Shown piece after piece: positions 1 through 64,000 of a stretch of DNA of 64,000 nt. A program made the translations under genes and the position numbers. Each line of letters starts with the position of its first letter. Within the stretch, counting starts at the first letter, position 1. The notes beneath the pieces are model-generated. The model searched no databases. It saw only the letters and a list, made by a program, of their open reading frames with translations, and had not been told where the DNA came from. This DNA is from Inediibacterium massiliense (lineage in GTDB: Bacteria; Bacillota; Clostridia; Peptostreptococcales; Thermotaleaceae). The stretch spans positions 1,359,695 through 1,423,694 of the forward strand of contig NZ_LN876587.1 in the NCBI RefSeq assembly GCF_001282725.1. Reading direction: 5' to 3'.

Positions 1-947
1 GTATCTGTTCCTGGAACTCCACCTTCTGTTCCATTGACTACTTCTTCCTTTAGATCATTCATACTACGAACAAGTCCATTTGTTTCATCTTTAACAGGTG
101 GTGCAAACTCTTTTACATCAGTTACTTCACTATCAAAATCAAGCTTTACATTTACCATAACTGCCACATTTTCTGGACCATATATAGTAGATAAAAATTC
201 TGTTAAGCTATTTTGCATTTTACTTTGTACTTGATGTTGAAGATTTAATTGAGTAGAAGCATCAAAAGCTTCATCTTCGGATTCTTTATTTAAAACTTGT
301 CCACGATTATCTACAACCGTTACATTTTCTGGGTCTAAATCTTTTACCGCATTAGAAACAATCATTATAATTCCATTAACTTGATCTTTAGATAACTGTA
401 CTTTTGGCTCTAGCTCTACAAAAACAGATGCCTTTGCCTTTTGATCTTGCATTAAAAAGTTTGTATCCTCTGGTACTGTTAAATTAACCTTTGCATTTTT
501 TACTCCTTCAATTTCACGTATAACACTTGATAATTCATTTTTTTGAGCAATTAAAAATCTTTTTGCTCTTTCCTCATTAGTCATGGTTAAACTGGTATTA
601 TCCAGCATTTGTTCATATGAAAAATCTTCTTTTGGAAGACCTGCTACTGCTAAATTTGCTTGTGCTTTATTTTTATCTTCCTTTTGCACTAAAATACTAC
701 TTCCTGCATCATTTGTTTTCCAAGGAATAGCCATTTCATCAAGTTTTTGTGTGATTTCTCCTCGATCTTTTGGGGTAATATCATTAAATAAAACTACATA
801 TTCAGGCTTTGAAGTAAAATAAAATAATAATGCCATACTTATAACTACTAATAACCCACTGACAGCAATTTTAATCTTTTGCGCTTTACTCAACTGTTTA
901 TAAAAGTCATTTAATTGTTCTTTTATTTGTTCTAGTCCATTGCCCAT
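1..947 (-). CDS. fliF: Flagellar M-ring protein FliF (N-terminal part, cut by window edge)
   Basis: FliF forms the membrane-embedded MS ring of the flagellar basal body. The frame is open from an ATG at 947 to the window edge and gives about 315 residues, so the C-terminal part lies outside. It starts MGNGLEQIKEQLNDFYKQL, then has one hydrophobic segment (about residues 25-43) followed by the YscJ/FliF-type domain with the VVLFNDITPKDRGEI stretch. GGTGG just upstream serves as ribosome binding site. It is last of four visible flagellar genes read right to left (flgB, flgC, fliE, fliF), the usual order of the fla/che operon. Confidence 0.95.
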   Translation of the reverse strand, partial: MGNGLEQIKEQLNDFYKQLSKAQKIKIAVSGLLVVISMALLFYFTSKPEYVVLFNDITPKDRGEITQKLDEMAIPWKTNDAGSSILVQKEDKNKAQANLAVAGLPKEDFSYEQMLDNTSLTMTNEERAKRFLIAQKNELSSVIREIEGVKNAKVNLTVPEDTNFLMQDQKAKASVFVELEPKVQLSKDQVNGIIMIVSNAVKDLDPENVTVVDNRGQVLNKESEDEAFDASTQLNLQHQVQSKMQNSLTEFLSTIYGPENVAVMVNVKLDFDSEVTDVKEFAPPVKDETNGLVRSMNDLKEEVVNGTEGGVPGTD

Positions 948-981
948 CAATCCACCTCACTCCTTATGGATAAAATCATTT

Positions 982-1272
982 TTAAATTTGTAGTCTCATA
1001 ATTTCTTTATAGGCATCTAGAACTTTATTTTTTACTTCTATAGTAAATTGTAAAGCGATTTCAGATTTGTCAGCTGCTATCATAACTTCATGAACATTAT
1101 CAATTTCTCCCATAGCTGCAAGAGTATCCATCTTTTCTGATTCTATTTGATAATCATTAGCTTTATTTAATGCATCCTTCAAAAAACTTGAAAAACTTTC
1201 CGAATCTCCTATTTTTTTCGAGTCATAAGAAGTATCTCTTGCAGCTATATTCATAATACTATTTATATTCAT
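982..1272 (-). CDS. fliE: Flagellar hook-basal body protein FliE
   Basis: FliE joins the MS ring to the rod and is exported early by the flagellar apparatus. The 96 residues end in the typical FliE C-terminus (EIALQFTIEVKNKVLDAYKEIMRLQI). An upstream GTG would add seven residues, but a perfect GGAGG (1281-1285) sits 8 bases before the ATG at 1272, so that start is chosen. It lies between flgC and fliF in one operon. Confidence 0.95.
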   Translation of the reverse strand: MNINSIMNIAARDTSYDSKKIGDSESFSSFLKDALNKANDYQIESEKMDTLAAMGEIDNVHEVMIAADKSEIALQFTIEVKNKVLDAYKEIMRLQI

Positions 1273-1292
1273 TTTAAAATCCTCCATTTTCA

Positions 1293-1730
1293 CTATCTAC
1301 CAATTTCTAATGCCTTCATAGCCATACTTTTTGTAGCATTCATAGCCGTTACATTTGCCTCATAAGATCTTGTAGCAGAAATCATATTTACCATCTCAGT
1401 AACAATATCTACATTAGGCATTTGTACATATCCTTCATCATCTGCATCTGGATGTCCTGGATTGTAAACTTTTTTAAAGGGACTTTTATCCTCCTTAATA
1501 CCAATTACTTCTACTCCACCTCCTACAGGCTCTCCATTCTTTACTTGGCTTAGCACTTCTGAAAAAGATGGGTTTACTTGCTTAAACACAGGGACTTGTC
1601 TACGATATGGCGTCCCACTACTTGTTCTTGTTGTATTTGCATTTGCTATGTTTTTAGAGATAACATCCATTCTTAATCTTTCTGCTGTCAATCCTGACGC
1701 ATTTATATTAATGGAATGAAACATACCCAT
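1293..1730 (-). CDS. flgC: Flagellar basal-body rod protein FlgC
   Basis: Proximal rod subunit of the flagellum. The 145 residues carry the flagellar rod N-terminal motif (SGLTAERLRMDVISKNIANANT) and the C-terminal rod motif (EMVNMISATRSYEANVTAMNATKSMAMKALEIGR read in parts). Its ribosome binding site GGGAGG overlaps the last codons of flgB, so the two are probably translationally coupled. Confidence 0.97.
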   Translation of the reverse strand: MGMFHSININASGLTAERLRMDVISKNIANANTTRTSSGTPYRRQVPVFKQVNPSFSEVLSQVKNGEPVGGGVEVIGIKEDKSPFKKVYNPGHPDADDEGYVQMPNVDIVTEMVNMISATRSYEANVTAMNATKSMAMKALEIGR

Positions 1731-1736
1731 AAAAAT

Positions 1737-2150
1737 TTACCTCCCGTCTTTTATTACCATTTTTAATTTTCTAAAATTAGAATTAATTCTTTGCGAAACT
1801 AAATTAAATTGAATTGTATTTTTAGCCAATTCTGCCATTTCTACATCAGCATCTACATTGTTTCCATCTTTTCGATACTTTCCATTTAAATCCTTTATGG
1901 AGATAGGTTCTATATTATCTATATTCTCTTTTCCTATCGAAAAATGTTTCTCATGTGTTCTTGTTCCTTGTATAGATGAAGTAGATAAATTTTCTTTTAA
2001 AATAGATTCAAATTGAACCATATTTCTTTTATATTTAGGTGTATTAACATTTGCAATATTATTAGATATAGCTTCATCTCTCATCCATGATGCATCTAAT
2101 GACTTCTTTAAAATATTTATATTCCCAAAAGATTGATCAAAAATATCCAT
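1737..2150 (-). CDS. flgB: Flagellar basal-body rod protein FlgB
   Basis: Proximal rod subunit of the flagellum, 137 residues, with the SNNIANVNTPKYKR rod motif near the N-terminus. It is the first gene of the flgB-flgC-fliE-fliF transcription unit. codY lies directly upstream in the same direction but is separated by a strong terminator, so the flagellar operon is likely to have its own promoter in the roughly 270-base gap. Confidence 0.96.
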   Translation of the reverse strand: MDIFDQSFGNINILKKSLDASWMRDEAISNNIANVNTPKYKRNMVQFESILKENLSTSSIQGTRTHEKHFSIGKENIDNIEPISIKDLNGKYRKDGNNVDADVEMAELAKNTIQFNLVSQRINSNFRKLKMVIKDGR

Positions 2151-2419
2151 AATTTTCCCCCTATTATTTTATTACATATTCCATAATTATCCTATCCGAT
2201 TTTTATTTTATGCAATTATTATATTTCGACATAAATTTCATTTTCCCTTCATTTTTCCTTCTTCTTTTTATTGCAAACTTCTTCTTTTCTTCCCTTATTA
2301 TAATACATTTATACATAATTTGTTATAAATTTGCTTAAAATAGGAAATGGGCACTATATATGTATCACTTTCATTACTTAATACTTCATATTGAGTAAAT
2401 ATATTCTTTACTATATAGC
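2151..2419 (-). promoter_or_regulatory. Probable promoter region of the flagellar operon
   Basis: AT-rich gap between the codY terminator and flgB. A TATAAT hexamer read on the minus strand (2297-2302) is a candidate -10 box. I find no convincing -35 partner, so the promoter type is unknown. Confidence 0.35.
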
Positions 2420-2447
2420 AAAAGAACAACCTTTTGGTTGTTCTTTT
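2420..2447 (-). terminator. Terminator of codY
   Basis: Perfect 12-bp stem (AAAAGAACAACC / GGTTGTTCTTTT) with a 4-base loop, ending in a T run on the minus strand, 11 bases after the codY stop. It separates codY from the flagellar operon. Confidence 0.9.
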
Positions 2448-2457
2448 ATGGTATAGA

Positions 2458-3237
2458 TTATCTTTTTAATTTTTCTAATTCTTCGATCAATTTGTCATTT
2501 AAAATTTTAATATGTGTTCCTTTCATTCCTAATGATCTAGATTCAATGACTCCTGCACTTTCAAATTTTCTAAGAGCATTTACAATAACAGATCTTGTAA
2601 TGCCCACTCTATCTGCAATTTTACTAGCTACTAAAAGTCCCTCACTACCTTCTAATTCATCAAAAATATGCTCAACAGCTTCAAGTTCTGAATAAGAAAG
2701 AGTACCAATTGCCATTTGAACTACAGCTTTTTTTCTTGCCTCTTCTTCAATTTCTTCACTTTTTGCTCTTAGGATTTCCATTCCTACCACTGTAGCACTA
2801 TATTCTGCTAAGATCAAATCTTCATCTATAAACATTTTATCATGTCTTGATAAAATTAAAGTACCTAACCTTTGTCCACTGCCATTAATAGGCACAACTG
2901 TTGCAAGCTTATCAATGCTTTCTACATCATATTTAAAGATTTCTAATAATTCATCTCCAGTTACATTGTATCTAGTTTCTGTTATCTTCATAAATTCCTC
3001 ATTGTATTCATCTGGGAATTTTTGTCTTCCTGTATCTGAATCTGTAATAATAGGATTTTCTGAATCATCTATTAAATTCACTCCTAATACTTTACCTTTT
3101 TTACTAATTACATAAACATTAGCATCTAGTACTTGACTTAAAGTTTTACATAATTCGGAAAAGGAAACAGGTATATTTCCTGACTGTTGAAGTATTTTGT
3201 TTAGTTTTCTTGTTTTTTCTAATAGTGTATTACTCAT
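2458..3237 (-). CDS. codY: GTP-sensing transcriptional regulator CodY
   Basis: CodY is the global nutrient regulator of Firmicutes; it binds DNA when GTP and branched-chain amino acids are abundant. The 259 residues match the family length. The N-terminal two thirds is the GAF ligand-binding domain. The C-terminal winged helix-turn-helix contains [20 protein letters not shown] and ends with [11 protein letters not shown]. The ATG at 3237 has a good upstream AGGAGG. It is next to flgB, as in Bacillus subtilis. Confidence 0.98.
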
Positions 3238-3264
3238 TTGAATCCTCCTTGTAATATTTGTCTT

Positions 3265-3292
3265 ATAATATAGTGTATGAGCTCTTCATCAA
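3265..3292 (-). promoter_or_regulatory. Candidate codY promoter
   Basis: On the minus strand TTGATG (3287-3292) and TATTAT (3265-3270) are 16 bases apart, about 30 bases before the codY start. This is a plausible housekeeping promoter. No obvious CodY box is seen next to it. Confidence 0.45.
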
Positions 3293-3669
3293 ACTCTTAT
3301 TTTTAGTTTGCTCTTTTATACAAAAATAATTTTTTATAATACATAGAAAATTATTTGCTTAATAACCCTGTTGATCCATTCATAATTTCTGTTATATATT
3401 TGCAAAAATTTATTTATAGATCTTCCAAAAGAAGACTTTTTATGTACCAAAGGTCTTTTACAAAATCATTTTAATCATTTCTGTTTTTAAAATCTTCTTG
3501 AAATTCTACTCTTACCAATCCCATATCCTATTTAAAATCTACATAATCGAGATTGGTTATACAGCATTATTTTTAATTTTAAGTATTCTCTGAACAAACC
3601 ACAAGCAATAGTATCACATTTTTGCAATTTATTCAATATCAAATTTTAAAATTATTCATTTTTTTCAAC
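3293..3669. other. Non-coding gap between topA and codY
   Basis: AT-rich stretch without a credible reading frame. In B. subtilis this interval holds trmFO, xerC and clpQY (hslVU); none of them is present here. No strong terminator is visible after topA. Confidence 0.6.
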
Positions 3670-5745
3670 TTATTCGTTCGTTTCCTCTGTCCTTTTATAT
3701 TTACATTCTTTATTAGAACACTGAATCAATGTATCTTTTTTTCTAATTTTTTTGATCAAAATAGATTCACATTCTGGACACTTTTCATCAATAGGTCTTC
3801 CCCATGTCATAAAATTGCAATTTGGGAAACTTCCACATCCAAAAAACAATCTTCCTTTTTTTGATCTTCTTTCTACTAAATCTCCACCACATTTAGGACA
3901 TTGTACCCCTATTTTTTTTACAAAAGGTCTTGTATGTTCACATTCTGGATAAGCAGAACAAGCTAAGAATTTTCCATACTTTCCATATTTAATTACCATA
4001 TTTTTACCACAGACTTCACAAATTTCATCTGTTTCTTCTTCAATTAATTCTATTTTTTTGATTTCTTCTTCTGCATGTTTTAGAGTTTTCTCAAAAGGTT
4101 GATAAAATTCATCAATCACTTTCACCCACTCTACTTGATCTTCCTCAATTTTATCTAATTGTTCTTCTAGCTCTGCAGTAAAATATTCATCTAAAATATC
4201 TGGGAAATATGACCTTAATAAATCTGTAACAATCACTCCTAATTCCGTAGGTTTTAAGGCTTTATTTTCTCTTTCTACATATCCTCTACTCAATATGGTA
4301 GATATGATAGGAGCATATGTACTAGGTCTTCCAATATTTTTATCTTCTAATTCTTTTACTAACGAAGCCTCTGTAAATCTTGCTGGCGGTTGCGTAAAAT
4401 GTTGCTTAGGATCCAATTTCTCTAGTTTTAGTTCTTGGTCTTTTGAAACCTCTGGAATTTCATTATCTGAAATAGCTCCATAGGTATATACTTTTAAAAA
4501 TCCATCAAATACCAATTTTGATCCATTTGCTTTTAATAAATATCCATTATTTAAAATATCTACTGCATAAGTTTCATAAAGCGCATATTTCATTTGACTT
4601 GCTACAAATCTCTCCCAAATAAGTTTATACAATTTATATTGTTCTTTGCTAAGAGAAGATTTAATTTTTTCAGGATGCCTTTCTACATCTGTTGGTCTTA
4701 TAGCTTCATGGGCATCTTGCGCTTCTTTTTTTGTTTTATACTTTTTTTCTTCCTCTGGAATATATTTTGTCCCATAATTTTCTAGGATGTATTTTTTAGA
4801 TCCTTCCTGTGCTTCATTAGAAATTCTTGTAGAATCTGTTCTAATATAAGTAATTAAACCTACACTACCTTCTCCCTCTACATCTACTCCTTCATAGAGC
4901 TGCTGAGCTACTATCATAGTTTTTTTGGTAGTATAGCCTAATCTATTTGCTGCTTCTTGTTGCAAGCTACTAGTAGTAAACGGAGGATATGGATTCCTTC
5001 TTTTTTCTTTTCTTTTTACTTCAGATACAAAAAAAGTTCCTGCTTCAAGGTCTTTGATTACTTTTTGTACTTGTTCTTCATTCCCTAGTTCCATTTTTCC
5101 ATCAGTCGTTCCATAAAACTTTGCCTCAAAGCTTTCACGACTATCATCATTTATAAAATTACCTATAATACTCCAATATTCCTTAGGTACAAAATCTTCT
5201 ATTTCTTTCTCTCTGTCACATATGATCTTTGTCGCAACAGATTGTACTCTTCCTGCACTCAAACCTTTTCTAATTTTTCTCCATAAAAGTGGACTGATGC
5301 TATATCCTACCAATCGATCTAAAATACGTCTTGCTTGTTGCGCATCTACTAAGGTTTTATTGATTTTTCTAGGATTTTTTACCGCATTTTTAATGGCATT
5401 TTTGGTAATTTCATTAAATTCAATTCTACATTTTTCATCTTCATCAATATCTAGTATATGAGCTAAATGCCATGAAATAGCTTCTCCCTCTCTATCAGGG
5501 TCTGTTGCCAATAAAACTTTTTTGGCTTTTTTAACCTCTTTTTTTAAATCCTTAATTACAGGACCTTTTCCCCTAATGGTTATATAGTGAGGCTCATAAC
5601 TATTTTCAATATCTATACCCATTTTACTTTTAGGTAGATCTCTCACATGGCCAACCGAAGCAGCCACTTTATAGTTTTTTCCCAAAAACTTCCCAATCGT
5701 TTTGGCTTTTGCTGGAGACTCTACAATCACTAAAGATTTTGCCAC
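3670..5745 (-). CDS. topA: DNA topoisomerase I
   Basis: Type IA topoisomerase that relaxes negative supercoils. I chose the GTG at 5745 (protein begins AKSLVIVESPAKAKTIGKFL) because GGGGG lies 7 bases upstream and this is where the Toprim domain begins; an in-frame start 60 bases upstream is less likely. The resulting 691 residues contain DPDREGEAISWHL (Toprim), the active-site tyrosine in YIRTDSTRIS, and three C-terminal four-cysteine zinc fingers (CEVCG, CPKCGG, CPECES repeats). It follows dprA in the conserved yraN-comM-dprA-topA-codY order. Confidence 0.98.
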   Translation of the reverse strand: MAKSLVIVESPAKAKTIGKFLGKNYKVAASVGHVRDLPKSKMGIDIENSYEPHYITIRGKGPVIKDLKKEVKKAKKVLLATDPDREGEAISWHLAHILDIDEDEKCRIEFNEITKNAIKNAVKNPRKINKTLVDAQQARRILDRLVGYSISPLLWRKIRKGLSAGRVQSVATKIICDREKEIEDFVPKEYWSIIGNFINDDSRESFEAKFYGTTDGKMELGNEEQVQKVIKDLEAGTFFVSEVKRKEKRRNPYPPFTTSSLQQEAANRLGYTTKKTMIVAQQLYEGVDVEGEGSVGLITYIRTDSTRISNEAQEGSKKYILENYGTKYIPEEEKKYKTKKEAQDAHEAIRPTDVERHPEKIKSSLSKEQYKLYKLIWERFVASQMKYALYETYAVDILNNGYLLKANGSKLVFDGFLKVYTYGAISDNEIPEVSKDQELKLEKLDPKQHFTQPPARFTEASLVKELEDKNIGRPSTYAPIISTILSRGYVERENKALKPTELGVIVTDLLRSYFPDILDEYFTAELEEQLDKIEEDQVEWVKVIDEFYQPFEKTLKHAEEEIKKIELIEEETDEICEVCGKNMVIKYGKYGKFLACSAYPECEHTRPFVKKIGVQCPKCGGDLVERRSKKGRLFFGCGSFPNCNFMTWGRPIDEKCPECESILIKKIRKKDTLIQCSNKECKYKRTEETNE

Positions 5746-5821
5746 AACTTCACCCCCACTTGTTAAAGCAATAGTAATTATATCAAAAACCTTTTCAAAT
5801 TTCAAAACATTATCCGAATAG

Positions 5822-6901
5822 TCATTTTATCATAAATAAATTTCCTGGCAACTGCTTGATCATATCTTTTAATTCTAGCACTGTAAGAATCCCATTGATT
5901 TCATCTATTCTTAAATTTAATTGTTGACAAATTAATTCTAAATGCATAGGTTGACTTTTGTAAATAGCATAATAAATTTCTTTTTCAATATCACTAAGAT
6001 GTATTAAATTTTTTATTGGATTAGGATCATTTCCAATATTTAGTTCTTCTAATACATCTTCTATATTTGTTACTAATTTTGCTCCTTGCTGAATAAGTCT
6101 ATTGGTTCCTTCACTTAAAGGATGATTAATATTTCCTGGCACTGCAAATACTTCTTTTCCTTGTTCTAATGCAAGCTCTGCACTAATTAAAGACCCACTT
6201 TTGATTCCTGCTTCTACTACAATAAGCCCCTTAGCAATCCCACTAATAATTCTATTTCTAGCAGGAAAATGTTGTGGTAATGGCTCTACATCTACTCCAT
6301 ACTCAGATAATAGTACTCCACTTTTTTCAATTTCTAGCATCAATTTTTGATTTGTCTTAGGATAACATATATTTAGACCACATCCTAATATAGAGATGGT
6401 TCTACCTCCATTCTCTATTGCCCCTTTGTGAGCCATTGTATCTATTCCATAAGCCATTCCACTTACTACGGTAATTTTCCTTTGAGCAAGTTCTTTTGCA
6501 AGATGATAGGCTACATATTTTCCATAAGGTGAGGCTTTTCTAGATCCTACTATGGCTACCGCATTTGTATCTTCATCGGAAAAATTTCCTCTTTTAAAAA
6601 GTAAATAAGGAGCATTATAAATATATTTTAAATCTTTTGGATATTCTTTATCCTTTTTAGTAATAATATCTATTTTATATTTTTCCATTTTTTCTCTCCA
6701 CCGAGAGATCATACATAAATCTTTATTTTCTATTATGTTATGAATCACACTTTTATTTATTCCACTTAGCTTTTTTATATCCTCTATAGAAGCATTATAA
6801 ATATTTTTAGCATTTCCAAATTTTTTGATTAAGTACTCTATAGTTTGATTTCCTACGCCACTTATACTGCGTAACCATACTAAATAATCATTTTCATTCA
6901 T
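5822..6901 (-). CDS. dprA: DNA-processing protein DprA (Smf)
   Basis: DprA loads RecA on incoming single-stranded DNA during transformation. In 359 residues it shows an N-terminal helix-hairpin-helix region, the Rossmann-like core (AIVGSRKASPYG, VSGMAYGIDTMAHKGA, GSLISAELALEQGKEVFAVPG) and a C-terminal winged-helix tail. It starts 4 bases after the comM stop, so both are in one operon, and the ribosome binding site GGGTGGG lies in the comM end. Confidence 0.97.
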   Translation of the reverse strand: MNENDYLVWLRSISGVGNQTIEYLIKKFGNAKNIYNASIEDIKKLSGINKSVIHNIIENKDLCMISRWREKMEKYKIDIITKKDKEYPKDLKYIYNAPYLLFKRGNFSDEDTNAVAIVGSRKASPYGKYVAYHLAKELAQRKITVVSGMAYGIDTMAHKGAIENGGRTISILGCGLNICYPKTNQKLMLEIEKSGVLLSEYGVDVEPLPQHFPARNRIISGIAKGLIVVEAGIKSGSLISAELALEQGKEVFAVPGNINHPLSEGTNRLIQQGAKLVTNIEDVLEELNIGNDPNPIKNLIHLSDIEKEIYYAIYKSQPMHLELICQQLNLRIDEINGILTVLELKDMIKQLPGNLFMIK

Positions 6902-6904
6902 ATA

Positions 6905-8434
6905 TTACCCACCCCAAAACTTTCGATCTAAGCCTCTATATTGAATAGCCTCTGCAATATGGTTTGTTTTTATATTTTGACTTCCCTCCAAATCTGCGAT
7001 CGTACGACTTAATTTAATAATACGAGTATAAGCTCTAGCACTTAATCCTAACTTATGGAATGCATTTTCCATTAATTTTTTCTCCTGCTCTCCTAGTTTG
7101 CAATACTTTTTCATTTGATTCCCATTTAATTGAGAATTAAACAAAATATGATCTTTTTTATATCTTTCTAATTGGTTTTGTCTTGCTTGTTCTACACTTG
7201 TTCTCATTTGAGTAGAATTTTTCCCTTCTCTTTCTTTTGATAGCTCTTCATAAGAAATAGGAGAAACTTCTATGTGCATATCTATTCGATCTAATAGCGG
7301 TCCTGAAATTTTTGATAAATATCTTCTTATTTGTGTAGGTGTACAAGTACATTCATGAGATGAATCTCCATAATAACCACAAGGGCATGGATTCATACTA
7401 GCTAATAAAATAAACTTAGATGGATATGTAAAATTGCCATATAGTCTTGCAATAGTAACCTCTTCATCTTCAATGGGTTGGCGTAACATTTCCAAAACTC
7501 TTCTTTCAAATTCAGGAAGTTCGTCTAAAAATAAAACACCATAATGAGATAGTGAAACTTCTCCAGGTTTGGGTTTTCTTCCTCCACCTATTAAAGCTGT
7601 ACTTGAAATGGTATGATGAGGTGATCTAAAAGGTCTTTTCTGAATTAAAGATAAATGATTAGAAAGCTCCCCTGCCACACTATAAATTTTAGTGACCTCT
7701 AAACACTCTTCATAGGTCATTTCAGGAAGAATACTAGGAAAACATCTTGCTAACATAGTCTTTCCTGATCCAGGAGGCCCTATCATCATAATATTGTGTC
7801 CTCCTGCTGCTGCAATCTCAAAAGCTCTTTTTACTAGTTCTTGGCCTCGTACATTACCAAAATCTTCTTTTGGATTATATTCATTTGTTATGTGAACATT
7901 GGCTTTATAAGGATCAATAGGCATTTCTCCCTTGAGATATTCAATTACATTTGATAAATGATCACAAGGATAAATCTCTACATCTTCAATCATAGCTCCT
8001 TCTTCAGCATTTTCTATAGGTAAAATGATTTTTTTAATACCTTGATTTCTAATCCCAATCACAAGAGGAAGAGCTCCTGTTATTTTATTTAATTTTCCAT
8101 TTAAAGATAATTCTCCAATAAAAGCAAATTTGTCTATATCTGCATTCTCTAATTGTTCAGATGCTTGTAAAATTCCTAAAGCCATAGATAAATCAAAATG
8201 TGTTCCTTCTTTTTTTGTATTGGCTGGAGCTAAGTTTATGGTGATCCTTTTTAGAGGAAAATCAAAGCCTGAATTTTTAATAGCTGCTCTAATTCTCTCT
8301 TTTGATTCCTTTACAGCTACATCTGGAAGTCCTACAATATTCAAAGCAGGAAGACCATTAGAAATATCTACCTCTACTTCTGTAATATCTCCATCCAAAC
8401 CATTTAAAACACAGCTGTAAACTCTTGATAACAA
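6905..8434 (-). CDS. comM: ComM/YifB family AAA+ ATPase (Mg-chelatase-like)
   Basis: ComM is a hexameric helicase that promotes branch migration in natural transformation. Walker A (MIGPPGSGKTML) and Walker B (VLFLDELPEF) are intact and the Mg-chelatase C-terminal domain is complete (FWGG end). An ATG at 8455 lacks a ribosome binding site, whereas the TTG at 8434 lies 7 bases after GAGGAGG, so I use that (509 residues). A degraded copy of an internal part (about 7424-7523) is found beside the serine recombinase near 30 kb, hinting that comM is an integration target. Confidence 0.95.
   Translation of the reverse strand: MLSRVYSCVLNGLDGDITEVEVDISNGLPALNIVGLPDVAVKESKERIRAAIKNSGFDFPLKRITINLAPANTKKEGTHFDLSMALGILQASEQLENADIDKFAFIGELSLNGKLNKITGALPLVIGIRNQGIKKIILPIENAEEGAMIEDVEIYPCDHLSNVIEYLKGEMPIDPYKANVHITNEYNPKEDFGNVRGQELVKRAFEIAAAGGHNIMMIGPPGSGKTMLARCFPSILPEMTYEECLEVTKIYSVAGELSNHLSLIQKRPFRSPHHTISSTALIGGGRKPKPGEVSLSHYGVLFLDELPEFERRVLEMLRQPIEDEEVTIARLYGNFTYPSKFILLASMNPCPCGYYGDSSHECTCTPTQIRRYLSKISGPLLDRIDMHIEVSPISYEELSKEREGKNSTQMRTSVEQARQNQLERYKKDHILFNSQLNGNQMKKYCKLGEQEKKLMENAFHKLGLSARAYTRIIKLSRTIADLEGSQNIKTNHIAEAIQYRGLDRKFWGG
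7424..7523. repeat. comM internal segment duplicated at about 29977-30076
   Basis: About 100 bp of comM coding sequence, around the Walker B to sensor region, recurs with scattered mismatches directly after the serine recombinase relic. Both copies have the same orientation. The shared core includes TTGCAATAGTAACCTCTTCA. It is a candidate attachment site (attB-like). Confidence 0.65.
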
Positions 8435-8484
8435 TTTTAAGCCTCCTCGATTCATTAAATATACTGTTAAGTATTACATATTCA

Positions 8485-8838
8485 TCAGATTATATTCACA
8501 ATATGATGAATCAAAGGATTTTTAGAATCATTCATAATAATTTCTATTCCATCAAAACGAAAATCACAATCTTTAATATGCTTTGTTTGTAGGTAATACT
8601 CTCCTGTATGCAATAGATGTATTTTCTTCTTTTGATTGATGGCTTCTATAGGTCTTCCATAGGATAAATTTTTCCTAGTTTTTACTTCCACAAATACATA
8701 TGTATCATTTTTATAAGCAATAATATCTATTTCTCCAAAATGACATCTGTAATTCATAGTGATAATCTTATATTTTGATTTTTTTAGGTGCTTTGCTGCA
8801 ATATTCTCCCCTAATCTTCCTAACTCTTTTGGATTCAT
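8485..8838 (-). CDS. yraN: UPF0102 family protein YraN
   Basis: Conserved small protein with a PD-(D/E)XK nuclease-like fold; cellular role not firmly established. The 117 residues include LGENIAAKHL at the start and the FGEIDIIA ... YVFVEVKTRK signature (the Asp and Glu-Val-Lys positions of the fold). It lies upstream of comM on the minus strand as in many Clostridia. Its 5' end and upstream region are partly duplicated near 30.1 kb. Confidence 0.95.
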   Translation of the reverse strand: MNPKELGRLGENIAAKHLKKSKYKIITMNYRCHFGEIDIIAYKNDTYVFVEVKTRKNLSYGRPIEAINQKKKIHLLHTGEYYLQTKHIKDCDFRFDGIEIIMNDSKNPLIHHIVNII

Positions 8839-9000
8839 AAAAAATTACTTCCTTAATATATTCTCCCCTTTGATGTATTTAAAACCATATAGTGTTATAC
8901 ATTTTTTGTAAAAAACCCTTTATCTATTCATTTTTTCTGAATATTTAATTATCTTCACGTTGTATTTTTTTCTATATCTAAAAAATCCTTTTAAAAACTC
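8830..9000. repeat. yraN upstream region, duplicated at about 30071-30235
   Basis: The stretch that begins at the yraN start (AAAAATTACTTC) and runs through TTCTCCCCTTTGATGTATTT to the TATCTAAAAAAT motif recurs near 30.1 kb with clear similarity. A shorter third piece (TATTCTCCCCTTTGATGTAT) is near 34736. No gene is seen in this gap. Confidence 0.7.
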
Positions 9001-9027
9001 TATCAAAAGGTAATTTTATAATAAAAA

Positions 9028-9060
9028 ATCTCTAAGCACCTCATATAAGTGCTTAGAGAT
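9028..9060 (-). terminator. Terminator of the CsxC-like gene
   Basis: 12-bp perfect stem (ATCTCTAAGCAC / GTGCTTAGAGAT) followed on the minus strand by a T6 run, 12 bases after the stop codon. Confidence 0.92.
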
Positions 9061-9071
9061 AAGAATTTTAT

Positions 9072-9896
9072 TTAACAGTCGCAAGGACAATGGCATGGAC
9101 AATCAGATATAGGTTCTACTGCACCAATCGCAACTTGTCTTTTTTGAAGTATCTTCAGGGTAATAAATAAAACCATCTTTTCTTCAATTTGTCTAAATGC
9201 TCTTTCTTCAAAAGGCATTTTTCCTCTGCTACAATCTGTATAGTTAAGAATTTCGTCAAACTCTACAATTCTTGCCTTAATCAATTCACAGAAAGGAAGT
9301 TCATTAAAATGTTCTTCACTTATTTGATTAAATTCACGAAGATCTCCTGATAACAATTTATCTTTAGATCCAAATCCGTCATTATTTAAAGCTTCTTCTC
9401 TAAAATACTCAAACTCTGCTGCTCTATTACATTTTGGTGGAAGTGGTTCAATTCCATTAAATGAAATTGGAGTTGTGCAACTAAATGGTACATCTACTGT
9501 ACAATGTTTGATATCTCCACAAAATCCTTCTTCATTGGAACATTTTCTTGTAGTATATTCAATGTTTTTTCTTACAAATCCTTTTATAAAAAGCATATTA
9601 GTATTTTGTAAAAGTAAACATTGAGTTACTTTTACACGCTTTTTAATATTTTTAATTTCCCATGCAGGCTCTGGTAGGGTAATAAAAGAATCCACATTTA
9701 CCTTTACAGTTAATTCAGCAAGTACTACAGGTATTTTAGCAATAGAACCTGTTGTTAGAGAACTAATATCAACAGGTGTATTCACACATTCTTCTGAAGT
9801 TCCTCCAGATACCTCTACACAATTTCCTGTGCAACCTCTTATTTGTACTTGATTTTTTTGTAAATTTTGTATTGGATTATATTTATTCCATGACAT
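9072..9896 (-). CDS. CsxC-like spore exosporium protein
   Basis: The 274-residue protein resembles the CsxC family of clostridial exosporium proteins: a PVVLAELTVKVNVDS entry strand, IKKRVKVTQCLLL, LFIKGFVRKNIEY and GDIKHCTVDVPF, the pattern also seen in SPOCS/DUF3794-like repeats. It is cysteine-rich with a CPCHCPCDC end, as in cross-linked spore-surface proteins. The start has AAGGAGG 9 bases upstream and a strong terminator follows. Expression would be expected in the mother cell late in sporulation, but I cannot identify the promoter. The family call is from recognition, not a search. Confidence 0.75.
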   Translation of the reverse strand: MSWNKYNPIQNLQKNQVQIRGCTGNCVEVSGGTSEECVNTPVDISSLTTGSIAKIPVVLAELTVKVNVDSFITLPEPAWEIKNIKKRVKVTQCLLLQNTNMLFIKGFVRKNIEYTTRKCSNEEGFCGDIKHCTVDVPFSCTTPISFNGIEPLPPKCNRAAEFEYFREEALNNDGFGSKDKLLSGDLREFNQISEEHFNELPFCELIKARIVEFDEILNYTDCSRGKMPFEERAFRQIEEKMVLFITLKILQKRQVAIGAVEPISDCPCHCPCDC

Positions 9897-10041
9897 TATT
9901 GTTTACCTCCTTATTAGATTCTAATTGATATAAGTTATCCCTTGTCCTGTATCTTGGTATATATTATGCAGATTGTCCCATTAGGTGATTTTACATTTAT
10001 AAATTTAATCCGTATAAAATCTTTATTTTCGTCCATCACAT

Positions 10042-10069
10042 GAAAGGCACCCATTCCTGAGTGCCTTTC
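10042..10069 (-). terminator. Terminator of the 40-residue small gene
   Basis: Stem GAAAGGCAC / GTGCCTTTC with a 10-base loop. A nearly identical hairpin lies at 42731-42753 after another minus-strand gene, so this terminator is itself a dispersed repeat. Confidence 0.8.
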
Positions 10070-10190
10070 ACCTGTACATGCAGTATTTGCGAGATACCCC
10101 TGTCCTTATAAAATTTTCTATATCATCTACAATAAATTGTTGTGTTTCTATTTCAATACATAAATCTTTGTAATTATCTATACAAGTCAT
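10068..10190 (-). CDS. Small hypothetical protein (40 aa)
   Basis: Short frame MTCIDNYKDLCIEIETQQ...KYCMYR proposed because GGGGG lies 6 bases before the ATG and a strong terminator begins at the stop codon. I do not recognise a family. Confidence 0.5.
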   Translation of the reverse strand: MTCIDNYKDLCIEIETQQFIVDDIENFIRTGVSRKYCMYR

Positions 10191-10205
10191 TGAATTCCCC
10201 CTTTG

Positions 10206-10345
10206 TTCCTAGACACCAGGTATATCTAGGAGTTAGTATTTATGTGGTGTGAGTATATTTTTTATTCCTAGGATTGCTATCTTCCCTAGCCTTATGTCTA
10301 ATTATTATCCAATTTATACAAATTATGTTATAATATAGTGAAATT
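10206..10345. repeat. Non-coding segment duplicated at about 30266-30430
   Basis: Begins with an inverted repeat (TCCTAGA ... TCTAGGA) and contains GATTGCTATCTTC. A diverged copy in the same orientation is near 30.3 kb; there too the block is followed by TTAATTTAGGAGG and a start codon. It completes the parallel between the 7.4-10.4 kb flank and the 29.98-30.45 kb relic. Confidence 0.65.
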
Positions 10346-10364
10346 ATATTAATTTAGGAGGGAT

Positions 10365-10445
10365 ATGATGGAACTTAACGGAGACATAGGTGGATATTTG
10401 CAAATATTATTAACTCTTTTATTTAAGCTTTTACAATTACTATAA
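10365..10445 (+). CDS. Small hydrophobic peptide (26 aa)
   Basis: ATGATG start directly after TTAGGAGGGAT, coding MMELNGDIGGYLQILLTLLF and a further KLLQLL, one likely membrane helix. TATAAT-like boxes lie about 30 bases upstream (10331-10336 region). Two similar single-helix peptides occur at 24299 and 30889. Function unknown; type I toxin-like or regulatory peptide is possible. Confidence 0.5.
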   Translation: MMELNGDIGGYLQILLTLLFKLLQLL

Positions 10446-10706
10446 TACTAATATTTTTATGCTTAGTATTTAAAATTCTATTTATTATTTTATTTTTCTC
10501 AATATCAGAATTTGGTACTTAGATAAGATTTAAACATCATGATGAAAGCAAAGCATTTTTTTATTATAATTATAGAACTAGCTCTCACCATAATGTTCTT
10601 TTGTTCTTTTTTTGAGAATCGCTAATATTCAGTTCAATAGATATTACAGATTTTTCATTTTTTGTTACAATAAATTATTGATTAATATTTTCATACGGAG
10701 GTTCTT
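10446..10706. other. Non-coding gap
   Basis: AT-rich, with no supported gene. GGAGG lies just before the next start. Confidence 0.5.
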
Positions 10707-11285
10707 ATGCAAAAAAATAATGATTTATTAACTTGTGGGATTGCTATAATTATAGGAGTTATTTGGATATTTTTCACAAAATCGAGCACTTTATTAAATT
10801 TAATAATTCAAACTCTAATTTCATTTTTTTCACTAGGTGCATTCTCTAACTTTTTGACTAATGTATTAGGATTTGATAGTTTTAAAAAAAATTCAAGACC
10901 ACTGCTTATTACTATTGTCATTAAACCTATAGCTGTTTTCATTTTCTTCTCTACAAAATTATTCTCTTTAGTTCCACTACCTCAAATATTATCTGGAATT
11001 TGCTTTGTTTATTATGGCTACGGTCTTAAGAATATAAATCATACTTTATTTGGCCTTATCAAACCGATACAATATACATTTATTACATTAGGTATTGCAA
11101 AAATTTTATTCGGAACCAATATGTTATTTCACCTAAAACCTTTAACTTTAGTTTCAATGTATCTAAAACTAAGAAGAGAAGTTATGCTTTATTCATTTGC
11201 AATAGTTCAAGAATTTCTTTTTTTAAGTATCTTAGCCATGATTATTTATGTATTTATAAGATATTCCAAATATGATCAAGCATAA
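10707..11285 (+). CDS. Hypothetical integral membrane protein (192 aa)
   Basis: Starts ATG after ACGGAGGTTCTT. Five or six predicted membrane segments (e.g. GIAIIIGVIWIFFT, LIIQTLISFFSLGAF, PLLITIVIKPIAVFIFF, EFLFLSILAMIIYVFI). No catalytic motif and no recognised family. A terminator follows 15 bases after the stop, so it is a single-gene unit. Confidence 0.7.
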   Translation: MQKNNDLLTCGIAIIIGVIWIFFTKSSTLLNLIIQTLISFFSLGAFSNFLTNVLGFDSFKKNSRPLLITIVIKPIAVFIFFSTKLFSLVPLPQILSGICFVYYGYGLKNINHTLFGLIKPIQYTFITLGIAKILFGTNMLFHLKPLTLVSMYLKLRREVMLYSFAIVQEFLFLSILAMIIYVFIRYSKYDQA

Positions 11286-11299
11286 CATGTTTATACAAG

Positions 11300-11324
11300 A
11301 GTGCTTCTAGATAAGCACTTTTTT
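11300..11324 (+). terminator. Terminator after the 192-aa membrane protein
   Basis: Stem AGTGCTT / AAGCACT with a 6-base loop and a T6 run. Confidence 0.85.
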
Positions 11325-11418
11325 CATTACTTAGACTAAATAATCCTCTCCTCTTTTACTTCTATTCTTTTCTTATATTTATTTAATCACCTTCAAAGTC
11401 AATTTTGGATATCTATAT

Positions 11419-11550
11419 TCAAACATCATCTTTTGGTATGGTTTTTCCTGCTTCATAATCATCTACTGATCTGATACTTACATTAATCAGTTCGGCTGCA
11501 TGTTCTTGTGTAAAACCTGCATTCTTTCTGCATTCACATTCACCCCCTTT
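11419..11550 (-). pseudogene. Remnant of an XRE-type helix-turn-helix protein
   Basis: Minus-strand frame RKNAGFTQEHAAELINVS, SVDDYEAGKTIP is a clear HTH_3 domain fragment, but no start with ribosome binding site is in frame and the domain ends early at a TGA. It sits beside the small phage-type gene at 11639 and the repressor pair and is probably a broken regulator. Confidence 0.55.
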
Positions 11551-11638
11551 CCATATAAAATGAACTTGTATTCCAAAATCCTTTTAATTTAGGACAACCC
11601 TTCTTACTCATACACTTCCTTTTCTTGTTGACCTTAGC

Positions 11639-11797
11639 CTAGTGGTCATCCTTCTTTCCATCTTTCTTGTTCTTCATATGGCTTCTCCTTATTGCTGTGG
11701 CTAAAAGCCTAATAAATTCTTTTTCTCTCTCCTTCACATCTTCACTAGGCTCAACTCTCACCTCTACAATTTCTGGTATTGGTAATCTTCTTGACAT
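11639..11797 (-). CDS. Small mobile-element-type protein (52 aa)
   Basis: MSRRLPIPEIVEVRVEPSED, then KERE..FIRLLATAIRRSH and a lysine-rich end. GGAGAG lies a few bases before the ATG. Short proteins with this LPIPEIVEV.VEPSED start are, from memory, common in clostridial prophages and integrative elements next to repressor genes. Function unknown. Confidence 0.6.
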   Translation of the reverse strand: MSRRLPIPEIVEVRVEPSEDVKEREKEFIRLLATAIRRSHMKNKKDGKKDDH

Positions 11798-11842
11798 ACT
11801 ATCTCTCCTTTCATGCTTTTTATTTAGATGGGTAAAATATAA

Positions 11843-12076
11843 TTATGCTATTGTTTTATTTTTTATTGAGTTAAACTCAACATTCTTTTGAAAAAAAATA
11901 TCCATGACATCTGCTTTTAGTTCTTTTGCTATTCGTACTTTAATTGAGTCAGGTGGCTGAATTTCATTTTTTTCATATCTACTTATTGTTGATTTATCTT
12001 TACCTATACGATTCCCTAATGCTTGTTGAGATAATTCTGCCTGCTCTCTATAAAATTTGATTTTATTATAAATCAT
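11843..12076 (-). CDS. XRE family transcriptional regulator (77 aa)
   Basis: Small DNA-binding protein that is almost only a Cro/CI helix-turn-helix: KIKFYREQAELSQQALGNRI, KDKSTISRYEKNEIQPPD. It is divergent from the two-domain XRE gene at 12271; the 195-base gap holds repeated palindromes that look like operators. This is the Cro/CI layout of a phage-type switch. Confidence 0.85.
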   Translation of the reverse strand: MIYNKIKFYREQAELSQQALGNRIGKDKSTISRYEKNEIQPPDSIKVRIAKELKADVMDIFFQKNVEFNSIKNKTIA

Positions 12077-12102
12077 ACTTTCACCATCCTTTCAAGTGTT
12101 TT

Positions 12103-12231
12103 TTTGTTGAGTATTACTCATTAAATATAATGTATCATCTTGTTGAGTATTATGCAATAGTTTTTTTGTAAAAATATCCTTTATTGATAATTACTCACTT
12201 ATAATTTTAGATGTTGCACTTTACGCAACAT
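12103..12231. promoter_or_regulatory. Operator region between divergent XRE genes
   Basis: Three related 13-mers: the perfect palindrome TGAGTATTACTCA (12108-12120), TGAGTATTATGCA (12144-12156) and TGATAATTACTCA (12185-12197). A different inverted repeat, ATGTTGC / GCAACAT, lies at 12211-12231 nearer the right gene. Two kinds of site for two regulators fits a bistable phage-type switch. Confidence 0.65.
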
Positions 12232-12270
12232 TTAAATTAGACTATAATAATATATAATTGATAAGATGGA

Positions 12271-12960
12271 GTGGTGAAGTTGATTAATTTTGGTAGTTTT
12301 TTAAAAGAAATAAGAGAAAATAAAGAACCTAAAGTATCGATGCGTGAATTAGCAAGAAGAACAAATGTTGATCCATCATATATTAGTAGAATAGAAAAAG
12401 GTGAATATATTCCATCTCGCGATGTTGTAAAAAATATTGCAAAAGCACTTGGAGAAAATTCTGATGAATTTTTATTACATGCTGGTTATGTTCCTCTAGA
12501 AGAATTAATCCAAAGAACTGGAAGAATAAACAGAATCAATAGTGAATTATCACTAAAGACATTAGGAGAAAAATTGAAATTTTTAAGAGAAAGAAGTAAA
12601 TTAACTCAAACTGAACTCGCTAAAAAATTTACAAATAAAAACTTTAATATAACAAGTGCAGCCATATCTCAATATGAATCAAACAAACGCATTCCTGATA
12701 CAGATATTCTTGCTATGTATGCTAATCTATTTAATGTAACTATTGATTGGATTTATGGTCGTACAGATATCAGCTCATCATCCGATCAAATTGATGAAGC
12801 TATTAAAGATGCTCCTGAACTACAAGACTTTTGGAAAGAAATGAAAGAAAGAGAAAGTCTACAACTTCTTTTTAAACAAGTTAAAAACCTCTCTGATAAA
12901 GACGTTAAACAAGTAATGAGAATTATCAAGGCTATTGAAGATGAGGAAGAAAATGAGTAG
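12271..12960 (+). CDS. Two-domain XRE family regulator (229 aa)
   Basis: Contains two helix-turn-helix domains in tandem: residues about 8-65 (LKEIRENKEP..SMRELARRTN.DPSYISRIEKG) and about 90-150 (LKFLRERSKLTQTELAKKF, AISQYESNKRIPD), then a helical tail. Starts GTG 12271, GTG 12274 or TTG 12280 are possible; the TTG has the best spacing from GGAG. The next gene encodes an ImmA/IrrE-like peptidase, a common partner that cleaves such repressors. Confidence 0.85.
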   Translation: MVKLINFGSFLKEIRENKEPKVSMRELARRTNVDPSYISRIEKGEYIPSRDVVKNIAKALGENSDEFLLHAGYVPLEELIQRTGRINRINSELSLKTLGEKLKFLRERSKLTQTELAKKFTNKNFNITSAAISQYESNKRIPDTDILAMYANLFNVTIDWIYGRTDISSSSDQIDEAIKDAPELQDFWKEMKERESLQLLFKQVKNLSDKDVKQVMRIIKAIEDEEENE

Positions 12961-13003
12961 ATAATAGGATATGATAGCACTTGGCACAAAGGGGGCAATC
13001 ATA

Positions 13004-13327
13004 ATGATGAATATTCTAGAATCTGCAATTTTGAAAGGTTTAAAATCAAAAGAGATACCTTTTCATGATGTTATGAATGCTTTTAATATCAGAACTAGCA
13101 TTGCGTTTAATCTTAGTACAAGCATTCAAGGTTTTGTTTATGTAAGTAAGAAAAGCAATTATCATATTATCTTAAACGGAAATATTAATTATGAAACCCA
13201 ATGCAGGGTTTTTCTTCATGAGATCAAGCATATTATTAAGGATTTACCTCGTATGACTTATATCATTGGACTGGATATGCAGAATGAAAAGTTTGAAATT
13301 GAAGCAGATAATTTAAAATTAGGATAG
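13004..13327 (+). CDS. ImmA/IrrE family metallopeptidase
   Basis: Zinc peptidase family that inactivates phage/ICE repressors. The 107 residues from the ATG behind GGGGGCAATCATA contain HEIKH (HExxH zinc motif) and FEIEADNL, whose glutamate is the likely third ligand. It follows the two-domain XRE gene by 43 bases, so the pair is a derepression module as in ICEBs1 (ImmR/ImmA). Confidence 0.85.
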   Translation: MMNILESAILKGLKSKEIPFHDVMNAFNIRTSIAFNLSTSIQGFVYVSKKSNYHIILNGNINYETQCRVFLHEIKHIIKDLPRMTYIIGLDMQNEKFEIEADNLKLG

Positions 13328-13338
13328 AAATAAAAAGA

Positions 13339-13364
13339 ACTCAAATTTGATTTGAGTATTTTTT
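13339..13364 (+). terminator. Terminator after the ImmA-like gene
   Basis: Stem ACTCAAAT / ATTTGAGT with a 3-base loop and a T6 run. Confidence 0.9.
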
Positions 13365-13513
13365 AGAAGATTATAAGGAAATATTTTCTTTTATTGTTAT
13401 TATATTGATAAGTTATATTCCAATAATGTTTATAATGGAAAGATGGAAAAAATGAATATTTAATTTGTGAATGAAACTAATTTCAAAGCTATACTTGATG
13501 ATAGGAGGATAAA

Positions 13514-14428
13514 ATGAAATTTGAAGAACTTATGAACTTTTATAATAATAAATATAGTATACGATTTAAATTTAATGAATTAAATAAATCAATATCGATT
13601 GATATAGATAGAAAAAAATATTACGACAAGTGGATGGAAAAATATTCAAATTTATTTAGAAGTAAAAATTCAAATATACACATGGAATGGAGTATTCGAA
13701 ATAGTAAAGCAATGAAAGAAATCTACCATTCAGCAACATTTTATATTGAAAGTAAAAAAGCATTAGAAAATGGTATGTTAGGTTCATTTTATTTTCTATG
13801 TTATTATTCATTATTTCATGCCATGTTATCAACTCTTTACTATGATATTACTCAAAATATTTCTAATTTAATAAATATAAATCATTCCAAAGTATTAAAT
13901 TGTTTTATTAGTAACTTCAATAATAAAAATAATCCTATTTTTCCTTATGATATAAAACAGTATTTTTTGAATTTAAAATTTATGAGAGAATCTTATTCAT
14001 ATTGTATGCCACTAAACGAAATGTTTCAACCTATTTTAAAAGAACATAATCCAATTGAAACCCTTGAAAAATATTTAATACTATGCTATCAAATTTCAAG
14101 TTTTCATTCTTGTCTTTTATCTAAAAATGTTAATGGATCACTAGATATAAACGGAAATTTGCGTAATTCATTTTCTAAAATGTTTTATAAAGTAAATGGT
14201 ACAGTTAATCCCAATGATGGAAAACTCTATTTAGATCCACTAAATGAAAATGAATTCTACGAAATAAGAAAATATCATTGTTGGATAGAACCATTTCCTA
14301 TAGAATTAGACCATTTTTTTGATGAATTCAGAGGTTATAATGTTGATAATCCTATATACGATGTTGATAAATATTTAGAAATTGGAACTAAAGCTCATAG
14401 ATTTGTTTATGATTCATTGCTATATTGA
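13514..14428 (+). CDS. Hypothetical protein, possibly HEPN-like (304 aa)
   Basis: Starts ATG after AGGAGGATAAA. The middle part (IYHSATFYIESKKALENG, then GSFYFLCYYSLFHAMLSTLYYD) looks like the paired helices of HEPN-type proteins, but I see no clear RxxxxH ribonuclease motif. Rich in Asn, Tyr and Ile. It lies between a phage-type regulator module and a GIY-YIG-like gene in the same direction, near an ABC-3C defence operon, so a conflict role is plausible but unproven. Confidence 0.6.
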   Translation: MKFEELMNFYNNKYSIRFKFNELNKSISIDIDRKKYYDKWMEKYSNLFRSKNSNIHMEWSIRNSKAMKEIYHSATFYIESKKALENGMLGSFYFLCYYSLFHAMLSTLYYDITQNISNLININHSKVLNCFISNFNNKNNPIFPYDIKQYFLNLKFMRESYSYCMPLNEMFQPILKEHNPIETLEKYLILCYQISSFHSCLLSKNVNGSLDINGNLRNSFSKMFYKVNGTVNPNDGKLYLDPLNENEFYEIRKYHCWIEPFPIELDHFFDEFRGYNVDNPIYDVDKYLEIGTKAHRFVYDSLLY

Positions 14429-14612
14429 AAAAATAAATTAGACATGGTGTATCTATACTAATTAAGCTAATAATTAAAAGAAGAAACCTAATTTTAAAGT
14501 ATGTAAATGTCCAATATATGTATTGAGATAGAATTAAATACATTTAATAAAGGACTTTTTTGAATGATTTTAAAAAAGTTTAAATTCAAATTTAATTTAC
14601 TAGGAGAGAAAT

Positions 14613-15314
14613 ATGAAAAATAGAATGTTAAAACCTTGGATTAAAGGCAATGAGAGCATAACACCCCAAAATTTTATTTCAAATAATGAACCGGATTTTG
14701 AATTAGGTGCATTTATTGGAATCGATGAATATGTAGATTTATATAAAGCGAATGAATTTGATAGTGGAAATTTAGAAACATCTTGGAATAAAACAAGAAA
14801 ATATATTGAAGAAGCACTAGAAATTGTAAATATTGATTTAGAAGAAGTGAGTGATATTAGATTAGATAATGAGGAAAAGCACTTGATATTGCATAAGCTG
14901 GGAGAACCTCCTTTATGTAGTTACAACATTTACATTATAACTATTTACAATGAGGCAGAAGAACGAATTGTATATATTGGTAAAACTGATGCTAAAAATA
15001 GCAGATTTTCAAATGGTCATTTAGCTGCATTAAAATTACATAACCCTATTTATGATTCATATAAAAAAAGAGTATATTTTGGGACACTAGTATTTTTAGA
15101 TAAAGAAAAAAACTACTTACCTTTGGAATATATAGCACCCTTAGATTTAGCTAAGAAAATATTATCAGACACAGAAGCTATACTAATTAGTTATTTTAAG
15201 CCAGAACTTAATAAGCAGTTACTAAATGCAAGTAGCATAACTATGAAAACAATGTTTCACATTCAAAACTTTACAGATACTTATCCATTTTTAAATGACC
15301 TATTTGTAGGATAA
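14613..15314 (+). CDS. GIY-YIG-like nuclease domain protein (233 aa)
   Basis: The C-terminal half carries YNIYIITIYNEA..ERIVYIGKTD, RFSNGH, then EAILISYFKPELNKQL: the two short tyrosine strands, YIGKT, a following arginine and a late glutamate of the GIY-YIG fold. The first strand is YIITI rather than GIYxI, so activity is uncertain. The N-terminal 100 residues are unrecognised. Clear ribosome binding site AGGAGAG. Same direction as the 304-aa gene 184 bases upstream. Confidence 0.65.
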   Translation: MKNRMLKPWIKGNESITPQNFISNNEPDFELGAFIGIDEYVDLYKANEFDSGNLETSWNKTRKYIEEALEIVNIDLEEVSDIRLDNEEKHLILHKLGEPPLCSYNIYIITIYNEAEERIVYIGKTDAKNSRFSNGHLAALKLHNPIYDSYKKRVYFGTLVFLDKEKNYLPLEYIAPLDLAKKILSDTEAILISYFKPELNKQLLNASSITMKTMFHIQNFTDTYPFLNDLFVG

Positions 15315-15423
15315 TTATTAATTACTAGTTGAAAATCGTATCAATTTTTAAGTATAAACAAAAGTGAATTTTGTCTATCTATCCATATTTTATTCAGTAA
15401 AATTCAAATACTCACTATTACTT

Positions 15424-15467
15424 AAAAACCCCTGAGATTAGATGTATTCTGATCTCAGGGGGTTTTT
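15424..15467. terminator. Strong bidirectional terminator
   Basis: Long stem (AAAAACCCCTGAGAT / ATCTCAGGGGGTTTTT) that can end both the GIY-YIG gene and the convergent ABC-3C operon. A near copy (CCCTGAGATTAGAT...) lies at 34848-34886 with similar flank (CTATTTGG). Confidence 0.9.
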
Positions 15468-15571
15468 CTCTATTTGGCATAGGATAAAATAATTAAAACA
15501 GTATTATTTACAATAACTAATTTTTCTTGAATCTCTAATAACCTATATAGTAATTAGCTTAGAATTTTCTT

Positions 15572-17395
15572 CTACTCTAACAGTCCATCTCTTCCTTCTT
15601 TATGCCCATTTGTAAATTCGATTACATGGATACTTCCCTTATCAATTTTAGGAGGCTCTTTATTCTCTAATACTATAATTTGTATTCCAGATTTTAAAGC
15701 TAATTCCTTAAAGAAATTATCTGCAATAACATCTGCTATGATTTCGTTACTCTTAACTTTAGAACGTTCTTTCAATGATAGCAAAGGAGAATCTAAAACT
15801 ACAAATCCATTATGTAAGAAATCTTTGAAGGTACAATATTCAAGAAGTGAAACTACCATTGCTGCAGCTAGTATTGCTCGATGTCCCTTACCATTAGATA
15901 TTCTTAGTTTATTGTCAAGAGATATATCTAATGTGTTCTCATTGAATTCACAAATATTATAAGCTGGATATAGCCAAGCTGTCAAATTTGAATCCAAATA
16001 TTTAATATACTCATCTATACAATTTAATTTTATAGAACTATCATAATTGCATTTTTCAACTGGAGCTACTAATTGCCTATCCAATTCAGCCATTTGAGTA
16101 GCTATTTTTTTTAGTAACAATTGCTTTTGAGTAATAGTATTCTTTAACAATAGTTTCTCTTCCATTGCTTCTATTTCTATGTGAACGGGATCTAATTCAT
16201 TATCTATTATTATTTCAATGTTGTTCTGTATTTCATTATATTTATTTTGCATAGTAGTAATAGAATCACTAAGTAGTCCAATTTTTTTTTGATGATATCC
16301 AATTGATTGCTTAATATCTTTTATCTGTAAATGAATTTTTGTTAATTCAGCTTCATAAGCTTCTTTTTTATAGCCATCAAAAAAAGATGTGCTGTCGCAT
16401 TTTTCAGCAAATTCAGAACCACATGTAGGACATTTTATATCAACAAGCTGATCCAAATAGAAATTACCTTCTTGTATAAATTGTAAGCGTTCCCTGTCAA
16501 TAAATAGATTTTCTATATATAAGTTAAATCTATTTATAATCTCTTGTGAAAATAGCTTTTCTGTTTTCAGCTTACGTTGTTCAGTTATAATTAATGACTG
16601 TTCCTCACGTAATCGAAGGATTTCTGTATTTAAAACTGAAATCCTCTCCTGCAAATCATTCAATTCCTGTTTTGGGTCATAATCTAGATCACTACTAATA
16701 TCATCAGAGAGCTCATCAATTTCGTTCAACAATTCTTGTTTTAATACTAACAAGCTGTTTATACTTCCACTTAATCTCGTCTTTATTACTTCCTTTTTTT
16801 CGACCGGATTACATTTACTATCATCTTCATTCTGAAGATAAAGCTTAAAGGCTGATCTTTCTTCAGTTGCTGTAGTTAAAACACCACTTAAAAATGGAGA
16901 CCACTCTGCACTAATTATCTTGGCTTCATCTAAAATTGAAACTAACATTAATTTATTATAAGTCAAATTTATTTTATCACCATTTGCATTTTTTCTTAAT
17001 TGAAAACCAGTTCCATCCAGTATTGATAGTAAAAATTCAGAAATAGTCCTTTTTTTCTTAGTTGCATTTTTAGGCCTACAGTATTCTACTGAATTAGTAT
17101 CAATAAAACAAACTATTATATCTTTAGAGTTATCTCTTATATCTCTTGTAATCCTATACTCCCCGCTTTTGGTTTCTATAGTTATTGATATAGTACTATA
17201 ACCTATTAACTCTGGTATTCCATTTAATTTTCTTGTATGATCTTTTCCAAAAACATGTTGGATGGAAAGTAAAATTAATGATTTTCCAGTATTTGATTCT
17301 CCATGAATTACATTTAAACCATCTTTAAGCGTAATTGATGAGTGCTTTGTTTTACCATCATAATCTATTTCTCTAATCTGTAATCTTGATTTCAT
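15572..17395 (-). CDS. SMC/Rad50-like ATPase of an ABC-3C (Lamassu-like) system
   Basis: 607 residues. Walker A GESNTGKS at about residue 35, long coiled coil, a central zinc-hook CPTCG (about residue 318), second coiled coil, then an ABC-type end with GKGHRAILAAAMVV (signature-like) and FVVLDSPLL (Walker B/D). These proteins sense foreign DNA structures and control an effector nuclease. Its start overlaps the middle-component frame by 23 bases. The order effector, small middle protein, SMC matches Lamassu (lmuA-lmuC-lmuB) and ABC-three-component operons. Complete reading frame. Confidence 0.85.
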   Translation of the reverse strand: MKSRLQIREIDYDGKTKHSSITLKDGLNVIHGESNTGKSLILLSIQHVFGKDHTRKLNGIPELIGYSTISITIETKSGEYRITRDIRDNSKDIIVCFIDTNSVEYCRPKNATKKKRTISEFLLSILDGTGFQLRKNANGDKINLTYNKLMLVSILDEAKIISAEWSPFLSGVLTTATEERSAFKLYLQNEDDSKCNPVEKKEVIKTRLSGSINSLLVLKQELLNEIDELSDDISSDLDYDPKQELNDLQERISVLNTEILRLREEQSLIITEQRKLKTEKLFSQEIINRFNLYIENLFIDRERLQFIQEGNFYLDQLVDIKCPTCGSEFAEKCDSTSFFDGYKKEAYEAELTKIHLQIKDIKQSIGYHQKKIGLLSDSITTMQNKYNEIQNNIEIIIDNELDPVHIEIEAMEEKLLLKNTITQKQLLLKKIATQMAELDRQLVAPVEKCNYDSSIKLNCIDEYIKYLDSNLTAWLYPAYNICEFNENTLDISLDNKLRISNGKGHRAILAAAMVVSLLEYCTFKDFLHNGFVVLDSPLLSLKERSKVKSNEIIADVIADNFFKELALKSGIQIIVLENKEPPKIDKGSIHVIEFTNGHKEGRDGLLE

Positions 17396-17894
17396 CTAAA
17401 CCACCTCTTAATAGTGCTTCATTTGGATATTCATTTGCAGTTAATTTTATGCTACTTTTAAAACTCAAATCCAATTCTTGTATACTTTTTTTCCCCAAGT
17501 AACAATTAGCATATTCAATATTCTTAATTAGTTTTTGTGAATAAGTAGTATTAAATAAATTAACAATATTCTTGCTATACGGATTAGCTTTATATTCAAT
17601 TCCCGTTTCAGTATAAGCAACCTCTATCAAATCCTTTTTAATTAGTATGTTTATGGCCTTCTTTATTATTTCTTTTTTAGCTAAAATCTCTCCACCTTTG
17701 TATGGATTTTCTTTATGAAGACTTTTATATCATTTATCGAAATCATGCAATCGTGTTGATACATAATCATAATATGCAAGTTTAGCAACATCAAAAGTTT
17801 TATCCTCATTTTTGACCATTATAAAAAGTATTCTTAATGATAATTCAAATGGTGAATTAAGAAATTGTATTTTTGAATTTATTATTTTATCCAT
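17373..17894 (-). pseudogene. ABC-3C middle component (LmuC-like) with in-frame TGA
   Basis: A 173-codon frame starting MDKIINSKIQFLNSPFEL, with LAYYDYVSTRLHDFDK, a TGA at 17730-17732, then YKSLHKENPYKGGEILAKKE and KKAINILIKKDLIEV. The pattern (small winged-helix-like protein with a YYDY and a PY..GE motif) fits middle components of ABC-3C systems. The frame is otherwise perfect and overlaps its neighbours on both sides (13 and 23 bases), so the TGA is a single nonsense codon, most simply TGG to TGA at a tryptophan. Confidence 0.75.
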
Positions 17895-18949
17895 TTTATT
17901 TTCCCTTCATTAACTAATCTATGACACATTCCCTTTTTATCATGCGGTGTTAGTATTGTTCTTAAAGGATACGCATCTAAATTCATTGTTGTACTTCTTT
18001 CTAAAGAATCGTTTAATTTTTTATAGCCATTCCTAAACGGATCAGTAACTATATCACTTATGCCCTTATTTATAAGTTCTTCAATATCGTAAATAGGTTT
18101 GAAAGAAGGGAGATTATCCCGAATCATATTTCTGTATGATTCAATACTATAAAAATAAGTTCTTTGTATTTGAAAATGTTCAAGATATTTATTATTAATT
18201 TCATTTGGTCTCTCATACTGTACATTATCTAGTTCAGAGTAAACTTTACATAATTCCTGTATATAAACATTTTCTCTATTTTCTATAACACTAGGTACTA
18301 TAGTATCTTCTCTATTAAATTTTACAAATGATGCTCCCAGATAATAATGAGCGTATTTTGAAACAGAAAATTCATGTATGAGTTCCTGAGGAGTTATTTC
18401 TTCAACTATCGAAAAATCAAAATTGCTAATATATTTTTCAAACCCTTTTAATTTTTTTATATATTCATTGTTAAACTTATAATTATTTGAATTCATTGTT
18501 TTAACCAATTCATTATTAAATTTTGTATAATTATTTCCTTCAAGAAATGAGGTTCTAAGTATATTCGAACATCCTTTTGGGCTTACAATATAATATTTTT
18601 GAGGTGATATATAATGACCTTTAAAAACATGATAACAAACTTTTAATAATTCTTTAGCAATAATAGAATAACTTATCTGTAATTCATAATGTTTACATTG
18701 ATAAATATCCATTAAAGTTTCATTATTATAGAAACACACTATGTCACGGCCACCATCATTGGCTCCAGCATTTTTTAATATTTTTTCATATATATCTTTT
18801 TTACAATCAAATAACCATACTTCTGTCATCTCCTCATATTTACTAGGATCCATTATCTTAATTCTATCTTGCGGAGTTATTGAGGGATCATAATATAAAT
18901 CTTTTAAAGATAGATTAGTAGGAAGCGTTATAGGTATAAAATTTAACAC
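17882..18949 (-). CDS. ABC-3C effector with PD-(D/E)XK nuclease domain
   Basis: 355 residues from the GTG at 18949, which has GGGGG 9 bases upstream and starts MLNFIPITLP; a longer frame to 19051 lacks such a site. N-terminal domain: SITPQDRIKIMDPSKYEEMT, then NAGANDGGRDIVCFY and YQCKHYE, the Asp and Gln-x-Lys of a Mrr-like restriction fold. The C-terminal 200 residues should be the part that binds the SMC/middle complex. First gene of the three-gene operon. Confidence 0.8.
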   Translation of the reverse strand: MLNFIPITLPTNLSLKDLYYDPSITPQDRIKIMDPSKYEEMTEVWLFDCKKDIYEKILKNAGANDGGRDIVCFYNNETLMDIYQCKHYELQISYSIIAKELLKVCYHVFKGHYISPQKYYIVSPKGCSNILRTSFLEGNNYTKFNNELVKTMNSNNYKFNNEYIKKLKGFEKYISNFDFSIVEEITPQELIHEFSVSKYAHYYLGASFVKFNREDTIVPSVIENRENVYIQELCKVYSELDNVQYERPNEINNKYLEHFQIQRTYFYSIESYRNMIRDNLPSFKPIYDIEELINKGISDIVTDPFRNGYKKLNDSLERSTTMNLDAYPLRTILTPHDKKGMCHRLVNEGKIKWIK

Positions 18950-19107
18950 AATATAGTTCCCCCTTAAAAGTATAGATATTACTATTCTCTCTAATTTTAT
19001 TTTAAATGTAATTTTCTGATTATAGCTTATCATTTTTCCATCATTACTCAACTTCTTTACTTTTTAAACATTAGTCACCAAATTACATGCCTATAAATAT
19101 AAACCCA

Positions 19108-19206
19108 TATACATTCTACACAATTCCCTTTCCAAAGTTTGTAAAATTGTGTCGAGTAAAGAAATTTTTGCATGAAAAAAGAGACATCTATAAATTTCAT
19201 GTCTCC
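19108..19206. repeat. S element copy with terminator of the 411-aa gene
   Basis: Right half: stem GAGACAT / ATGTCTC with a T6 run on the minus strand, terminating the gene that ends at 19207. Left half: the S-type repeat (AAAGTTTGTAAAATTGTG, TCGAGTAAAGAAA) shared with 20628-20722 and 31666-31752 and, more loosely, with the S copies upstream of cassette genes. Confidence 0.75.
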
Positions 19207-20442
19207 TTATTTTTCATTTGACATTACATGGTCTATACATTGCTTGCTTTTACCTAGACCTCTTAACTTCTTAATTTCCTCAGATACTAATGGCTTTATT
19301 TCTAGTAATTTAGATTTTATAAAATTTAAATATTCATTAATTAAGCTATCTTGGTTTTTTAAAAATTCACTATGCTGATCCTTCTGTGTGTTTTTTAATA
19401 TATATATTGAAACAGCATAGGATACAAAAAAAGCAACGACAATAATATTAGTAAACAATCCAATGAAATAAATCAAATATATTCCAATAGGTATAGCAGC
19501 AGATTGTGAGTCAATTTGATTAGGTAATTTAAACTGATCTGCACTAGGATACTCTAATAAATATTTTGCCCCTCTATACGAATAGCTCGCCATATATGTA
19601 CAAATTTCATCATTACTTATTACAATCTTTTCATCTCTATTAAAATATTCAGGATAATATGCTGTAATAAAGAAACCTATTGATACTGTTAAAAAAAATA
19701 AAACTAGAATATATAATGGTATTCCTATAGTAATAGTGCCTTTCAACGAACCCATATCTAGAATAGTTTTCAATGATACAAATAAAAACATAATGACATA
19801 TATGCTGATAGCAAATAGTATATATAGTTCTTTATCATTCTTAATCCCATAATTTTTTACATTTTCAAATGGTATTAATGAAATAGATACCATACTAACT
19901 ATTGTAAAAATCAACACTACCCCCATCACAATACTACATCCAAATTCTCTTTGCTGTAATGAAAACTTTAACCCCCCTATAACTATTATAGTAAACAGCA
20001 ACCATATCGAAAATGCTGAACAAATAACTAGCAACTTATCCAGTAATGTGTTTGTAGGGTAGTTTTTACTTAATATGAAATACCCTAAGCCTATTCCTAT
20101 AAGATACGTTACTATTAAATATATTAATTCCTTCAAACTTTTACATTTACCAAAAATCAATATACTCCTCACAAATATATTTATCAAATCACAAAATACC
20201 TTTTTAAATCCTTTAATTAGTTTCCTTAAATACATTAATGGATCTATAAAACATAAGTAATAAATCGAATTAATAGAATCTAGCATCTTTTTCCTAAATA
20301 TAATTTCTTTACTAAACTTTCTCTTGTTCACCTTATCGCGAGAATTCTTATCTTTATCATACACAATTAAGCTCAAGATGCTTCTAAAGCTTAACACTGT
20401 AAAAATCGCTATCATCAAATACTTTATTATCTTTGATTCCAC
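19207..20442 (-). CDS. Hypothetical multi-spanning membrane protein (411 aa)
   Basis: Seven or more hydrophobic segments (e.g. LMIAIFTVLSFRSILSLIVY, LIYLIVTYLIGIGLGYFIL, LLVICSAFSIWLLFTIIVIGG, LYILVLFFLTVSIGFFITAYY). A soluble stretch with FNRDEKIVISNDEICTYM lies near residue 290. No family recognised. It sits between S elements among defence genes, so it could be a membrane effector, but nothing in the sequence proves this. Confidence 0.65.
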   Translation of the reverse strand: MESKIIKYLMIAIFTVLSFRSILSLIVYDKDKNSRDKVNKRKFSKEIIFRKKMLDSINSIYYLCFIDPLMYLRKLIKGFKKVFCDLINIFVRSILIFGKCKSLKELIYLIVTYLIGIGLGYFILSKNYPTNTLLDKLLVICSAFSIWLLFTIIVIGGLKFSLQQREFGCSIVMGVVLIFTIVSMVSISLIPFENVKNYGIKNDKELYILFAISIYVIMFLFVSLKTILDMGSLKGTITIGIPLYILVLFFLTVSIGFFITAYYPEYFNRDEKIVISNDEICTYMASYSYRGAKYLLEYPSADQFKLPNQIDSQSAAIPIGIYLIYFIGLFTNIIVVAFFVSYAVSIYILKNTQKDQHSEFLKNQDSLINEYLNFIKSKLLEIKPLVSEEIKKLRGLGKSKQCIDHVMSNEK

Positions 20443-20627
20443 AATAACTCACTCCTTAATTCTGTATAAAAAAATTGTTTAATTCTAAATATACATCTTT
20501 TAAAGTATATTTACGAAGTCACACACTCCTGTATCGCCTTAATTTCATTCAATATCATTCTCTTTCCCTTGATTATCCTTCACTATTTTCAATTTTATCT
20601 TTTGAATTATAATAATATATCAGCCAC

Positions 20628-20722
20628 ATACATCTTAAACGATTTTTACCATAAAGTTTGTAAAATTGTGTCGAGTAAAGAAACTTTTGCATGAAAAAAG
20701 GTGATTGTAAAATCACCTTGGG
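20628..20722. repeat. S element copy with terminator of the nSTAND gene
   Basis: Terminator stem AAGGTGATT / AATCACCTT (20698-20719) with a minus-strand T run, joined to an S repeat nearly identical to those at 19108 and 31666 (GTCGAGTAAAGAAA, TTTTGCATGAAAAAAG). Confidence 0.8.
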
Positions 20723-20738
20723 GGTTGAATAATATATA

Positions 20739-22664
20739 TTATCTAGCATTGTCAAAATCAATCACTGCATCTTCAATAATATCATATATGTAATTACTAC
20801 TATCCGAGTAATCCATGTCTTCTGCATCTATATTATATATATGATATTTTTTTATTATATTCAAAATTTCATCTTTACACCATTCAAAATCAAAGTCATC
20901 AAACATACTTTGAAATACATAATCAACAATCTCATCATAATAGTATTCATCACCTATACCATAATTTTGAAATGCATCGTCCAGATAATCTTCAATATTA
21001 TCTTCTATCCAAGAAGCCCACACACTTTCTCCAATATCCTTTAATACATCTTCAATTTGATTTTGAATAAACATATCCATTCTTTTAAAATCAAATCCTT
21101 TTTCGTCTTTTCTTATAGTGAGCTCAATTAAACTCCATATATTTTCTTTATCCGCAAATCGAAATAAACGTTTAACATATTTGTCATCATTCAAAATTTC
21201 TCTCAAATTATAGTTTAATTTAATTATGTTTAAAATATGTTTACTATCAGGGTAAAAAAGAACAAATGATTCATCTTCTAAAATATTCTTCATAGCCTTA
21301 ATAACTATTGGTTCATGCCTTTGATCATCAATTTTGAATTCATATAAATATTTTAAGTATTGTATGGATATATTGTTCCTAAAATGGATTGGCATGCTAT
21401 TGCTCATCTCATATGTAATAGGTAATACTTTAAAATTCAAAATGGGAGGCTGCTTACAATTGTTCTCCAGTAATATTAAATCTCGAATATATTTTTTATT
21501 AATATCTAATTTTTCAATTTGCTCAAAGTAAATAGCTGTTTTAATAATTTCTTTTCTATCACGTAGAGAAAGTTTATCTTCTAAATACTCCAATAAAGAA
21601 GGATGAATAAACTCTATTTTGTTATCATCAATATTAATTAATGATTCAATACGTTTATGAATATCTGGTAATGAGACATCTGGAAGTATATCTAATTGCT
21701 GTATATAATTTTCGAAACATTCATCCACAATATCTTGTTTAATAAAATTATTTGACAATGAATAAAGTATATTAACATACTGGCGAGAAGATTCATCTAG
21801 TGCTTTTATCTCTTTCTCTCATACATCTTTTGGATTGTTTAAATATCTTAAAAATATTGTTTCGTAATCAGATATATTTACTTTAGAACATACTTTAGTA
21901 GCTTCCTTAATAATAAGTGGGCTAAAATTTGAATGGTCAAGAATATTTTCTATTATTTTATTAGTCCAAAGTTTTTGCTCCAATAACTCTTTCATTTTAT
22001 TAAGTATTTTATTTTTGTCACAATACTTAATTAATATATTTATTTTATCTTCATTCCTTGTCCATTTTTCTAAATCAAAAATTGTAACATTGGATTGTAT
22101 CAATTTATTAAATTTCTCACTATACACTTTGGCATCCTGAAAGATCGTTTTTCTAGAATTAAAAATAAACTTCTTATTTGAATAAAATTCAATATTTTTT
22201 AACAACTCCTCCAACTTATCAAAATAAAATTTAGAATTATTCAATTTTGTATCTCCTAAAAAGTCATTAAAAATCCAAACTTCTTTTTCTTCAGTCTTTT
22301 GATCCATTAGATAACAAATATTTTGAAGTTCATTTTCATTAGGACACCTAATAAATTTAACTTTATAATTTTCAATGAAATTGTTAGCAACCATAATTGA
22401 TGTATCTGTTTTTCCTATCCCAGAACATCCTATAAACATCACCGCATTTGAATGTTGTAATTCAGCTATAGCTCTCTCATATTGTAATGTTTCTGTAAAA
22501 TATTTTTTTAATTTCTCTATTTTATTAGTAATAAATGAATCACTGTACTGTTTCATCGATTCACTACCAAATTTGAATATATAGTTATTGTTAATTCTAC
22601 TAATACCTCCAGAAATCAAAATATTGTCATCTCTCATTTTATTATTACTTATGTCGTGTTCCAT
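20739..22664 (-). pseudogene. nSTAND-type ATPase with in-frame TGA
   Basis: One 641-codon frame starting MEHDISNNKMRDDN (GGAGG 8 bases upstream). Residues about 65-90 hold Walker A (FIGCSGIGKTDTS) and WIFNDFLG is the Walker B typical of nSTAND3 NTPases. TGA at 21819-21821 splits it after YLNNPKDV; the frame resumes at once with EKEIKALDESSRQYVNILYSLS, as in family members where Trp-Glu follows. The helical C-terminal half would be the sensor. Such ATPases usually trigger cell death on phage detection. Probably a nonsense mutant. Confidence 0.75.
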
Positions 22665-22833
22665 CAAAATTACCTCCAATAATTATATTACGATCATGCA
22701 TTTTATTTTTTTGAATTATATTCTCTTTTGTACTTATCTGTTGATTTATTTTTACTACTTTACTTACTGCAAATATTGATGCAGCTAAACTAACAATTGA
22801 GCACATACCTGAAATAAAATTGAAAATTTTCAT
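22645..22833 (-). CDS. Small membrane protein preceding the nSTAND gene (62 aa)
   Basis: One membrane helix (FISGMCSIVSLAASIFAVSKVV), then KINQQISTKENIIQKNKM and a glycine-rich end. Ribosome binding site GGGAGAG. Its end overlaps the nSTAND start by 20 bases, so the two are translationally coupled; the nSTAND ribosome binding site lies inside it. It could be a membrane anchor or effector for the ATPase. Confidence 0.6.
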   Translation of the reverse strand: MKIFNFISGMCSIVSLAASIFAVSKVVKINQQISTKENIIQKNKMHDRNIIIGGNFDGTRHK

Positions 22834-22920
22834 TATATAAACTCTCCCATATTCATTAATTTAAAAAATATTTTTGTTGACTTTAGAATCTCAATTATAT
22901 CAATCAACAATATACATATA

Positions 22921-23046
22921 CATTCTAAACGATTTATGTCGTAAAGTTTGTCATTTTGTGACGAATAAAAGAAATATTTAATTCGGAATGGTGCTTCTAC
23001 TATTTTTATAAATTTTTGATTGATGAATGGAAAATGTTGTATAATA
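22921..23046 (+). promoter_or_regulatory. S+P repeat, copy 1 (stem-loop plus promoter)
   Basis: Contains the S hairpin TTTGTCA / TGACGAA with a 5-base loop, the TATTTAATT linker, and the P promoter module: TTGATT 18 bases before TATAAT (AATGGAAAATGTTGTATAAT). The 98-aa gene starts 60 bases later. Confidence 0.8.
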
Positions 23047-23105
23047 TAAAAAATGATTTCTAATGTAATGTATCATAGTAAATATTGAATACTAGGAGGA
23101 ATCAA

Positions 23106-23402
23106 ATGCGAATTCTAAAATATAATTTATTTCCTGAAGCATATAGCTCACATAATAAATTTGTGTCTAAAGAAGGTACTATTGCTGAGTTAATAATGGA
23201 TACTGGAATGCTTTTAAATTCTGATTTTGACAAGGTAATTCCTACACTTAATATACTGAATAATATATTTTTACAAGGAGATTATCCTCGTGCTGGTGAA
23301 TGGGAACCCTTTGAGATCACACAAGAAGAATATCTAGAATTAGTAGCATACCTATGTTCATTACCTTTACCAAGACCATATAGGACTAACGAAAATGTAT
23401 AA
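23106..23402 (+). CDS. Hypothetical protein (98 aa)
   Basis: Start chosen at the ATG behind TAGGAGGAATCAA. Soluble, acidic: MRILKYNLFPEAYSSHNKFV ... EWEPFEITQEEYLELVAYL. No family recognised; size and context (own S+P promoter) suggest a cassette gene. Confidence 0.65.
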   Translation: MRILKYNLFPEAYSSHNKFVSKEGTIAELIMDTGMLLNSDFDKVIPTLNILNNIFLQGDYPRAGEWEPFEITQEEYLELVAYLCSLPLPRPYRTNENV

Positions 23403-23449
23403 GAGTTTTTTATGAAATGATACTATGTTGATTAAATACCTTTTAGGCG

Positions 23450-23600
23450 GTGATTAGAATTAAAGATTCAACCAACGTAAGGATAATTAACATGGAATGG
23501 CTTTCTAAAGAAGGAAATGAGGCAATCGTATCATTTGAGATAAAAATGAATAGCATAGGGTAAAATTTATCTCATAGAATTTATCCTATGATTAATGGAA
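23450..23600 (+). pseudogene. Gene fragment ending in a B repeat
   Basis: GTG frame of 37 codons (MIRIKDSTNVRIINMEWLSK EGNEAIVSFEIK in two parts) whose last residues and TAA come from a B repeat (AATAGCATAGGGTAAAATTT, as at 33369). The gene's real 3' part seems replaced by the repeat. Confidence 0.45.
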
Positions 23601-23637
23601 AAAGTTTTTTAGCATAAAAAATAAAGGAGATAAACTA

Positions 23638-24171
23638 ATGAGCAGAAGCATAATACTTTATATCGCAACAAGTTTAGATGGATATATAGCAAGGAATAAC
23701 GGAGCAGTTGATTGGCTAAGTGGTAATGGCGAGAACCCTAATGCTGATAATGGATACGATGCTTTTTATAGTACAATAGATACCATTATAATGGGAAGAA
23801 CTACATATGAACAGATTATTAATGTACTATCCCCTAATATTTGGGTTTATGAAGGAAAAAAATGTTACGTGGCCACCACAAGAAAAAGTGAAATACATAA
23901 CAAAGTAGAGTTTATATCAAATGATATTACTGGATTTGTTAGAAACTTAAAAAAACAACAAGGTAAAGATATTTGGCTCGTTGGTGGTGGAAAGTTAATC
24001 GACCAATTTATTAAGCAAGACCTTATAGATAAGTACATTATAACAATGGTACCAATTATCCTAGGTGATGGACTTCCCCTATTTTTAAAGGAAAATCCAG
24101 AAATTAAACTTAGACTTATTGAAACAAAAATGGTTGATGGTATGGTTGAACTCAGCTATGTTAGAAGATAA
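23638..24171 (+). CDS. Dihydrofolate reductase family protein (RibD C-terminal type)
   Basis: 177 residues starting MSRSIILYIATSLDGYIARN, with DTIIMGRTTYEQI and DIWLVGGGKLIDQFI, the NADPH-binding motifs of the DHFR/RibD-C family. These single-domain proteins are often of unknown substrate. GGAG lies before the start. A B-like repeat follows at 24211. Confidence 0.9.
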   Translation: MSRSIILYIATSLDGYIARNNGAVDWLSGNGENPNADNGYDAFYSTIDTIIMGRTTYEQIINVLSPNIWVYEGKKCYVATTRKSEIHNKVEFISNDITGFVRNLKKQQGKDIWLVGGGKLIDQFIKQDLIDKYIITMVPIILGDGLPLFLKENPEIKLRLIETKMVDGMVELSYVRR

Positions 24172-24210
24172 TTTCTTCTAACATAGTGTTTAATAGCTTT
24201 GATCTGCTTT

Positions 24211-24233
24211 TCTTATGTTACACAGTAATAGCA
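24211..24233 (+). repeat. B repeat fragment
   Basis: CTTATGTTACACAGTAATAG, a diverged copy of the B hairpin CTTATTTTACGCAACAGTAA, 40 bases after the DHFR-family gene. Confidence 0.5.
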
Positions 24234-24298
24234 AACTGTGAAGTAAAGATTATTTAGATAATGCACAGACAAATAGTAATTTGAGAGGAGAAATTTAT

Positions 24299-24382
24299 AT
24301 GAATATTGCCCTTTGGATTGCAATAGGTGCTACTTTTTTATGTGTTTTTGTGGCTAACAATAAAAAATGTAAGAAGAAATAA
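24299..24382 (+). CDS. Small membrane peptide (27 aa)
   Basis: MNIALWIAIGATFLCVFVAN then NKKCKKK: one membrane helix with a positive tail. Ribosome binding site GAGAGGAG. Followed by another B hairpin copy (24440-24470). Similar in design to the peptides at 10365 and 30889. Confidence 0.55.
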   Translation: MNIALWIAIGATFLCVFVANNKKCKKK

Positions 24383-24439
24383 ATTCCAATTTATAGAGTT
24401 AAAATAACATAATTTTAGCTTTAGTTATATCGCATCTTT

Positions 24440-24470
24440 CTTATTTTACGGCATAGTAAAATATGGAGTA
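24440..24470 (+). repeat. B repeat copy
   Basis: CTTATTTTACGGCATAGTAA: the B hairpin (TTTTAC / GTAAAA) 60 bases after the small peptide gene. Confidence 0.65.
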
Positions 24471-24548
24471 ACAAGTGTATTATTTAACAAAAATATAAAT
24501 AAGCATGAAGTAAATTTATTATTTACTTCATGCTTTGATTTTAGTTTA

Positions 24549-24896
24549 TTACATACCAGCCATCTTTCTACATTCATCTGCACATTTTCTGCATTCTTGT
24601 GCACATTTTTGACAGTGGTCATCTTTAAACATTTCACATTCTTGTGCACATTTATCACAAATGGTTGCACACATTTGGCAATGTTCTTTTGCAAATTGAG
24701 CATCCATTGACATAAGTCCTGCTGACATTTGACACATTTGTGCACATTCAACAAGAATACTTATACAGTTCTTTCTAGCTGCAACATCGGCTTCGTTTAG
24801 ACATGCCTTAAAGCATTCATAACATGCTTGAGCACAACGGTTACATGCATCAATACATGATTGATATTTGTCTGTTGTATTAGTTACTATACCCAT
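24549..24896 (-). CDS. Four-helix bundle copper-binding protein (Csp family)
   Basis: 115 residues from the ATG behind AAAAGGAGTGTTTAAT. Regular cysteine pattern on helices: CIDACNRCAQACYECFKACL, CQMCATICDKCAQECEMF, CQKCAQECRKCADECRKMAG. This is the DUF326/Csp cytosolic copper storage type; no signal peptide, so it should act in the cytoplasm. Two copper-enzyme-like or stress genes are not adjacent, so it is a stand-alone cassette. Confidence 0.88.
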   Translation of the reverse strand: MGIVTNTTDKYQSCIDACNRCAQACYECFKACLNEADVAARKNCISILVECAQMCQMSAGLMSMDAQFAKEHCQMCATICDKCAQECEMFKDDHCQKCAQECRKCADECRKMAGM

Positions 24897-24994
24897 ATTA
24901 AACACTCCTTTTCATTTACTATCTAGTACTGGGTATATTATTTGCGAGTATAAGTTTTTTATACAAGTATAAATAATATTTAAGTCATGGGCTT

Positions 24995-25128
24995 CTCATT
25001 TTACGCAACCGTAAAATAGTATAGGATAAAATTTTATTTTGTGGAATCTAGCTTAAAGAAAATACTTTTTTAAAATATGAACTAAGGGAAGCCCTTTTGG
25101 ACTTCCCTATTTTTATTGTAGGATTAAT
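24995..25128 (+). repeat. B element, full copy with terminator
   Basis: TTTTACGCAACCGTAAAATA hairpin, AT-rich middle (GATAAAATTTTATTTTGTGG), then the terminator AGGGAAGCCC / GGACTTCCCT with a T5 run (25085-25114) and the tail TATTGTAGGATTAAT. Near copies at 36350 and elsewhere. Confidence 0.85.
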
Positions 25129-25164
25129 GTTAACAAGTAGATTTAATATGAAGATATATATAAG

Positions 25165-25206
25165 TTATAAGAGCCAAGGGTTTTAAAGACTGCTTGGCTC
25201 TTATAA
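25165..25206 (-). terminator. Hairpin after the chemoreceptor gene
   Basis: 14-bp perfect stem (TTATAAGAGCCAAG / CTTGGCTCTTATAA) just after the stop. No T run, but strong enough to end transcription or protect the 3' end. Confidence 0.7.
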
Positions 25207-25208
25207 CT

Positions 25209-26903
25209 CTAGGCCTTAAATTTTCCAACCATTTTACTTAGATTATCTGACAATGCTTCTAATATTGATATACTTTCTGATACTTTTGTCATCCCGTTAT
25301 TCTGCTCCTGTGCTGAAGCTGCTGTTTCTTCAATTCCTGCAGAATTTTCTTCTGATATTTCTGCGACTTTTTCCATTTCTTCTTCTATTCTTTTGCTATT
25401 ATCTGAAATTTTCTTAAGGTTAGAAGATACATCATTTATTCTATTCCCCATTTCCAGAACTTTTGAGTTTATTGACTTGAACGTTTCTCCAGTATCTTTA
25501 ATTTGGCGAGTTCCTATTTCAACTTGCTCATACCCTTCTTTTAATGACTGTGATACTATATTTGATTCTTTTTGTATATCAATGACAATTCCAGTGATTT
25601 CATTAACAGAATTTCCTGCTTCTTCAGCCAATTTTCTAATTTCTTCTGCGACTACCGCAAATCCTTTCCCTGCTTCCCCTGCTCTCGCTGCTTCTATTGC
25701 TGCATTTAATGCTAATAAATTAGTTTGTTCTGATATAGATTGAATAACTTGCACTAGTTTAGATATTTCCTTTGACTTGATGTCTAATCCCTCTACTTTA
25801 TTCACGGACTCTTTAACTACATTATTTATAAATAACATTTGATTAACAGAATGTTCCATCTTCTCATTTCCTGATTGGGTAATTTGTAATACCTCGCTTG
25901 AGGAATTACTGAGTATCTCCCCACTCTGATATGATTTCTCAATAAGATCAGTTAGTGTTTTACTAGAGGTTGCAACTTCAATTGAGGAACTAGCTTGTTC
26001 TTCAGCTCCAGCTGCCATTTCTTCCATAGTAGCAGCAATTTGTTCAGTCCCTTGTTGAAAATCTCCAGCCACTGTTGAGAATTCAATACTCTGCTTTTTA
26101 ACTTCATTAGTTGTATTCTTTATTTCTATTATAAGACTTTGCAAAGAACCAAGCATTTTATTAAGGGAAGATGCTATTTCTCCTATTTCATCTTTACTAT
26201 TTATATCAATTCTAGATGTTAAGTCCCCTTCATTATTTGATAGCTCTTTTAACTTACTTGTTATTTCACTCAAATTAGATATTTTTTTAAGTAGAATTGT
26301 TATAAATAATACTATTAATATTATAAGAATTATAATTAAAGCTACTGAAGTTATAAACAGTAAATTAGCTTTTTTTCTTATATCTTCAACTTCTGATTCA
26401 GCTCTTGAATTCATCATATTTTGAAATTCTTCTATAGGCTTCATAATCTTTTGTTTATTCTCATCATAATTAGAATCAAACATTAATTTTCTTGCTTTTT
26501 CAAGGTTACCTTGTTCAACTGCTTGCATAGCCTCATCTTCTGTAGATACTAGTCCATCAGAATTATTTTTTGCTTCCTCAATTAAGTCTAACTCCTCTTG
26601 AGGAGTTCCTAGCTCTTTCAATCTATCAACTACCTTATCCCTTGTCTTAGTTGTATTAACTTCTTCCCAATAATTATCATAGAACTTCCTTTCACCATAT
26701 TGGACATATCTTCTAGCCTGTTCTGTTAAATAGTCAGAAGCATCTTTTAAGTCAATTCCTAGTTGCTTAAACTCCATTTGTCTTTGAACTGCCAACCTTT
26801 CATTACTAAATGCTTTATTTAGTAATGAAACTGAACTCATAGTCAAAATAATTATTATAGCAAATACTACGGTCATTATTTTTAAAATTTTTGCAATCTT
26901 CAC
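25209..26903 (-). CDS. Methyl-accepting chemotaxis protein
   Basis: Transmembrane chemoreceptor of 564 residues. Start GTG at 26903 is 8 bases after GGGGAG. Two membrane segments (about 6-30 and 185-210) flank a roughly 150-residue helical four-helix-bundle sensor; then HAMP and the signalling hairpin with [32 protein letters not shown]. It should feed the CheA/CheW system. It lies alone in the island. Confidence 0.95.
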
Positions 26904-27151
26904 TGTAAAATCTCCCCTTTTCATTCTATTAGTTTCATTAATAAAGAAAATATTTTTTCAAAAATAAAAGTTTAATAGATTATGTGCATTTCGACATTTT
27001 TAGACAATATTCCTGCTTTTTTGTATTAAATTTTACTAAGAAAGTTATTTATGTAGTTTTGTTTTTTATTCGACAGTATTAATCATTTTTATCATATGAG
27101 AGATAGTATAATCTATGTGAATGAATCTATTACTACAAAGGGGGATTTTTC

Positions 27152-27862
27152 ATAAAAAAAATAATTTCTGCATTATTACTCGCATTGTTTCTTGTACATG
27201 CTCCTACACAAGTAGATGGGCATTGAGGAAGAACTGATGCTAACGGAGGTCATAGGGATAATCAAAATAAAAGTGGATTAGGCCCATATCATTATCATTG
27301 TGGTGGCCATCCTGCTCACTTACATACAGATGGAGTATGTCCATACTCATCTGAAGCTTCTAAGAAAACTAAAACTAATAGCTCTACAAAATCTTCATAC
27401 AGTACTCCTCGTGTTGATAATTCCTTGAAAGCTCAGGTTCCGAGTTTCTCTGTACATATAAATGGAACTAAAATCAACACAGATACTTCAGAATATCCAC
27501 CACTAATGTTTAATGATATTACATATATTCCTTTCACCTCTGACATCCTTACATATCTTAATGTAAGCTATGAATGGGACAATCCTTCATATTTAATATT
27601 CAATAGAACTTCAGCAGGTACACCAACAGCGGGCACATTTAGCCCAAACTTTCAAAATGGTAACTCTGCTAAAGGAAGTCGTTGTAATATAGTAAAGATA
27701 GATAAAGGAATTATGGTGAATGAAACTCAAATAAGTAATCAATATCCAATTATCAATGCAAAAAATATAAATTATCTTCCTCTTACAGCTGATATAATTT
27801 CAAGTCTTGGACTATCACGTGGATGGAATCCCACTACAGGGTTTGAATTGACTGTAAAATAG
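27152..27862 (+). pseudogene. YHYH-domain secreted protein, broken start and in-frame TGA
   Basis: A single 237-codon frame. After AAAGGGGGATTTTTC the expected start codon is ATA (27152), followed by a signal peptide (KKIISALLLALFLVHA). TGA at 27224-27226 interrupts the YHYH domain (GH-stop-GRTDANGGH), which continues GPYHYHCGGHPAHLHTDGVCPY. From about 27430 come two copies of a copper-amine-oxidase-like repeat (FSVHINGTKI..DITYIPFTSDIL and NETQIS..NINYLPLTADII). Start and TGA defects make it a likely pseudogene, although a TTG in frame at 27425 could express the second half. Confidence 0.7.
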
Positions 27863-27864
27863 AT

Positions 27865-27891
27865 AATAGGGCAGAAAGTTTCTGCCCTATT
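27865..27891 (+). terminator. Hairpin after the YHYH gene
   Basis: 13-bp perfect stem (AATAGGGCAGAAA / TTTCTGCCCTATT), weak T tract. Confidence 0.75.
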
Positions 27892-28044
27892 GATTATTAA
27901 AATAATAATTAGCTAGCCATAATTATTTCTTATTCTCTTAGAAATACAATAATTTATTCAAATTAATATACTTATATTAAATGAAATTTTTTAATCAAAA
28001 CACTATACCATACTTTTCAATCTAACTTATTCGGAGGTGCTCTT

Positions 28045-28601
28045 TTGGACTTAGTAAACTTTATTTTTGATTTTTTTCATAAATATTTTTCTCACTTAAA
28101 AAATATAGTTATCAATTTTAAATCCCATGATAATAAATATACAATTTTTGATTCTTTCAAACTGTTATCCCCTATTTTAATTTTATTCTACCTCTTAGGA
28201 TACTTGTTTTTATACGGATATTATTTTGGAGGAGATTTGAAGAGTAATATGGATTGTCAACATTTCTTTATAATCAATATATAAAATTAAAAAATATGCT
28301 CAAGAATTTTCTTAAAGGAATAAATCAAGTATATTATAGATTTTCACTAATTATAATACTAATTAGTACATTGTTCTTTCTATGCTCAGACATTATTGAT
28401 TTAGGGATTTATATCTCGATGAATATGCCTCCTTCATTTGACACTATTCAATATACAATTCCTCATACTTCTAAAAGTTATACTGAATCCATAACGGGAT
28501 GTATAGTTACTTGTCAAGATGATATTATATATATATCCACTCCAGAACGTACCTTAATAACTCTTAAAAACTATGCAATAATCTCACATACTAAAAAATA
28601 A
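28045..28601 (+). pseudogene. Hypothetical membrane protein with frameshift
   Basis: Two overlapping frames (28045-28284 and 28254-28601) join into one plausible protein: FDSFKLLSPILILFYLLGYLFLYGYYFGG in the first, RFSLIIILISTLFFLCSDIIDL and a soluble tail in the second. The second lacks its own ribosome binding site. A one-base shift around 28245-28280 would restore it. Alternatively these are two small proteins with coupled translation. Confidence 0.5.
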
Positions 28602-28659
28602 CTCAATACAAAAATCCTAGATTACTAGAATTTTTTACTTTATAATCTTTTATTCTCCT

Positions 28660-28809
28660 TCACCAAATACTTATTTGTTCACTTGCTTCTTTATATTCTT
28701 CATTCCAGTATTTATCCTTATCTATGCCAATCTTCATGCGTATTATCAATATATTTCCTATTCCTCCTATAAAATCTAAAACTAATAATTCTCTCAATAT
28801 ATTCGTCAT
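28660..28809 (-). CDS. Small hypothetical protein (49 aa)
   Basis: MTNILRELLVLDFIGGIGNI ... KDKYWNEEYKEASEQISIW. Ribosome binding site GGGGAG 7-8 bases upstream. Divergent from the recombinase gene. No family recognised. Confidence 0.5.
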   Translation of the reverse strand: MTNILRELLVLDFIGGIGNILIIRMKIGIDKDKYWNEEYKEASEQISIW

Positions 28810-28915
28810 CTGTTATCTCCCCTTCAACTTAGTAATTATTTTCCATTTTGCTTATATTCCTCACTCCACTATGCTACAATATAATCAAACAAATGTTCTT
28901 TAGGAGGGAAACTTT

Positions 28916-30035
28916 ATGCCTACAGCTGCAATTTACGCAAGAAAATCAAAAGCAACTGAAAAAGGCGAATCTATCGAAAATCAAATATCTCGTGGTAAAG
29001 CCTTATGCCAGTTGCGAGGATGGGATTATATTATCTATGATGACTTTGATATCTCAGGAAAAACTCTTGAAAGACCTGGATTCGAAAAAATAAAGAAGCA
29101 AATCTAATTAAAGACTTTTATACATGGTATCTTGAAGATGATGGTTCTGTAAGAAGTTGTGTATCTAAAGCAAATCAGCTAGGATATAAAACTAAGAATA
29201 ATGCCTATTGGTCCCATAATCAAATGTCTAGAATGTTGCAAAATCCTCTTTACTGTATAGCTGATACCATAGCTTATGATTATTTTAAAAATAATACTGA
29301 TGTTCAAATTGTAAATGAAAAACATGAATTTGATGGAAAGCATGGCCTAATGTTTTATAATCTTAGAAAACCACATAAGAAAACTTCAAGAGAACGTGAG
29401 GAATCAGAATGGATTCTTACTATAGGAGAGCATAAAGGAATTATTACCGGGGAAATGTATAAAAAAGTACAAAAAAAGCTAAATTCAAACAAATATAAAG
29501 CTCCCCGCCATGGACAAAGCATAAAATCCCCTTTTACTGGCCTAGTTCAATGTGGTCGTTGTAAATCATCTATGTCGATTTTTAGTTCTCCTAGAGATTC
29601 AAATAATAAATCAAAAGGATATTACCATTATTTCCGATGTATTACCAGAGAACAAAAATCAAAAATACTGTGTGATAATTACAACATTAGAGCCGATTTA
29701 CTTGAGTATAAAATCGTATCTTATATTAAAAGTTTATGTAATAACAAAGCCTTTGTTTTAAAACTTCTAGACAGTTCCAATGATGATTTGGAAAATAAAC
29801 GTGTGCCTCTGATTGCTAAAAGAAATAAAATTCAATCTAGTATAGATGGAATCGAAAAAGAAATGAATAATTTAGTTATAGCATTGGGAAAAGGTACTTT
29901 ACCAGAAATAATGATTCAGAAAAGATTTAAAGAATTAGAAAACCAAAAAAAAAAGAATTCTTAAAAGAAATTAATGAATATGTAAAGTTCCCATATAGTT
30001 TTGCAATAGTAACCTCTTCATCTTCAATGGGCTGA
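28916..30035 (+). pseudogene. Large serine recombinase, internally deleted and frameshifted
   Basis: Site-specific integrase relic. The N-terminal piece (to 29107) has the catalytic serine in AAIYARKSKATEKGESIENQ and stops after RPGFEKI; the rest of the catalytic domain is missing. The recombinase domain resumes in another frame (LIKDFYTWYLEDDGSVR, WSHNQMSRMLQNPLY) and continues to the zinc ribbon (LVQCGRCKSSMS ... YYHYFRC.TRE..) and coiled coil. At a run of ten A bases (29945-29954) the frame is lost again; one extra A would extend it through EFLKEINEYV into comM-like DNA, ending at 30035. It cannot be active as is. Confidence 0.85.
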
Positions 30036-30450
30036 CGTAACATTTCCAAAACTCTCCTTTCAAATTCAGAAAGTTCATAAAAAATTACTTCTTTAATATA
30101 TATTCTCCCCTTTGATGTATTTAAAAATATATAGTTTTATACATTTTTTGTAAAAAGCTCTTTATCTATTCATTTTTTCTGAATATTTAATTATTTTTAC
30201 ATTGTATTTTTTCTATATCTAAAAAATTATTATTACAAAACACCTATTTATGCAAATCATTGATTCCTAGACATGAGATATATCAAGGAATTTGTATTTA
30301 TGGTGTAAGCATATTTTTATTTCTGAAATTGCTATCTTCTCTAACCTTATAATTAATGCATCTTCTTAAAATGCATTATTAACTTGACTGTTATAATTTA
30401 CCATGGTACTATTATTCTGAATTTTTATTAATTTAGGAGGTATTTATATG
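29977..30450. repeat. Decayed copy of the comM-yraN-10.3 kb flank (displaced att region)
   Basis: In order and same orientation as 7424-10365: a comM piece (29977-30076), the yraN start/upstream piece (30071-30235), and the 10206-10345 piece (30266-30440), with the material between deleted. It begins inside the recombinase 3' end, as an attachment site would. Confidence 0.7.
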
Positions 30451-30762
30451 TTTAAAGAGCTTCTATCATTTAAAAAAGATTCGGCCTTTAATTTACTACA
30501 AAGATTATTTCATATTGGCATATTACCACTATTTCTCCCTGCCTTTTGGTTAGGAAAATATTTTGCTATTTTGTTTCCAGTAGATTGTAAAGTTCCATCT
30601 GAGAACCCAGCTTTTTACACATTTGAAACTATGCCAAATGTTCTTCTGGGTATCTTTGTAAGTATATGCTTACTCATCGTTTCAATCTTTATATGGAAAA
30701 TCATTTGTCAAATCTTACTCATCATATTTGAAGCACTCGAATCTTATATAAATCGCCATTAG
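30448..30762 (+). CDS. Hypothetical membrane protein (104 aa)
   Basis: ATG after TTAGGAGGTATTTAT. Two or three membrane segments (LFHIGILPLFLPAFWLGKYFAILF and VLLGIFVSICLLIVSIFIW). No family recognised. Its upstream region is the copy of the one before the small peptide at 10365. Confidence 0.6.
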   Translation: MFKELLSFKKDSAFNLLQRLFHIGILPLFLPAFWLGKYFAILFPVDCKVPSENPAFYTFETMPNVLLGIFVSICLLIVSIFIWKIICQILLIIFEALESYINRH

Positions 30763-30888
30763 TTGGTCCTTGGGTACAATTCATTATTGTACCTGTTTCA
30801 TTGAACTCTGCTTTATTCTCTACCCCTCACTTTCAAATCTCTGTATGATATAATAAATTAATCAAATTTTATTTTAGGAGTGAATTTT

Positions 30889-30975
30889 ATGCCAATACCT
30901 GTTTTAATTGCAATCATAGGCGCAGTTCTTTGTATCTTTCCTATTGTTCTAAGAAAAAATAACCAAAATAAATAG
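30889..30975 (+). CDS. Small membrane peptide (28 aa)
   Basis: MPIPVLIAIIGAVLCIFPIV then LRKNNQNK: one helix and a basic tail, ATG behind TTTTAGGAGTGAATTTT. Resembles the peptide at 24299. Confidence 0.55.
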   Translation: MPIPVLIAIIGAVLCIFPIVLRKNNQNK

Positions 30976-31278
30976 TTGCAAAATCTTATTTTAGCATTAG
31001 TTATGAATCTGATCCCCTTAATAAATCATTATGGTAAATTTTTCATCTTAGTTGTATACTACTATTGTTGTCATTGCATACTTGGGAATACAAAGTATTT
31101 ACTTTGCTTTTACTGGAATTGTTCCTTTCCTTACTCCCTTTGGTTATGCTATGTATTGCTCATGTGTATTTTTAACATTTAACATACCTAACATTCTCCG
31201 TTAAAATTCTATTTTGTTTTACAAAATCAATTCAATATGCTCAAGCTTAATTGTATTGCCAAAAAGGAGTTGATTATT
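30976..31278 (+). other. Gap with a membrane-protein remnant
   Basis: Frame from about 31051 to 31204 reads TTIVVIAYLGIQSIYFAFTG then IVPFLTPFGYAMYC, hydrophobic, without a start or ribosome binding site. Probably a degraded membrane gene; low confidence. Confidence 0.35.
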
Positions 31279-31536
31279 TTGGATAGAATATCTCTATTGG
31301 GACAATCCTTAATTATTGGTCTTCTAGTTTCATCATTTGTTTATTATATTAATAAAAAATTTAAAATCTATGATATGTTATACACAAAAGTTAAATCTAA
31401 ATTTATAGCAGAATTAATTATTTTTTTAATTGGCATCTTTATCCTTATATTGATGTATTACATCGGTATTCATTACAAATTTAGTCTTGCCATAGCCCTA
31501 GGAATCAGCTTCGGTCTAAATTTTAAAACTCCATAA
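31279..31536 (+). CDS. Hypothetical small membrane protein (85 aa)
   Basis: TTG start behind AAAAGGAGTTGATTATT. Two membrane segments (SLLGQSLIIGLLVSSFVYYI and AELIIFLIGIFILILMYYIG). No family recognised. Confidence 0.5.
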   Translation: MDRISLLGQSLIIGLLVSSFVYYINKKFKIYDMLYTKVKSKFIAELIIFLIGIFILILMYYIGIHYKFSLAIALGISFGLNFKTP

Positions 31537-31665
31537 TCTTAACTTTTAAGGCTTTATTTTTAGACATGCTCAATTAAGTCTTTCTTCACTTTTTTTAAAA
31601 CAAGGCTTCCAACTCTTCTTCGGAATAACCCATTCATCCTCTTTCTTAAAATTCTTCTTCTCTTA

Positions 31666-31752
31666 TGCACTCTACCCGCCTTTCAAAAGTTGTAAAATCA
31701 TGTGGAGTAAAGAAATTTTTGCATGAAAAAAAGGTGATTGTGAAATCACCTT
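31666..31752. repeat. S element copy with terminator of the 186-aa gene
   Basis: Terminator stem AAGGTGATT / AATCACCTT (31731-31752), minus-strand T run, same as at 20698, preceded by the S-type repeat (GGAGTAAAGAAATTTTTGC). Confidence 0.8.
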
Positions 31753-31787
31753 GGTTATTAATTCTTCGTTATTGGAACTACATGCTT

Positions 31788-32348
31788 TTACGCACTAGTA
31801 TCAATAAATCTTTCGTCTATAACTATGTATTTAAGATTCCTTTCATCATATCGAAGAATCTTTATTGTTCCATTTTCAATCAATTTTCTTATTTCAATAG
31901 CAAAATCATTAATTCCTGGATAAAATGAATTTACCAATAGTCTTTTTTGATTAGTATTCAAATCATCCCATGAATTTACATCGGTAGGAACTTCACACAT
32001 TAAACCATATTGTATCCCTAAATCTTGAAAAAAAGCACAACCATGGCAATACATATTATAAAATTTTCTAAGAATTTCACCCGTTTGCTCATGCTGATCT
32101 AAAACCCTATCTAACATAGTAATTACTTTATTTTTATAGTATTTTGGATAATCAATGTACTTATCTATAATTTTTTCAATTTCATCCTTTATGAATTTAC
32201 TCTTGTAATCTAGTGACATTAAATCAATATAATCATCATGATTGATAAACTTTTCGAGTTGTCCTTCTTTATAAACCCATATTTCAAAATCTTTCATAGA
32301 TAGTTCACCTGCTTTAAGAGACAAATATTGTTTTTCTAAAATATTCAT
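31788..32348 (-). CDS. Hypothetical soluble protein (186 aa)
   Basis: Start ATG 9 bases after AGAGGTG. MNILEKQYLSLKAGELSMKD, FEIWVYKEGQLEK, YIDLMSLDYKSKF. No signal peptide or membrane helix. The acidic, stand-alone character is reminiscent of immunity-type proteins, but I recognise no family. Confidence 0.6.
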   Translation of the reverse strand: MNILEKQYLSLKAGELSMKDFEIWVYKEGQLEKFINHDDYIDLMSLDYKSKFIKDEIEKIIDKYIDYPKYYKNKVITMLDRVLDQHEQTGEILRKFYNMYCHGCAFFQDLGIQYGLMCEVPTDVNSWDDLNTNQKRLLVNSFYPGINDFAIEIRKLIENGTIKILRYDERNLKYIVIDERFIDTSA

Positions 32349-32400
32349 TAGTATACTCACCTCTCTACTTCAACATGATTATCCTAATTATATATTTTAT

Positions 32401-32517
32401 ACCTATTTCATTGTAAATTTTGTCATTTTGTGACGAAAAAAGAAATATTTAATTAGGAGTGATACTTAAACTGTTTTTATAAATCTTTGATTGGCGAATG
32501 GAAAATGTTGTATAATG
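32401..32517 (+). promoter_or_regulatory. S+P repeat, copy 2
   Basis: S hairpin TTTGTCA / TGACGAA (as in copy 1), TATTTAATTAGGAGT, then TTGATT-18-TATAAT. The 63-aa gene starts about 80 bases later. Confidence 0.8.
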
Positions 32518-32595
32518 ATAAGAAACACAAATTAAAAATATTGATCATTAGTTCAATAGATAAGAATTTTTTATTGAAAAGAAGGGAGATTCAAA

Positions 32596-32787
32596 ATGAA
32601 ATTGAATAGACTTGGAATAGTATTTTTATTGTTTGGTTGCATTTTTTCAAGCATTATAATTAACGTTTCTTATTATACTCAAATTTTTCAAATATTTAAT
32701 GAAAATATAGCATTTATATTTTTGAATATAGGATTTACTTCTTTAGGACTCATTCTTATAATTAAAGATTTGGTAAATAGAAATTAA
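32596..32787 (+). CDS. Small membrane protein (63 aa)
   Basis: MKLNRLGIVFLLFGCIFSSI, then IAFIFLNIGFTSLGLILIIKD: two membrane helices. Ribosome binding site AAGGGAG. No family recognised. Followed by a B-like repeat (32797-32830). Confidence 0.6.
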   Translation: MKLNRLGIVFLLFGCIFSSIIINVSYYTQIFQIFNENIAFIFLNIGFTSLGLILIIKDLVNRN

Positions 32788-32796
32788 TACATAATG

Positions 32797-32830
32797 TTCT
32801 GATTTTACACAGCAGTAGAATATTATGAAA
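32797..32830 (+). repeat. B repeat fragment
   Basis: GATTTTACACAGCAGTAGAA, B hairpin variant between two cassette genes. Confidence 0.55.
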
Positions 32831-32850
32831 TACTTACTTAAGGAGGAAAT

Positions 32851-33327
32851 ATGAGCATTAGAACTTATGAGTCAAAGGATTGCCAAGAAATAATTAAATT
32901 ATTTTATGAAACAGTTCATTCAATAAACTCTAAAGACTATACAGAAAAACAACTAGATGTATGGGCTCCTACAGATATAAATATAGATTTATGGGATAAG
33001 TCGTTTTTGAAGAATTATACAATTGTATTTACAATAAATGATACAATTGTTGGATTTGGGGATTTAAGCCTTAGTGGGTACCTCGATAGACTTTTTGTTC
33101 ATAAAAACTACCAAAAACAAGGTATTGCGAAAGAAATTGTTGCAGACTTAGAGAATTATGCTAAAAATATTGGACTAACTACTATTACAACAGAAGCATC
33201 AATAACAGCAAAACCATTCTTTGAAAAACAAGGGTATCATGTTATAAAAGCACAACAGATTGAAAGAAAAGATCAATTCCTTATTAATTATAAAATGGAA
33301 AAATATATTTTAAACCAATCTAATTAG
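32851..33327 (+). CDS. GNAT family N-acetyltransferase
   Basis: 158 residues, ATG behind AAGGAGG. Motif A (LFVHKNYQKQGIAKEIVADLENYA) binds acetyl-CoA; PFFEKQGYHVI is motif B. Resembles the YafP/ElaA-like stand-alone acetyltransferases; substrate unknown. B element follows 22 bases after the stop. Confidence 0.9.
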   Translation: MSIRTYESKDCQEIIKLFYETVHSINSKDYTEKQLDVWAPTDINIDLWDKSFLKNYTIVFTINDTIVGFGDLSLSGYLDRLFVHKNYQKQGIAKEIVADLENYAKNIGLTTITTEASITAKPFFEKQGYHVIKAQQIERKDQFLINYKMEKYILNQSN

Positions 33328-33348
33328 AAAGACAGATTAATGTGCAAT

Positions 33349-33419
33349 ATTCTTATTTTGCGCAACAATGAATAGAATAGGGTAAAATTTTATTTCATGG
33401 AATTTATCTGATGAGTATC
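33349..33419 (+). repeat. B element (hairpin half)
   Basis: CTTATTTTGCGCAACAATGA, GGTAAAATTTTATTTCATGG, GAATTTATC. Lies between the GNAT and DUF5071 genes. Confidence 0.7.
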
Positions 33420-33432
33420 AAGGGGGATATGT

Positions 33433-33819
33433 ATGAAAAAGAATTGTTTTATACCAAAAGATAAGTTTGACTTTGAAGCAGTGGAGAAAATTAGAAATGC
33501 TGATCCAATAAGTATACAACCAGTTTTACCACAGATTTTTGAATGGGTTGAAGACATAAATTGGCCTGTTGCACAAGAACTAGTAAAAGTTTTGGTTAAG
33601 TTTGATGAATTGATCATTCCTTTTTTAAAGGATTTAATTGGGAACCCTGATGGCTTGAGAGAATACTCTGTGTATTATTATATGATGCCTTTGCTAACAA
33701 ATCGACAGTTACTATTATTAAAGGATGAATTAAAACGAGTAGCTAATCATCCATCCCCTTTTGAAAAAGAAGAAGAATATAATAAAATTGCTCTCGAATA
33801 TCTTGAAAAAATTTTATAA
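33433..33819 (+). CDS. DUF5071 domain protein
   Basis: 128 residues: MKKNCFIPKDKFDFEAVEKI, ILPQ.FEWVEDINWPVAQELV. This short HEAT-like helical family is of unknown function and frequent in toxin-immunity neighbourhoods. ATG behind AAGGGGG. A perfect 12-bp terminator follows. Confidence 0.8.
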   Translation: MKKNCFIPKDKFDFEAVEKIRNADPISIQPVLPQIFEWVEDINWPVAQELVKVLVKFDELIIPFLKDLIGNPDGLREYSVYYYMMPLLTNRQLLLLKDELKRVANHPSPFEKEEEYNKIALEYLEKIL

Positions 33820-33872
33820 AATACTTAGTCGAGCTACTAGAAATTTTTTTATGTTCTTAGATAATTGTATAA

Positions 33873-34027
33873 ATATGAACTAAGGGAAGCCCAGAAGGGC
33901 TTCCCTTAGTTTATTGTAGGATCATTCTAATAACCTATAAGTTTTCATCAATATTATTCATTGATTATTCTATTTGATCTGTTCTTAAAATACCTATAAA
34001 AAAGTGCATATCTTCCTGATTTACAAT
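33873..34027 (+). repeat. B element (terminator half), copy with long tail
   Basis: Terminator TAAGGGAAGCCC / GGGCTTCCCTTA (33881-33908) plus tail with TATTGTAGGAT, AACCTATAAGTTTTCATCAA, GATCTGTTCTTAAAATACC. The tail matches 40245-40356 almost base for base. Confidence 0.85.
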
Positions 34028-34115
34028 TTTAATATATAAATTTCAAGAAAATATACACCTTATTTTAAATTCTTCAATAGAATAGCTGAATACACTTATA
34101 TATTACTTTTAGTGA

Positions 34116-34568
34116 CTATTTCAATTCTTGATCTTCAGTTTCTTTGTCTGTAATATAGTTACCTTGTCCTGAACCAATTTTAAATATCCCAATAACTGTC
34201 TTACCATCCCATTTATATAATGGAATGAATCGTGAACTTTTATTTTTCATTTTCATAATCTTTACAGCTTCTTGAGGCGACTTTGCTATATCTGCATTTA
34301 AATCAGAACTACTAACATATCCTTCAACACCACCCACACCTTCTGCTAAAATTAAATCTGGCTCTTCTTCAATACTTGTGGCTTTTGCAGCACTACCATA
34401 TGTTTGTCCAGCATCATTAACAGGATACAGACTATTTCTTGCTATATTTTGCTTTTCTAAAGATTTATTTGTAGATAATAACGCATTATCATGTGGTGTA
34501 GATATTATTATAAATAAGATAATTAATGTAACAACAACACTCAGTTTAGACAACTTTTTATATTTCAT
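34116..34568 (-). CDS. Secreted/anchored BlaR1-tail-like protein (150 aa)
   Basis: N-terminal signal or anchor (LSVVVTLIILFIIIST), then YPVNDAGQTYGSAAKA, PDLILAEGVGGVEGYVSSSDL and PLYKWDGKTVIGIFKIG. This end segment is familiar from the C-terminus of some M56/BlaR1-type proteins and from stand-alone Bacillus proteins. Function unknown. AAAGGATG ribosome binding site. Confidence 0.6.
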   Translation of the reverse strand: MKYKKLSKLSVVVTLIILFIIISTPHDNALLSTNKSLEKQNIARNSLYPVNDAGQTYGSAAKATSIEEEPDLILAEGVGGVEGYVSSSDLNADIAKSPQEAVKIMKMKNKSSRFIPLYKWDGKTVIGIFKIGSGQGNYITDKETEDQELK

Positions 34569-34735
34569 AATTAATTCATCCTTTCTTCAGACAGTACTTT
34601 AGCTTATTTTTCCACTCCAAGTTATAATATCTGAATAATTCTACTTCTTGTATATATGATAACATTTTTAACTTATATCTAAAAATATATTTTGTAAAAA
34701 ATTCAAATTATTTGAAGTTTTTATTTAAACCAAAA

Positions 34736-34886
34736 TATATTCTCCCCTTTGATGTATTTAAAAATAAATAGTTTTTACTATAAAACCATTCACTTCCGTA
34801 AACTCTAAACTAATCCTTAATTTCTCATTATTTAGTAAAGATATTATTCCCTGAGATTAGATATGTTCTGATCTCAAGGGGTTTTT
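34736..34886. repeat. Relics: yraN-upstream fragment plus duplicated terminator
   Basis: 34736-34765 repeats TATTCTCCCCTTTGATGTAT as at 8861 and 30101. 34848-34886 is a near copy of the terminator at 15424-15467. The rest of the 34569-35040 gap holds nothing I recognise. Confidence 0.6.
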
Positions 34887-35040
34887 AAGCTCTTCTATTT
34901 GGTATATTAAACTTCTCTTCATTGAAATTATATAATCTATTTTCTATGATTCTCAATATATAGAAATTTATAAATCAGAATCTAAATAGACATTGCTACA
35001 ACTGACATTTATTTATCACACCTATCCCCTATCTTATTAA

Positions 35041-35106
35041 TTTGCAAAGATTGTAAGAAGATAATTTTATAAATCTTTGATTGGTATATGGAAAATGTTG
35101 TATAAT
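35041..35106 (+). promoter_or_regulatory. P promoter module fused to a gene 3'-end fragment, copy 3
   Basis: TTTGCAAAGATTGTAA.AAGATAATT equals the codons for CKDCKKII at the end of the zinc-ribbon gene at 38599. It is joined without gap to the P module (TTGATT-18-TATAAT, 35083-35106). So this promoter was acquired by recombination. Confidence 0.7.
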
Positions 35107-35144
35107 ATTTTTATAAATATACTTCGTATAGTGAGGTGAAAAAT

Positions 35145-35330
35145 ATGTATGAATATAAATATGTTCAAGCAACTTTAGGAGGTTTCTTTGCCCAAGCCAA
35201 TCATCATGAAATAATAGATAAACATGCTCAAGAAGGTTGGCGATTAGTACAAGTATTACCTATGTATTATAATTCCCATGGAAAACCCACTGACTATGAA
35301 ATTATATTTGAACGTGAAATCATAAAATAA
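35145..35330 (+). CDS. DUF4177 family protein (61 aa)
   Basis: MYEYKYVQATLGGFFAQ, HAQEGWRLVQVLP, YEIIFERE: the compact DUF4177 beta-alpha-beta fold of unknown function. Start chosen behind GTGAGGTGAAAAAT. Confidence 0.8.
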   Translation: MYEYKYVQATLGGFFAQANHHEIIDKHAQEGWRLVQVLPMYYNSHGKPTDYEIIFEREIIK

Positions 35331-35445
35331 ATCTATTCCTCTATTTCTTAAGAATACTCGTTTACAATCTTCTTAATTTTATCCCTCAGTAAAAAATACG
35401 TCACAAAAATACTTTAGTATAAACGAAAGGTAGGGAGAAATAGAT

Positions 35446-36300
35446 ATGTTTATTTATAAAACGCTTGAAAATACAAACATTGAAATACTCCATCAAACAT
35501 TCTTAAGTGCATTTTCTAATTATCAAGTTAAAATCCATTTGTCCCTTTGGAAGTTTCAGCAAATGCTTCAAAGAAGAGGTTATGTTTCATGTCTTTCAAT
35601 AGGTGCATTTAAAAATGAAGAGCTGGTGGGATTTGTATTGAATGGATTTAGAAACTGGAATGGGCATCCAACTGTGTATGACATAGGAACAGGTGTTATA
35701 GGTGAGTATAGAAAACAAGGGATAACAAGTACTATGCTTTTAAATATTAGAGAGTTGATGAAAGAAAAAAAAGTGGAACAATATTTACTTGAAGTAATCC
35801 AATCCAATACATCTGCAATTCAGCTTTACAAAAAACAAGGATTTGAGACTATAAGAAATTTCGGATGTTTTCAGTTAGATAAAAATAAATATAAACCAAT
35901 AACAACCTATAAAGTTGAACATGTGGATAAAATCAATTCAACTAATTGGAAACGATTAACGGAATTTTGGGATTTCACTCCATCTTGGCAAAATTCTATT
36001 GACTCAATCAACACTGTATCAGATACATTTATACATTCTATTATACAGTTTGACGACGCCATCGTGGGATATGGCATTATTGATAAAAAAACAGGAGATA
36101 TTCCTCAAATAGCAGTAAATAGGAATTATAGACATAAAGGAATTGCAAAAAGTATTGTTACGGATCTATTAAAAAATACAGAATCATGTAAGGTTGCTAT
36201 TCTTAATGTAGATGACGAGTCTACCTCTACGAAAGAATTTTTACTCGAATTAGGATTTGAATATACTATTGGCCAATATGAAATGATTTCAAAATTATGA
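35446..36300 (+). CDS. Tandem GNAT acetyltransferase (284 aa)
   Basis: Two GNAT domains. The first has TGVIGEYRKQGITSTMLLNI (acetyl-CoA loop) and AIQLYKKQGFE; the second has IAVNRNYRHKGIAKSIVTDLL. Stand-alone cassette gene with B element after the stop. Substrate unknown. Confidence 0.88.
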   Translation: MFIYKTLENTNIEILHQTFLSAFSNYQVKIHLSLWKFQQMLQRRGYVSCLSIGAFKNEELVGFVLNGFRNWNGHPTVYDIGTGVIGEYRKQGITSTMLLNIRELMKEKKVEQYLLEVIQSNTSAIQLYKKQGFETIRNFGCFQLDKNKYKPITTYKVEHVDKINSTNWKRLTEFWDFTPSWQNSIDSINTVSDTFIHSIIQFDDAIVGYGIIDKKTGDIPQIAVNRNYRHKGIAKSIVTDLLKNTESCKVAILNVDDESTSTKEFLLELGFEYTIGQYEMISKL

Positions 36301-36349
36301 GTTTTTTCGCAAAATGAATGATCTCTTATAAAATATTGTGACGTAATAT

Positions 36350-36489
36350 TCTATTTTACGCAGCAGTAGAATAGCATGAGATAAAATTTTATTCTATGAA
36401 ATTTATCTTACAGAAAATACTTTTTTTAAAAATATGAACTAAGGGAAGTCCTTTTGGACTTCCCTGTTTTTATTGTAGGATTAATACTA
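36350..36489 (+). repeat. B element, full copy with terminator
   Basis: CTATTTTACGCAGCAGTAGAA, GATAAAATTTTATTCTATG, then terminator AGGGAAGTCC / GGACTTCCCT (36442-36471) and TATTGTAGGATTAATACTA. Very close to the copy at 24995. Confidence 0.85.
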
Positions 36490-36549
36490 TTGCAAAACAT
36501 ATGATCTCCCATCATCGCTTGTATTGCTAATTTCGTTAACATTTTTAAA

Positions 36550-37092
36550 TTACATTACACTTATATACTTATTCGGAACATAATCACATAACCATACTTT
36601 GTTTTTAGATAAATAGAATTGATATCCATCTAAATACATTTTGCCAGCTTCTATTTTTAGAATCACCGGTATACCTCTTCTCTTCCCCACTATCTTAGCT
36701 ATTTCAATATTTGTACTTAAATGTACATATTGTCTTTGTCCCTTTTTTATTCCCTCCTTTAAAATAGGGAGTACATACTTTTGTATTGTACCATGATAAA
36801 GATATTGAGGTGGAATTTCTTTTTCTAGCTCAATATCAACATCTATAGAATGTCCTTGATTTGCACGAATTTTTGTCCCGTCATCATTATATGTATATCT
36901 ATCTTTATCATCCATCTTAACGATCTCATCAAGTTGACTACGATTTATTATTTTCCCATTTTTATTCATTCTAAATAATAGATCATCAACATCACACCAT
37001 CCATGATTATCTAATTTAACTCCTATAATCTCTGGCTTGTGGCGTAAAATCAAACTAATATATTTACTTAATTTCGTATTTGGATTTTCCAT
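36550..37092 (-). CDS. kptA: RNA 2'-phosphotransferase (Tpt1/KptA family)
   Basis: Transfers a 2'-phosphate from RNA to NAD+. 180 residues from the ATG behind AAGGAGTGATCTT (the longer frame to 37125 has no site). Conserved parts: LSKYISLILRHKPE, LDNHGWCDVDDLL, LYHGTIQKYVLPIL, QYVHLSTN, VILKIEAGKMYLDG. Bacterial KptA usually has no tRNA-splicing role; a role in RNA repair or NAD-dependent modification is suspected. Confidence 0.92.
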   Translation of the reverse strand: MENPNTKLSKYISLILRHKPEIIGVKLDNHGWCDVDDLLFRMNKNGKIINRSQLDEIVKMDDKDRYTYNDDGTKIRANQGHSIDVDIELEKEIPPQYLYHGTIQKYVLPILKEGIKKGQRQYVHLSTNIEIAKIVGKRRGIPVILKIEAGKMYLDGYQFYLSKNKVWLCDYVPNKYISVM

Positions 37093-37278
37093 AAGATCAC
37101 TCCTTGAATATTTAGATTGCTTCAATTATTAATATCATCAAATCATACTAGTATTATTTATAAAATAAACTAGTCATGATTTATCTCTTTTTATTTCATT
37201 CAACCATAATATCCATAATACTTTTCTATTCATTTATTTCTTCTTGTTTTTTAAATTATACTTCACATTATAAATATT

Positions 37279-38244
37279 TTAGTTATTAGGTATTACAGTC
37301 AATTTTATTAGCTTACCAGGTCCGATCCATTTAATTGAATTATATATATCAGCGATTCCTTCACTTAAGTCTTCTTTTCCATAAACAAAAGTCCCTTTAT
37401 ACTTTATACTCCCATCTTCATTATATAGAGTCCCTTCTCCATGATATCTATTATACTTAAATTCACCTTTATATATCAATTTTGAATTTAAAAATATACT
37501 ACCCTTACCCTTAAATACATTTTTTTCAAACTGTCCGCAATAATATAATTGACTTTCAAGCAAAGGTAAATCACAAAATATTAATTCAGTAGTATTTTTG
37601 CTTAGTAATTTTTGATACTTTTCCAACTCATTCTGATTTTTATCAACATACTCTCTAGGCCCGTATGCAAAATCAAGGAAACCTCTTTTATGGTCATATT
37701 TCATACAGTTTTCTGGAACATAACAATGTCCAAAGTTGTCACGTTCTCCATCCTTAAAATAGCCTTCATATTCTAAATACTTAATTCCCAGACATTCTAA
37801 AGGTTCATAAGCTCTATACAGTTTACTTACCTTAGAAGGACTACTAAAATACTTTCCATACCCATTAAATCTACCTTCTTTAAAATAACCTACATATTTC
37901 ACTGTTACTATTGATTGATTTTCGTTCTTTAATATTTCTGCTAATACCCCTTTTCCACTAGGTAGATTCTCTTCCAATTCTCCTATATATATGTAATTAG
38001 TAGGATTAAATGATAGTTTATAATAATCATTTCCAGAGGATTTCTTTTCTACTGTTACAAAATTATAACTTTCCTTTTTATGAAAATTATCAAGTACATT
38101 AACAAATTCTTTACGTTCTTCAAACTTACAAAAGTCAATATGACTATGAACATTTGTCTCTAACTCAGTACACTCGCCATATCCGCTTAATGATATACTC
38201 ATTAATAAACTGCAAATTAATAAATAAAACTTCTTCTTATACAT
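37279..38244 (-). CDS. MORN-repeat protein with signal peptide
   Basis: Signal peptide (KKFYLLICSLLMSISLSGYG), then about five MORN-type repeats: YIGELEENLPSGKGVL, YVGYFKEGRFNGYGKYF, YEGYFKDGERDNFGHCY, YCGQFEKNVFKGKGSIF, YKGEFKYNRYHGEGTLY. Such repeats form a beta sheet ladder. Likely exported; function unknown. AGGAGG upstream. Confidence 0.8.
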   Translation of the reverse strand: MYKKKFYLLICSLLMSISLSGYGECTELETNVHSHIDFCKFEERKEFVNVLDNFHKKESYNFVTVEKKSSGNDYYKLSFNPTNYIYIGELEENLPSGKGVLAEILKNENQSIVTVKYVGYFKEGRFNGYGKYFSSPSKVSKLYRAYEPLECLGIKYLEYEGYFKDGERDNFGHCYVPENCMKYDHKRGFLDFAYGPREYVDKNQNELEKYQKLLSKNTTELIFCDLPLLESQLYYCGQFEKNVFKGKGSIFLNSKLIYKGEFKYNRYHGEGTLYNEDGSIKYKGTFVYGKEDLSEGIADIYNSIKWIGPGKLIKLTVIPNN

Positions 38245-38429
38245 ATTCTCCTCCTATTTAGCTTTTATTTAAATTACATACCAAGATGATTAGATTTGTA
38301 TGTAATATCTAGTATCTTAAATCTGTAATAGCATATCTTTATTCAAAAGGAATAACCACTGCTAGAAAAAGACATCACTAACAATGCTGTAATTTAAATA
38401 TATCCTTTTCCATCTTAACCCATTATCTC
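38245..38429. other. Gap
   Basis: Divergent upstream region between the MORN gene and the next cassette; nothing recognised. Confidence 0.4.
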
Positions 38430-38531
38430 TGCAAATTTTGTCGTTTCATGGCGAAAAAAATATTTAATCTGGAATGTTTCTTCTTCTGTTTTTGTAAATC
38501 TTTGATAGGTGTATGGAAAATGTTGTATAAT
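38430..38531 (+). promoter_or_regulatory. S+P repeat, copy 4
   Basis: S hairpin with several changed positions that still pair (TTTGTCG / TGGCGAA counting G-T pairs), then TTGATA-18-TATAAT. The zinc-ribbon gene starts 68 bases later. Confidence 0.75.
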
Positions 38532-38598
38532 AAGATATTGTGAAAGAATGATCATTTATATCACACTCAAACAAACGAAATTTTAGGAGGATCTAAAT

Positions 38599-38805
38599 AT
38601 GAAATGTCCATATTGTAATACAGAAATGAAAGAAGGAATTTTACAATCTAACCGTTATTTACTGTGGGCAAAAACAAAGCACAAATTATCCTACCATCCA
38701 AAAGATGAAGAGATTTTACTTGATGAGAAAATGATTGGCGATGTTACAGTAGAAGCATATATTTGCAAAGATTGTAAAAAGATAATTCTTGACTATAATA
38801 TCTAA
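38599..38805 (+). CDS. Small zinc-ribbon protein (68 aa)
   Basis: MKCPYCNTEMKEGILQSNRY ... YICKDCKKIILDYN: two CxxC pairs form one zinc ribbon. This small family is of unknown function, probably nucleic-acid or protein binding. TTTTAGGAGGATCTAAAT precedes the ATG. A fragment of its 3' end lies at 35041. Confidence 0.8.
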   Translation: MKCPYCNTEMKEGILQSNRYLLWAKTKHKLSYHPKDEEILLDEKMIGDVTVEAYICKDCKKIILDYNI

Positions 38806-38840
38806 TAAATTCCAATTTATCGTTTAGTTAATTCTCAACA

Positions 38841-38890
38841 TTCTTTACGTGGCAGTAAAATAGCATAGGTTTAAATTTTATTTTATATTC
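38841..38890 (+). repeat. B repeat (hairpin half)
   Basis: TTCTTTACGTGGCAGTAAAA, TAGCATAGGTTTAAATTTTA. Confidence 0.65.
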
Positions 38891-38905
38891 AAAAATCTAC
38901 CTAGA

Positions 38906-39100
38906 TTATTTTACACTATATCTATTTCTATATTCAGAAGGTGTACAATTCATATATTTTTTAAATACTTTTCCAAAATAGCTTATTCCATTAAATCCTA
39001 CATCAAAAGCAATGATAGAAATAGATTTTTTACTTTTTAAAAGTAGTTCTAATGCCTTTAAAATTCTATATTTCATTAAGTATTCAAAAATTTTTATCAT
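38906..39100 (-). pseudogene. AraC-family C-terminal fragment
   Basis: 64 codons: YRILKALELLLKSKKSISII, FDVGFNGISYFGKVFKKYMN, TPSEYRNRY. This is the second helix-turn-helix of an AraC regulator. The ligand domain and first helices are missing and no ribosome binding site precedes it. It is divergent from the EamA gene, which it may once have controlled. Confidence 0.75.
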
Positions 39101-39255
39101 CTCGCTAATATAGTTTTAATTTTTGACAATATATTAATTGTTATATATTGAAAATAATAATAAAATTATTATAGATTTATTCAAACCAATCAATATGTTT
39201 TCAATAAACTTATAACTTGTTCAGAATACTTGAAAAGAAAGTGAGTGAATATTTA

Positions 39256-40170
39256 ATGAAGTTACAACCAAGGGTAAAAGGAATAATACTTGTAATTATA
39301 AGCACCATGTTATGGGGAGTATCAGGTACTGTTGCACAATACTTGTTTCAGAAAAAAGGGTTTAGTCCAGAGTGGCTTGTTGTGATTCGTCTATTAGTAT
39401 CAGGAATCATTTTGTTATTATATGCTTTTATAAAAAGTAAACAAGATCTATGGATAATCTGGAGATCTAAACATACTATATTGAGTCTCATTCTTTTTAG
39501 CATTATAGGGATGTTAGGTGTGCAATATGCCTATTTTGCTGCTATTAAATATGGAAATGCAGCTACAGCCACAATACTTCAATATTTGTCACCAGTGTTA
39601 ATTACTTGCTATTTAGCTATTCGTACTAAAAAAATGCCGAATTTACAAGAAATTACAGCTGTTGTTTTAGCCATGTTAGGTACATTTTTTATCATTACAA
39701 AAGGTAATATACATACTATATCTATTTCTAGATTAACATTATTTTGGGGCATTAGCTCTGCTTTTGCAGCAGCTTTCTATACACTAAAGTCTCATTCTCT
39801 TCTTGCTAAATGGAATTCTACAATTATAGTTGGATGGGGAATGCTCATTGGTGGAATAGCTTTTAGTTTCGTTCATAAGCCCTGGAATTTTACAGGTCAA
39901 TGGTCTATTACTTCAATATTTGCTGTTATATTTGTAGTATTATTTGGAACCCTTATTGCTTTTTATTGCTATTTAGAAAGTTTAAAATATATACAACCAA
40001 CAGAAGCAAGCATATTATCCTCTGTTGAACCTTTATCTGCAGCTTTTTTATCGGTATTATGGTTACATGTTCCTTTAGGTATGTCTCAATGGTTAGGAAC
40101 AGCATGCATTATATTTACAGTTGTAATTTTATCTCGTGCAAAAAATAAGGAAAGTATTGTTGAGTTTTAA
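39256..40170 (+). CDS. EamA family (DMT) transporter
   Basis: 304 residues from the ATG at 39256; a TTG 39 bases upstream is possible. Ten hydrophobic segments in two EamA halves (GIILVIISTMLWGVSGTVAQ; LTLFWGISSAFAAAFYTLKS). Such transporters export small metabolites. The B terminator follows 40 bases after the stop. Confidence 0.9.
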   Translation: MKLQPRVKGIILVIISTMLWGVSGTVAQYLFQKKGFSPEWLVVIRLLVSGIILLLYAFIKSKQDLWIIWRSKHTILSLILFSIIGMLGVQYAYFAAIKYGNAATATILQYLSPVLITCYLAIRTKKMPNLQEITAVVLAMLGTFFIITKGNIHTISISRLTLFWGISSAFAAAFYTLKSHSLLAKWNSTIIVGWGMLIGGIAFSFVHKPWNFTGQWSITSIFAVIFVVLFGTLIAFYCYLESLKYIQPTEASILSSVEPLSAAFLSVLWLHVPLGMSQWLGTACIIFTVVILSRAKNKESIVEF

Positions 40171-40194
40171 AAGTATAAAAGTAGTTAAAATTTT

Positions 40195-40356
40195 ATTAAA
40201 ATATGAACTGAGGGAAGCCCTTTTATCCTTCCCTGTTTTTATTGTAGGATTAATACTAATAACCTGTAGGTTTTCATCAATATTATTCATTTATTATTCT
40301 ATTTGATCTGTTATTAAAATACCTATAAAACAGTGCATATCTTCTTGATTGACAAT
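40195..40356 (+). repeat. B element (terminator half) with long tail
   Basis: Terminator AGGGAAG / CTTCCCT (40211-40240), TATTGTAGGATTAATACTAA, AACCTGTAGGTTTTCATCAA, then runs directly into the recombinase fragment. Tail nearly identical to 33910-34027. Confidence 0.85.
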
Positions 40357-40560
40357 ACTTCACTATGCTACAATATAATCAAACATGCGTTCTTTAAAAG
40401 GAAATTTCTATGCCTACATCTGCAATTTATGTAATAAATCAAGAGTAACTGAAAAAGGCGAATTCAAATATCTCACGGTAAAGCCTTATGTCCGTTATGA
40501 AGATGGGATTATATTATCTATGATAACTTTGACTCTCAAAAGACCGTGATTCGAAAAGAG
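40357..40560 (+). pseudogene. Second serine-recombinase N-terminal fragment
   Basis: Repeats the promoter (CACTATGCTACAATATAATC) and first about 60 codons of the recombinase at 28863-29090, with small deletions that remove the catalytic serine region (reads MPTSAIYVINQE). It ends GATTCGAAAA as in RPGFEK. Confidence 0.8.
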
Positions 40561-40604
40561 GATGGACAAAATTTGTAATAGTAAAATAACGGAGGTAGAT
40601 AGAT

Positions 40605-41006
40605 ATGAATATAAAATACAACGCCCCTTCAGCGGTGGAATATATTTCTTTGAGACTAAAAACAGGAATGGGAACAAAAAATTTATCAAAAACAGAAATT
40701 GCCTTGAAAAACTCATTATTTATTGTTTCTTTGTGGGACAAGGACAGGTTGATTGGATTTGGAAGAATTGTCGGTGACCAAGGTATAACTTATGTTGTGT
40801 CTGATATTATGGTAGATCCAGACTATCAGCGTCAAGGTCTAGGAAAAATTATTATGAAAGAAATTGATTCCTATTTAGAACAGAATACTGATCAGCACCC
40901 ATATGTGTGTTTGATTGCTAATAAGCCTGCAGATACACTCTATTCTAAATTTGGATTTGAATATGTAGAACCAAACTCTTGTGGGATGAAAAGAAAACAA
41001 AATTAA
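40605..41006 (+). CDS. GNAT family N-acetyltransferase
   Basis: 133 residues: MNIKYNAPSAVEYISLRLKT, LIGFGRIVGD, ISDIMVDPDYQRQGLGKIIM-type acetyl-CoA motif (VVSDIMVDPDYQRQGLGK), LYSKFGFEYV. ATG behind CGGAGG. It lies right after the recombinase relic. Confidence 0.9.
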   Translation: MNIKYNAPSAVEYISLRLKTGMGTKNLSKTEIALKNSLFIVSLWDKDRLIGFGRIVGDQGITYVVSDIMVDPDYQRQGLGKIIMKEIDSYLEQNTDQHPYVCLIANKPADTLYSKFGFEYVEPNSCGMKRKQN

Positions 41007-41102
41007 TGTTATACTTCAAATGGTTTTGCTAAATAAGTTTTTCATCTCCATGTTCGATTTTGGGGAGATTGAAATAAATTATATTTTAGGAATTATCTTT
41101 TA

Positions 41103-41231
41103 GGCCACAAAGAAGTTGTCCAACAATACGGAAAATTAAAACAAAAACTAAAAGAAAAATACAAGCATAATAGAGATGGATACACCCAAGCTAAAACTGA
41201 ATTCATCATGAAATATACAGAAATTTATTAA
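41103..41231 (+). pseudogene. C-terminal fragment of a GrpB/UPF0157-like gene
   Basis: Frame GHKEVVQQYGKLKQKLKEKY, KHNRDGYTQAKTEFIMKYTE matches the end of GrpB-family nucleotidyltransferase-like proteins; the rest is absent. Terminator follows. Confidence 0.6.
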
Positions 41232-41258
41232 CTAGCATGTTTCTTAAAAAACAAATTA

Positions 41259-41290
41259 AGGACTTACTTTACAAAAGTAAGTCCTGTTTT
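41259..41290 (+). terminator. Terminator
   Basis: 12-bp stem AGGACTTACTTT / AAAGTAAGTCCT with a T4 run. Confidence 0.85.
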
Positions 41291-41354
41291 ATTTATTCTT
41301 TATAAATATTACTAATTACATTGGTATTATGCTCAATATCAACTTTTACAATGC

Positions 41355-41939
41355 TTATGAAAAAATGTCTTGACTTGCAATCGCCCATTTATCAATAATC
41401 AATGTAGCATCTGCTTGCAATCTGCATTTTTTTAAATCCAATCCACTAGTACTTCGAATGAATCCATGAGTTATCATCTGTTCAAAAGCATTTTGAGATA
41501 AATTCATTTTTTCCCGCAGCAAAGAAGATATTTTAAGCCGAGATGGATATGAGCTTTTGATATGCAATTCTATAGGAGTATTCAAATTAACATTGCCCCC
41601 TAGTATTTTATACTTTGGAGGTCCAACTTCGGCTCCATTCCTGCGTATTAACTCTATATCCATAGCATATCTTTTAGCAAGTTCTTCATTGTTGCTATGG
41701 AACCCATCTAATATTTTAGGGTCAATACTTTTGGGATTGATACGAGAGTAGATAGTCATATTCCAAGTAGAATCACAATCTGAACATTTATAGATTAACC
41801 ATATATCTAAGTGCTTGCGTTGTGCATTTATCCTGAACAACCCAGAGCAAAGGTGCTCTGCCTTTTTACTACACTTCTTACAATACTTAATTGCAGGTGG
41901 TGGGGATAGATATTGTATATCCCAAGTTACCTTTTGCAT
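41355..41939 (-). CDS. DUF1062 domain protein
   Basis: 194 residues: VTWDIQYLSPPPAIKYCKKC, LCSGLFRINAQRKHLDIWLI, YKCSDCDSTWNMTIYSR. N-terminal zinc-binding cysteines (CxxC twice), C-terminal helical part with an RNA-binding-like SSLLREKMNLSQNAFEQMI. Function unknown. Confidence 0.88.
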   Translation of the reverse strand: MQKVTWDIQYLSPPPAIKYCKKCSKKAEHLCSGLFRINAQRKHLDIWLIYKCSDCDSTWNMTIYSRINPKSIDPKILDGFHSNNEELAKRYAMDIELIRRNGAEVGPPKYKILGGNVNLNTPIELHIKSSYPSRLKISSLLREKMNLSQNAFEQMITHGFIRSTSGLDLKKCRLQADATLIIDKWAIASQDIFS

Positions 41940-42103
41940 GAAAATTACTCCTTCCTATTAGAACTTAATTAATAGGAAAGATAACAGGTGGATTGTCACA
42001 AACCTTTTTCATCATACTCACTCCTAATCTAGTATTTCTTCTACTTAAATTGTACCATTTGGGTATACAAAGCTAAACCTTAAAGACAATTCATAAAAGA
42101 AAA

Positions 42104-42137
42104 TGAGCCAATACAGTAACAAAACTGCATTGACTCA
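42104..42137 (-). terminator. Terminator of the CD3324-like gene
   Basis: Imperfect 14-bp stem TGAGCCAATACAGT / ACTGCATTGACTCA, 10 bases after the stop codon. Confidence 0.75.
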
Positions 42138-42146
42138 TTTTGAAAA

Positions 42147-42422
42147 TTAATCACTATTTTTTTGTTTTCTTATTATCCTTTGTATACTTTTCAAGGATAA
42201 AAAATATTTTCTAGCTAAATCTTCTGAACGATGGCCCGCCAAATAGTCTTCATAAATCTTTATATTTCGTTGATATAATTCTTGACGGGTAGAAGTTCTG
42301 GCCCCCCATTCCTTTTTATTACCTGATTTTCTGGGAATATAGATAAACTCACCATCTACATATTCCTGCACCTTTTCAAGCAAATCATTAGGGAGTATAT
42401 AAATTGCTTTCTTATAGCTCAT
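42147..42422 (-). CDS. CD3324 family (Mor-like) protein
   Basis: 91 residues: YILPNDLLEKVQEYVDGEFI, YIPRKSGNKKEWGARTSTR, then a helix-turn-helix-like end (SEDLARKYFLSLKSIQRIIR). Small DNA-binding protein family common in Clostridia; role unknown. Confidence 0.8.
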   Translation of the reverse strand: MSYKKAIYILPNDLLEKVQEYVDGEFIYIPRKSGNKKEWGARTSTRQELYQRNIKIYEDYLAGHRSEDLARKYFLSLKSIQRIIRKQKNSD

Positions 42423-42730
42423 TTTGCCCTCCTAAAAGTATTATTTCGATTAGGAATAGCAAAGACTATCTTCACATCTTATTTTTGTCTTTTAACTACT
42501 CGTTGCAATAGCCTCTGCTATGCAACAATAACGATAGGATTAAGCATACGCTTTCAACCCTCCTTTTTCAGAATCTTATAAATTATAATATTATATTTAT
42601 ATTACCATGAATTCTCCATAATTTCCATAATAATCTATCTTCTAAAAAGTCTGCATCATTGATAGTACAATTTAACTTAACTCATTCTACATACATTTTA
42701 GATGTATAGTTATATCATTTTATATACTAA
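42423..42730. other. Gap upstream of the CD3324-like gene
   Basis: Contains one imperfect hairpin (GTTGCAATAGC / GCTATGCAAC, 42503-42527) of unknown meaning; otherwise nothing. Confidence 0.35.
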
Positions 42731-42753
42731 AAGGCACCCATTTCTGAGTGCCC
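42731..42753 (-). terminator. Terminator of the UPF0045 gene
   Basis: GGCAC / GTGCC stem with CATTTCTGA loop and minus-strand T run; copy of the terminator at 10042. Confidence 0.75.
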
Positions 42754-42762
42754 ATCTTTTCA

Positions 42763-43002
42763 TCATTCACTTGCATTGGTTATTGTAACTACCATGTTTA
42801 CTTCTGCTCCAGTATTCTCTGCTTCAGTAAACATTGACTCTAAACTATCAAATATGTGCGCCTTTGTACCGGTTAACTTTGTATTCATGGAATTTACAGT
42901 ATAGTTAACATGATTTGCTTGTAATGCATGAATAGAATTATTAATTACATTTGTAGCATTAGACGTTTTTATTGGGTATACAGCTACTTCTGCTTGAATC
43001 AT
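42763..43002 (-). CDS. UPF0045/thiamine-binding-type protein (79 aa)
   Basis: Begins MIQAEVAVYPIKTSNATNVI, ends AEVNMVVTITNASE: ferredoxin-like fold of the YkoF/MTH1187 group, several of which bind thiamine. No transport genes adjacent. Confidence 0.85.
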   Translation of the reverse strand: MIQAEVAVYPIKTSNATNVINNSIHALQANHVNYTVNSMNTKLTGTKAHIFDSLESMFTEAENTGAEVNMVVTITNASE

Positions 43003-43196
43003 CTCTTGTTCATCCTTTCATTATTTTTATATTCAATAATAGTATGTTAATCAACAAAAATAATAATACTTTAAGTGATCAAAGAATTTCTATAAACTTT
43101 TTACATTGATATGATTTTACTTTACACCTCTTAGTATATTGCACCTTCTATTTTATATAACAAAAGACACCTCTTACAGCGTCTTAAGTAAACCAT

Positions 43197-43355
43197 TTAT
43201 TTTTCTTCTTCAATGCCAAATCCAGATTTAGCATTGACTCTATCCATTTTATTTTCTAAATCTGTAATCTCTTTAACCTTACCATCTTGCACGGCTCTTT
43301 TTACAGAACCTTTTTCAGGATCTAAGAGTTCTTTTGCATCTTTGATTGGCTTCAT
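43197..43355 (-). CDS. Small hypothetical protein (52 aa)
   Basis: MKPIKDAKELLDPEKGSVKR, VQDGKVKEITDLENKMD and GFGIEEEK. AGAGGTGATGAT precedes the ATG. 24 bases downstream of the DUF3892 gene, so probably the same operon. Confidence 0.6.
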   Translation of the reverse strand: MKPIKDAKELLDPEKGSVKRAVQDGKVKEITDLENKMDRVNAKSGFGIEEEK

Positions 43356-43379
43356 ATCATCACCTCTGCTAGAAATTGT

Positions 43380-43610
43380 CTAAAACATTGGAAGGTTATC
43401 TAAATTATCATTTGTAATTCCATTAGGATTGCTTCTTAAATATTCTCTTCCTTTTTTAGAACGTCCTACATTTACATTTTCAATTACATTGTCTTTAGCC
43501 ATCATAATTGCATCGTTAATTGAGTATACATTTCCATCTTCCATCATAACATGGGTAATTTCTCCGCGTGAATTTTTCTTCACTTTAATAATTTTTGTTT
43601 TATCTTGCAT
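43380..43610 (-). CDS. DUF3892 domain protein
   Basis: 76 residues: IIKVKKNSRGEITHVMMEDG, NVYSINDAIMMAKDN, VGRSKKGREYLRSNPNG. Small conserved family of unknown function; with the 52-aa gene downstream it forms a two-gene unit. Confidence 0.85.
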   Translation of the reverse strand: MQDKTKIIKVKKNSRGEITHVMMEDGNVYSINDAIMMAKDNVIENVNVGRSKKGREYLRSNPNGITNDNLDNLPMF

Positions 43611-43707
43611 ATAATCACTCCTCTTAAATTATTATCTATAGATATTTCATATTATATACGTTTATAAATAATAATCTTAGTGATCATTTTAAAATGAAAA
43701 TATCATT

Positions 43708-43795
43708 TTTTTCCGTGAATTCTGTTATCTTGTGATGAGAAGAAAAAATATTTAATTAAGAACGATGCCTCAACTGTGTTTGTAACTCTTTGATA
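43708..43795 (+). repeat. S element copy 5, overlapping the EamA gene end
   Basis: CTGTTATCTTGTGATGAG hairpin, AAATATTTAATTAAGAACGA, GTGTTTGTAACTCTTTGATA. The P part ends before the -10. The last dozen codons of the EamA gene are the antisense of this repeat. Confidence 0.7.
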
Positions 43796-44718
43796 TAAGC
43801 TTTTTCTATATTTATCATGATAATACTAATAGAAACCAATATAATTGATAGTACCACACTTAAACCTAATAATCTTTCTCCTAAAAATATATAAGAAAGC
43901 ATCACACCAAATAGAGGTGTAGTAAATTTATATATAGTAACCTTACCCACACCATTATACTTTAATAAAACTGTCCATAAAGAAAATGCTCCTGCTGATA
44001 TAAAGCTTAAATATATGAGTAACCCATAGTTTTCTGTAGTAATAATTATCCTCTGTCCTCCACCTAAAAATCCTATTAATATCAAAAATAAAGAACCTGT
44101 AAATAATTGGTATCCAGAAATAGCAAAAGTATTGATGTCCTTTGCTATTTTTTTCGTATATATTCCTGCAATAGCACCCATCAAACTTGATATAATAACA
44201 AACCCCTCTCCTATAAATAAAAAACCACTTTGTATATTATTTCCACTAATATTTACAATGACTACACCTAAAAATCCTAGTATAACGCCTATAATCTTTC
44301 TAATAGTTAATCTATCTTCACTATAAAAAAAGTGAGCGAGTATAACAGAAAAAAAAGTAGCCGTTGCAGATAATATAGATCCTTTTGTGCTACTAGTGTT
44401 AGAAAGTCCAATATAAAAGAACATATATTGTATTGCAGTTTGAATAAGTCCTAAGATCGTTACCTTTTGAAGATCTGCCTTCTTCAATCTTAAAGATCTT
44501 TTGGTTAAAATGCAAAATATGAATACCATAACTGAAGACAACAAAAATCTAAGACCTGCAAACATTATTTTTTGATATGGATTATTTCCATCTATATCAA
44601 ATAAATTGTATCCTATTTTAATAGATGGAAAAGCACTTCCCCATAAAAAACAACTGATTACTGCCATAATCATAATAACATAATTTTTTGTAAATATAAT
44701 TTCGCTTTTATTTTTCAA
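43756..44718 (-). CDS. EamA family (DMT) transporter
   Basis: 320 residues; TTG start behind AAGGAGAG. Ten membrane segments in two EamA halves (VIMIMAVISCFLWGSAFPSI; GFVIISSLMGAIAGIYTKKI). The C-terminal tail (KELQTQLRHRS) is read from an S repeat, so the native end was probably replaced. Confidence 0.9.
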   Translation of the reverse strand: MKNKSEIIFTKNYVIMIMAVISCFLWGSAFPSIKIGYNLFDIDGNNPYQKIMFAGLRFLLSSVMVFIFCILTKRSLRLKKADLQKVTILGLIQTAIQYMFFYIGLSNTSSTKGSILSATATFFSVILAHFFYSEDRLTIRKIIGVILGFLGVVIVNISGNNIQSGFLFIGEGFVIISSLMGAIAGIYTKKIAKDINTFAISGYQLFTGSLFLILIGFLGGGQRIIITTENYGLLIYLSFISAGAFSLWTVLLKYNGVGKVTIYKFTTPLFGVMLSYIFLGERLLGLSVVLSIILVSISIIMINIEKAYIKELQTQLRHRS

Positions 44719-44834
44719 TTTGACTCTCCTTGTTTGACAATTCTTATCTTAAGTAAAAGATAGCTTTTTTATAACACTCATTATCTTAAATCTTACATCC
44801 CTAGCAACAGATATGATCTTTAGATACATTCATA

Positions 44835-44932
44835 AATATTCTAAACGATTCTTGTCGTAAGTTTTGTCATTTTGTGACGAAAATATAAGCTGTTTAGGAA
44901 TAGTGCTTCAACTATCTTTGTAAATCTTTTGC
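44835..44932 (+). repeat. S element copy 6
   Basis: CTAAACGATTCTTGTCGTAA, TTTGTCATTTTGTGACGAAA, GTGCTTCAACTATCTTTGTA. The -10 is missing. It lies between two minus-strand genes. Confidence 0.75.
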
Positions 44933-44997
44933 AAATAGACATTACAAAAGAGGATTAACAAATAAAACTTACCCTCTTATAACATGGGCTTCTTTCT

Positions 44998-45909
44998 TTA
45001 ATCATTTAATGACAATTCAGATCTAAATATTATTACAGCATTCCCAGCAATTTTAACTTCTACAGGTTCTTTATTTTCTATTTTCACCTCAACTTCAATG
45101 ATACCTGGTCGTTTTATAGCTTCACCTTGCTTAACTTTAAATTTAAATAAAGAATTATTGTGCTTAACCAAATTATGGCGAACCAGATATGCCCCTAAAG
45201 GACCATTTGCATTACCAGTTACAGGATCTTCATTAATACCTATTGCAGGCGCAAACATTCTGCCATGTATTAAAATATCACTATCTTGCGGATCAACTGT
45301 AAAAACATAATATCCATTACATTTAATAATTGTACTTAATTTAGAAAGTACATTATAATCTGGCTGCAATGTATTTAAAGTTGCAATACTTTTTATACCG
45401 ACCATAACCTTAGAATGACCTGTTGAAACAATCTGAATTTTATAGTCTTCCAATAAATCACTATTTCTTATATTAAGTGCTGCTAAAAGTTTTTCTTTAT
45501 TTATGCTGTCAATGATATTGCCAAACTCAATTTTCCCTTGTGTCATAACAATTTTGTAATCCCCTTTTTCTTTTACTATATCAACAGGCAAAATCCCTGC
45601 ACCTGTCTTATGATAAACCCTTGAAGTATCCAACCCATTTTCAACAGCACGTGCATAATGAGCAGCAATAGTAGCATGTCCACAGATTGGCACTTCATTT
45701 ATTGGAGTAAAAAAACGTATATGTGCATCATACTCATTGCTATCGGAAGAAAAGATAAATGCTGTCTCAGAGTTATTAAGTTCTCTAGCAATTCTCTGCA
45801 TCTCATAATCAGTTAATCCATCTGCATTTGTTATTACTCCTGCTGGATTGCCTGTGAATTTTCCCTTTGTAAATGAATCAATTTGATATAATTTATATTT
45901 TCTTTCCAT
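44998..45909 (-). CDS. PhzF family isomerase/epimerase
   Basis: 303 residues: YQIDSFTKGKFTGNPAGVIT, LNNSETAFIF (with the catalytic Glu position), EVPICGHATIAAHYA, GINEDPVTGNANGPLGAYLV. PhzF-fold enzymes isomerise varied metabolites; substrate not predictable. ATG behind AGGAGG. Confidence 0.95.
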   Translation of the reverse strand: MERKYKLYQIDSFTKGKFTGNPAGVITNADGLTDYEMQRIARELNNSETAFIFSSDSNEYDAHIRFFTPINEVPICGHATIAAHYARAVENGLDTSRVYHKTGAGILPVDIVKEKGDYKIVMTQGKIEFGNIIDSINKEKLLAALNIRNSDLLEDYKIQIVSTGHSKVMVGIKSIATLNTLQPDYNVLSKLSTIIKCNGYYVFTVDPQDSDILIHGRMFAPAIGINEDPVTGNANGPLGAYLVRHNLVKHNNSLFKFKVKQGEAIKRPGIIEVEVKIENKEPVEVKIAGNAVIIFRSELSLND

Positions 45910-46116
45910 AATTCTCCTCCTACATATATTATAAATTATACTGCATTTTTCTGCTTGACTCTAAAAATTCTGTCCAGTTTCGTATAGCTTATCCACAAAT
46001 ATACTACCTTTAGTATATTTTTTATTTCTGGAATTTTTGCATATTCCTAAAATAATTTGAAACAATAATAATTATTATTGCTTTTGTTCATACAATATAA
46101 GTTGGGAGAGATAAAA

Positions 46117-46578
46117 ATGAAGCTTGAAGGTTTTTTTAGCAATATCAAAAATGCAAATCACGCTATTGAACAGTTAAAACAAAGTGGTTTTGAAAATCCT
46201 TATTTAGATTTAAACGATTCATACAATGAAAATCAAAACATACGTAGAAACATACCTGGTACTGAAAATGCTTCTAGTTTGTCTAATCTAGTTTTAGGTT
46301 CGGGTACAAATATTGTGACTGATAGAAATAAAGCTTCTTTGGCTGCTGCAAGTCCTATGGTAAGTGGTATGGGAAGAATCAACGAAATTAGCGACATCAA
46401 TTGTAAAATTGTAGTAGAGGTAAATAACAATAATATTGAAAATGCGAAAAAGATTATAAAAGACAGAGATGGTACTATAGATAATCCTCATGTAGATACA
46501 CCAAAAATAGCAGACGATCTAGATATAGAGACAGCATTTAGAATATTATCCAATAGATTTGACGACGGAATATTTTAA
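46117..46578 (+). CDS. Hypothetical protein (153 aa), stress-protein-like start
   Basis: Start at the ATG after GGGAGAG; upstream ATG lacks a site. MKLEGFFSNIKNANHAIEQL resembles the start of YflT-type stress proteins; the middle is Gly/Ala/Ser-rich (VSGMGRINEISDINCKIVVE) and the end acidic. Family call weak. Confidence 0.55.
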   Translation: MKLEGFFSNIKNANHAIEQLKQSGFENPYLDLNDSYNENQNIRRNIPGTENASSLSNLVLGSGTNIVTDRNKASLAAASPMVSGMGRINEISDINCKIVVEVNNNNIENAKKIIKDRDGTIDNPHVDTPKIADDLDIETAFRILSNRFDDGIF

Positions 46579-46584
46579 AAGTTA

Positions 46585-46620
46585 AATAGGTTTCCCTATT
46601 TGGGAGGCCTATTTTCTTAT
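46585..46620 (+). terminator. Terminator
   Basis: AATAGG ... GCCTATT stem with inner CCC/GGG and a T tract. Confidence 0.65.
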
Positions 46621-46770
46621 TATGTACAAAGTCTGTCTCCTATGACTCTCTAGCTCACCATAACTCGCTCTAAATCATCCATATTATTATCACCTAAAGT
46701 ATCATCAAATATCTTTCTCACTTTAGCTAACCTCGTCAAGATATCCCTTTATATATCTTTATACCTTTTA

Positions 46771-46911
46771 TTTTATCATTTTATGATGAAAAGAAGAAAT
46801 ATTTAATTAGGAATGGTGCTTCAACTATTTTGATATGTTTTTAGATAAAAAATACATTAACTGAAGTTTATATAAATCTTTGATTGTCAAATGGAAAATG
46901 TTGTATAATAG
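46771..46911 (+). promoter_or_regulatory. S+P repeat, copy 7
   Basis: S hairpin with a base-pair change (TTTATCA / TGATGAA), GAATGGTGCTTCAACTATTT, a 45-base insertion, then TTGATT-18-TATAAT. Confidence 0.8.
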
Positions 46912-46970
46912 TAAGATAAAATAACATAGCTTTATATTATAAAGTAAGGACAATGAAAAGGAGGTATATG

Positions 46971-47065
46971 TATTGTTTTTATTTAATCTTGATAAAACTG
47001 CTTGGCAATTTATTAAAATATGAATTCAGTGAAGCCTTTTGCTCATCATCCTTTTTTACTCGCAA
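46971..47065 (+). other. Possible empty cassette
   Basis: Behind the copy-7 promoter: AAAAGGAGGTATATG start, a 35-codon frame running straight into a B terminator remnant (AAAATATGAATTCAGTGAAG, compare ATATGAACTGAGGGAAG). No gene is left between promoter and terminator modules. Confidence 0.55.
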
Positions 47066-47185
47066 AATTAGGTAATTCTTATATTAGATGGTAATATAAT
47101 ATTTGATCTAATTTCAAATTTATGGTAGAATTTTATTCATAATTTTACAAATCCCACTACATCTAACAAGGAGATTTTAAATGAT

Positions 47186-47629
47186 ATGGAAGTCAAAATT
47201 ATAGAGAACAATAAAAAAGATTTTTTAGATTTGTTGCTTTTAGGTGATGAACAAGAAAGTATGATCGATAAATACTTGCATAGAGGAAAATTGTTTGCAT
47301 TATATGACAAAGACTTAAAAAGTGCCTGTGTTGTAACAAAAGAAAACAATCATGAATACGAGCTCAAAAATTTAGCTACATATGAAAATTATCAAAGACA
47401 AGGATATGGAAGTATCTTGGTAAAGTATATATTTGAGTACTATAAAGACAAATGCAAGACGATGTTTGTAGGCACTGGAGACACTCCTATGACAATTCCA
47501 TTTTATGAATATTGCGGATTCAAGCTTTCTCATACAGTAAAAAATTTTTTCATTGATAATTATGATCATCCTATTTTTGAAAATGGCATTCAGCTTATTG
47601 ATATGATTTATCTAAGAAAGGATTTCTGA
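47186..47629 (+). CDS. GNAT family N-acetyltransferase
   Basis: 147 residues: [20 protein letters not shown] (acetyl-CoA motif), [15 protein letters not shown]. Typical of a clostridial stand-alone acetyltransferase. A B hairpin lies 42 bases after the stop. Confidence 0.9.
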
Positions 47630-47670
47630 GAATTATAAACATAAATTATTTGATTAATGTAGTAAATCAT

Positions 47671-47697
47671 ATTCTTATTTTACGCAACAGTAAAAAA
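47671..47697 (+). repeat. B repeat (hairpin half)
   Basis: TTCTTATTTTACGCAACAG then TAAAAAATT. Confidence 0.7.
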
Positions 47698-47727
47698 TTA
47701 TATAACAAATCAAAAGTGAGGTAATAT

Positions 47728-48393
47728 ATGAAGAAAAATAAAAATATCATAATGATTATTTTTGTATATGTAATTCTATTGATTATTGGATTTATATTTA
47801 ATCATGTTAAAATTCCTATAAGCAATAACGGAATTATTTTTATTTCTTATTTAATTAATGTATCTATTATTATTTTCATGGTAATAAAAATAGACAAAGA
47901 GTCATTGCAGGTAGTCGGATTCACAAAAATTTCAATATTAGATATTACTGGAGGATTCATTTTAGGGATAGTTTTATATCTAATGCAAATACTTCCACCG
48001 ATATTTTTTATGCATATAGATATCAGCTCATTTGGAAATCAGCCAAATTTTACAGCTATCCTATTACGCTTTCTATTTTTAGCTATTACAGTCGGGTTAG
48101 GAGAAGAACTGGTTTATAGGGGTTACTTTTTACACAAACTCGAAAATGTGTTTTCTTCTCAATTATTAGTAGTATGTTTGAATTGTATGTTATTTTATGG
48201 TAGCCATCTTACAAAGATTTTTCAATTTAATATAACAGAGGTTTACAGTACATTTCTTACTACAATACTGCTTTGTACATATTTTTATTTATCCAAGAAA
48301 AGAAGCATTATTCCTTTAATTATTGCTCATGCTGTATTAGATACTTTAATGGGCAAAGCTGGTTTTTCAATTTTAAACTTATTGATGAAATAA
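47728..48393 (+). CDS. CPBP family intramembrane metalloprotease
   Basis: 221 residues, about seven membrane helices. Conserved motifs: GLGEELVYRGYF (EExxxR), FYGSHL, PLIIAHAVLDTLMG. This family (Rce1-like) often handles peptides or bacteriocin immunity. The next GNAT gene follows after 20 bases, so they are cotranscribed. Confidence 0.9.
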   Translation: MKKNKNIIMIIFVYVILLIIGFIFNHVKIPISNNGIIFISYLINVSIIIFMVIKIDKESLQVVGFTKISILDITGGFILGIVLYLMQILPPIFFMHIDISSFGNQPNFTAILLRFLFLAITVGLGEELVYRGYFLHKLENVFSSQLLVVCLNCMLFYGSHLTKIFQFNITEVYSTFLTTILLCTYFYLSKKRSIIPLIIAHAVLDTLMGKAGFSILNLLMK

Positions 48394-48413
48394 TAAAGGG
48401 AGGTTTATCATTT

Positions 48414-48914
48414 ATGAAATCTATCCCAGATAATAAAGATCATTCTATTGAGTTTATCCATATCACTAGACAAGATATGATAAAACAAGTCAGACAACTT
48501 TTTTTGGAATATGCACAATCACTAAAAATAGATCTTGCTTTTCAAGATTTCGAATCAGAGGTTAAAACACTACCAGGAAAATATAGTCCTCCTGATGGAA
48601 CTTTGATATTAGGATTGTCTGATGGTAAAGTGGCAGGATGCATTGCTCTTCGCAAGATTTCTAAAGAAATATGTGAAATGAAAAGACTATATGTTCGTGA
48701 TGCTTATAGAGGAATAGGAATTGGTCAAATGCTTATTGCTACGATCATTCAAGAAGCCTCAAAACTTAATTATCATTATATTAGACTTGATACTCTTCCA
48801 ATGATGAAAAAAGCACAAGCCTTATACACATCATTCGGATTTTATGATATTGAACCCTATGTATACAATCCTATTAAAGGAACAAGATTTATGGAGTTGA
48901 AATTAAACGACTAA
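48414..48914 (+). CDS. GNAT family N-acetyltransferase
   Basis: 166 residues; start chosen at the ATG behind GGGAGG rather than an upstream in-frame start. EMKRLYVRDAYRGIGIGQML is the acetyl-CoA motif; AQALYTSFGFYDIEPY motif B. Same operon as the CPBP gene. Confidence 0.9.
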   Translation: MKSIPDNKDHSIEFIHITRQDMIKQVRQLFLEYAQSLKIDLAFQDFESEVKTLPGKYSPPDGTLILGLSDGKVAGCIALRKISKEICEMKRLYVRDAYRGIGIGQMLIATIIQEASKLNYHYIRLDTLPMMKKAQALYTSFGFYDIEPYVYNPIKGTRFMELKLND

Positions 48915-49007
48915 TTCTTATTCTCTAAAATAAAACAAATTTGACTACTTCTAGACAAATATTATCAATATCTCATACCAAAATATATCCTTGTTACATT
49001 TTACACC

Positions 49008-49127
49008 TATTTTATCCTCTGATGACGAAAAATTTTTTTAAATCTTATGTTTCAATTTTCTCAAACATATAAACTACTTAGTCGTATGAGAGTATTTATT
49101 TGACTTTTATTTTTCCTTTGTTATAAT
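49008..49127 (+). promoter_or_regulatory. Weak S remnant and antiporter promoter
   Basis: TATTTTATCCTCTGATGACG resembles the S hairpin. At 49100-49127 TTGACT and TATAAT are 16 bases apart, about 130 bases before the antiporter. The rest of the 48915-49259 gap is featureless. Confidence 0.5.
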
Positions 49128-49259
49128 GATATTCAATCCAACATATTGAATAATTTCAAATATTTTCAATTTGTGTAGAGAATGATAAATTTATGAATAT
49201 ATGTTCAAATCATTTAATCTATCACAAAATAAATATATAATCCAGAGGAGAATCTAAAA

Positions 49260-50465
49260 ATGAATGCTTTGTATTATGTATCCATCATCTTAATAGCCGG
49301 TATGATCATGGCTAGAATTGTATCCAAACTAAATTTGCCCTATGTAACTGGATATCTATTAGGAGGAATTATTATAGGCCCTTCTTTTTTTAATTTAATC
49401 CCCATAAATATTTCTATTCAATTGTCCATCATCTCGGAAGTAGCATTAGGATTTATTGCATATAGCATAGGAAGTGCATTCAACATTACAGACATGAAAA
49501 AACTTGGAAAATCCATATTCTTAATCACATTACTAGAATCTATAGGTGGCGTTTTAGTAGTTTTTATAACTATGTTTTTCGTTTTTAAACAACCTCTATC
49601 CTTCAGTCTTATTTTATCATCTATTGCTGCTACTACAGCTCCAGCAGCAACTATCATGGTAATTAGACAATATAAAGCTAAAGGAAAACTTGTTAATACA
49701 CTATTACCTGTAGTAGCTATGGATGATGCTATAGGTATTATAATTTTTGGTACTATCGTATCCATCACCAAACAATTATCTAACACTGTCAATGATTTTT
49801 CTTTAACCCATGGATTACTTCCTCCAATTTGGGAAATTGTAACTACTTTAGTTTTAGGTATTATTATAGGATCTATATTGGTATTCCTTTCGCAAAAATC
49901 AAAGAATGGAGACGAACTATTAAGTATAGTAATTGCTGGGATTTGTTTATCCATAGGGATTGCAAAGTTATTAAATATATCTATTCTTCTTTTATGTATG
50001 GCTATCGGGGCTGTAATCAGCAATATTTCTCCTAACAATAAAAAAGTAATCACCATCGCTGACTATTTTACTCCTCCTATTTATATTATGTTTTTTACAT
50101 TAGCTGGAGTAGAATTAGATATAAAATTGATCAAATATGTAGGCATATTAGGAATAGGATATATCCTATCTAGGGTAACAGGAAAAATTATTGGATCATA
50201 CTTAGGTTGTAAATTATCAAATATGCCTAGAACAATACAAAAATATTTGGGATTTACTCTAATCCCTCAAGCAGGTGTTGCCATAGGATTATCTATGACT
50301 GCCCAATTAGATTTCCCACAGGTAGGAGCTAAAATAAGAACAATTATCCTTGGAGCAACTATTATATATGAACTCATAGGACCTTCTATTACTAAATATG
50401 CACTCATAAAATCAGGGGATATCACATTAAAAAATTCTAAAATTCAAACTGTTCAAGAGTTATAA
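49260..50465 (+). CDS. CPA2-type cation:proton antiporter
   Basis: 401 residues, 11-13 membrane segments; LPYVTGYLLGGIIIGPSFFN at the start and VVAMDDAIGIIIFGTIV in the core are typical of the KefB/NapA Na+(K+)/H+ antiporter family. No TrkA-N domain. Ends before a B-type terminator. Confidence 0.92.
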   Translation: MNALYYVSIILIAGMIMARIVSKLNLPYVTGYLLGGIIIGPSFFNLIPINISIQLSIISEVALGFIAYSIGSAFNITDMKKLGKSIFLITLLESIGGVLVVFITMFFVFKQPLSFSLILSSIAATTAPAATIMVIRQYKAKGKLVNTLLPVVAMDDAIGIIIFGTIVSITKQLSNTVNDFSLTHGLLPPIWEIVTTLVLGIIIGSILVFLSQKSKNGDELLSIVIAGICLSIGIAKLLNISILLLCMAIGAVISNISPNNKKVITIADYFTPPIYIMFFTLAGVELDIKLIKYVGILGIGYILSRVTGKIIGSYLGCKLSNMPRTIQKYLGFTLIPQAGVAIGLSMTAQLDFPQVGAKIRTIILGATIIYELIGPSITKYALIKSGDITLKNSKIQTVQEL

Positions 50466-50473
50466 TTCCATAA

Positions 50474-50510
50474 CGAAGGAAGTCCTCTTGGACTTCCCGT
50501 TCTTTTTTTC
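50474..50510 (+). terminator. Terminator of the antiporter gene (B-like)
   Basis: GGAAGTCC / GGACTTCC stem with a T7 run; same stem as the B element terminators (AGGGAAGTCC / GGACTTCCCT). Confidence 0.85.
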
Positions 50511-50527
50511 ATTCAATGAGTAAAATT

Positions 50528-51118
50528 TTATTTGTGATTATAGATTTCCATTTGATCATTCACATATGCTTCACAAGAACGCATAGCCAAAATTGTTTCT
50601 TCAAGTAATTTATTTAACTCCCAACCAAGCATATCTGCACCTTGTTTAATGACATCTCGTGAACATCCTGATGCAAATTTTTTATCCTTAAACTTTTTCT
50701 TGAGACTTGAAAGCTCCATATCCATAACACTTTTAGATGGACGCATTTTTGCAGCTGCACCAATCAATCCAGTAAGTTCATCTACCGCAAATAACACTTT
50801 TTCCATTTGATGCTCTGGTTTAGGTTGTTGTTCTAGACAAAGTCCATACCCATGACTGGCTACTGCTCTTATTAATCTTTCATCAATACCATGTTCTCTC
50901 ATAATCTCTTGGGTTTTACTGCAATGTTGTTTAGGATACATTTCAAAATCCAAATCATGCAGCAACCCAACTATAGCCCAAAAGTCTGCTTCCTCTCCAT
51001 ATCCCAATTTTTCTGCGAAATAATTCATAGTCCCTTCAACTGTTAAAGCATGTTGAATATGAAATGCCTCTTTGTTGTATTCAGTAAGTAAATTCCATGC
51101 TTTCTCTCTTGTAATCAT
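50528..51118 (-). CDS. HD domain hydrolase
   Basis: 196 residues from the ATG behind AAAGGAGGATATTATT. HALTVEGTMNYFAEKL, VGLLHDLDFE (HD), and a later H (VASHGYGL) form a metal site. Widespread clostridial family of unknown substrate. Confidence 0.88.
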   Translation of the reverse strand: MITREKAWNLLTEYNKEAFHIQHALTVEGTMNYFAEKLGYGEEADFWAIVGLLHDLDFEMYPKQHCSKTQEIMREHGIDERLIRAVASHGYGLCLEQQPKPEHQMEKVLFAVDELTGLIGAAAKMRPSKSVMDMELSSLKKKFKDKKFASGCSRDVIKQGADMLGWELNKLLEETILAMRSCEAYVNDQMEIYNHK

Positions 51119-51240
51119 AATAATATCCTCCTTTAAAAAACATAATATAAGAATCAATATGTACTTCTCTAATTTATCTTACTATGGTTTCATAAATACT
51201 TTTCATTATTCTTGTATGATTGAAATCGTTAAGATATAAT

Positions 51241-51294
51241 AATTAACAAAAGTAAAATATATTTTACGTTAATTATATTTTACTTTTGTTAATT
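51241..51294. promoter_or_regulatory. Perfect 21-bp inverted repeat (likely operator)
   Basis: Arms 51241-51261 and 51274-51294 are exact reverse complements (AATTAACAAAAGTAAAATATA) around a 12-base centre. The left arm overlaps a second perfect palindrome, GTAAAATATATTTTAC. It lies 37 bases before the XRE-cupin gene, probably its autoregulatory site. Confidence 0.75.
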
Positions 51295-51330
51295 ATAATT
51301 GTCAATATAATTATAGGAGGTTATACCCTA

Positions 51331-51882
51331 ATGAATATAAACTCTATTATTGCAGAAAACCTCAAAACACTTCGTACCAAACGAAATTTAAGTTTAGGTC
51401 AACTTGCTGAATTATCTAATGTCAGTAAAGTTATGCTATCTCAAATTGAAAAAGGTGAAACAAATCCAACGATAAACACTTTATGGAAAATAGCAAACGG
51501 ATTGAAAGTTCCTTATACTTCATTACTTGAACAAAAGGAACATAATACTTACATTATACAAAAAGACCATATTAAAGCTCAAATGGCTGAAGAAGATCAT
51601 TATCGAGTATATTGTTATTATACGAATACACCCTATCGCAATTTTGAACTTTTTCAAATCGAATTGGATGAAAACTACTCCTACAAATCTGTAGGTCATT
51701 CTAAAAAATCAGAAGAATATATTATATTATTAGAAGGTGAATTAACGTTAAAAGTAAATAATCAAACTTATAAACTACAACCTAATGATTCAATAAGTTT
51801 TCTAGCATCTAACCCCCATACATATGTAAATAGTGGAAAGGGAACTTTAAAAGCTACAATCATAAATTTTTATCCTGTCTAA
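51331..51882 (+). CDS. XRE-cupin transcriptional regulator
   Basis: 183 residues; start at the ATG behind ATAGGAGGTTATACCCTA. N-terminal helix-turn-helix (LKTLRTKRNLSLGQLAELS, MLSQIEKGETNPTI), C-terminal cupin (EEYIILLEGELTLKVNNQTY). This family controls transporter or amino-acid genes; here a GNAT gene follows after 44 bases. Confidence 0.93.
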   Translation: MNINSIIAENLKTLRTKRNLSLGQLAELSNVSKVMLSQIEKGETNPTINTLWKIANGLKVPYTSLLEQKEHNTYIIQKDHIKAQMAEEDHYRVYCYYTNTPYRNFELFQIELDENYSYKSVGHSKKSEEYIILLEGELTLKVNNQTYKLQPNDSISFLASNPHTYVNSGKGTLKATIINFYPV

Positions 51883-51926
51883 TCATAAAAATGATTTACA
51901 TTTTATAAAAAAAGGAGGGCTAAAAA

Positions 51927-52391
51927 ATGAAAATTAAGATTGCTACACAAAATAATATAGACGATATTTGTATGTTATATCAAGAGTTATTTTCAGATAT
52001 GGCAATTTTACAACCTACATTCTTTCAAAGTGCGCACCAAAACAAACTATTTGTACAAAATATTATTATGAGTCCAAACTCAGATATTTTAATAGCAGTC
52101 GATCACCATGAAACCCTTGTAGGCTTTGCTCTTATTCAAGAACTAGAAACGCCACCTTTTAATTGCTTTGTCAACCATCATTATGCCTATTTAATGGATA
52201 TCATTATAGCAAGTACTCATCGTAATAAAGGGATTGGCTCATCTTTAATAAACGAAGTAAAAACATGGGCGCAAAGTCGAAATTTAGATTATATAGAGTT
52301 GAATGTTTTAACAAAAAATGTTAGTGCTATCAAATTATATGAAAAACATAAATTTAAAAATGTAATACAAACTATGCGATATACATTATAA
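51927..52391 (+). CDS. GNAT family N-acetyltransferase
   Basis: 154 residues: LMDIIIASTHRNKGIGSSLI (acetyl-CoA motif), NVSAIKLYEKHKFKNVIQTM. ATG behind AAAGGAGGG. Probably controlled by the XRE-cupin regulator. Confidence 0.92.
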   Translation: MKIKIATQNNIDDICMLYQELFSDMAILQPTFFQSAHQNKLFVQNIIMSPNSDILIAVDHHETLVGFALIQELETPPFNCFVNHHYAYLMDIIIASTHRNKGIGSSLINEVKTWAQSRNLDYIELNVLTKNVSAIKLYEKHKFKNVIQTMRYTL

Positions 52392-52532
52392 ATATAATTT
52401 CTATAATTATAGTTTATACAAGTTTTTAAATTGAACCCAACAATGTTTTCTTGCTTATCTAAAAATATTCATAAGTAAATACATAATATAAATGATATAT
52501 TTAGCCATAATTTCACCAAATACATTCATATT

Positions 52533-52556
52533 GGAAAAAGAGAGCTTATGCTCCCT
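52533..52556 (-). terminator. Terminator of the 52-aa gene
   Basis: GGGAGC / GCTCTC stem (minus strand) and T5 run. Confidence 0.75.
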
Positions 52557-52559
52557 TAA

Positions 52560-52718
52560 CTACTTTTTGTCTTTGTTTGTTGGATTGATAATAATTATTT
52601 TATCTTCAATATCATCTAGATCATCATGATCTATCCTTGTGTTATTTCGTTTTGTATTATAAATCTCTCCATATTCACCTTCTAGACATTTCATTGAAGA
52701 TTTTTCATTTTTACTCAT
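52560..52718 (-). CDS. Small acidic hypothetical protein (52 aa)
   Basis: MSKNEKSSMKCLEGEYGEIY, RIDHDDLDDIEDKIIIINPT. GAGGTGATGAG precedes the ATG and a terminator follows. Its place beside a spore-protein gene suggests sporulation, which is inference only. Confidence 0.6.
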   Translation of the reverse strand: MSKNEKSSMKCLEGEYGEIYNTKRNNTRIDHDDLDDIEDKIIIINPTNKDKK

Positions 52719-52844
52719 CTCATCACCTCGTTATTAGTATTTCGTACAGGTGATGATGATATACATATCCAATATACTTAACATATTTATTTTCTTTTTA
52801 CACATCCTATATAATACACACAATTACAAAAGGAGTGAAAAACA

Positions 52845-53030
52845 TTGTCTAAAAATAGACTCGTTGTTCCTGAAGCTCGTCAAGCTTTAGAACAATTCAA
52901 AATAGAATCCGCTCAAGAATTTGGTGTAAATGATCCAAAATCACTAGCTTCAAATCATACTGGATATATCGTAAGAAGATTAGTAGAAATGGGAGAAAAA
53001 CAATTAATCAACAATCATAAAAAACATTAG
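52845..53030 (+). CDS. Alpha/beta-type small acid-soluble spore protein
   Basis: 61 residues: NRLVVPEARQALEQFKIESA, QEFGVND (GPR protease site EFGV) and SNHTGYIVRRLVEMGEKQL. These proteins coat spore DNA. TTG start behind AAAGGAGTG. Slightly shorter than usual. Confidence 0.92.
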   Translation: MSKNRLVVPEARQALEQFKIESAQEFGVNDPKSLASNHTGYIVRRLVEMGEKQLINNHKKH

Positions 53031-53079
53031 TGCTATAACAGGAGTTTTATAAGACTCCTGTTTCAATATATAAAGTAAC

Positions 53080-53830
53080 CTATTCCATTAATATATCTAA
53101 CATTTTTTGAGTATGATTTAAAAAATCTTTCATAACTATATAATGTTCAGTCTCTTCATATTGAACTATTTGAAAACCTTTTTTTATCTCATAAATCACA
53201 GCATTGGGGTATGCCATAATAATAGGTGAATGAGTAGCTATAATAAATTGGCTTCCCTGCTCAACTAATTGATGCATCCTTGAGATCATAGTCATCTGTC
53301 TTGTAGGTGATAACGCAGCCTCTGGCTCATCTAAGATGTATATCCCTCTTCCTCTAAATTTATTTATAAATAAAGAAAGAAATGATTCTCCATGAGATTG
53401 CTCATGTAATGACTGTCCACCATAAAAATCAATAATTCTTGGTCCTCCTCCACCTTTATCTAATTCATCAATATTGGTAGCCACATTGTAAAAACTTTCT
53501 GATCTAAGAAAAAATCCATCTTTAGGTTTACTAGCTCCTTTAACCAATCTGATATAATTATGTAGCTCTGAATGTGTATCCATTGATGAAAAATTAAAGT
53601 TTTTTGTCCCCCCCTCTGGGTTAAAACCATATGCTGTCGCTATTGCTTCTAAGATCGTTGATTTTCCAGTTCCATTCTCCCCCTACAATGAATGTGACTT
53701 TAGGATGAAACTGTAATGTAGATAAATTACAAATAGCGCGCAGACAAAATGGATATTTATTAAAATTAGATATCTTGTCTCTCTGTAATTCTATACTTCT
53801 AATATACTGATTGATATTTCCAAAGTCCAT
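53080..53830 (-). pseudogene. AAA-type ATPase with single-base frameshift
   Basis: ATG at 53830 behind AGGGGGAG. First part: MDFGNINQYIRSIELQRDKI, FHPKVTFIVG, then at GTAGGGGGAGAATGG one extra G breaks the Walker A; with four Gs it reads VGENGTGKSTILEAIATAYG. The second part continues MDTHSELHNYIRLVKG, GIYILDEPEAALSPTRQM (Walker B), FIIATHSPIIMAYP. A family of short ABC-like ATPases of unknown role. The extra G could be real or a sequencing error. Confidence 0.8.
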
Positions 53831-53949
53831 AAAAGCTCCCCCTAAAATATAATCATACACTTCCTTATATTATAATACCTTCTTTACTCTATGTACAAAT
53901 CATACATTCTATCCACCTTTAAAAAATTCTTAATGCACAAGAAATAGCT

Positions 53950-53980
53950 TTTGATTCTCAAGTGGGAAATGTTATATAAT
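53950..53980 (+). promoter_or_regulatory. Weak P promoter copy
   Basis: TTGATTCTCAAGTGGGAAAT, GTTATATAATG: shortened match to the P module, upstream of the metallo-hydrolase gene. Confidence 0.5.
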
Positions 53981-54080
53981 GTAAAAAAGTCTTCTTTTAG
54001 AAGATTTATTAAGTAGCCTGTTTTGAAATACATAATAAAAATTATAACTCTTATTCTAATTCAACCAAGGAGGTAAAAAT

Positions 54081-54887
54081 GTGAAGCTAAAAGTTTTAGT
54101 AGACAACAATACCTACATTGATCAATATTATTGTGGAGAACCTGCTGTTTCGTATTATATTGAAGATGAGGATATCCGCTTACTATTAGATGTAGGCTAT
54201 TCTGATCTATTTCTAAAAAATTCTACTGCATTAGGTATAGATTTAGAAAGTATAAGCACTATTGTTATTTCCCATGGTCACGATGATCATACAAGAGGAT
54301 TAAAATATTATTTTGAACACAAGCCTAAAAATAATATTTCTATTATTGCTCATCCAGATGCATTTAAGGAAAAAGTAATAGACAACTTAAAAATTTGTTC
54401 TCCTATTTTACAGAAAGATCTAGAGAAAAAATGTAATCTAATTCTTTCAAAAGAACCTATAAAAATTAGCAAACACATCATATTTTTAGGAGAAATTCCT
54501 CAAATAAATGACTTTGAAAATAGAAAACCTATTGGTAAGCAAATTGTTGACAAAACTTTAGTTGATGATTATGTAATGGATGATACAGCCCTTGTATATA
54601 AAAGTGAAAATGGTATCTATATTGTTACAGGATGTTCTCACAGTGGAATATGCAATATAATAGAATATGCCAAAAAAGTATGTAAAGATCATCGGGTATT
54701 AGGTATTATAGGAGGGTTTCATTTATTTGAAATAAACAAACAAGTTAAAGAAACTATCCATTATCTAAAACAAAATAATGTAGAAGAATTATACCCTTGC
54801 CATTGTACTTCATTTACTGTTAAAGCAGAGATACATAAATCTTTGCCTGTAAAAGAAGTTGGTGTAGGTTTAGAAATAAATTGGTAA
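54081..54887 (+). CDS. MBL-fold metallo-hydrolase
   Basis: 268 residues; GTG start behind AAGGAGG. VISHGHDDHTRG (HxHxDH), a second site in TGCSHSGICNII and GGFHLF, late CHCTSF. Resembles MBL proteins annotated as methanopterin-synthesis-like phosphate synthases; substrate unknown. Confidence 0.9.
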   Translation: MKLKVLVDNNTYIDQYYCGEPAVSYYIEDEDIRLLLDVGYSDLFLKNSTALGIDLESISTIVISHGHDDHTRGLKYYFEHKPKNNISIIAHPDAFKEKVIDNLKICSPILQKDLEKKCNLILSKEPIKISKHIIFLGEIPQINDFENRKPIGKQIVDKTLVDDYVMDDTALVYKSENGIYIVTGCSHSGICNIIEYAKKVCKDHRVLGIIGGFHLFEINKQVKETIHYLKQNNVEELYPCHCTSFTVKAEIHKSLPVKEVGVGLEINW

Positions 54888-54958
54888 AAGTATGTTCTAT
54901 ATCGAATATGATTTTCTAGGAAATATATACTTTATTTGGATATAAATTTATTTTTTGT

Positions 54959-55116
54959 TTGACAAAGGAATCTAAAAAATGTTATATTAATAATACAATT
55001 ATATAAAGTATCCTTCAGGGTTGGGTGAAATTCCCTATCGGCGGTATAGCCCGCGAGCCGTAAGGCAGATTCGGTTAAATTCCGAAGCCGACAGTATAGT
55101 CTGGATGAAAGAAGGT
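54959..55116 (+). promoter_or_regulatory. FMN riboswitch (RFN element) with promoter
   Basis: TTGACA (54959) and TATATT form the promoter. From 55010 the RFN core is clear: ATCCTTCAGGGTTGGGTG, CGGCGGTATAGCCCGCGAGC, GGCAGATTCGGTTAAATTCC, GAAGCCGACAGTATAGTCTG and the closing GAAGG. With the terminator at 55164 it should switch ribB off when FMN is abundant. Confidence 0.97.
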
Positions 55117-55163
55117 GAATATATTATACATATTTTATTATGTATGTTTATTATGCTTTTTGA

Positions 55164-55193
55164 TCCCCTTAAGGTTGCTTAAGGGGATTTTTT
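55164..55193 (+). terminator. Riboswitch expression-platform terminator
   Basis: TCCCCTTAA / TTAAGGGGA stem and T6 run between riboswitch and ribB. Confidence 0.95.
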
Positions 55194-55262
55194 ATATGCA
55201 TACATTTTTAGAAAAACCAAGGTACTTTATGTAAAATTTATTATAATTTGGAGGAAATTTAA

Positions 55263-55901
55263 ATGAATGAACCATTATTAGCTCAGTTTGGAAATTCTAG
55301 AACACGTATAGAAAAAGCATTGGATAATCTTAGAGATGGCAAGGGCATCCTTCTTGTTGATGATGAAAATCGTGAAAATGAAGGAGATCTTATTTTCCCT
55401 GCCGAGACCATTACCATACCCCAAATGGCTATGTTAATTAGGGAATGTAGTGGTATTGTTTGTCTTTGTCTCACAGAAGAAAAAGTTAAAAAATTAGATT
55501 TACCTCAAATGGTACCTGATAACACATGTAAATACGAAACTGCATTTACCATCTCAATTGAAGCTAAGGATGGAGTTACTACAGGGGTTTCTGCTTCTGA
55601 TCGAGTGACTACCATTCTTACTGCTGTAAAAGATGACTGCAAACCTGAAAATTTGGCTCATCCTGGTCACGTTTTCCCACTTCGTGCCCGTAAAGGCGGT
55701 GTTTTAGCTAGACGTGGTCATACAGAAGGCACTGTTGATCTTATGCGTTTAGCAGGATATAAACCTGCAGGAATTTTATGCGAACTTACAAATCCTGATG
55801 GAACTATGGCCCGCCTACCACAAATCGTTCACTTTGCTAAAGCACATGATATGACCGTTGTTTCTATTGAGGATATTGTAGAATATAAACAGAATATGTA
55901 A
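55263..55901 (+). CDS. ribB: 3,4-dihydroxy-2-butanone 4-phosphate synthase
   Basis: Makes the four-carbon unit of riboflavin from ribulose 5-phosphate. 212 residues: [18 protein letters not shown] (catalytic acidic loop), [27 protein letters not shown]. Single-domain form, close in length to E. coli RibB, whereas most Firmicutes use fused RibBA in ribDEAH; here no other rib gene is near. Confidence 0.97.
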
Positions 55902-56018
55902 AAAACTAAAAGAACAAAGTCTTTCTTCAAAAGATTTATTAAGTAGACTTTGCCCTAATACATTACGGAAATTATGAAAATAAAATTTATGAATAGACCA
56001 TAATTTCCTATATATTAT

Positions 56019-56052
56019 AAAAAATCATAGGTTAAAATCTATGATTTTTTTG
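56019..56052 (+). terminator. Terminator after ribB
   Basis: AAAAATCATAG / CTATGATTTTTT stem with T7. Confidence 0.85.
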
Positions 56053-56205
56053 TGGCTTTATCTTTTCATTATAAGAAAACTCCTAAGAAACTATATTTAA
56101 AAACATAATCATTATATATCAAAAAAATATAAAACTAGAAATAAATCAATTGACTGAATAAAAATTAAAGCTTATAATAACATTTACAAAAAAGGAGGTG
56201 ATAAT

Positions 56206-56823
56206 ATGTTAAAAACAAAAAAAATAGTAATGATTTTATTAAGTATGCTTTTGGTATGTTCAATGGTAGGATGTGGTGATCAAGAACCTGCTTTTAAGCC
56301 ATTGCCGATTGACGTAAATGGTGCAAAAATTCTACTTGGACAATCTACTTTACAAGCATTTATCGATGCAGGGTATAAGGTAACATTAGACAAGACATTA
56401 AAAGAAGACATTGCTGGAGAAAAAATGCCAACTATGACTTATGATGTAGCCGCTTATGTAAGTAAAGACAATAAGATCGTAGGTATGGTAAGCTTTCTAA
56501 ATAATACAAAGGATACCCTTCCTTTTGAAGAATGTATTGTGAATGAATATGAAATAACATATAAAGATCCATCATGGACTGGACAGTACGATACAGACAA
56601 TGTTTTAGTAGATGGTATTAAATGCAAAGGAATGATGATAGACGATGTAAAAAAAGCATTTAAAGACAAAGTAGAATCCTTTGATGAATTTAAAAATCCT
56701 GATGGAAGTATTGGTGTCATGTCTTTTGAATTAAATGGAGTTCATATCAGTGTACACTTTGATTACACCACAAAAGAAGCAACAACTGTTGAAACAGAAG
56801 TTTTTTTATCATATTTTGAATAA
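56206..56823 (+). CDS. Lipoprotein of unknown function
   Basis: 205 residues; lipobox MVGC after a KKIVMILLSMLLVCS signal. The rest has beta-rich repeats (VSKDNKIVGMVSFLNN, GSIGVMSFELNGVHISVHFD). ATG behind AAAGGAGGTGATAAT. No family recognised. Confidence 0.75.
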   Translation: MLKTKKIVMILLSMLLVCSMVGCGDQEPAFKPLPIDVNGAKILLGQSTLQAFIDAGYKVTLDKTLKEDIAGEKMPTMTYDVAAYVSKDNKIVGMVSFLNNTKDTLPFEECIVNEYEITYKDPSWTGQYDTDNVLVDGIKCKGMMIDDVKKAFKDKVESFDEFKNPDGSIGVMSFELNGVHISVHFDYTTKEATTVETEVFLSYFE

Positions 56824-57014
56824 ATCAATTTCTTAGTCCTTGTAACTAGATGGCGATTGTCTTTTTACATAACTTTTTATTTATCACTATATAACAATGA
56901 ATTCATATAGTGTATAAAATTTATTCATTTGTAAATAATTTAAATAATTACTCTTATACCTCTCCATTAACCAAAAATAAATTTTAAAAAAATCTTATGG
57001 TTAGAGGTGGTCAT

Positions 57015-57146
57015 ATGAATCTACATATACATATTGATATTGTATTCAACCCCATCAGTCTAGAAACAATATCAGCTGTTCTTAGTATTTTATGTAGTAT
57101 TTGGACCATTCACTCTAGACAAAGTTCCTTTAGGCACCTAAGATAA
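57015..57146 (+). CDS. Small hypothetical protein (43 aa)
   Basis: MNLHIHIDIVFNPISLETIS, AVLSILCSIWTIHSR: one hydrophobic segment. AGAGGTGGTC precedes the ATG. Supported only by the ribosome binding site; the rest of 56824-57254 shows nothing. Confidence 0.35.
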   Translation: MNLHIHIDIVFNPISLETISAVLSILCSIWTIHSRQSSFRHLR

Positions 57147-57254
57147 TGAACTGAAAGAACATAAGATAATGGATATCTGTTAATGGATTGTATAAGAGTA
57201 ATTTTAGATTATAAAAATTATTCCCAGGGAAATGAAATAGATCTCTCACTTTTA

Positions 57255-57509
57255 TTATCGATCCAAATCAATAATAAAAGCTAATATTTCTGCTACTACT
57301 TCATAAAGTTCTGGAGGAATCTCTTCTCCAATAGCTAAGTGACTTAACTGACGTGCTAGCTTTTCATCTTCATAAGTAGGAATATTCTCATCTTTTGCTT
57401 TTTCTTTAATCTTTTGTGCAACATATCCTTCTCCTTTTGCTACGATTAATGGAGCTGTATTTTTATCTTGTTCATATTTTAAAGCTACTGCAATTTCTTT
57501 TTTATCCAT
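57255..57509 (-). CDS. FlhB C-terminal-like protein (YlqH)
   Basis: 84 residues: AVALKYEQDKNTAPLIVAKG, YEDEKLARQLSHLAIGEEIP matches the cytoplasmic end of FlhB but lacks the membrane part and the NPTH cleavage site. In B. subtilis the equivalent gene ylqH lies at the same place after rnhB-ylqG. Confidence 0.93.
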   Translation of the reverse strand: MDKKEIAVALKYEQDKNTAPLIVAKGEGYVAQKIKEKAKDENIPTYEDEKLARQLSHLAIGEEIPPELYEVVAEILAFIIDLDR

Positions 57510-57511
57510 AT

Positions 57512-58987
57512 CTACACCTTCAAATCAATAAAGTTTGTAAATTTCTTTGATGAAATTAAATCTCCTACAATACTTTCTTCATTTAAAATTCCATATTGTA
57601 CATAAACACTATGATATCCTAATCTCTCTAAAGATTCTTTTAATTTTTCTTCATTTTTTAAAAATATTTCTTTTATTTTATCTTCGATTAGCTTAAAATT
57701 GCATGTAATATTTTTTTCTTTAATATCAATAAGTGTACGTACTTGTCCCATATTTTTTGTATCTAAAGAGATTAATAACTTCACATGATTCGGATCAATT
57801 TTCTTTTTACTTTTATGATCCTTTACAATCAACAGGTCCATATTTTGATATTCTTTATGGGTAGGAATCGGAATTTGTACATAAGCTTGAGATTGATTGA
57901 GTTTATTCATAAAATCTAATCCATCTTTGATTTGATCTATTTGATTTAAAACTCCTTCTTTTTTATCTAAACCTTCAATTGTGCTTTTTATAGTTTCTAA
58001 TTTTGCATACAATTCCTTGAATATTTCTTGAGGCTTAAAATCCTTTGTTTCAACCATATTTTTTATTTTTCCTAATATATTTTCTATCTCCTTAGCCAAA
58101 GGAACTGTTTTTTCATTTTCATAAAGATTTTTCATCAAGTGATCTATTTGTTTTCCAATAGGATCATCTTTATACAGAATACGATTTAATTGAATAGCAT
58201 TACCTAAATTAACTGTTAAATTATTTTTAGACAAAAAAACAATTTTTTCATCATCCATATTTTGAATCCCTATATCTTTATACTTCATATTCCCTTCATT
58301 TTCTGATAAATTTTTTAAAATTTCCTGCTTTTGCACAAAATCTTTATGATCTATAGAATCTTGCTTTTGTATAAGTTCCTTATTTCCTATTAAAACTTTA
58401 TGATCTGTCATCTGGTTATTTTCTAAATTTTTGGTATTATTTTGTTCTATAGAATTATTTTCACTCTGACTCTTTATAATATTTTTAAATACTTCTATAA
58501 TAGGCTCCTCTAGTTTTAAATCTTGGATAGATGGATTTATACCCATATTCTCCATTTTTTGAAAAGCACTTTTCATTTGCATAAAGCCTGTTACATTTTC
58601 TTTTGTTACAGGGATTTCATTTTTAATCAGAGTTTGAATGAGAGATATTTCTTCCTTTGTCCCTTTCATTTCAAAACCTTTTAATACATCCATTATTTTA
58701 TTTTCTATTTCATTTTCTATGTGATCTTGTCCTTCTAAAATAGGTGTTAGGAGAATTTGCTTTTCATTTGCTTCTTTAATTTGAAATTTGAAAGATTCAT
58801 CTACCCCTGCATTTAATCCTACCTCTAGCTTTGCAGATAGCATTTTGCCATTACTCATTTTAAGCATAATCATATCTTCAAGTATTTCACATATTTTTCC
58901 TTGAATGATCTGTCCTGCTTTTAATTGTACTTCTTTAGATTGTTCTCCTACATTCAGAGAATTTGGAGACATTACATTAATTTTCAT
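57512..58987 (-). CDS. YlqG-like protein, possible FliK relative
   Basis: 491 residues, Lys/Glu/Asn-rich with few domains; the end (VQYGILNEESIVGDLIS; LKESLERLGYHSVYVQYG) resembles hook-length-control C-termini. It is 2 bases from ylqH and 3 from rnhB, so all three are one operon. Identification rests mainly on position. Confidence 0.65.
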   Translation of the reverse strand: MKINVMSPNSLNVGEQSKEVQLKAGQIIQGKICEILEDMIMLKMSNGKMLSAKLEVGLNAGVDESFKFQIKEANEKQILLTPILEGQDHIENEIENKIMDVLKGFEMKGTKEEISLIQTLIKNEIPVTKENVTGFMQMKSAFQKMENMGINPSIQDLKLEEPIIEVFKNIIKSQSENNSIEQNNTKNLENNQMTDHKVLIGNKELIQKQDSIDHKDFVQKQEILKNLSENEGNMKYKDIGIQNMDDEKIVFLSKNNLTVNLGNAIQLNRILYKDDPIGKQIDHLMKNLYENEKTVPLAKEIENILGKIKNMVETKDFKPQEIFKELYAKLETIKSTIEGLDKKEGVLNQIDQIKDGLDFMNKLNQSQAYVQIPIPTHKEYQNMDLLIVKDHKSKKKIDPNHVKLLISLDTKNMGQVRTLIDIKEKNITCNFKLIEDKIKEIFLKNEEKLKESLERLGYHSVYVQYGILNEESIVGDLISSKKFTNFIDLKV

Positions 58988-58990
58988 AAT

Positions 58991-59761
58991 CTAATCACCC
59001 ATTATATTTTTTAAAAAACTTTTTCTATGAATAGAAAGAATTCCATATTTTTGGATATTTTCATAATGTTCCTTTGTTCCATATCCTTTATGATGAATAA
59101 AACCATATTGTGGATACTTTTCATGAAAATCATCCATGATTCTATCCCTTGTAACTTTCGCAATAATAGAAGCAGCTGCAATAGAAATACTTTTTGCATC
59201 TCCTTTTTCTATGCTCATTTGATTTATATGTATATCGGTCAATTTCACTGCATCAATTAATAAATATTCTGGGTGAGTACAAAGTTTTTCAACAGCCATT
59301 TTCATAGCTAATTTTGTAGCTTCAAATATATTGATTTTGTCAATTATCTTTTCATCTACAATCCCTACCCCTATACTAATTGCCTCTTTTGTTATTACAT
59401 CAAATATCTGTTCTCTTTTTTTGGCAGATATTTTTTTAGAGTCATTAATTCCTTCTATAAACAGATCATGAGGTAATATTACTGCTGCTGCTACTACAGG
59501 TCCTGCTAATGGACCTCTTCCTGCCTCGTCAATACCTGCAATCAAATGACAACCTATCTTTTTTTCATAATTCCATAGATTTTTTACTCTTTCTTTTTCA
59601 TCTAAATAGTTTTTATATTGTTTATTGATCTTTTGTGCAATTTTTTGAACAGATGATCTTTTATCTTCTTTCAATTGATTCATTTCCTTCATAGCTTCTT
59701 CAATAGATAAACTATTTATAAAATTATTAATTTCTTTTACACTCATATTACTAAATTCCAT
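58991..59761 (-). CDS. rnhB: Ribonuclease HII
   Basis: Removes ribonucleotides and R-loops from DNA. 256 residues from the ATG behind AGGAGGTAGGGAT. GIDEAGRGPLAGPVVAAAV (DEAGRG active site), INDSKKISAKKRE, SIIAKVTRDRIM. The N-terminal 70-residue extension is usual in Firmicutes. Confidence 0.97.
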   Translation of the reverse strand: MEFSNMSVKEINNFINSLSIEEAMKEMNQLKEDKRSSVQKIAQKINKQYKNYLDEKERVKNLWNYEKKIGCHLIAGIDEAGRGPLAGPVVAAAVILPHDLFIEGINDSKKISAKKREQIFDVITKEAISIGVGIVDEKIIDKINIFEATKLAMKMAVEKLCTHPEYLLIDAVKLTDIHINQMSIEKGDAKSISIAAASIIAKVTRDRIMDDFHEKYPQYGFIHHKGYGTKEHYENIQKYGILSIHRKSFLKNIMGD

Positions 59762-59785
59762 ATCCCTACCTCCTCTATATACAAT

Positions 59786-59815
59786 AAAAAGGTACTCATT
59801 CAATAGTACCTTTTT
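59786..59815 (-). terminator. Terminator of rbgA
   Basis: AAAAAGGTAC / GTACCTTTTT stem with T5 on the minus strand. Confidence 0.9.
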
Positions 59816-59821
59816 ACAAAC

Positions 59822-60691
59822 TTATTCAATAGTTTCTATAAAATCATTAGGCGTCTCCAAAGTAATTCTTCCAATTTTTCCTTCTCTAAATTCATCTATC
59901 ACAATATTTGCAACTCTTGTATAATCAATTCTTCCTCCTGATAAAATACATCCTCTTTTTTTAGCTATTTTATCCATGTTATCAATTCCTTGTTCATCTA
60001 ATTCATCTAATTTATATCTTTCCATTAAATCATCAGGATAATTCTCAGATAAAAATTCGATAAGTCTTAAAGCAATTGTTTCTATATCTAATATATCGTC
60101 CTTAATGGCTCCTGTAAATGCTAATTTTAACCCTACGTTTTGATCTTCAAACTTTGGCCATAAAATCCCTGGTGTATCTAAAAGCTCAATATTTCCTTTT
60201 AATCTTACCCACTGCTTTCCTCTTGTAACACCTGGCTTATTTCCAGTCTTAGCACTTTTTTTACCTGTTAATCTATTAATTAAAGAAGATTTCCCTACAT
60301 TAGGAACCCCAACAATCATTACTCTCACAGGTCTCACTTTCATACCTTTTTCTATCATCTGATTTGCTTTTTCTTTAAAGGCATCATGAATAGCTTGTGT
60401 TAACTCATTAAAACCTAAGCCGTTCATAGTATTTACAGATACAGCACAAAGTCCCTTGCTTTTAAAATACTCCATCCACTTACGTGTTTGATTTGTATTT
60501 GCCAAATCACTTTTATTTAATATAATTACTCTAGGTTTTTTAGATACAATATCATCAATCTGAGGATTTCTACTACTTAAAGGAATCCTTGCATCCAAAA
60601 GCTCTACCACTACATCTACAAGCTTTAAATTTTGTTGAATTAATTCTTTTGTTTTCTTCATATGCCCTGGGTACCAATTGATTTGTTCCAT
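59822..60691 (-). CDS. rbgA: Ribosome biogenesis GTPase RbgA (YlqF)
   Basis: Circularly permuted GTPase for late 50S assembly. 289 residues: NKSD (G4) comes first, then VMIVGVPNVGKSSLINRLTG (G1), DTPGILWP (G3). Located between rplS and rnhB as in B. subtilis. Confidence 0.97.
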   Translation of the reverse strand: MEQINWYPGHMKKTKELIQQNLKLVDVVVELLDARIPLSSRNPQIDDIVSKKPRVIILNKSDLANTNQTRKWMEYFKSKGLCAVSVNTMNGLGFNELTQAIHDAFKEKANQMIEKGMKVRPVRVMIVGVPNVGKSSLINRLTGKKSAKTGNKPGVTRGKQWVRLKGNIELLDTPGILWPKFEDQNVGLKLAFTGAIKDDILDIETIALRLIEFLSENYPDDLMERYKLDELDEQGIDNMDKIAKKRGCILSGGRIDYTRVANIVIDEFREGKIGRITLETPNDFIETIE

Positions 60692-60787
60692 TTATAACCC
60701 CTTCTTTTACACTTTATTTTAAATTTCAATTGCGAAAAATTTATATATTATTTTTTATGTATGGATCATTTTTTATTTTTAGATAGT

Positions 60788-60818
60788 AATAAAGGGACTG
60801 TATCCAGTCCCCTTTATT
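60788..60818 (-). terminator. Terminator of rplS
   Basis: AATAAAGGGACTG / CAGTCCCCTTTATT stem overlapping the stop codon, then a T-rich tail. Confidence 0.85.
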
Positions 60819-61161
60819 AGAATCTTTTTTCTTTAATTTTTGCAGCTTTTCCTCTTAACTCACGGATGTAGTTAAGTTTTGCTCTTCTTACTTTACCTCT
60901 TCTCACTACTTCGATTTTTTCGATTTTAGGAGAATGTAATGGTAAAGTTCTTTCTACTCCAACGCCGTAAGAAATTCTTCTTACTGTAAATGTTTCTCTT
61001 AATCCACCGTTTTGTCTTTTTAAAACAAAACCTTCAAAAACCTGGATTCTTTCTCTAGTTCCTTCTTTAATTTTTAAGTGTACTTTTACTGTATCACCTA
61101 CGTTAAATTGAGGAAGATCAGATTTAATTTGTTCTTGCTCTAATGCTTTAATGATATCCAT
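60817..61161 (-). CDS. rplS: 50S ribosomal protein L19
   Basis: 114 residues: [60 protein letters not shown]. Typical L19 length. ATG behind GGAGGG. Confidence 0.98.
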
Positions 61162-61260
61162 GGTTGTCCCTCCTTCCTTCCTAGACGTTCATATTATCCT
61201 TTATGTAACAGAGGAACGCCCGTATTGCCAAAATGATTATAACATACTATTAGAAACAAT
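61162..61260 (-). ncRNA. Probable ribosomal protein L19 leader
   Basis: Upstream transcript on the minus strand contains GGGCGTTCCTCTGTTACAT and later GAACGTCTAGG, whose GGGCGTTC/GAACGTC arms pair, as in the L19 leader of low-GC Gram-positives. TATAAT (about 61239-61244) is a candidate -10. Confidence 0.6.
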
Positions 61261-61282
61261 ACAACAAAAAGATGTGATAATT

Positions 61283-62761
61283 CTATTCTTGTAGCATATT
61301 TTTTATTTTTTCTATTTTTCCCATGGTTTTTACTACATATTCATCATCATGAACCTCTATATTTTTTTGAATAAATATTTTTATGTTTGTTAAATTCTCA
61401 AGTTCAATCATAAATCCTTTTGCATCTGTAGAAAGAATTTTTTCTAAAGTAGGTGATACCTCAAAAAGTACTCCTTCTGAATTGGTATGTATGGCAATTC
61501 TTTTTACTTCTTTTTCTATTTTCTGCATTACCATATATTCAGATAAAACTCTTCCAGTTCCTTCACAATAAGGACATTTTTTTTGCATAATCGAACTAAT
61601 TCTTCCTCTTATTTTCTTTCTAGTCATTTCTACAAGACCAAGCTGTGTAATTCCTAATACATTTGTTTTGGTTCGATCCTTTAAAAGAGATTTTTGTAAA
61701 ATCTCTAAAACTTCCCTTTGTGTATCCTCATGATCCATATCAATAAAGTCTACAATAATGATTCCACCAATATCTCTAAGCCTTAATTGTTTTGCAATCT
61801 CTTGTGCAGCTTCTTTATTTGTCTTTGTAATGGTGTCTTCTAAATCTAGATTTCCTACATATTTTCCTGTATTTACATCTATTACTGTTAAAGCCTCTGT
61901 TTGATCAATCACCAAATATCCTCCACTTTTTAACCATACTCTTCTAGAAATAGCATCAGAAATCATAGATTCAATTTTATAATGATCAAAAATATTCATG
62001 TCTATATTAAAATATTTTACTCTATCTTTTAAATTAGGATCTATTAATTCCACCAACTCTAAAATACTCTTATACTTTTCTTTATCATTAATGATAAATT
62101 GATCTATATCTTGAGTAAATGAATCTCTTACTGTTCGATGCAATAGATCCATGTCTTTATAAATAACTCTTGGAGCAAATCCTAATTTTTTTTCTTTTTC
62201 AATTTTTTGCCATAGCTTTAATAAAAATTTCAAGTCATCTTTTAATTCTTTTTCTTCTTTTCCCTCTCCAGCTGTTCTTATGATGATTCCCACATTTTGT
62301 GGTCTAATTTGCTCTATTATTTTTCTAAGCCTATCTCTTTCTTCTTCTTTTTCTATTCTTCTAGAAATCCCAACATAATTATTTCCTGGCATTAAAACTA
62401 AATATCTTCCTGGAAGTGTCAAATGAGTGGTCACTCTTGCTCCTTTTGTTCCCATAGGTTCTTTGGTTACTTGAACAATAATCTCTTGTCCATTTTTGAC
62501 AGCCTCTTTAATAGATATCCCTTTTTTTCCTTGTGAATAAGGAATTGCATCTTTTACATATAAGAAGCCATTTTTTTCAAGACCCATATCTACAAATGCT
62601 GCCTGCATACCTGGCAATACATTTGTCACTCTTCCTTTATAGATATTTCCTACTACTCTTTTATAATGATCTGTTTCCATATATATTTCTGACAACTCTT
62701 CATCTTCTAAAAGAGCAACTCTAATTTGATTTAAACTAGCATCCACAACAATTTCATTCAT
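61283..62761 (-). CDS. rng: Ribonuclease G/E family protein
   Basis: Endoribonuclease for rRNA and mRNA processing. 492 residues from ATG at 62761 (8 bases after AGGAGG). S1 domain GNIYKGRVTNVLPGMQAAFV, VIDVNTGKYVG (catalytic Asp), IIVDFIDMDHEDTQREVL, CPYCEGTGRV zinc link. Length fits RNase G. Confidence 0.95.
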   Translation of the reverse strand: MNEIVVDASLNQIRVALLEDEELSEIYMETDHYKRVVGNIYKGRVTNVLPGMQAAFVDMGLEKNGFLYVKDAIPYSQGKKGISIKEAVKNGQEIIVQVTKEPMGTKGARVTTHLTLPGRYLVLMPGNNYVGISRRIEKEEERDRLRKIIEQIRPQNVGIIIRTAGEGKEEKELKDDLKFLLKLWQKIEKEKKLGFAPRVIYKDMDLLHRTVRDSFTQDIDQFIINDKEKYKSILELVELIDPNLKDRVKYFNIDMNIFDHYKIESMISDAISRRVWLKSGGYLVIDQTEALTVIDVNTGKYVGNLDLEDTITKTNKEAAQEIAKQLRLRDIGGIIIVDFIDMDHEDTQREVLEILQKSLLKDRTKTNVLGITQLGLVEMTRKKIRGRISSIMQKKCPYCEGTGRVLSEYMVMQKIEKEVKRIAIHTNSEGVLFEVSPTLEKILSTDAKGFMIELENLTNIKIFIQKNIEVHDDEYVVKTMGKIEKIKNMLQE

Positions 62762-62782
62762 TCCCATACCCTCCTACAACCA

Positions 62783-63499
62783 TTATGCAGTTATATCTAA
62801 TGGTGTAACTAGTTTTTCGTTCTCCAACCCATACAAGTCTAACCTATGAATACGAATTTTTTGAGCATCTATAGGCATATGGAAAATTTCTTCTAGTTTT
62901 TGTATGACAACTTCTGGTTTTATATTTCCTTTACTTCCTGCCTTTAATAACATCTTCAATATACAATAATCTTCTTCATGACTTGATAATTCTATTTTTT
63001 CTATTAAAGGTCTAATATTTACTACTTTTTTTTGTTCTCTTCCTTTTTTCTTTACTGTTTTTTCCATCCATATTTCTTCTTCATTCATCAATTGATCCAT
63101 AATATTTTTTATATCACACTCTTTCATTTTTTGTGTGAAAGGACATTTAATCATATAAGTAGAATACTCTATAAACGCCATTAATGCTTCACTCTTTATA
63201 GGGATATATTTACATCCTAATACTTCAATCCCTTGTGGTAATTCTTCGTTTATTGTTTTTTTAAACCATTCTAAATCTATTTGTTCCTCTACTTCTATAT
63301 CCATATATTCTCCATCACTAGATACTCCTAAAGCTAGAGCTGTAGCAAAAGAAATCTTTGGATGGGGATTAAATCCTTGAGAAAAAGATAAGGAAATCCT
63401 AGCCCTTCTTAAAGCTCTTTCCATAAGTCTTAATAAATCCAAATGAGAAATAAAAATCATCCATTCTTTTTTTGTAAATCGAATTCTAATTTTATACAT
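62783..63499 (-). CDS. TIGR03936/DUF2344 family protein
   Basis: 238 residues: KIRIRFTKKEWMIFISHLDL, MERALRRARISLSFSQGFNP, HPKISFATALALGVSS. Always found next to the TIGR03960 radical-SAM protein, sometimes fused to it. Start behind GGGGG (63499); it overlaps the radical-SAM 3' end. Confidence 0.92.
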   Translation of the reverse strand: MYKIRIRFTKKEWMIFISHLDLLRLMERALRRARISLSFSQGFNPHPKISFATALALGVSSDGEYMDIEVEEQIDLEWFKKTINEELPQGIEVLGCKYIPIKSEALMAFIEYSTYMIKCPFTQKMKECDIKNIMDQLMNEEEIWMEKTVKKKGREQKKVVNIRPLIEKIELSSHEEDYCILKMLLKAGSKGNIKPEVVIQKLEEIFHMPIDAQKIRIHRLDLYGLENEKLVTPLDITA

Positions 63500-64000
63500 T
63501 ACATACACCCCCTAGACTTCCTTTATTGATTCCACAGGCACTACATCCTTTTCTACAATCAGGGGTTAATATGCCCTTGTGTGCCTTTTCATTTTCCTTT
63601 TTTAAATATTCTTTACTCACACCTATATCAATAAAATCCCACGGAAAAATTTCATCGTAACTTCTTTGTCTATTTGCATAAAAATGAGGATCTATATGAC
63701 AATCTTCAAAAGCTTGCATCCATTTTTCATAATCAAAATGATCTCCCCAACCATCAAACTTACATCCTAATTCCCAAGCTTTCATTAAAACCTTTCCTAC
63801 TTTTCTATCTCCTCTTGCAAACACTCCTTCTAAAAAGCTTGTTTTTGTATCATGATAATTGTATTTTATGTTTTTATGTCTTAATTTTTCTTTCAAATAG
63901 TATTGCTTTTCTTTTAAAGTTTCAATAGAGTCTTGTCCATGCCACTGAAAAGGAGTACATGCCTTTGGAACAAAAGAAGACGTACTAATAGTTACTTTAA
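63492..64000 (-). CDS. TIGR03960 family B12-binding radical SAM protein (C-terminal part)
   Basis: Frame is open to the window edge; only about 170 C-terminal residues are inside. Motifs: SSFVPKACTPFQWHGQD, GVFARGDRKVGKVL, GWGDHFDYEKW, CRKGCSACGIN near the end. It overlaps the DUF2344 gene, so both are one operon. Confidence 0.92.
   Translation of the reverse strand, partial: KVTISTSSFVPKACTPFQWHGQDSIETLKEKQYYLKEKLRHKNIKYNYHDTKTSFLEGVFARGDRKVGKVLMKAWELGCKFDGWGDHFDYEKWMQAFEDCHIDPHFYANRQRSYDEIFPWDFIDIGVSKEYLKKENEKAHKGILTPDCRKGCSACGINKGSLGGVCNV

Follow-up and report, generated by a model that had tools for sequence, protein, structure and literature searches.

The window analysed here is a stretch of 64,000 nucleotides, and all window coordinates count from its first letter. 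It carries two neighbouring genes of the same direction, referred to as gene 1 and gene 2 (Table 1), which a first-pass annotation had placed between a phage-type switch and an ABC-3C operon and had proposed as a possible two-gene system. Both open reading frames were found on the plus strand, separated by a gap of 184 bp. In 500 shuffled versions of the region no stop-free run was longer than 196 aa, and since both frames exceed this they are considered real genes. The phage-type switch is present as a pair of HTH and ImmA-like genes 5' of gene 1, and the ABC-3C operon downstream of gene 2 proved to be of the Lamassu type, with LmuA, LmuB and LmuC. A small Xre-type HTH gene on the minus strand (11843-12076) is divergent to the double-HTH gene at 12271 and completes the phage-like switch.

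The pair had also been described as sharing one strong terminator, a description that holds in part. A strong hairpin does follow gene 2 (14 bp with a T tract, -26.4 kcal/mol, z -6.6), no strong terminator was seen between gene 1 and gene 2, and the 184-bp gap makes a common transcript possible. However, the minus strand of the hairpin folds as well (-21.9 kcal/mol) and, given this folding and its position between convergent genes, the hairpin may serve the Lamassu operon equally.

Table 1. Coordinates of the gene pair, of its neighbours and of the island boundaries within the window
Feature	Position	Strand	Description
Double HTH phage-type repressor	12271..12960	+	HTH_3 E=6e-27
ImmA/IrrE-like metalloprotease, short	12971..13327	+	phrog_87 metallo-protease E=1.5e-4; HExxH as HEIKH
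AT-rich terminator-like hairpin	13338..13364	+	Separates HTH/ImmA pair from gene 1; -7.7 kcal/mol, z -2.9
Gene 1	13514..14428	+	304-aa orphan protein; AGGAGG ribosome-binding site
Gene 2	14613..15314	+	233-aa predicted stand-alone GIY-YIG nuclease, PHROG 16890 family; AGGAGA ribosome-binding site
Predicted C-terminal GIY-YIG catalytic domain of gene 2 (residues 104-203)	14922..15221	+	Y107, Y121-G123, K124, R131, H136, E188, N200
Hairpin terminator	15429..15461	+	Between gene 2 and convergent Lamassu operon; possibly bidirectional
LmuB, SMC-like ATPase of Lamassu	15572..17395	-	LmuB E=3e-111
lmuC	17373..17882	-	LmuC/MC2 matches; in-frame TGA at 17732
LmuA, Mrr-like nuclease with ABC-3C C-terminal domain CTD6	17882..19051	-	LmuA E=1.7e-73; PF20282 E=5.8e-30
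comM segment	7406..7533		Direct repeat at 29962-30087, 88% identity; brackets island
yraN-flank segment	8834..8986		Direct repeat at 30074-30227, 92% identity; brackets island
Broken large serine recombinase, right island end	28915..29965	+	Recombinase and Zn-ribbon domains; internal loss and frameshift

Downstream of comM-yraN lies an island of about 21 kb to which both gene 1 and gene 2 belong and which is missing from the sister species (genome G399). The comM-yraN region of that genome is collinear with the window to position 8955, and the next common stretch to the right is a recombinase N-terminus at 28846. Besides the gene pair, the island carries Lamassu and an nSTAND gene. The in-frame TGA in lmuC is matched by another at 21821 (minus strand) that splits the nSTAND3 gene, and owing to these codons both systems may be inactive (or mis-sequenced). 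Recoding of the two codons was considered, and they were taken as signs of decay instead; on this basis the island appears to be decaying, with gene 1 and gene 2 still open. The comM-yraN site looks like an insertion hotspot in the genus. Two repeated elements were observed in addition: a serine-recombinase N-terminal region occurs at 28863-29049 and again at 40357-40532, approximately 11 kb further right, which suggests more than one recombinase insertion, and a dispersed repeat of approximately 100 bp is present in at least five copies (22912-23053, 32413-32525, 38423-38532, 44828-44929 and 46772-46910).

Gene 2 and its predicted nuclease domain

By sequence, gene 2 is a member of PHROG 16890, a phage family with no previously assigned function. 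The phrog_16890 profile matches it over nearly its full length (E=4.9e-29), all of its close homologues match the same family, and no difference between gene 2 and the family was noted. The GIY-YIG-like nuclease recognised in the first pass is confirmed as a predicted fold by three partly independent lines of evidence (profile-profile comparison, structural model and motif), none of which is overwhelming alone. Single-sequence Pfam matches of gene 2 and its homologues to GIY-YIG are sub-threshold (E 0.0015-0.17), with PF01541 at E=0.0015-0.0086 in the homologues. When a six-sequence profile of gene 2 was compared by hhalign with the UvrC GIY-YIG domains of related genomes, the alignment reached 61% probability and a score of 32.2, whereas 60 column shuffles scored at most 20.3; the same profile gave no alignment with a YhbQ-type GIY-YIG set. 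A structural model built from four sequences (pLDDT 74) was best matched by UvrC GIY-YIG, which filled all six best rows in VIA-align at a modest Z of 3.5-3.9 (rmsd 3.0, 81 aligned), the next row having a Z of 2.3. Foldseek with the model alone gave no significant fold match, its hits being ATP-grasp proteins at poor TM-scores.

The catalytic positions are kept. The GIY and YIG tyrosines correspond to Y107 and Y121-I-G123, on model strands 106-112 and 117-124, and the catalytic arginine, metal-binding glutamate and asparagine follow in order as R131, E188 and N200, the last two being paired with UvrC by hhalign. Y107, Y121, G123, R131, E188 and N200 are invariant among the six aligned sequences, and K124 and H136 are also kept in the family alignment.

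Defences that consist of one GIY-YIG gene are already established, with SNIPE (PMC13190303) and CMoRE (PMC12923530) as examples, and gene 2 was compared with both. SNIPE (PD-Lambda-1) is a membrane-bound GIY-YIG nuclease with proven cutting of phage DNA at injection (Nature 2026, PMC13190303), and it resembles gene 2 in being encoded by one gene and in having its GIY-YIG domain at the C-terminus. Gene 2, however, is half the length of SNIPE and has no DUF4041, no match to the PD-Lambda-1 profile and no transmembrane segment (its 19-residue hydropathy peaks at 0.91); on the absence of DUF4041, of the profile match and of a hydrophobic segment, its identification as SNIPE was rejected. CMoRE (PD-T4-3), a type IV modification-dependent restriction enzyme of the GIY-YIG type (Nat Commun 2026, PMC12923530), shares with gene 2 a two-part nuclease encoded by one gene, in which a GIY-YIG domain closest to UvrC is joined to a second domain of unknown fold. 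The CMoRE nuclease is N-terminal, bears a GIYxY-YIG motif and is followed by a C-terminal sensing domain, whereas the putative nuclease of gene 2 is C-terminal and its extra tyrosine lies three residues before Y107 (YxxY). These differences in domain order and tyrosine spacing led us to reject gene 2 as CMoRE as well; PADLOC gave no match for gene 2, from a library that may be without a PD-T4-3 model.

Gene 1 and its relation to gene 2

Gene 1 encodes a mostly helical protein for which the 371 genomes of the class yielded one true homologue, located in a prophage of genome G646 and conserved over residues of about 60-200. This prophage reading frame is 48-50% identical to gene 1 over residues 19-209 and a C-terminal piece, and since that piece is in another frame the homologue is either broken or misassembled. 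It is bordered on one side by a late-regulator-like gene and on the other by an integrase fragment, beyond which lie HNH-like and terminase genes, and the same prophage is listed in IMG/VR as a viral contig. Weaker genome matches (E 0.0005-0.1) were chance-like in the frames that could be read and were discarded.

For the proposal that gene 1 has a HEPN-like helical middle, support is marginal. PF05168 was detected in the homologue only, over residues 69-109 (E=0.048, 14.3 bits, against a curated cut-off of 22 bits), and the conserved FYFLCYYSLFHAMLSTLY and INHSKV stretches presumably resemble UPF0332-type HEPN, a resemblance that we treat as a lead. This match and the defence-rich neighbourhood are consistent with gene 1 acting alone, as a toxin of the HEPN RNase type or as an effector of abortive infection, a role that would be compatible with the explanation favoured below for gene 2. 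We nevertheless regard it as improbable. Searches of gene 1 for HEPN in Pfam, NCBIfam, PHROGs, PADLOC and PDB sequences gave nothing significant, pieces of gene 1 gave no HEPN match even at E=10, and hhalign comparison with the MNT-type HEPN proteins of related genomes, on which the proposal failed, was no better than shuffles. Furthermore, gene 1 has no conserved Rx4-6H motif, its sole candidate (R49-x6-H56) not being kept in the homologue, and AlphaFold prediction from the single sequence was unusable (pLDDT 35). Gene 1 is possibly a degenerate HEPN-like fold, and it is best explained as a separate, very rare phage-borne accessory gene.

The proposal of a two-gene system was not sustained by the distribution of the two families, whose homologues were never adjacent in any case found. 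A gene 1 profile that recovered the G646 prophage as a positive control found nothing in six whole records with gene 2 homologues (0/6). Conversely, a gene 2 profile found nothing in genome G646 or its prophage, the single carrier of a gene 1 homologue, and local tblastn over all fetched loci detected no co-occurrence. A search of 398 genomes of the phylum detected the two families nowhere but in the genome of the window itself; one further match, to gene 1, was of chance level. Searches of phage collections gave no homologue of either gene, and scans of genome contigs with the single proteins, a method that reaches close relatives only, likewise found nothing. A real two-gene module, of very recent origin or very rare and consisting of a helical or HEPN-like protein and a nuclease, would agree with the common strand, the 184-bp gap and the single strong terminator placed after gene 2 and not between the genes. 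Such a module is nonetheless very unlikely: co-occurrence was seen in no record, each family occurs alone on phage elements, and tight coupling is made less plausible by the long gap and by the strong ribosome-binding site that each gene has of its own. This evidence is strong but not final, because gene 1 is sampled by a single homologue. The two genes look like independent cargo that came to lie side by side in an island by chance. Their assignment to a defence or mobile-element setting was right, and a vague two-gene candidate is in this way replaced by a testable single-gene candidate and an orphan phage gene.

Genomic settings and probable role of gene 2

Homologues of gene 2, at 32-44% identity, were found in eight plasmids (six from Klebsiella, one from Alkalihalophilus and a partial one from Priestia) and in three IMG/VR viral contigs, in about six independent settings; the sample is small because the family is rare. 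Known defence genes adjoin several of these copies. In Alkalihalophilus the homologue lies directly after the DolA-DolB genes of Dodola, in one prophage it adjoins a DpnII-MboI-type nuclease at the prophage end, and gene 2 in the window is convergent with Lamassu. On less close inspection, no known defence gene was recognised near the homologue in a viral contig of 160 kb, another of 13.6 kb and the Priestia plasmid. The Alkalihalophilus locus (L004) also contains a DUF6615 gene at 9809-10642, after the gene 2 homologue and downstream of Dodola.

The Klebsiella carriers are phage-plasmids that we label SSU5-like on the basis of gene content, size, IncFIB replicon and the literature. In these plasmids the homologue occupies a sharply bounded slot, which at about 6817-8450 of locus L005 contains a DUF2513 gene alongside the homologue and lies between a repB-side gene and a metallophosphoesterase gene, with equivalents in L072-L076. 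The left border of the slot is nearly identical across the plasmids and the right border is one of two. Plasmids that are otherwise 96-98% identical have other genes in the slot, in some a DUF4041 gene and in others a GNAT gene or a further single gene. On its profile match (E=4e-206) the DUF4041 gene is SNIPE (PD-Lambda-1), which is present on 119 plasmid records. Besides SNIPE, the GNAT and the gene 2 homologue, the occupants include an HMG-box-like protein of 292 aa and an unknown protein of 486 aa. The SSU5-like slot represents a defence-cargo site at which SNIPE, a known system, and uncharacterised genes take each other's place. Deletion of an SSU5-like plasmid, which may or may not carry the gene 2 homologue, from a Klebsiella strain increased both phage burst and plasmid uptake (PMC8969562).

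The explanation that we favour, with somewhat better than even confidence, is that a decayed mobile or defence island, inserted next to comM-yraN, carries gene 1 and gene 2 as independent passengers, and that gene 2 is a single-gene GIY-YIG nuclease, most likely protective against phages or plasmids. The slot exchange with SNIPE and the Dodola, DpnII-MboI-type and Lamassu neighbours make defence the best guess, and from this context the function of gene 2 is probably anti-phage or anti-plasmid. By analogy with the superfamily, the GIY-YIG domain would cut DNA through Y107, Y121, R131, E188 and N200 with a divalent metal, and the N-terminal domain of roughly 100 residues may decide which DNA is cut, or when. 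The family appears to pass between prophages, phage-plasmids and plasmids, and its products would guard the host cell or the resident element against incoming phages and plasmids, much as phages are countered by SNIPE and CMoRE.

Gene 2 might alternatively be an endonuclease of phage homing or of interference between phages, like SegB, I-TevI or ICP1 Odn, that spreads its own gene or attacks competing elements and became chromosomal only by way of a mobile element. Homologues in phage and phage-plasmid genomes are contexts that also fit this role, and GIY-YIG is a classic homing-endonuclease domain; in I-TevI-type homing enzymes, however, this domain is N-terminal and in gene 2 it is C-terminal. 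ICP1 Odn (Gp88), which has a T5orf172/GIY-YIG domain, is a nuclease that the phage directs against a satellite (eLife 2021, 10:e68339, PMC8263062), and like gene 2 it is a stand-alone nuclease of the GIY-YIG superfamily on mobile elements. In the nuclease domain, the part compared here, Odn, which also has a RepA-like DNA-binding domain, keeps the arginine and glutamate but not the helix histidine or tyrosine, whereas gene 2 has H136. In a homing test based on sequence alone, the homologue was found to occupy the phage-plasmid cargo slot; that the same slot holds the proven defence gene SNIPE, and that defence operons immediately adjoin the copies in the chromosome and in Alkalihalophilus, speaks against homing or interference, which we judge rather unlikely.

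Within the preferred explanation of gene 2 as a protective nuclease, we tentatively suggest, at slightly less than even likelihood, that PHROG 16890 is an undescribed family of single-gene GIY-YIG immune nucleases distinct from SNIPE and CMoRE. Such a family would circulate among Bacillota and Enterobacterales on prophages and phage-plasmids and swap with SNIPE in the slot, with a new N-terminal sensor picking the target. A phage family of unknown function thereby gains a functional hypothesis. By their interchange with SNIPE in the same slot, the remaining occupants of the SSU5-like site are likewise defence candidates.

Follow-up and report, generated by a model that had tools for sequence, protein, structure and literature searches.

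Integrons, which need the integrase IntI and attC sites, are the classic example of a system that captures genes and expresses them at once. The attC site is reported to be 57-141 bp long with two simple sites (PMC3053210). In the pdif/dif modules of Acinetobacter, genes are described as flanked by short sites, each with a 6-bp centre between two inverted arms, and as moved by XerC/XerD, which are encoded elsewhere (PMC6449649). RecV of Clostridioides difficile is reported to be an unlinked tyrosine recombinase that acts on several short imperfect repeats (PMC5903667, PMC2784873). Here we analysed a 64,000-nt stretch of the Inediibacterium massiliense genome (the window), for which an earlier note had proposed an undescribed cassette system with single genes exchanged between repeats named S/P and B. 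No description of such arrays was found in the open-licence literature searched. The best reading, which we hold at about an even chance, is that these are integron-like cassettes exchanged at a third repeat, X, by an unlinked recombinase.

Repeats and layout of the gene rows

S, P and B were first detected by self-comparison, and profiles made of the same copies were then used for listing. Nine S copies (E 3e-20 to 3.3e-11), five P copies (E 2.3e-19 to 5.4e-12) and five B copies (E 1.9e-21 to 2.5e-12; including a degenerate copy at 47005) were obtained, indicating that the recurring repeats are real. Three of the nine S copies, at 19101, 20619 and 31661, are a variant and lie outside the rows. 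When the whole genome was queried with S-P, eight of nine matches fell inside the window. The X-B query gave 36 matches, the best seven of which (E up to 0.006) were all in the window, the other 29 having E 0.01-0.9.

Profile and Pfam searches showed small genes in rows of two to four, with an S/P leader in front and a B terminator behind. As the earlier note had stated, the genes are unrelated: Pfam assigned them to GNAT, EamA, RibD_C, DUF326, DUF4177, DUF5071, DUF6487 and Rce1-like families, and others to no family. The proposed layout S-P-gene-B captured this frame but missed X, the overall layout being S-P-gene-X-gene-X-B, and some units are incomplete: S lacks P at 43701 and 44824, the leader at 35059 has P but no full S, and row 5 has no B beyond one degenerate copy close to its start. 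P contains the promoter-like sequence TTGATT or TTGATA, 18 nt, TATAAT, although such matches overall were not commoner than in shuffles (126 vs 122). As with the common promoter of integrons, a predicted promoter, S-P, precedes the rows of two to four genes. One B copy carries a hairpin with a T tail (36442-36465). The features are as follows (position, strand, feature, basis).

22909..23053, +, row 1 leader, S then P (profile matches; TTGATT-18-TATAAT at 23016-23045)
23085..23402, +, row 1 gene 1, no Pfam family (Pfam search)
23522..23588, +, X site, degenerate core (profile E 3.2e-11; arms only 11 of 14, elsewhere in the junction)
23638..24171, +, row 1 gene 2, RibD_C/DHFR-like (Pfam)
24209..24253, +, weak X-like site (profile E 0.4)
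24299..24382, +, row 1 tiny reading frame, 27 aa (read from sequence)
24432..24478, +, X site, ATTTTAC-GGCATA-GTAAAAT (profile, core pattern, arm score)
24549..24905, -, row 1 gene, DUF326 cysteine-rich (Pfam)
24991..25055, +, X site before B, ATTTTAC-GCAACC-GTAAAAT (profile, core pattern, arm score)
about 25064..25138, +, B terminator repeat, row 1 (profile)
32382..32528, +, row 2 leader, S then P (profile; promoter-like pattern)
32596..32787, +, row 2 gene 1, small, no Pfam family (Pfam search)
32792..32840, +, X site, ATTTTAC-ACAGCA-GTAGAAT (profile, core pattern, arm score)
32851..33327, +, row 2 gene 2, GNAT (Pfam)
33344..33411, +, X site, degenerate core (profile E 8.8e-16; 10 of 14 arm positions)
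33433..33819, +, row 2 gene 3, DUF5071, followed by B without X (Pfam, arm score)
about 33861..33936, +, B, row 2 (profile)
35059..35112, +, row 3 leader, P without full S (profile)
35145..35330, +, row 3 gene 1, DUF4177 (Pfam)
35376..35395, +, half-conserved X, ATTTTAT-CCCTCA-GTAAAAA (12 of 14 arm positions)
35446..36300, +, row 3 gene 2, GNAT, also in three other genomes (Pfam, genome comparison)
36349..36410, +, X site before B, ATTTTAC-GCAGCA-GTAGAAT (profile, core pattern, arm score)
about 36420..36494, +, B, row 3 (profile; hairpin with T tail)
38398..38538, +, row 4 leader, S then P (profile; promoter-like pattern)
38599..38805, +, row 4 gene 1, DUF6487 (Pfam)
38839..38903, +, X site, TCTTTAC-GTGGCA-GTAAAAT (profile; 13 of 14 arm positions)
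38923..39089, -, remnant corresponding to part of an AraC-type gene in G015 (genome comparison)
39217..40170, +, row 4 gene 2, EamA transporter, followed by B without X (Pfam, arm score)
about 40189..40264, +, B, row 4 (profile)
43701..43794, +, S with only a weak P-like tail (profile, P part E 0.0012)
44824..44929, +, S with only a weak P-like tail (profile, P part E 0.0023)
46734..46918, +, row 5 leader, S then P (profile)
47005..47065, +, degenerate B close to row 5 start (profile)
47186..47629, +, row 5 GNAT (Pfam; 87% identical copy in A. nitritogenes)
47669..47710, +, X site, ATTTTAC-GCAACA-GTAAAAA (profile, core pattern, arm score)
47728..48393, +, row 5 gene, Rce1-like (CPBP) protein (Pfam)
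48417..48914, +, row 5 GNAT without preceding X (Pfam, arm score)

The X element and described recombination sites

X lies between row genes and before some B copies, and has the core TATTTTAC-6 nt-GTARAATA; in the best copies, 8-bp inverted arms flank the 6 nt. The X profile identified eight copies at row junctions (E 2.3e-17 to 3.6e-6), all on the plus strand. X precedes B in row 1 (about 25061) and row 3 (about 36418), and is absent before B of row 2 (about 33859) and row 4 (about 40187) and between 48393 and 48417. At six of the 13 row junctions the arms matched at least 13 of 14 positions; the corresponding mean was 0.0 for the window's remaining intergenic DNA and 0.04 for Markov shuffles. 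The other seven junctions scored at most 12. Across the 3.5-Mb genome the core matched five times, always on the plus strand and within rows, and its reversed control did not match. The sequences around X are unrelated, and X stands among them as a short island. With up to three mismatches the pattern matched 54 of 393 genomes, including its own. Since no other genome had more than three matches and the reversed control also matched many genomes, we rejected X as a site spread across the order, and its exact form looks local.

The rows resemble integrons and CALIN in that one promoter precedes a series of small unrelated genes, most of which lack a promoter of their own, and in that a palindromic site recurs between these genes. 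The cargo is similar too, including GNATs and two array proteins that match Pfam Cass2, 'integron-associated effector binding protein'. The X arms are similar to RYYYAAC/GTTRRRY, with TAC/GTA replacing AAC/GTT. However, X is single and short, whereas attC is reported to span 57-141 bp and to hold two simple sites (PMC3053210), and the rows close with a terminator repeat. A TIGR02249 search for IntI, confined to the own genome (possibly incomplete, 99.24%), gave 17 matches with none over the 265-bit cut-off (best 83.9), in agreement with the earlier note. No attC-length RYYYAAC..GTTRRRY pair (57-141 bp) was found on either strand at the 13 junctions, with 80 nt added per side, and the simple-site form of attC occurred at chance level (22 observed vs 26 expected). 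The former statement that attC-like core sites are lacking was thus right for the attC pair but overlooked X. Without an IntI over the cut-off or an attC pair at the junctions, integron membership was rejected. The Rfam search returned only an FMN riboswitch.

In geometry, X is like the pdif/dif sites, both having two inverted arms around a 6-bp centre, as far as the cited text describes the latter (PMC6449649). The X arms differ in being TATTTTAC/GTAAAATA. Moreover, all eight X profile copies and all five genome-wide core matches are on the plus strand, whereas dif modules are described as coming in C and D forms, with sites in both orientations. Like the RecV switches, the own genome, A. nitritogenes and G015 have a 181-aa tyrosine recombinase that is encoded away from the arrays; unlike X sites, which are direct repeats with differing gene content, RecV switches invert between inverted repeats. 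When tyrosine recombinases (PF00589) were searched in G000, G001, G013 and G015, none was found beside the arrays examined, the nearest to the G015 array being about 0.2 Mb away, and none lies within the window rows. Further unlinked candidates are the 293-aa best PF00589 protein and a XerC-like protein of ~295 aa. Serine recombinase remnants are present in the window.

TTAC, the end of the X left arm, is a target of some IS605-family elements. An IS200/IS605-type transposase might act in trans by single-strand transposition, recognising an X hairpin and joining next to TTAC. X can fold back into a small hairpin (z -1.5 to -2.2 for the best copies), and an element with TnpB is found in the G012 array. 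But two of the six X stretches folded on the plus strand had z near 0, the G012 element has ends of its own, and no such transposase occurs among the scanned row genes, so we regard this explanation as very improbable.

Gene borders in related genomes

Genomes were compared using one genome per species. Single array genes recur in other species and genera beside different neighbours, which bears out the cassette idea in part, but the borders are not at S/P and B as had been proposed: the sharp ones were found in X, with the right arm at the 5′ side and the left arm at the 3′ side. The arrays of related genera are longer (39 genes listed in one), and their leaders and terminators differ while the half-sites are the same, the right arm closing the leader and the left arm opening the terminator repeat. 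In G015, G014 and G012, leader conservation extends to AGTARAAT, beyond which unrelated genes follow (14 of 15 leader sites aligned, one without an anchor left out); one leader type is found in both G012 and G014, with different genes starting at the right arm. The terminator repeats begin at TTCTTATATTACG. A matrix made only from G015 leaders gave three forward matches in the window at 14 bits, all of them X, and none in reverse. The 22 matches to the 3′ site include several chance or overlapping ones, and three of the 11 in the window are not at junctions.

The GNAT gene of row 3 is present in four genomes, its own included, with unrelated DNA upstream, and the copies diverge at the right arm; in the window this 5′ limit is the right arm of the half-conserved X at 35376..35395. 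In comparison with A. nitritogenes, divergence is at the left arm too. Between G015 and G014, another GNAT gene shows 92-100% identity as far as both arms; the DNA upstream of it is unrelated, and identity is only 80-85% in the adjoining terminator repeat. Its counterpart in A. nitritogenes diverges at the stop codon and not at an arm, and that in G009 has a start without AGTA. The ASCH gene of G015 and G012 is common up to the left arm and diverges beyond, and X precedes the A. nitritogenes copy of the row 5 GNAT. Altogether, both ends are clear in one gene and partly in two more, and in few of the 76 common segments overall.

RecA-type homologous exchange between repeated leaders or terminators, which would move or duplicate whole leader-gene-terminator units, accords with the G015 array, where composite repeats, the longest of about 550 nt, are found repeatedly along its length (30 matched pieces), and with a segment common to G015 and G012 that spans a repeat and a gene start. 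Leader-terminator units are plainly duplicated, which needs a process other than X exchange. RecA-type exchange is nevertheless improbable: in the clearest case, the GNAT gene of G015 and G014, identity falls at the edge of the terminator repeat and not inside it, the upstream sides lack homology, and X measures only about 24 nt. The same case speaks against the earlier suggestion of homologous exchange in the promoter and terminator repeats.

Exact AGTARAA was found at the 5′ end of both copies in three of the 76 segments (two independent genes; random positions 0.94%), and the exact left arm at both 3′ ends in one (random positions 0.19%); this is a mixed set that includes syntenic flanks, tandem repeats and chromosomal homologs. 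Most of the segments end away from any arm. Furthermore, window positions 8955-53771 (44.8 kb) are shrunk to 3.4 kb in a sister species, between conserved flanks. Block-wise change, which the earlier note had named as a sign against its idea, is therefore partly seen, though a few borders do fall at arms.

These observations fit a turnover hotspot. Under this view the four repeats (S, P, X, B) and the half-sites would serve only expression, as promoter, 5′ leader or 3′ end, and would travel with genes, and illegitimate events, insertion sequences and deletions would change the content. The off-arm ends and the flanks conserved on both sides agree with it, deletions and an IS605-type element account for several G012/G013 differences, and the right arm ACAATAGTA is like a -10 box with a start region, the P copy at 46900 reading GTATAATAGTAA. 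In contrast, left arms at 3′ ends and their inverted match to the right arm are unexpected for promoter parts, X is an island amid unrelated sequence, and the GNAT and ASCH borders coincide with arms. We consider the hotspot unlikely, if the most serious of the alternatives.

Two candidate events were rejected. The G012 insertion next to a right arm holds an IS605 TnpB gene; the difference at G014:C25:6914-8179 is a deletion rather than an insertion, because both ends of an FMN oxidoreductase gene at this place are retained in G013. The empty-site search gave only two matches, each with eight mismatches, and neither an empty site nor a circle was seen. In searches by near mode and exact patterns, the phage collection yielded no match, viral contigs held neither the P nor the X pattern, and the only plasmid matches were five Acinetobacter records, over 61-87 bases of a PhzF gene. 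Carriage by phages or plasmids was rejected on these results.

Proposed exchange at X

Returning to cassettes exchanged at X, the specific form of this reading, to which we give somewhat less than an even chance, is a separate clostridial gene-capture system. An unlinked host tyrosine recombinase would remove and add single genes at a palindromic core of 22-24 bp, TATTTTAC-N6-GTARAATA, with a fixed promoter leader on one side and a fixed terminator on the other, and cassettes would circulate between genera of the family. Each row would consist of a fixed S-P promoter leader, single-gene cassettes and often a fixed B terminator, and each cassette of a right half-site (GTARAATA), the gene and a left half-site (TATWTTAC). 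X would form where two cassettes join, or where one closes into a putative circle. The recombinase, presumably encoded elsewhere, may exchange strands in the 6-nt centre, and an inserted gene would land behind the promoter, probably allowing immediate expression.

If this is true, Clostridia would have a second, simpler capture design, with a short site and an unlinked enzyme, which would point to more than one origin of the array design. The arrays would also represent a reservoir of adaptive genes (acetyltransferases, transporters and regulators) in anaerobes, at sites that an attC search misses.

The X repeat in the gene rows

The earlier note had assigned positions in the window to leader repeats S and P and to a terminator repeat B, and these were borne out by self-comparison and profiles; within its own genome, all three repeats are almost restricted to the window. 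P contains TTGATT or TTGATA, then 18 nt and TATAAT; B forms a hairpin rich in GC, and its tail is T-rich. The presence of unrelated genes 3′ of P and 5′ of B was likewise confirmed, and five rows were counted, with 4, 3, 2, 2 and 3 genes. The layout proposed in that note omitted a third repeat, X, which lies between row genes and ahead of B in rows 1 and 3; no X was found ahead of B in rows 2 and 4.

X repeats in the window
23522, 24432, 24991, 32792, 33344, 36349, 38839 and 47669: X copies (profile, E 2.3e-17 to 3.6e-6)
24209: weak X copy (profile, E 0.4)
35376: half copy of X

The X core reads TATTTTAC, 6 nt and GTARAATA, the last forming the right arm. We scored 13 row junctions by their match at 14 arm positions, allowing 5-7 nt for the spacer, and 6 of the 13 reached a score of 13 or more, compared with a mean of 0.0 in length-matched other intergenic DNA of the window and 0.04 in Markov shuffles; the copies at 23522 and 33344 have a degenerate core and hence went uncounted. 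At up to 3 mismatches, the whole own genome holds 5 core matches, all on the plus strand and all within rows. In a search of 393 genomes of the order, every other genome had at most 3 matches, so that the exact site looks local.

Sister species and arrays of related genera

The window lies at G000:C14:1359695-1423694 in a genome of 3.5 Mb. At both ends it is syntenic with Anaerophilus nitritogenes MJB2 (nitritigenes in NCBI; G001), a species of the same genus as the window genome, placed in class Clostridia by NCBI. The middle 44.8 kb (8955-53771) is replaced there by 3.4 kb with a P-like leader and a single window gene, the acetyltransferase (GNAT) gene of row 3 (35446-36300). A P-like match is present in NZ_RYYS01000032.1 (G001 C40).

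A large serine recombinase has also left traces in the window (28863-29964 and 40357-40532): one broken copy, plus its start a second time. A. nitritogenes has a comparable remnant close to its P-GNAT locus (L019:73-299). Two separate stretches, 7406-7533 and 8834-8986, recur fused 20 kb off at 29962-30227 with 88-92% identity, which reads as the scar of a duplication with internal deletion. A KptA/Tpt1 RNA 2′-phosphotransferase gene (36550-37125) stands between rows 3 and 4, and an FMN riboswitch (55007-55120) downstream of the array region. Minus-strand defence-like genes occupy 17882-22679 (two no-Pfam proteins separate an ABC-three-component CTD6 protein from an nSTAND3 NTPase), and variant-type S-like repeats lie inside this region at 19101 and 20619.

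In the related genome G015, an array at C1:1297.9-1335.8 kb has 39 listed genes, 37 on one strand, with composite repeats between them that reach about 550 nt. Its cargo includes GNATs (Acetyltransf_1 in 6/39), regulators, hydrolases, a permease and unknowns, and comparable arrays occur in the relatives G012 and G014. The leader and terminator sequences of these arrays differ from S, P and B. A terminator hairpin is part of the composite repeats, as is the 5′ end of yunB, a sporulation gene whose intact form lies nearby (identified by Pfam PF09560 for the own-genome copy and by DNA similarity for the remaining copies); copies at C14:1534-1546 kb of the own genome form a small second array. The yunB 5′ fragments number many per array, close to intact yunB, in G015:C1:1296000-1336000, G012:C22 and G014:C25 (L048-L050, L056-L059). 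Two array proteins (L049:427-1263 and L058:3104-3958) match Pfam Cass2, named after an integron cassette protein.

Conservation of the array leaders in G015, G014 and G012 ends at ACAATAGTARAAT, with unrelated genes beyond. Mean pairwise identity was 71-84% from -30 to 0, 54% at +10, 43% at +15 and lower further out, for 14 hand-picked sites from these three genomes aligned on AGT, which inflates the value at the anchor. The terminator repeat starts at TTCTTATATTACG, identity being at most 44% up to -20 and then 70-74% (22 matches, some of them chance). X in the window is an island, with 60-69% identity from -10 to +10 and at most 42% outside (11 matches, 3 off junctions). Run on the window, a matrix made from G015 leader sites only gave three forward matches, all in X, and no reverse match at 14 bits, and five forward and one reverse at 13 bits. 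Taken together, the leader, terminator and X profiles and these matches indicate that X is a terminator-side left half joined to a leader-side right half, as predicted for a junction of two cassettes.

Gene borders between genomes

With A. nitritogenes, the row-3 GNAT shares homology from the right arm (AGTAAAA, 35388) to the left arm (TATTTTA, 36358). G015 and G013, which belong to other genera, also have the gene (89-90%), the 5′ limits being 35388 and 35393; upstream, the window and these genomes have a short TAYACAAT in common and are unrelated farther out. The left-arm 3′ limit appears with A. nitritogenes only, since similarity ends at the stop codon in G015 and 36 nt past it in G013. 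Another GNAT, bordered by AGTARAAT and TTATATTGCG, is 92-100% identical between G015 and G014 in 60-nt steps, with unrelated upstream DNA and an adjoining terminator repeat of 80-85% identity over its first 150 nt and 83-93% farther on. A. nitritogenes has the 3′ part of this GNAT, with divergence from the stop codon on, and G009 has the initial 154 nt at 82%, lacking AGTA. An ASCH gene is common to G015 and G012 as far as TTATATTGTG (97% over 113 nt) and divergent after it, and a single leader type in G012 and G014 gives way to different genes, with the change at the right arm. A. nitritogenes carries the X TTCTTATTTTGCG-TAATT-GTAGAAAAT 5′ of its copy of the row-5 GNAT; the sequence at this place in the window (5′ of 47186-47629) is a different one and includes GTAGAATTT, which is similar to a right arm.

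A survey of 76 shared non-repeat segments (at least 100 nt and at least 80% identity) gave contrary results. In 3 segments (2 independent genes; random positions, 0.94%) both copies had exact AGTARAA close to the 5′ end; in 7, one copy or both did. The exact left arm was at both 3′ ends in one (random positions, 0.19%). The majority of borders are not at arms, as in a 1.8-kb piece 95% identical between G015 and A. nitritogenes, and the EamA cassette of the window and G015 showed no clear border. Also on the contrary side, rows 2 and 4 lack X ahead of B, and deletions and an IS605-type insertion were detected in G012 and G013. The main rival explanation is a hotspot where the repeats would be expression signals only and genes would come and go through various events, which we consider rather unlikely. 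Homology-based exchange within the leader and terminator repeats would account for duplicated units but fails to explain the sharp borders, and we regard it as improbable.

Candidate recombinase and proposed gene exchange

The absence of an integron integrase claimed earlier held: no protein of the own genome scored above that family's cut-off. Tyrosine recombinases occur in all four genomes searched, and none was found near the G015 array. A XerC-like protein of ~295 aa and a XerA/FimB-like protein of 181 aa are encoded <2 kb apart in the own genome, A. nitritogenes and G015; both score below all NCBIfam cut-offs, and their genes are distant from the arrays. This pair may be a candidate enzyme, as a lead only. 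RecV is a known example of a master recombinase that is unlinked to its sites (PMC5903667).

The integron has a similar way of working, but the arrays here lack two of its defining features, as tested. X resembles dif modules in site geometry and differs in that its sites are all in one orientation. No account of such arrays was found in open-licence papers; on a stronger claim, they may constitute a separate cassette system. In the simplest reading, to which we give an about even chance, single-gene cassettes carrying a half-site at either end would be exchanged at X by a recombinase acting in trans, and the gene would end up behind a fixed promoter.
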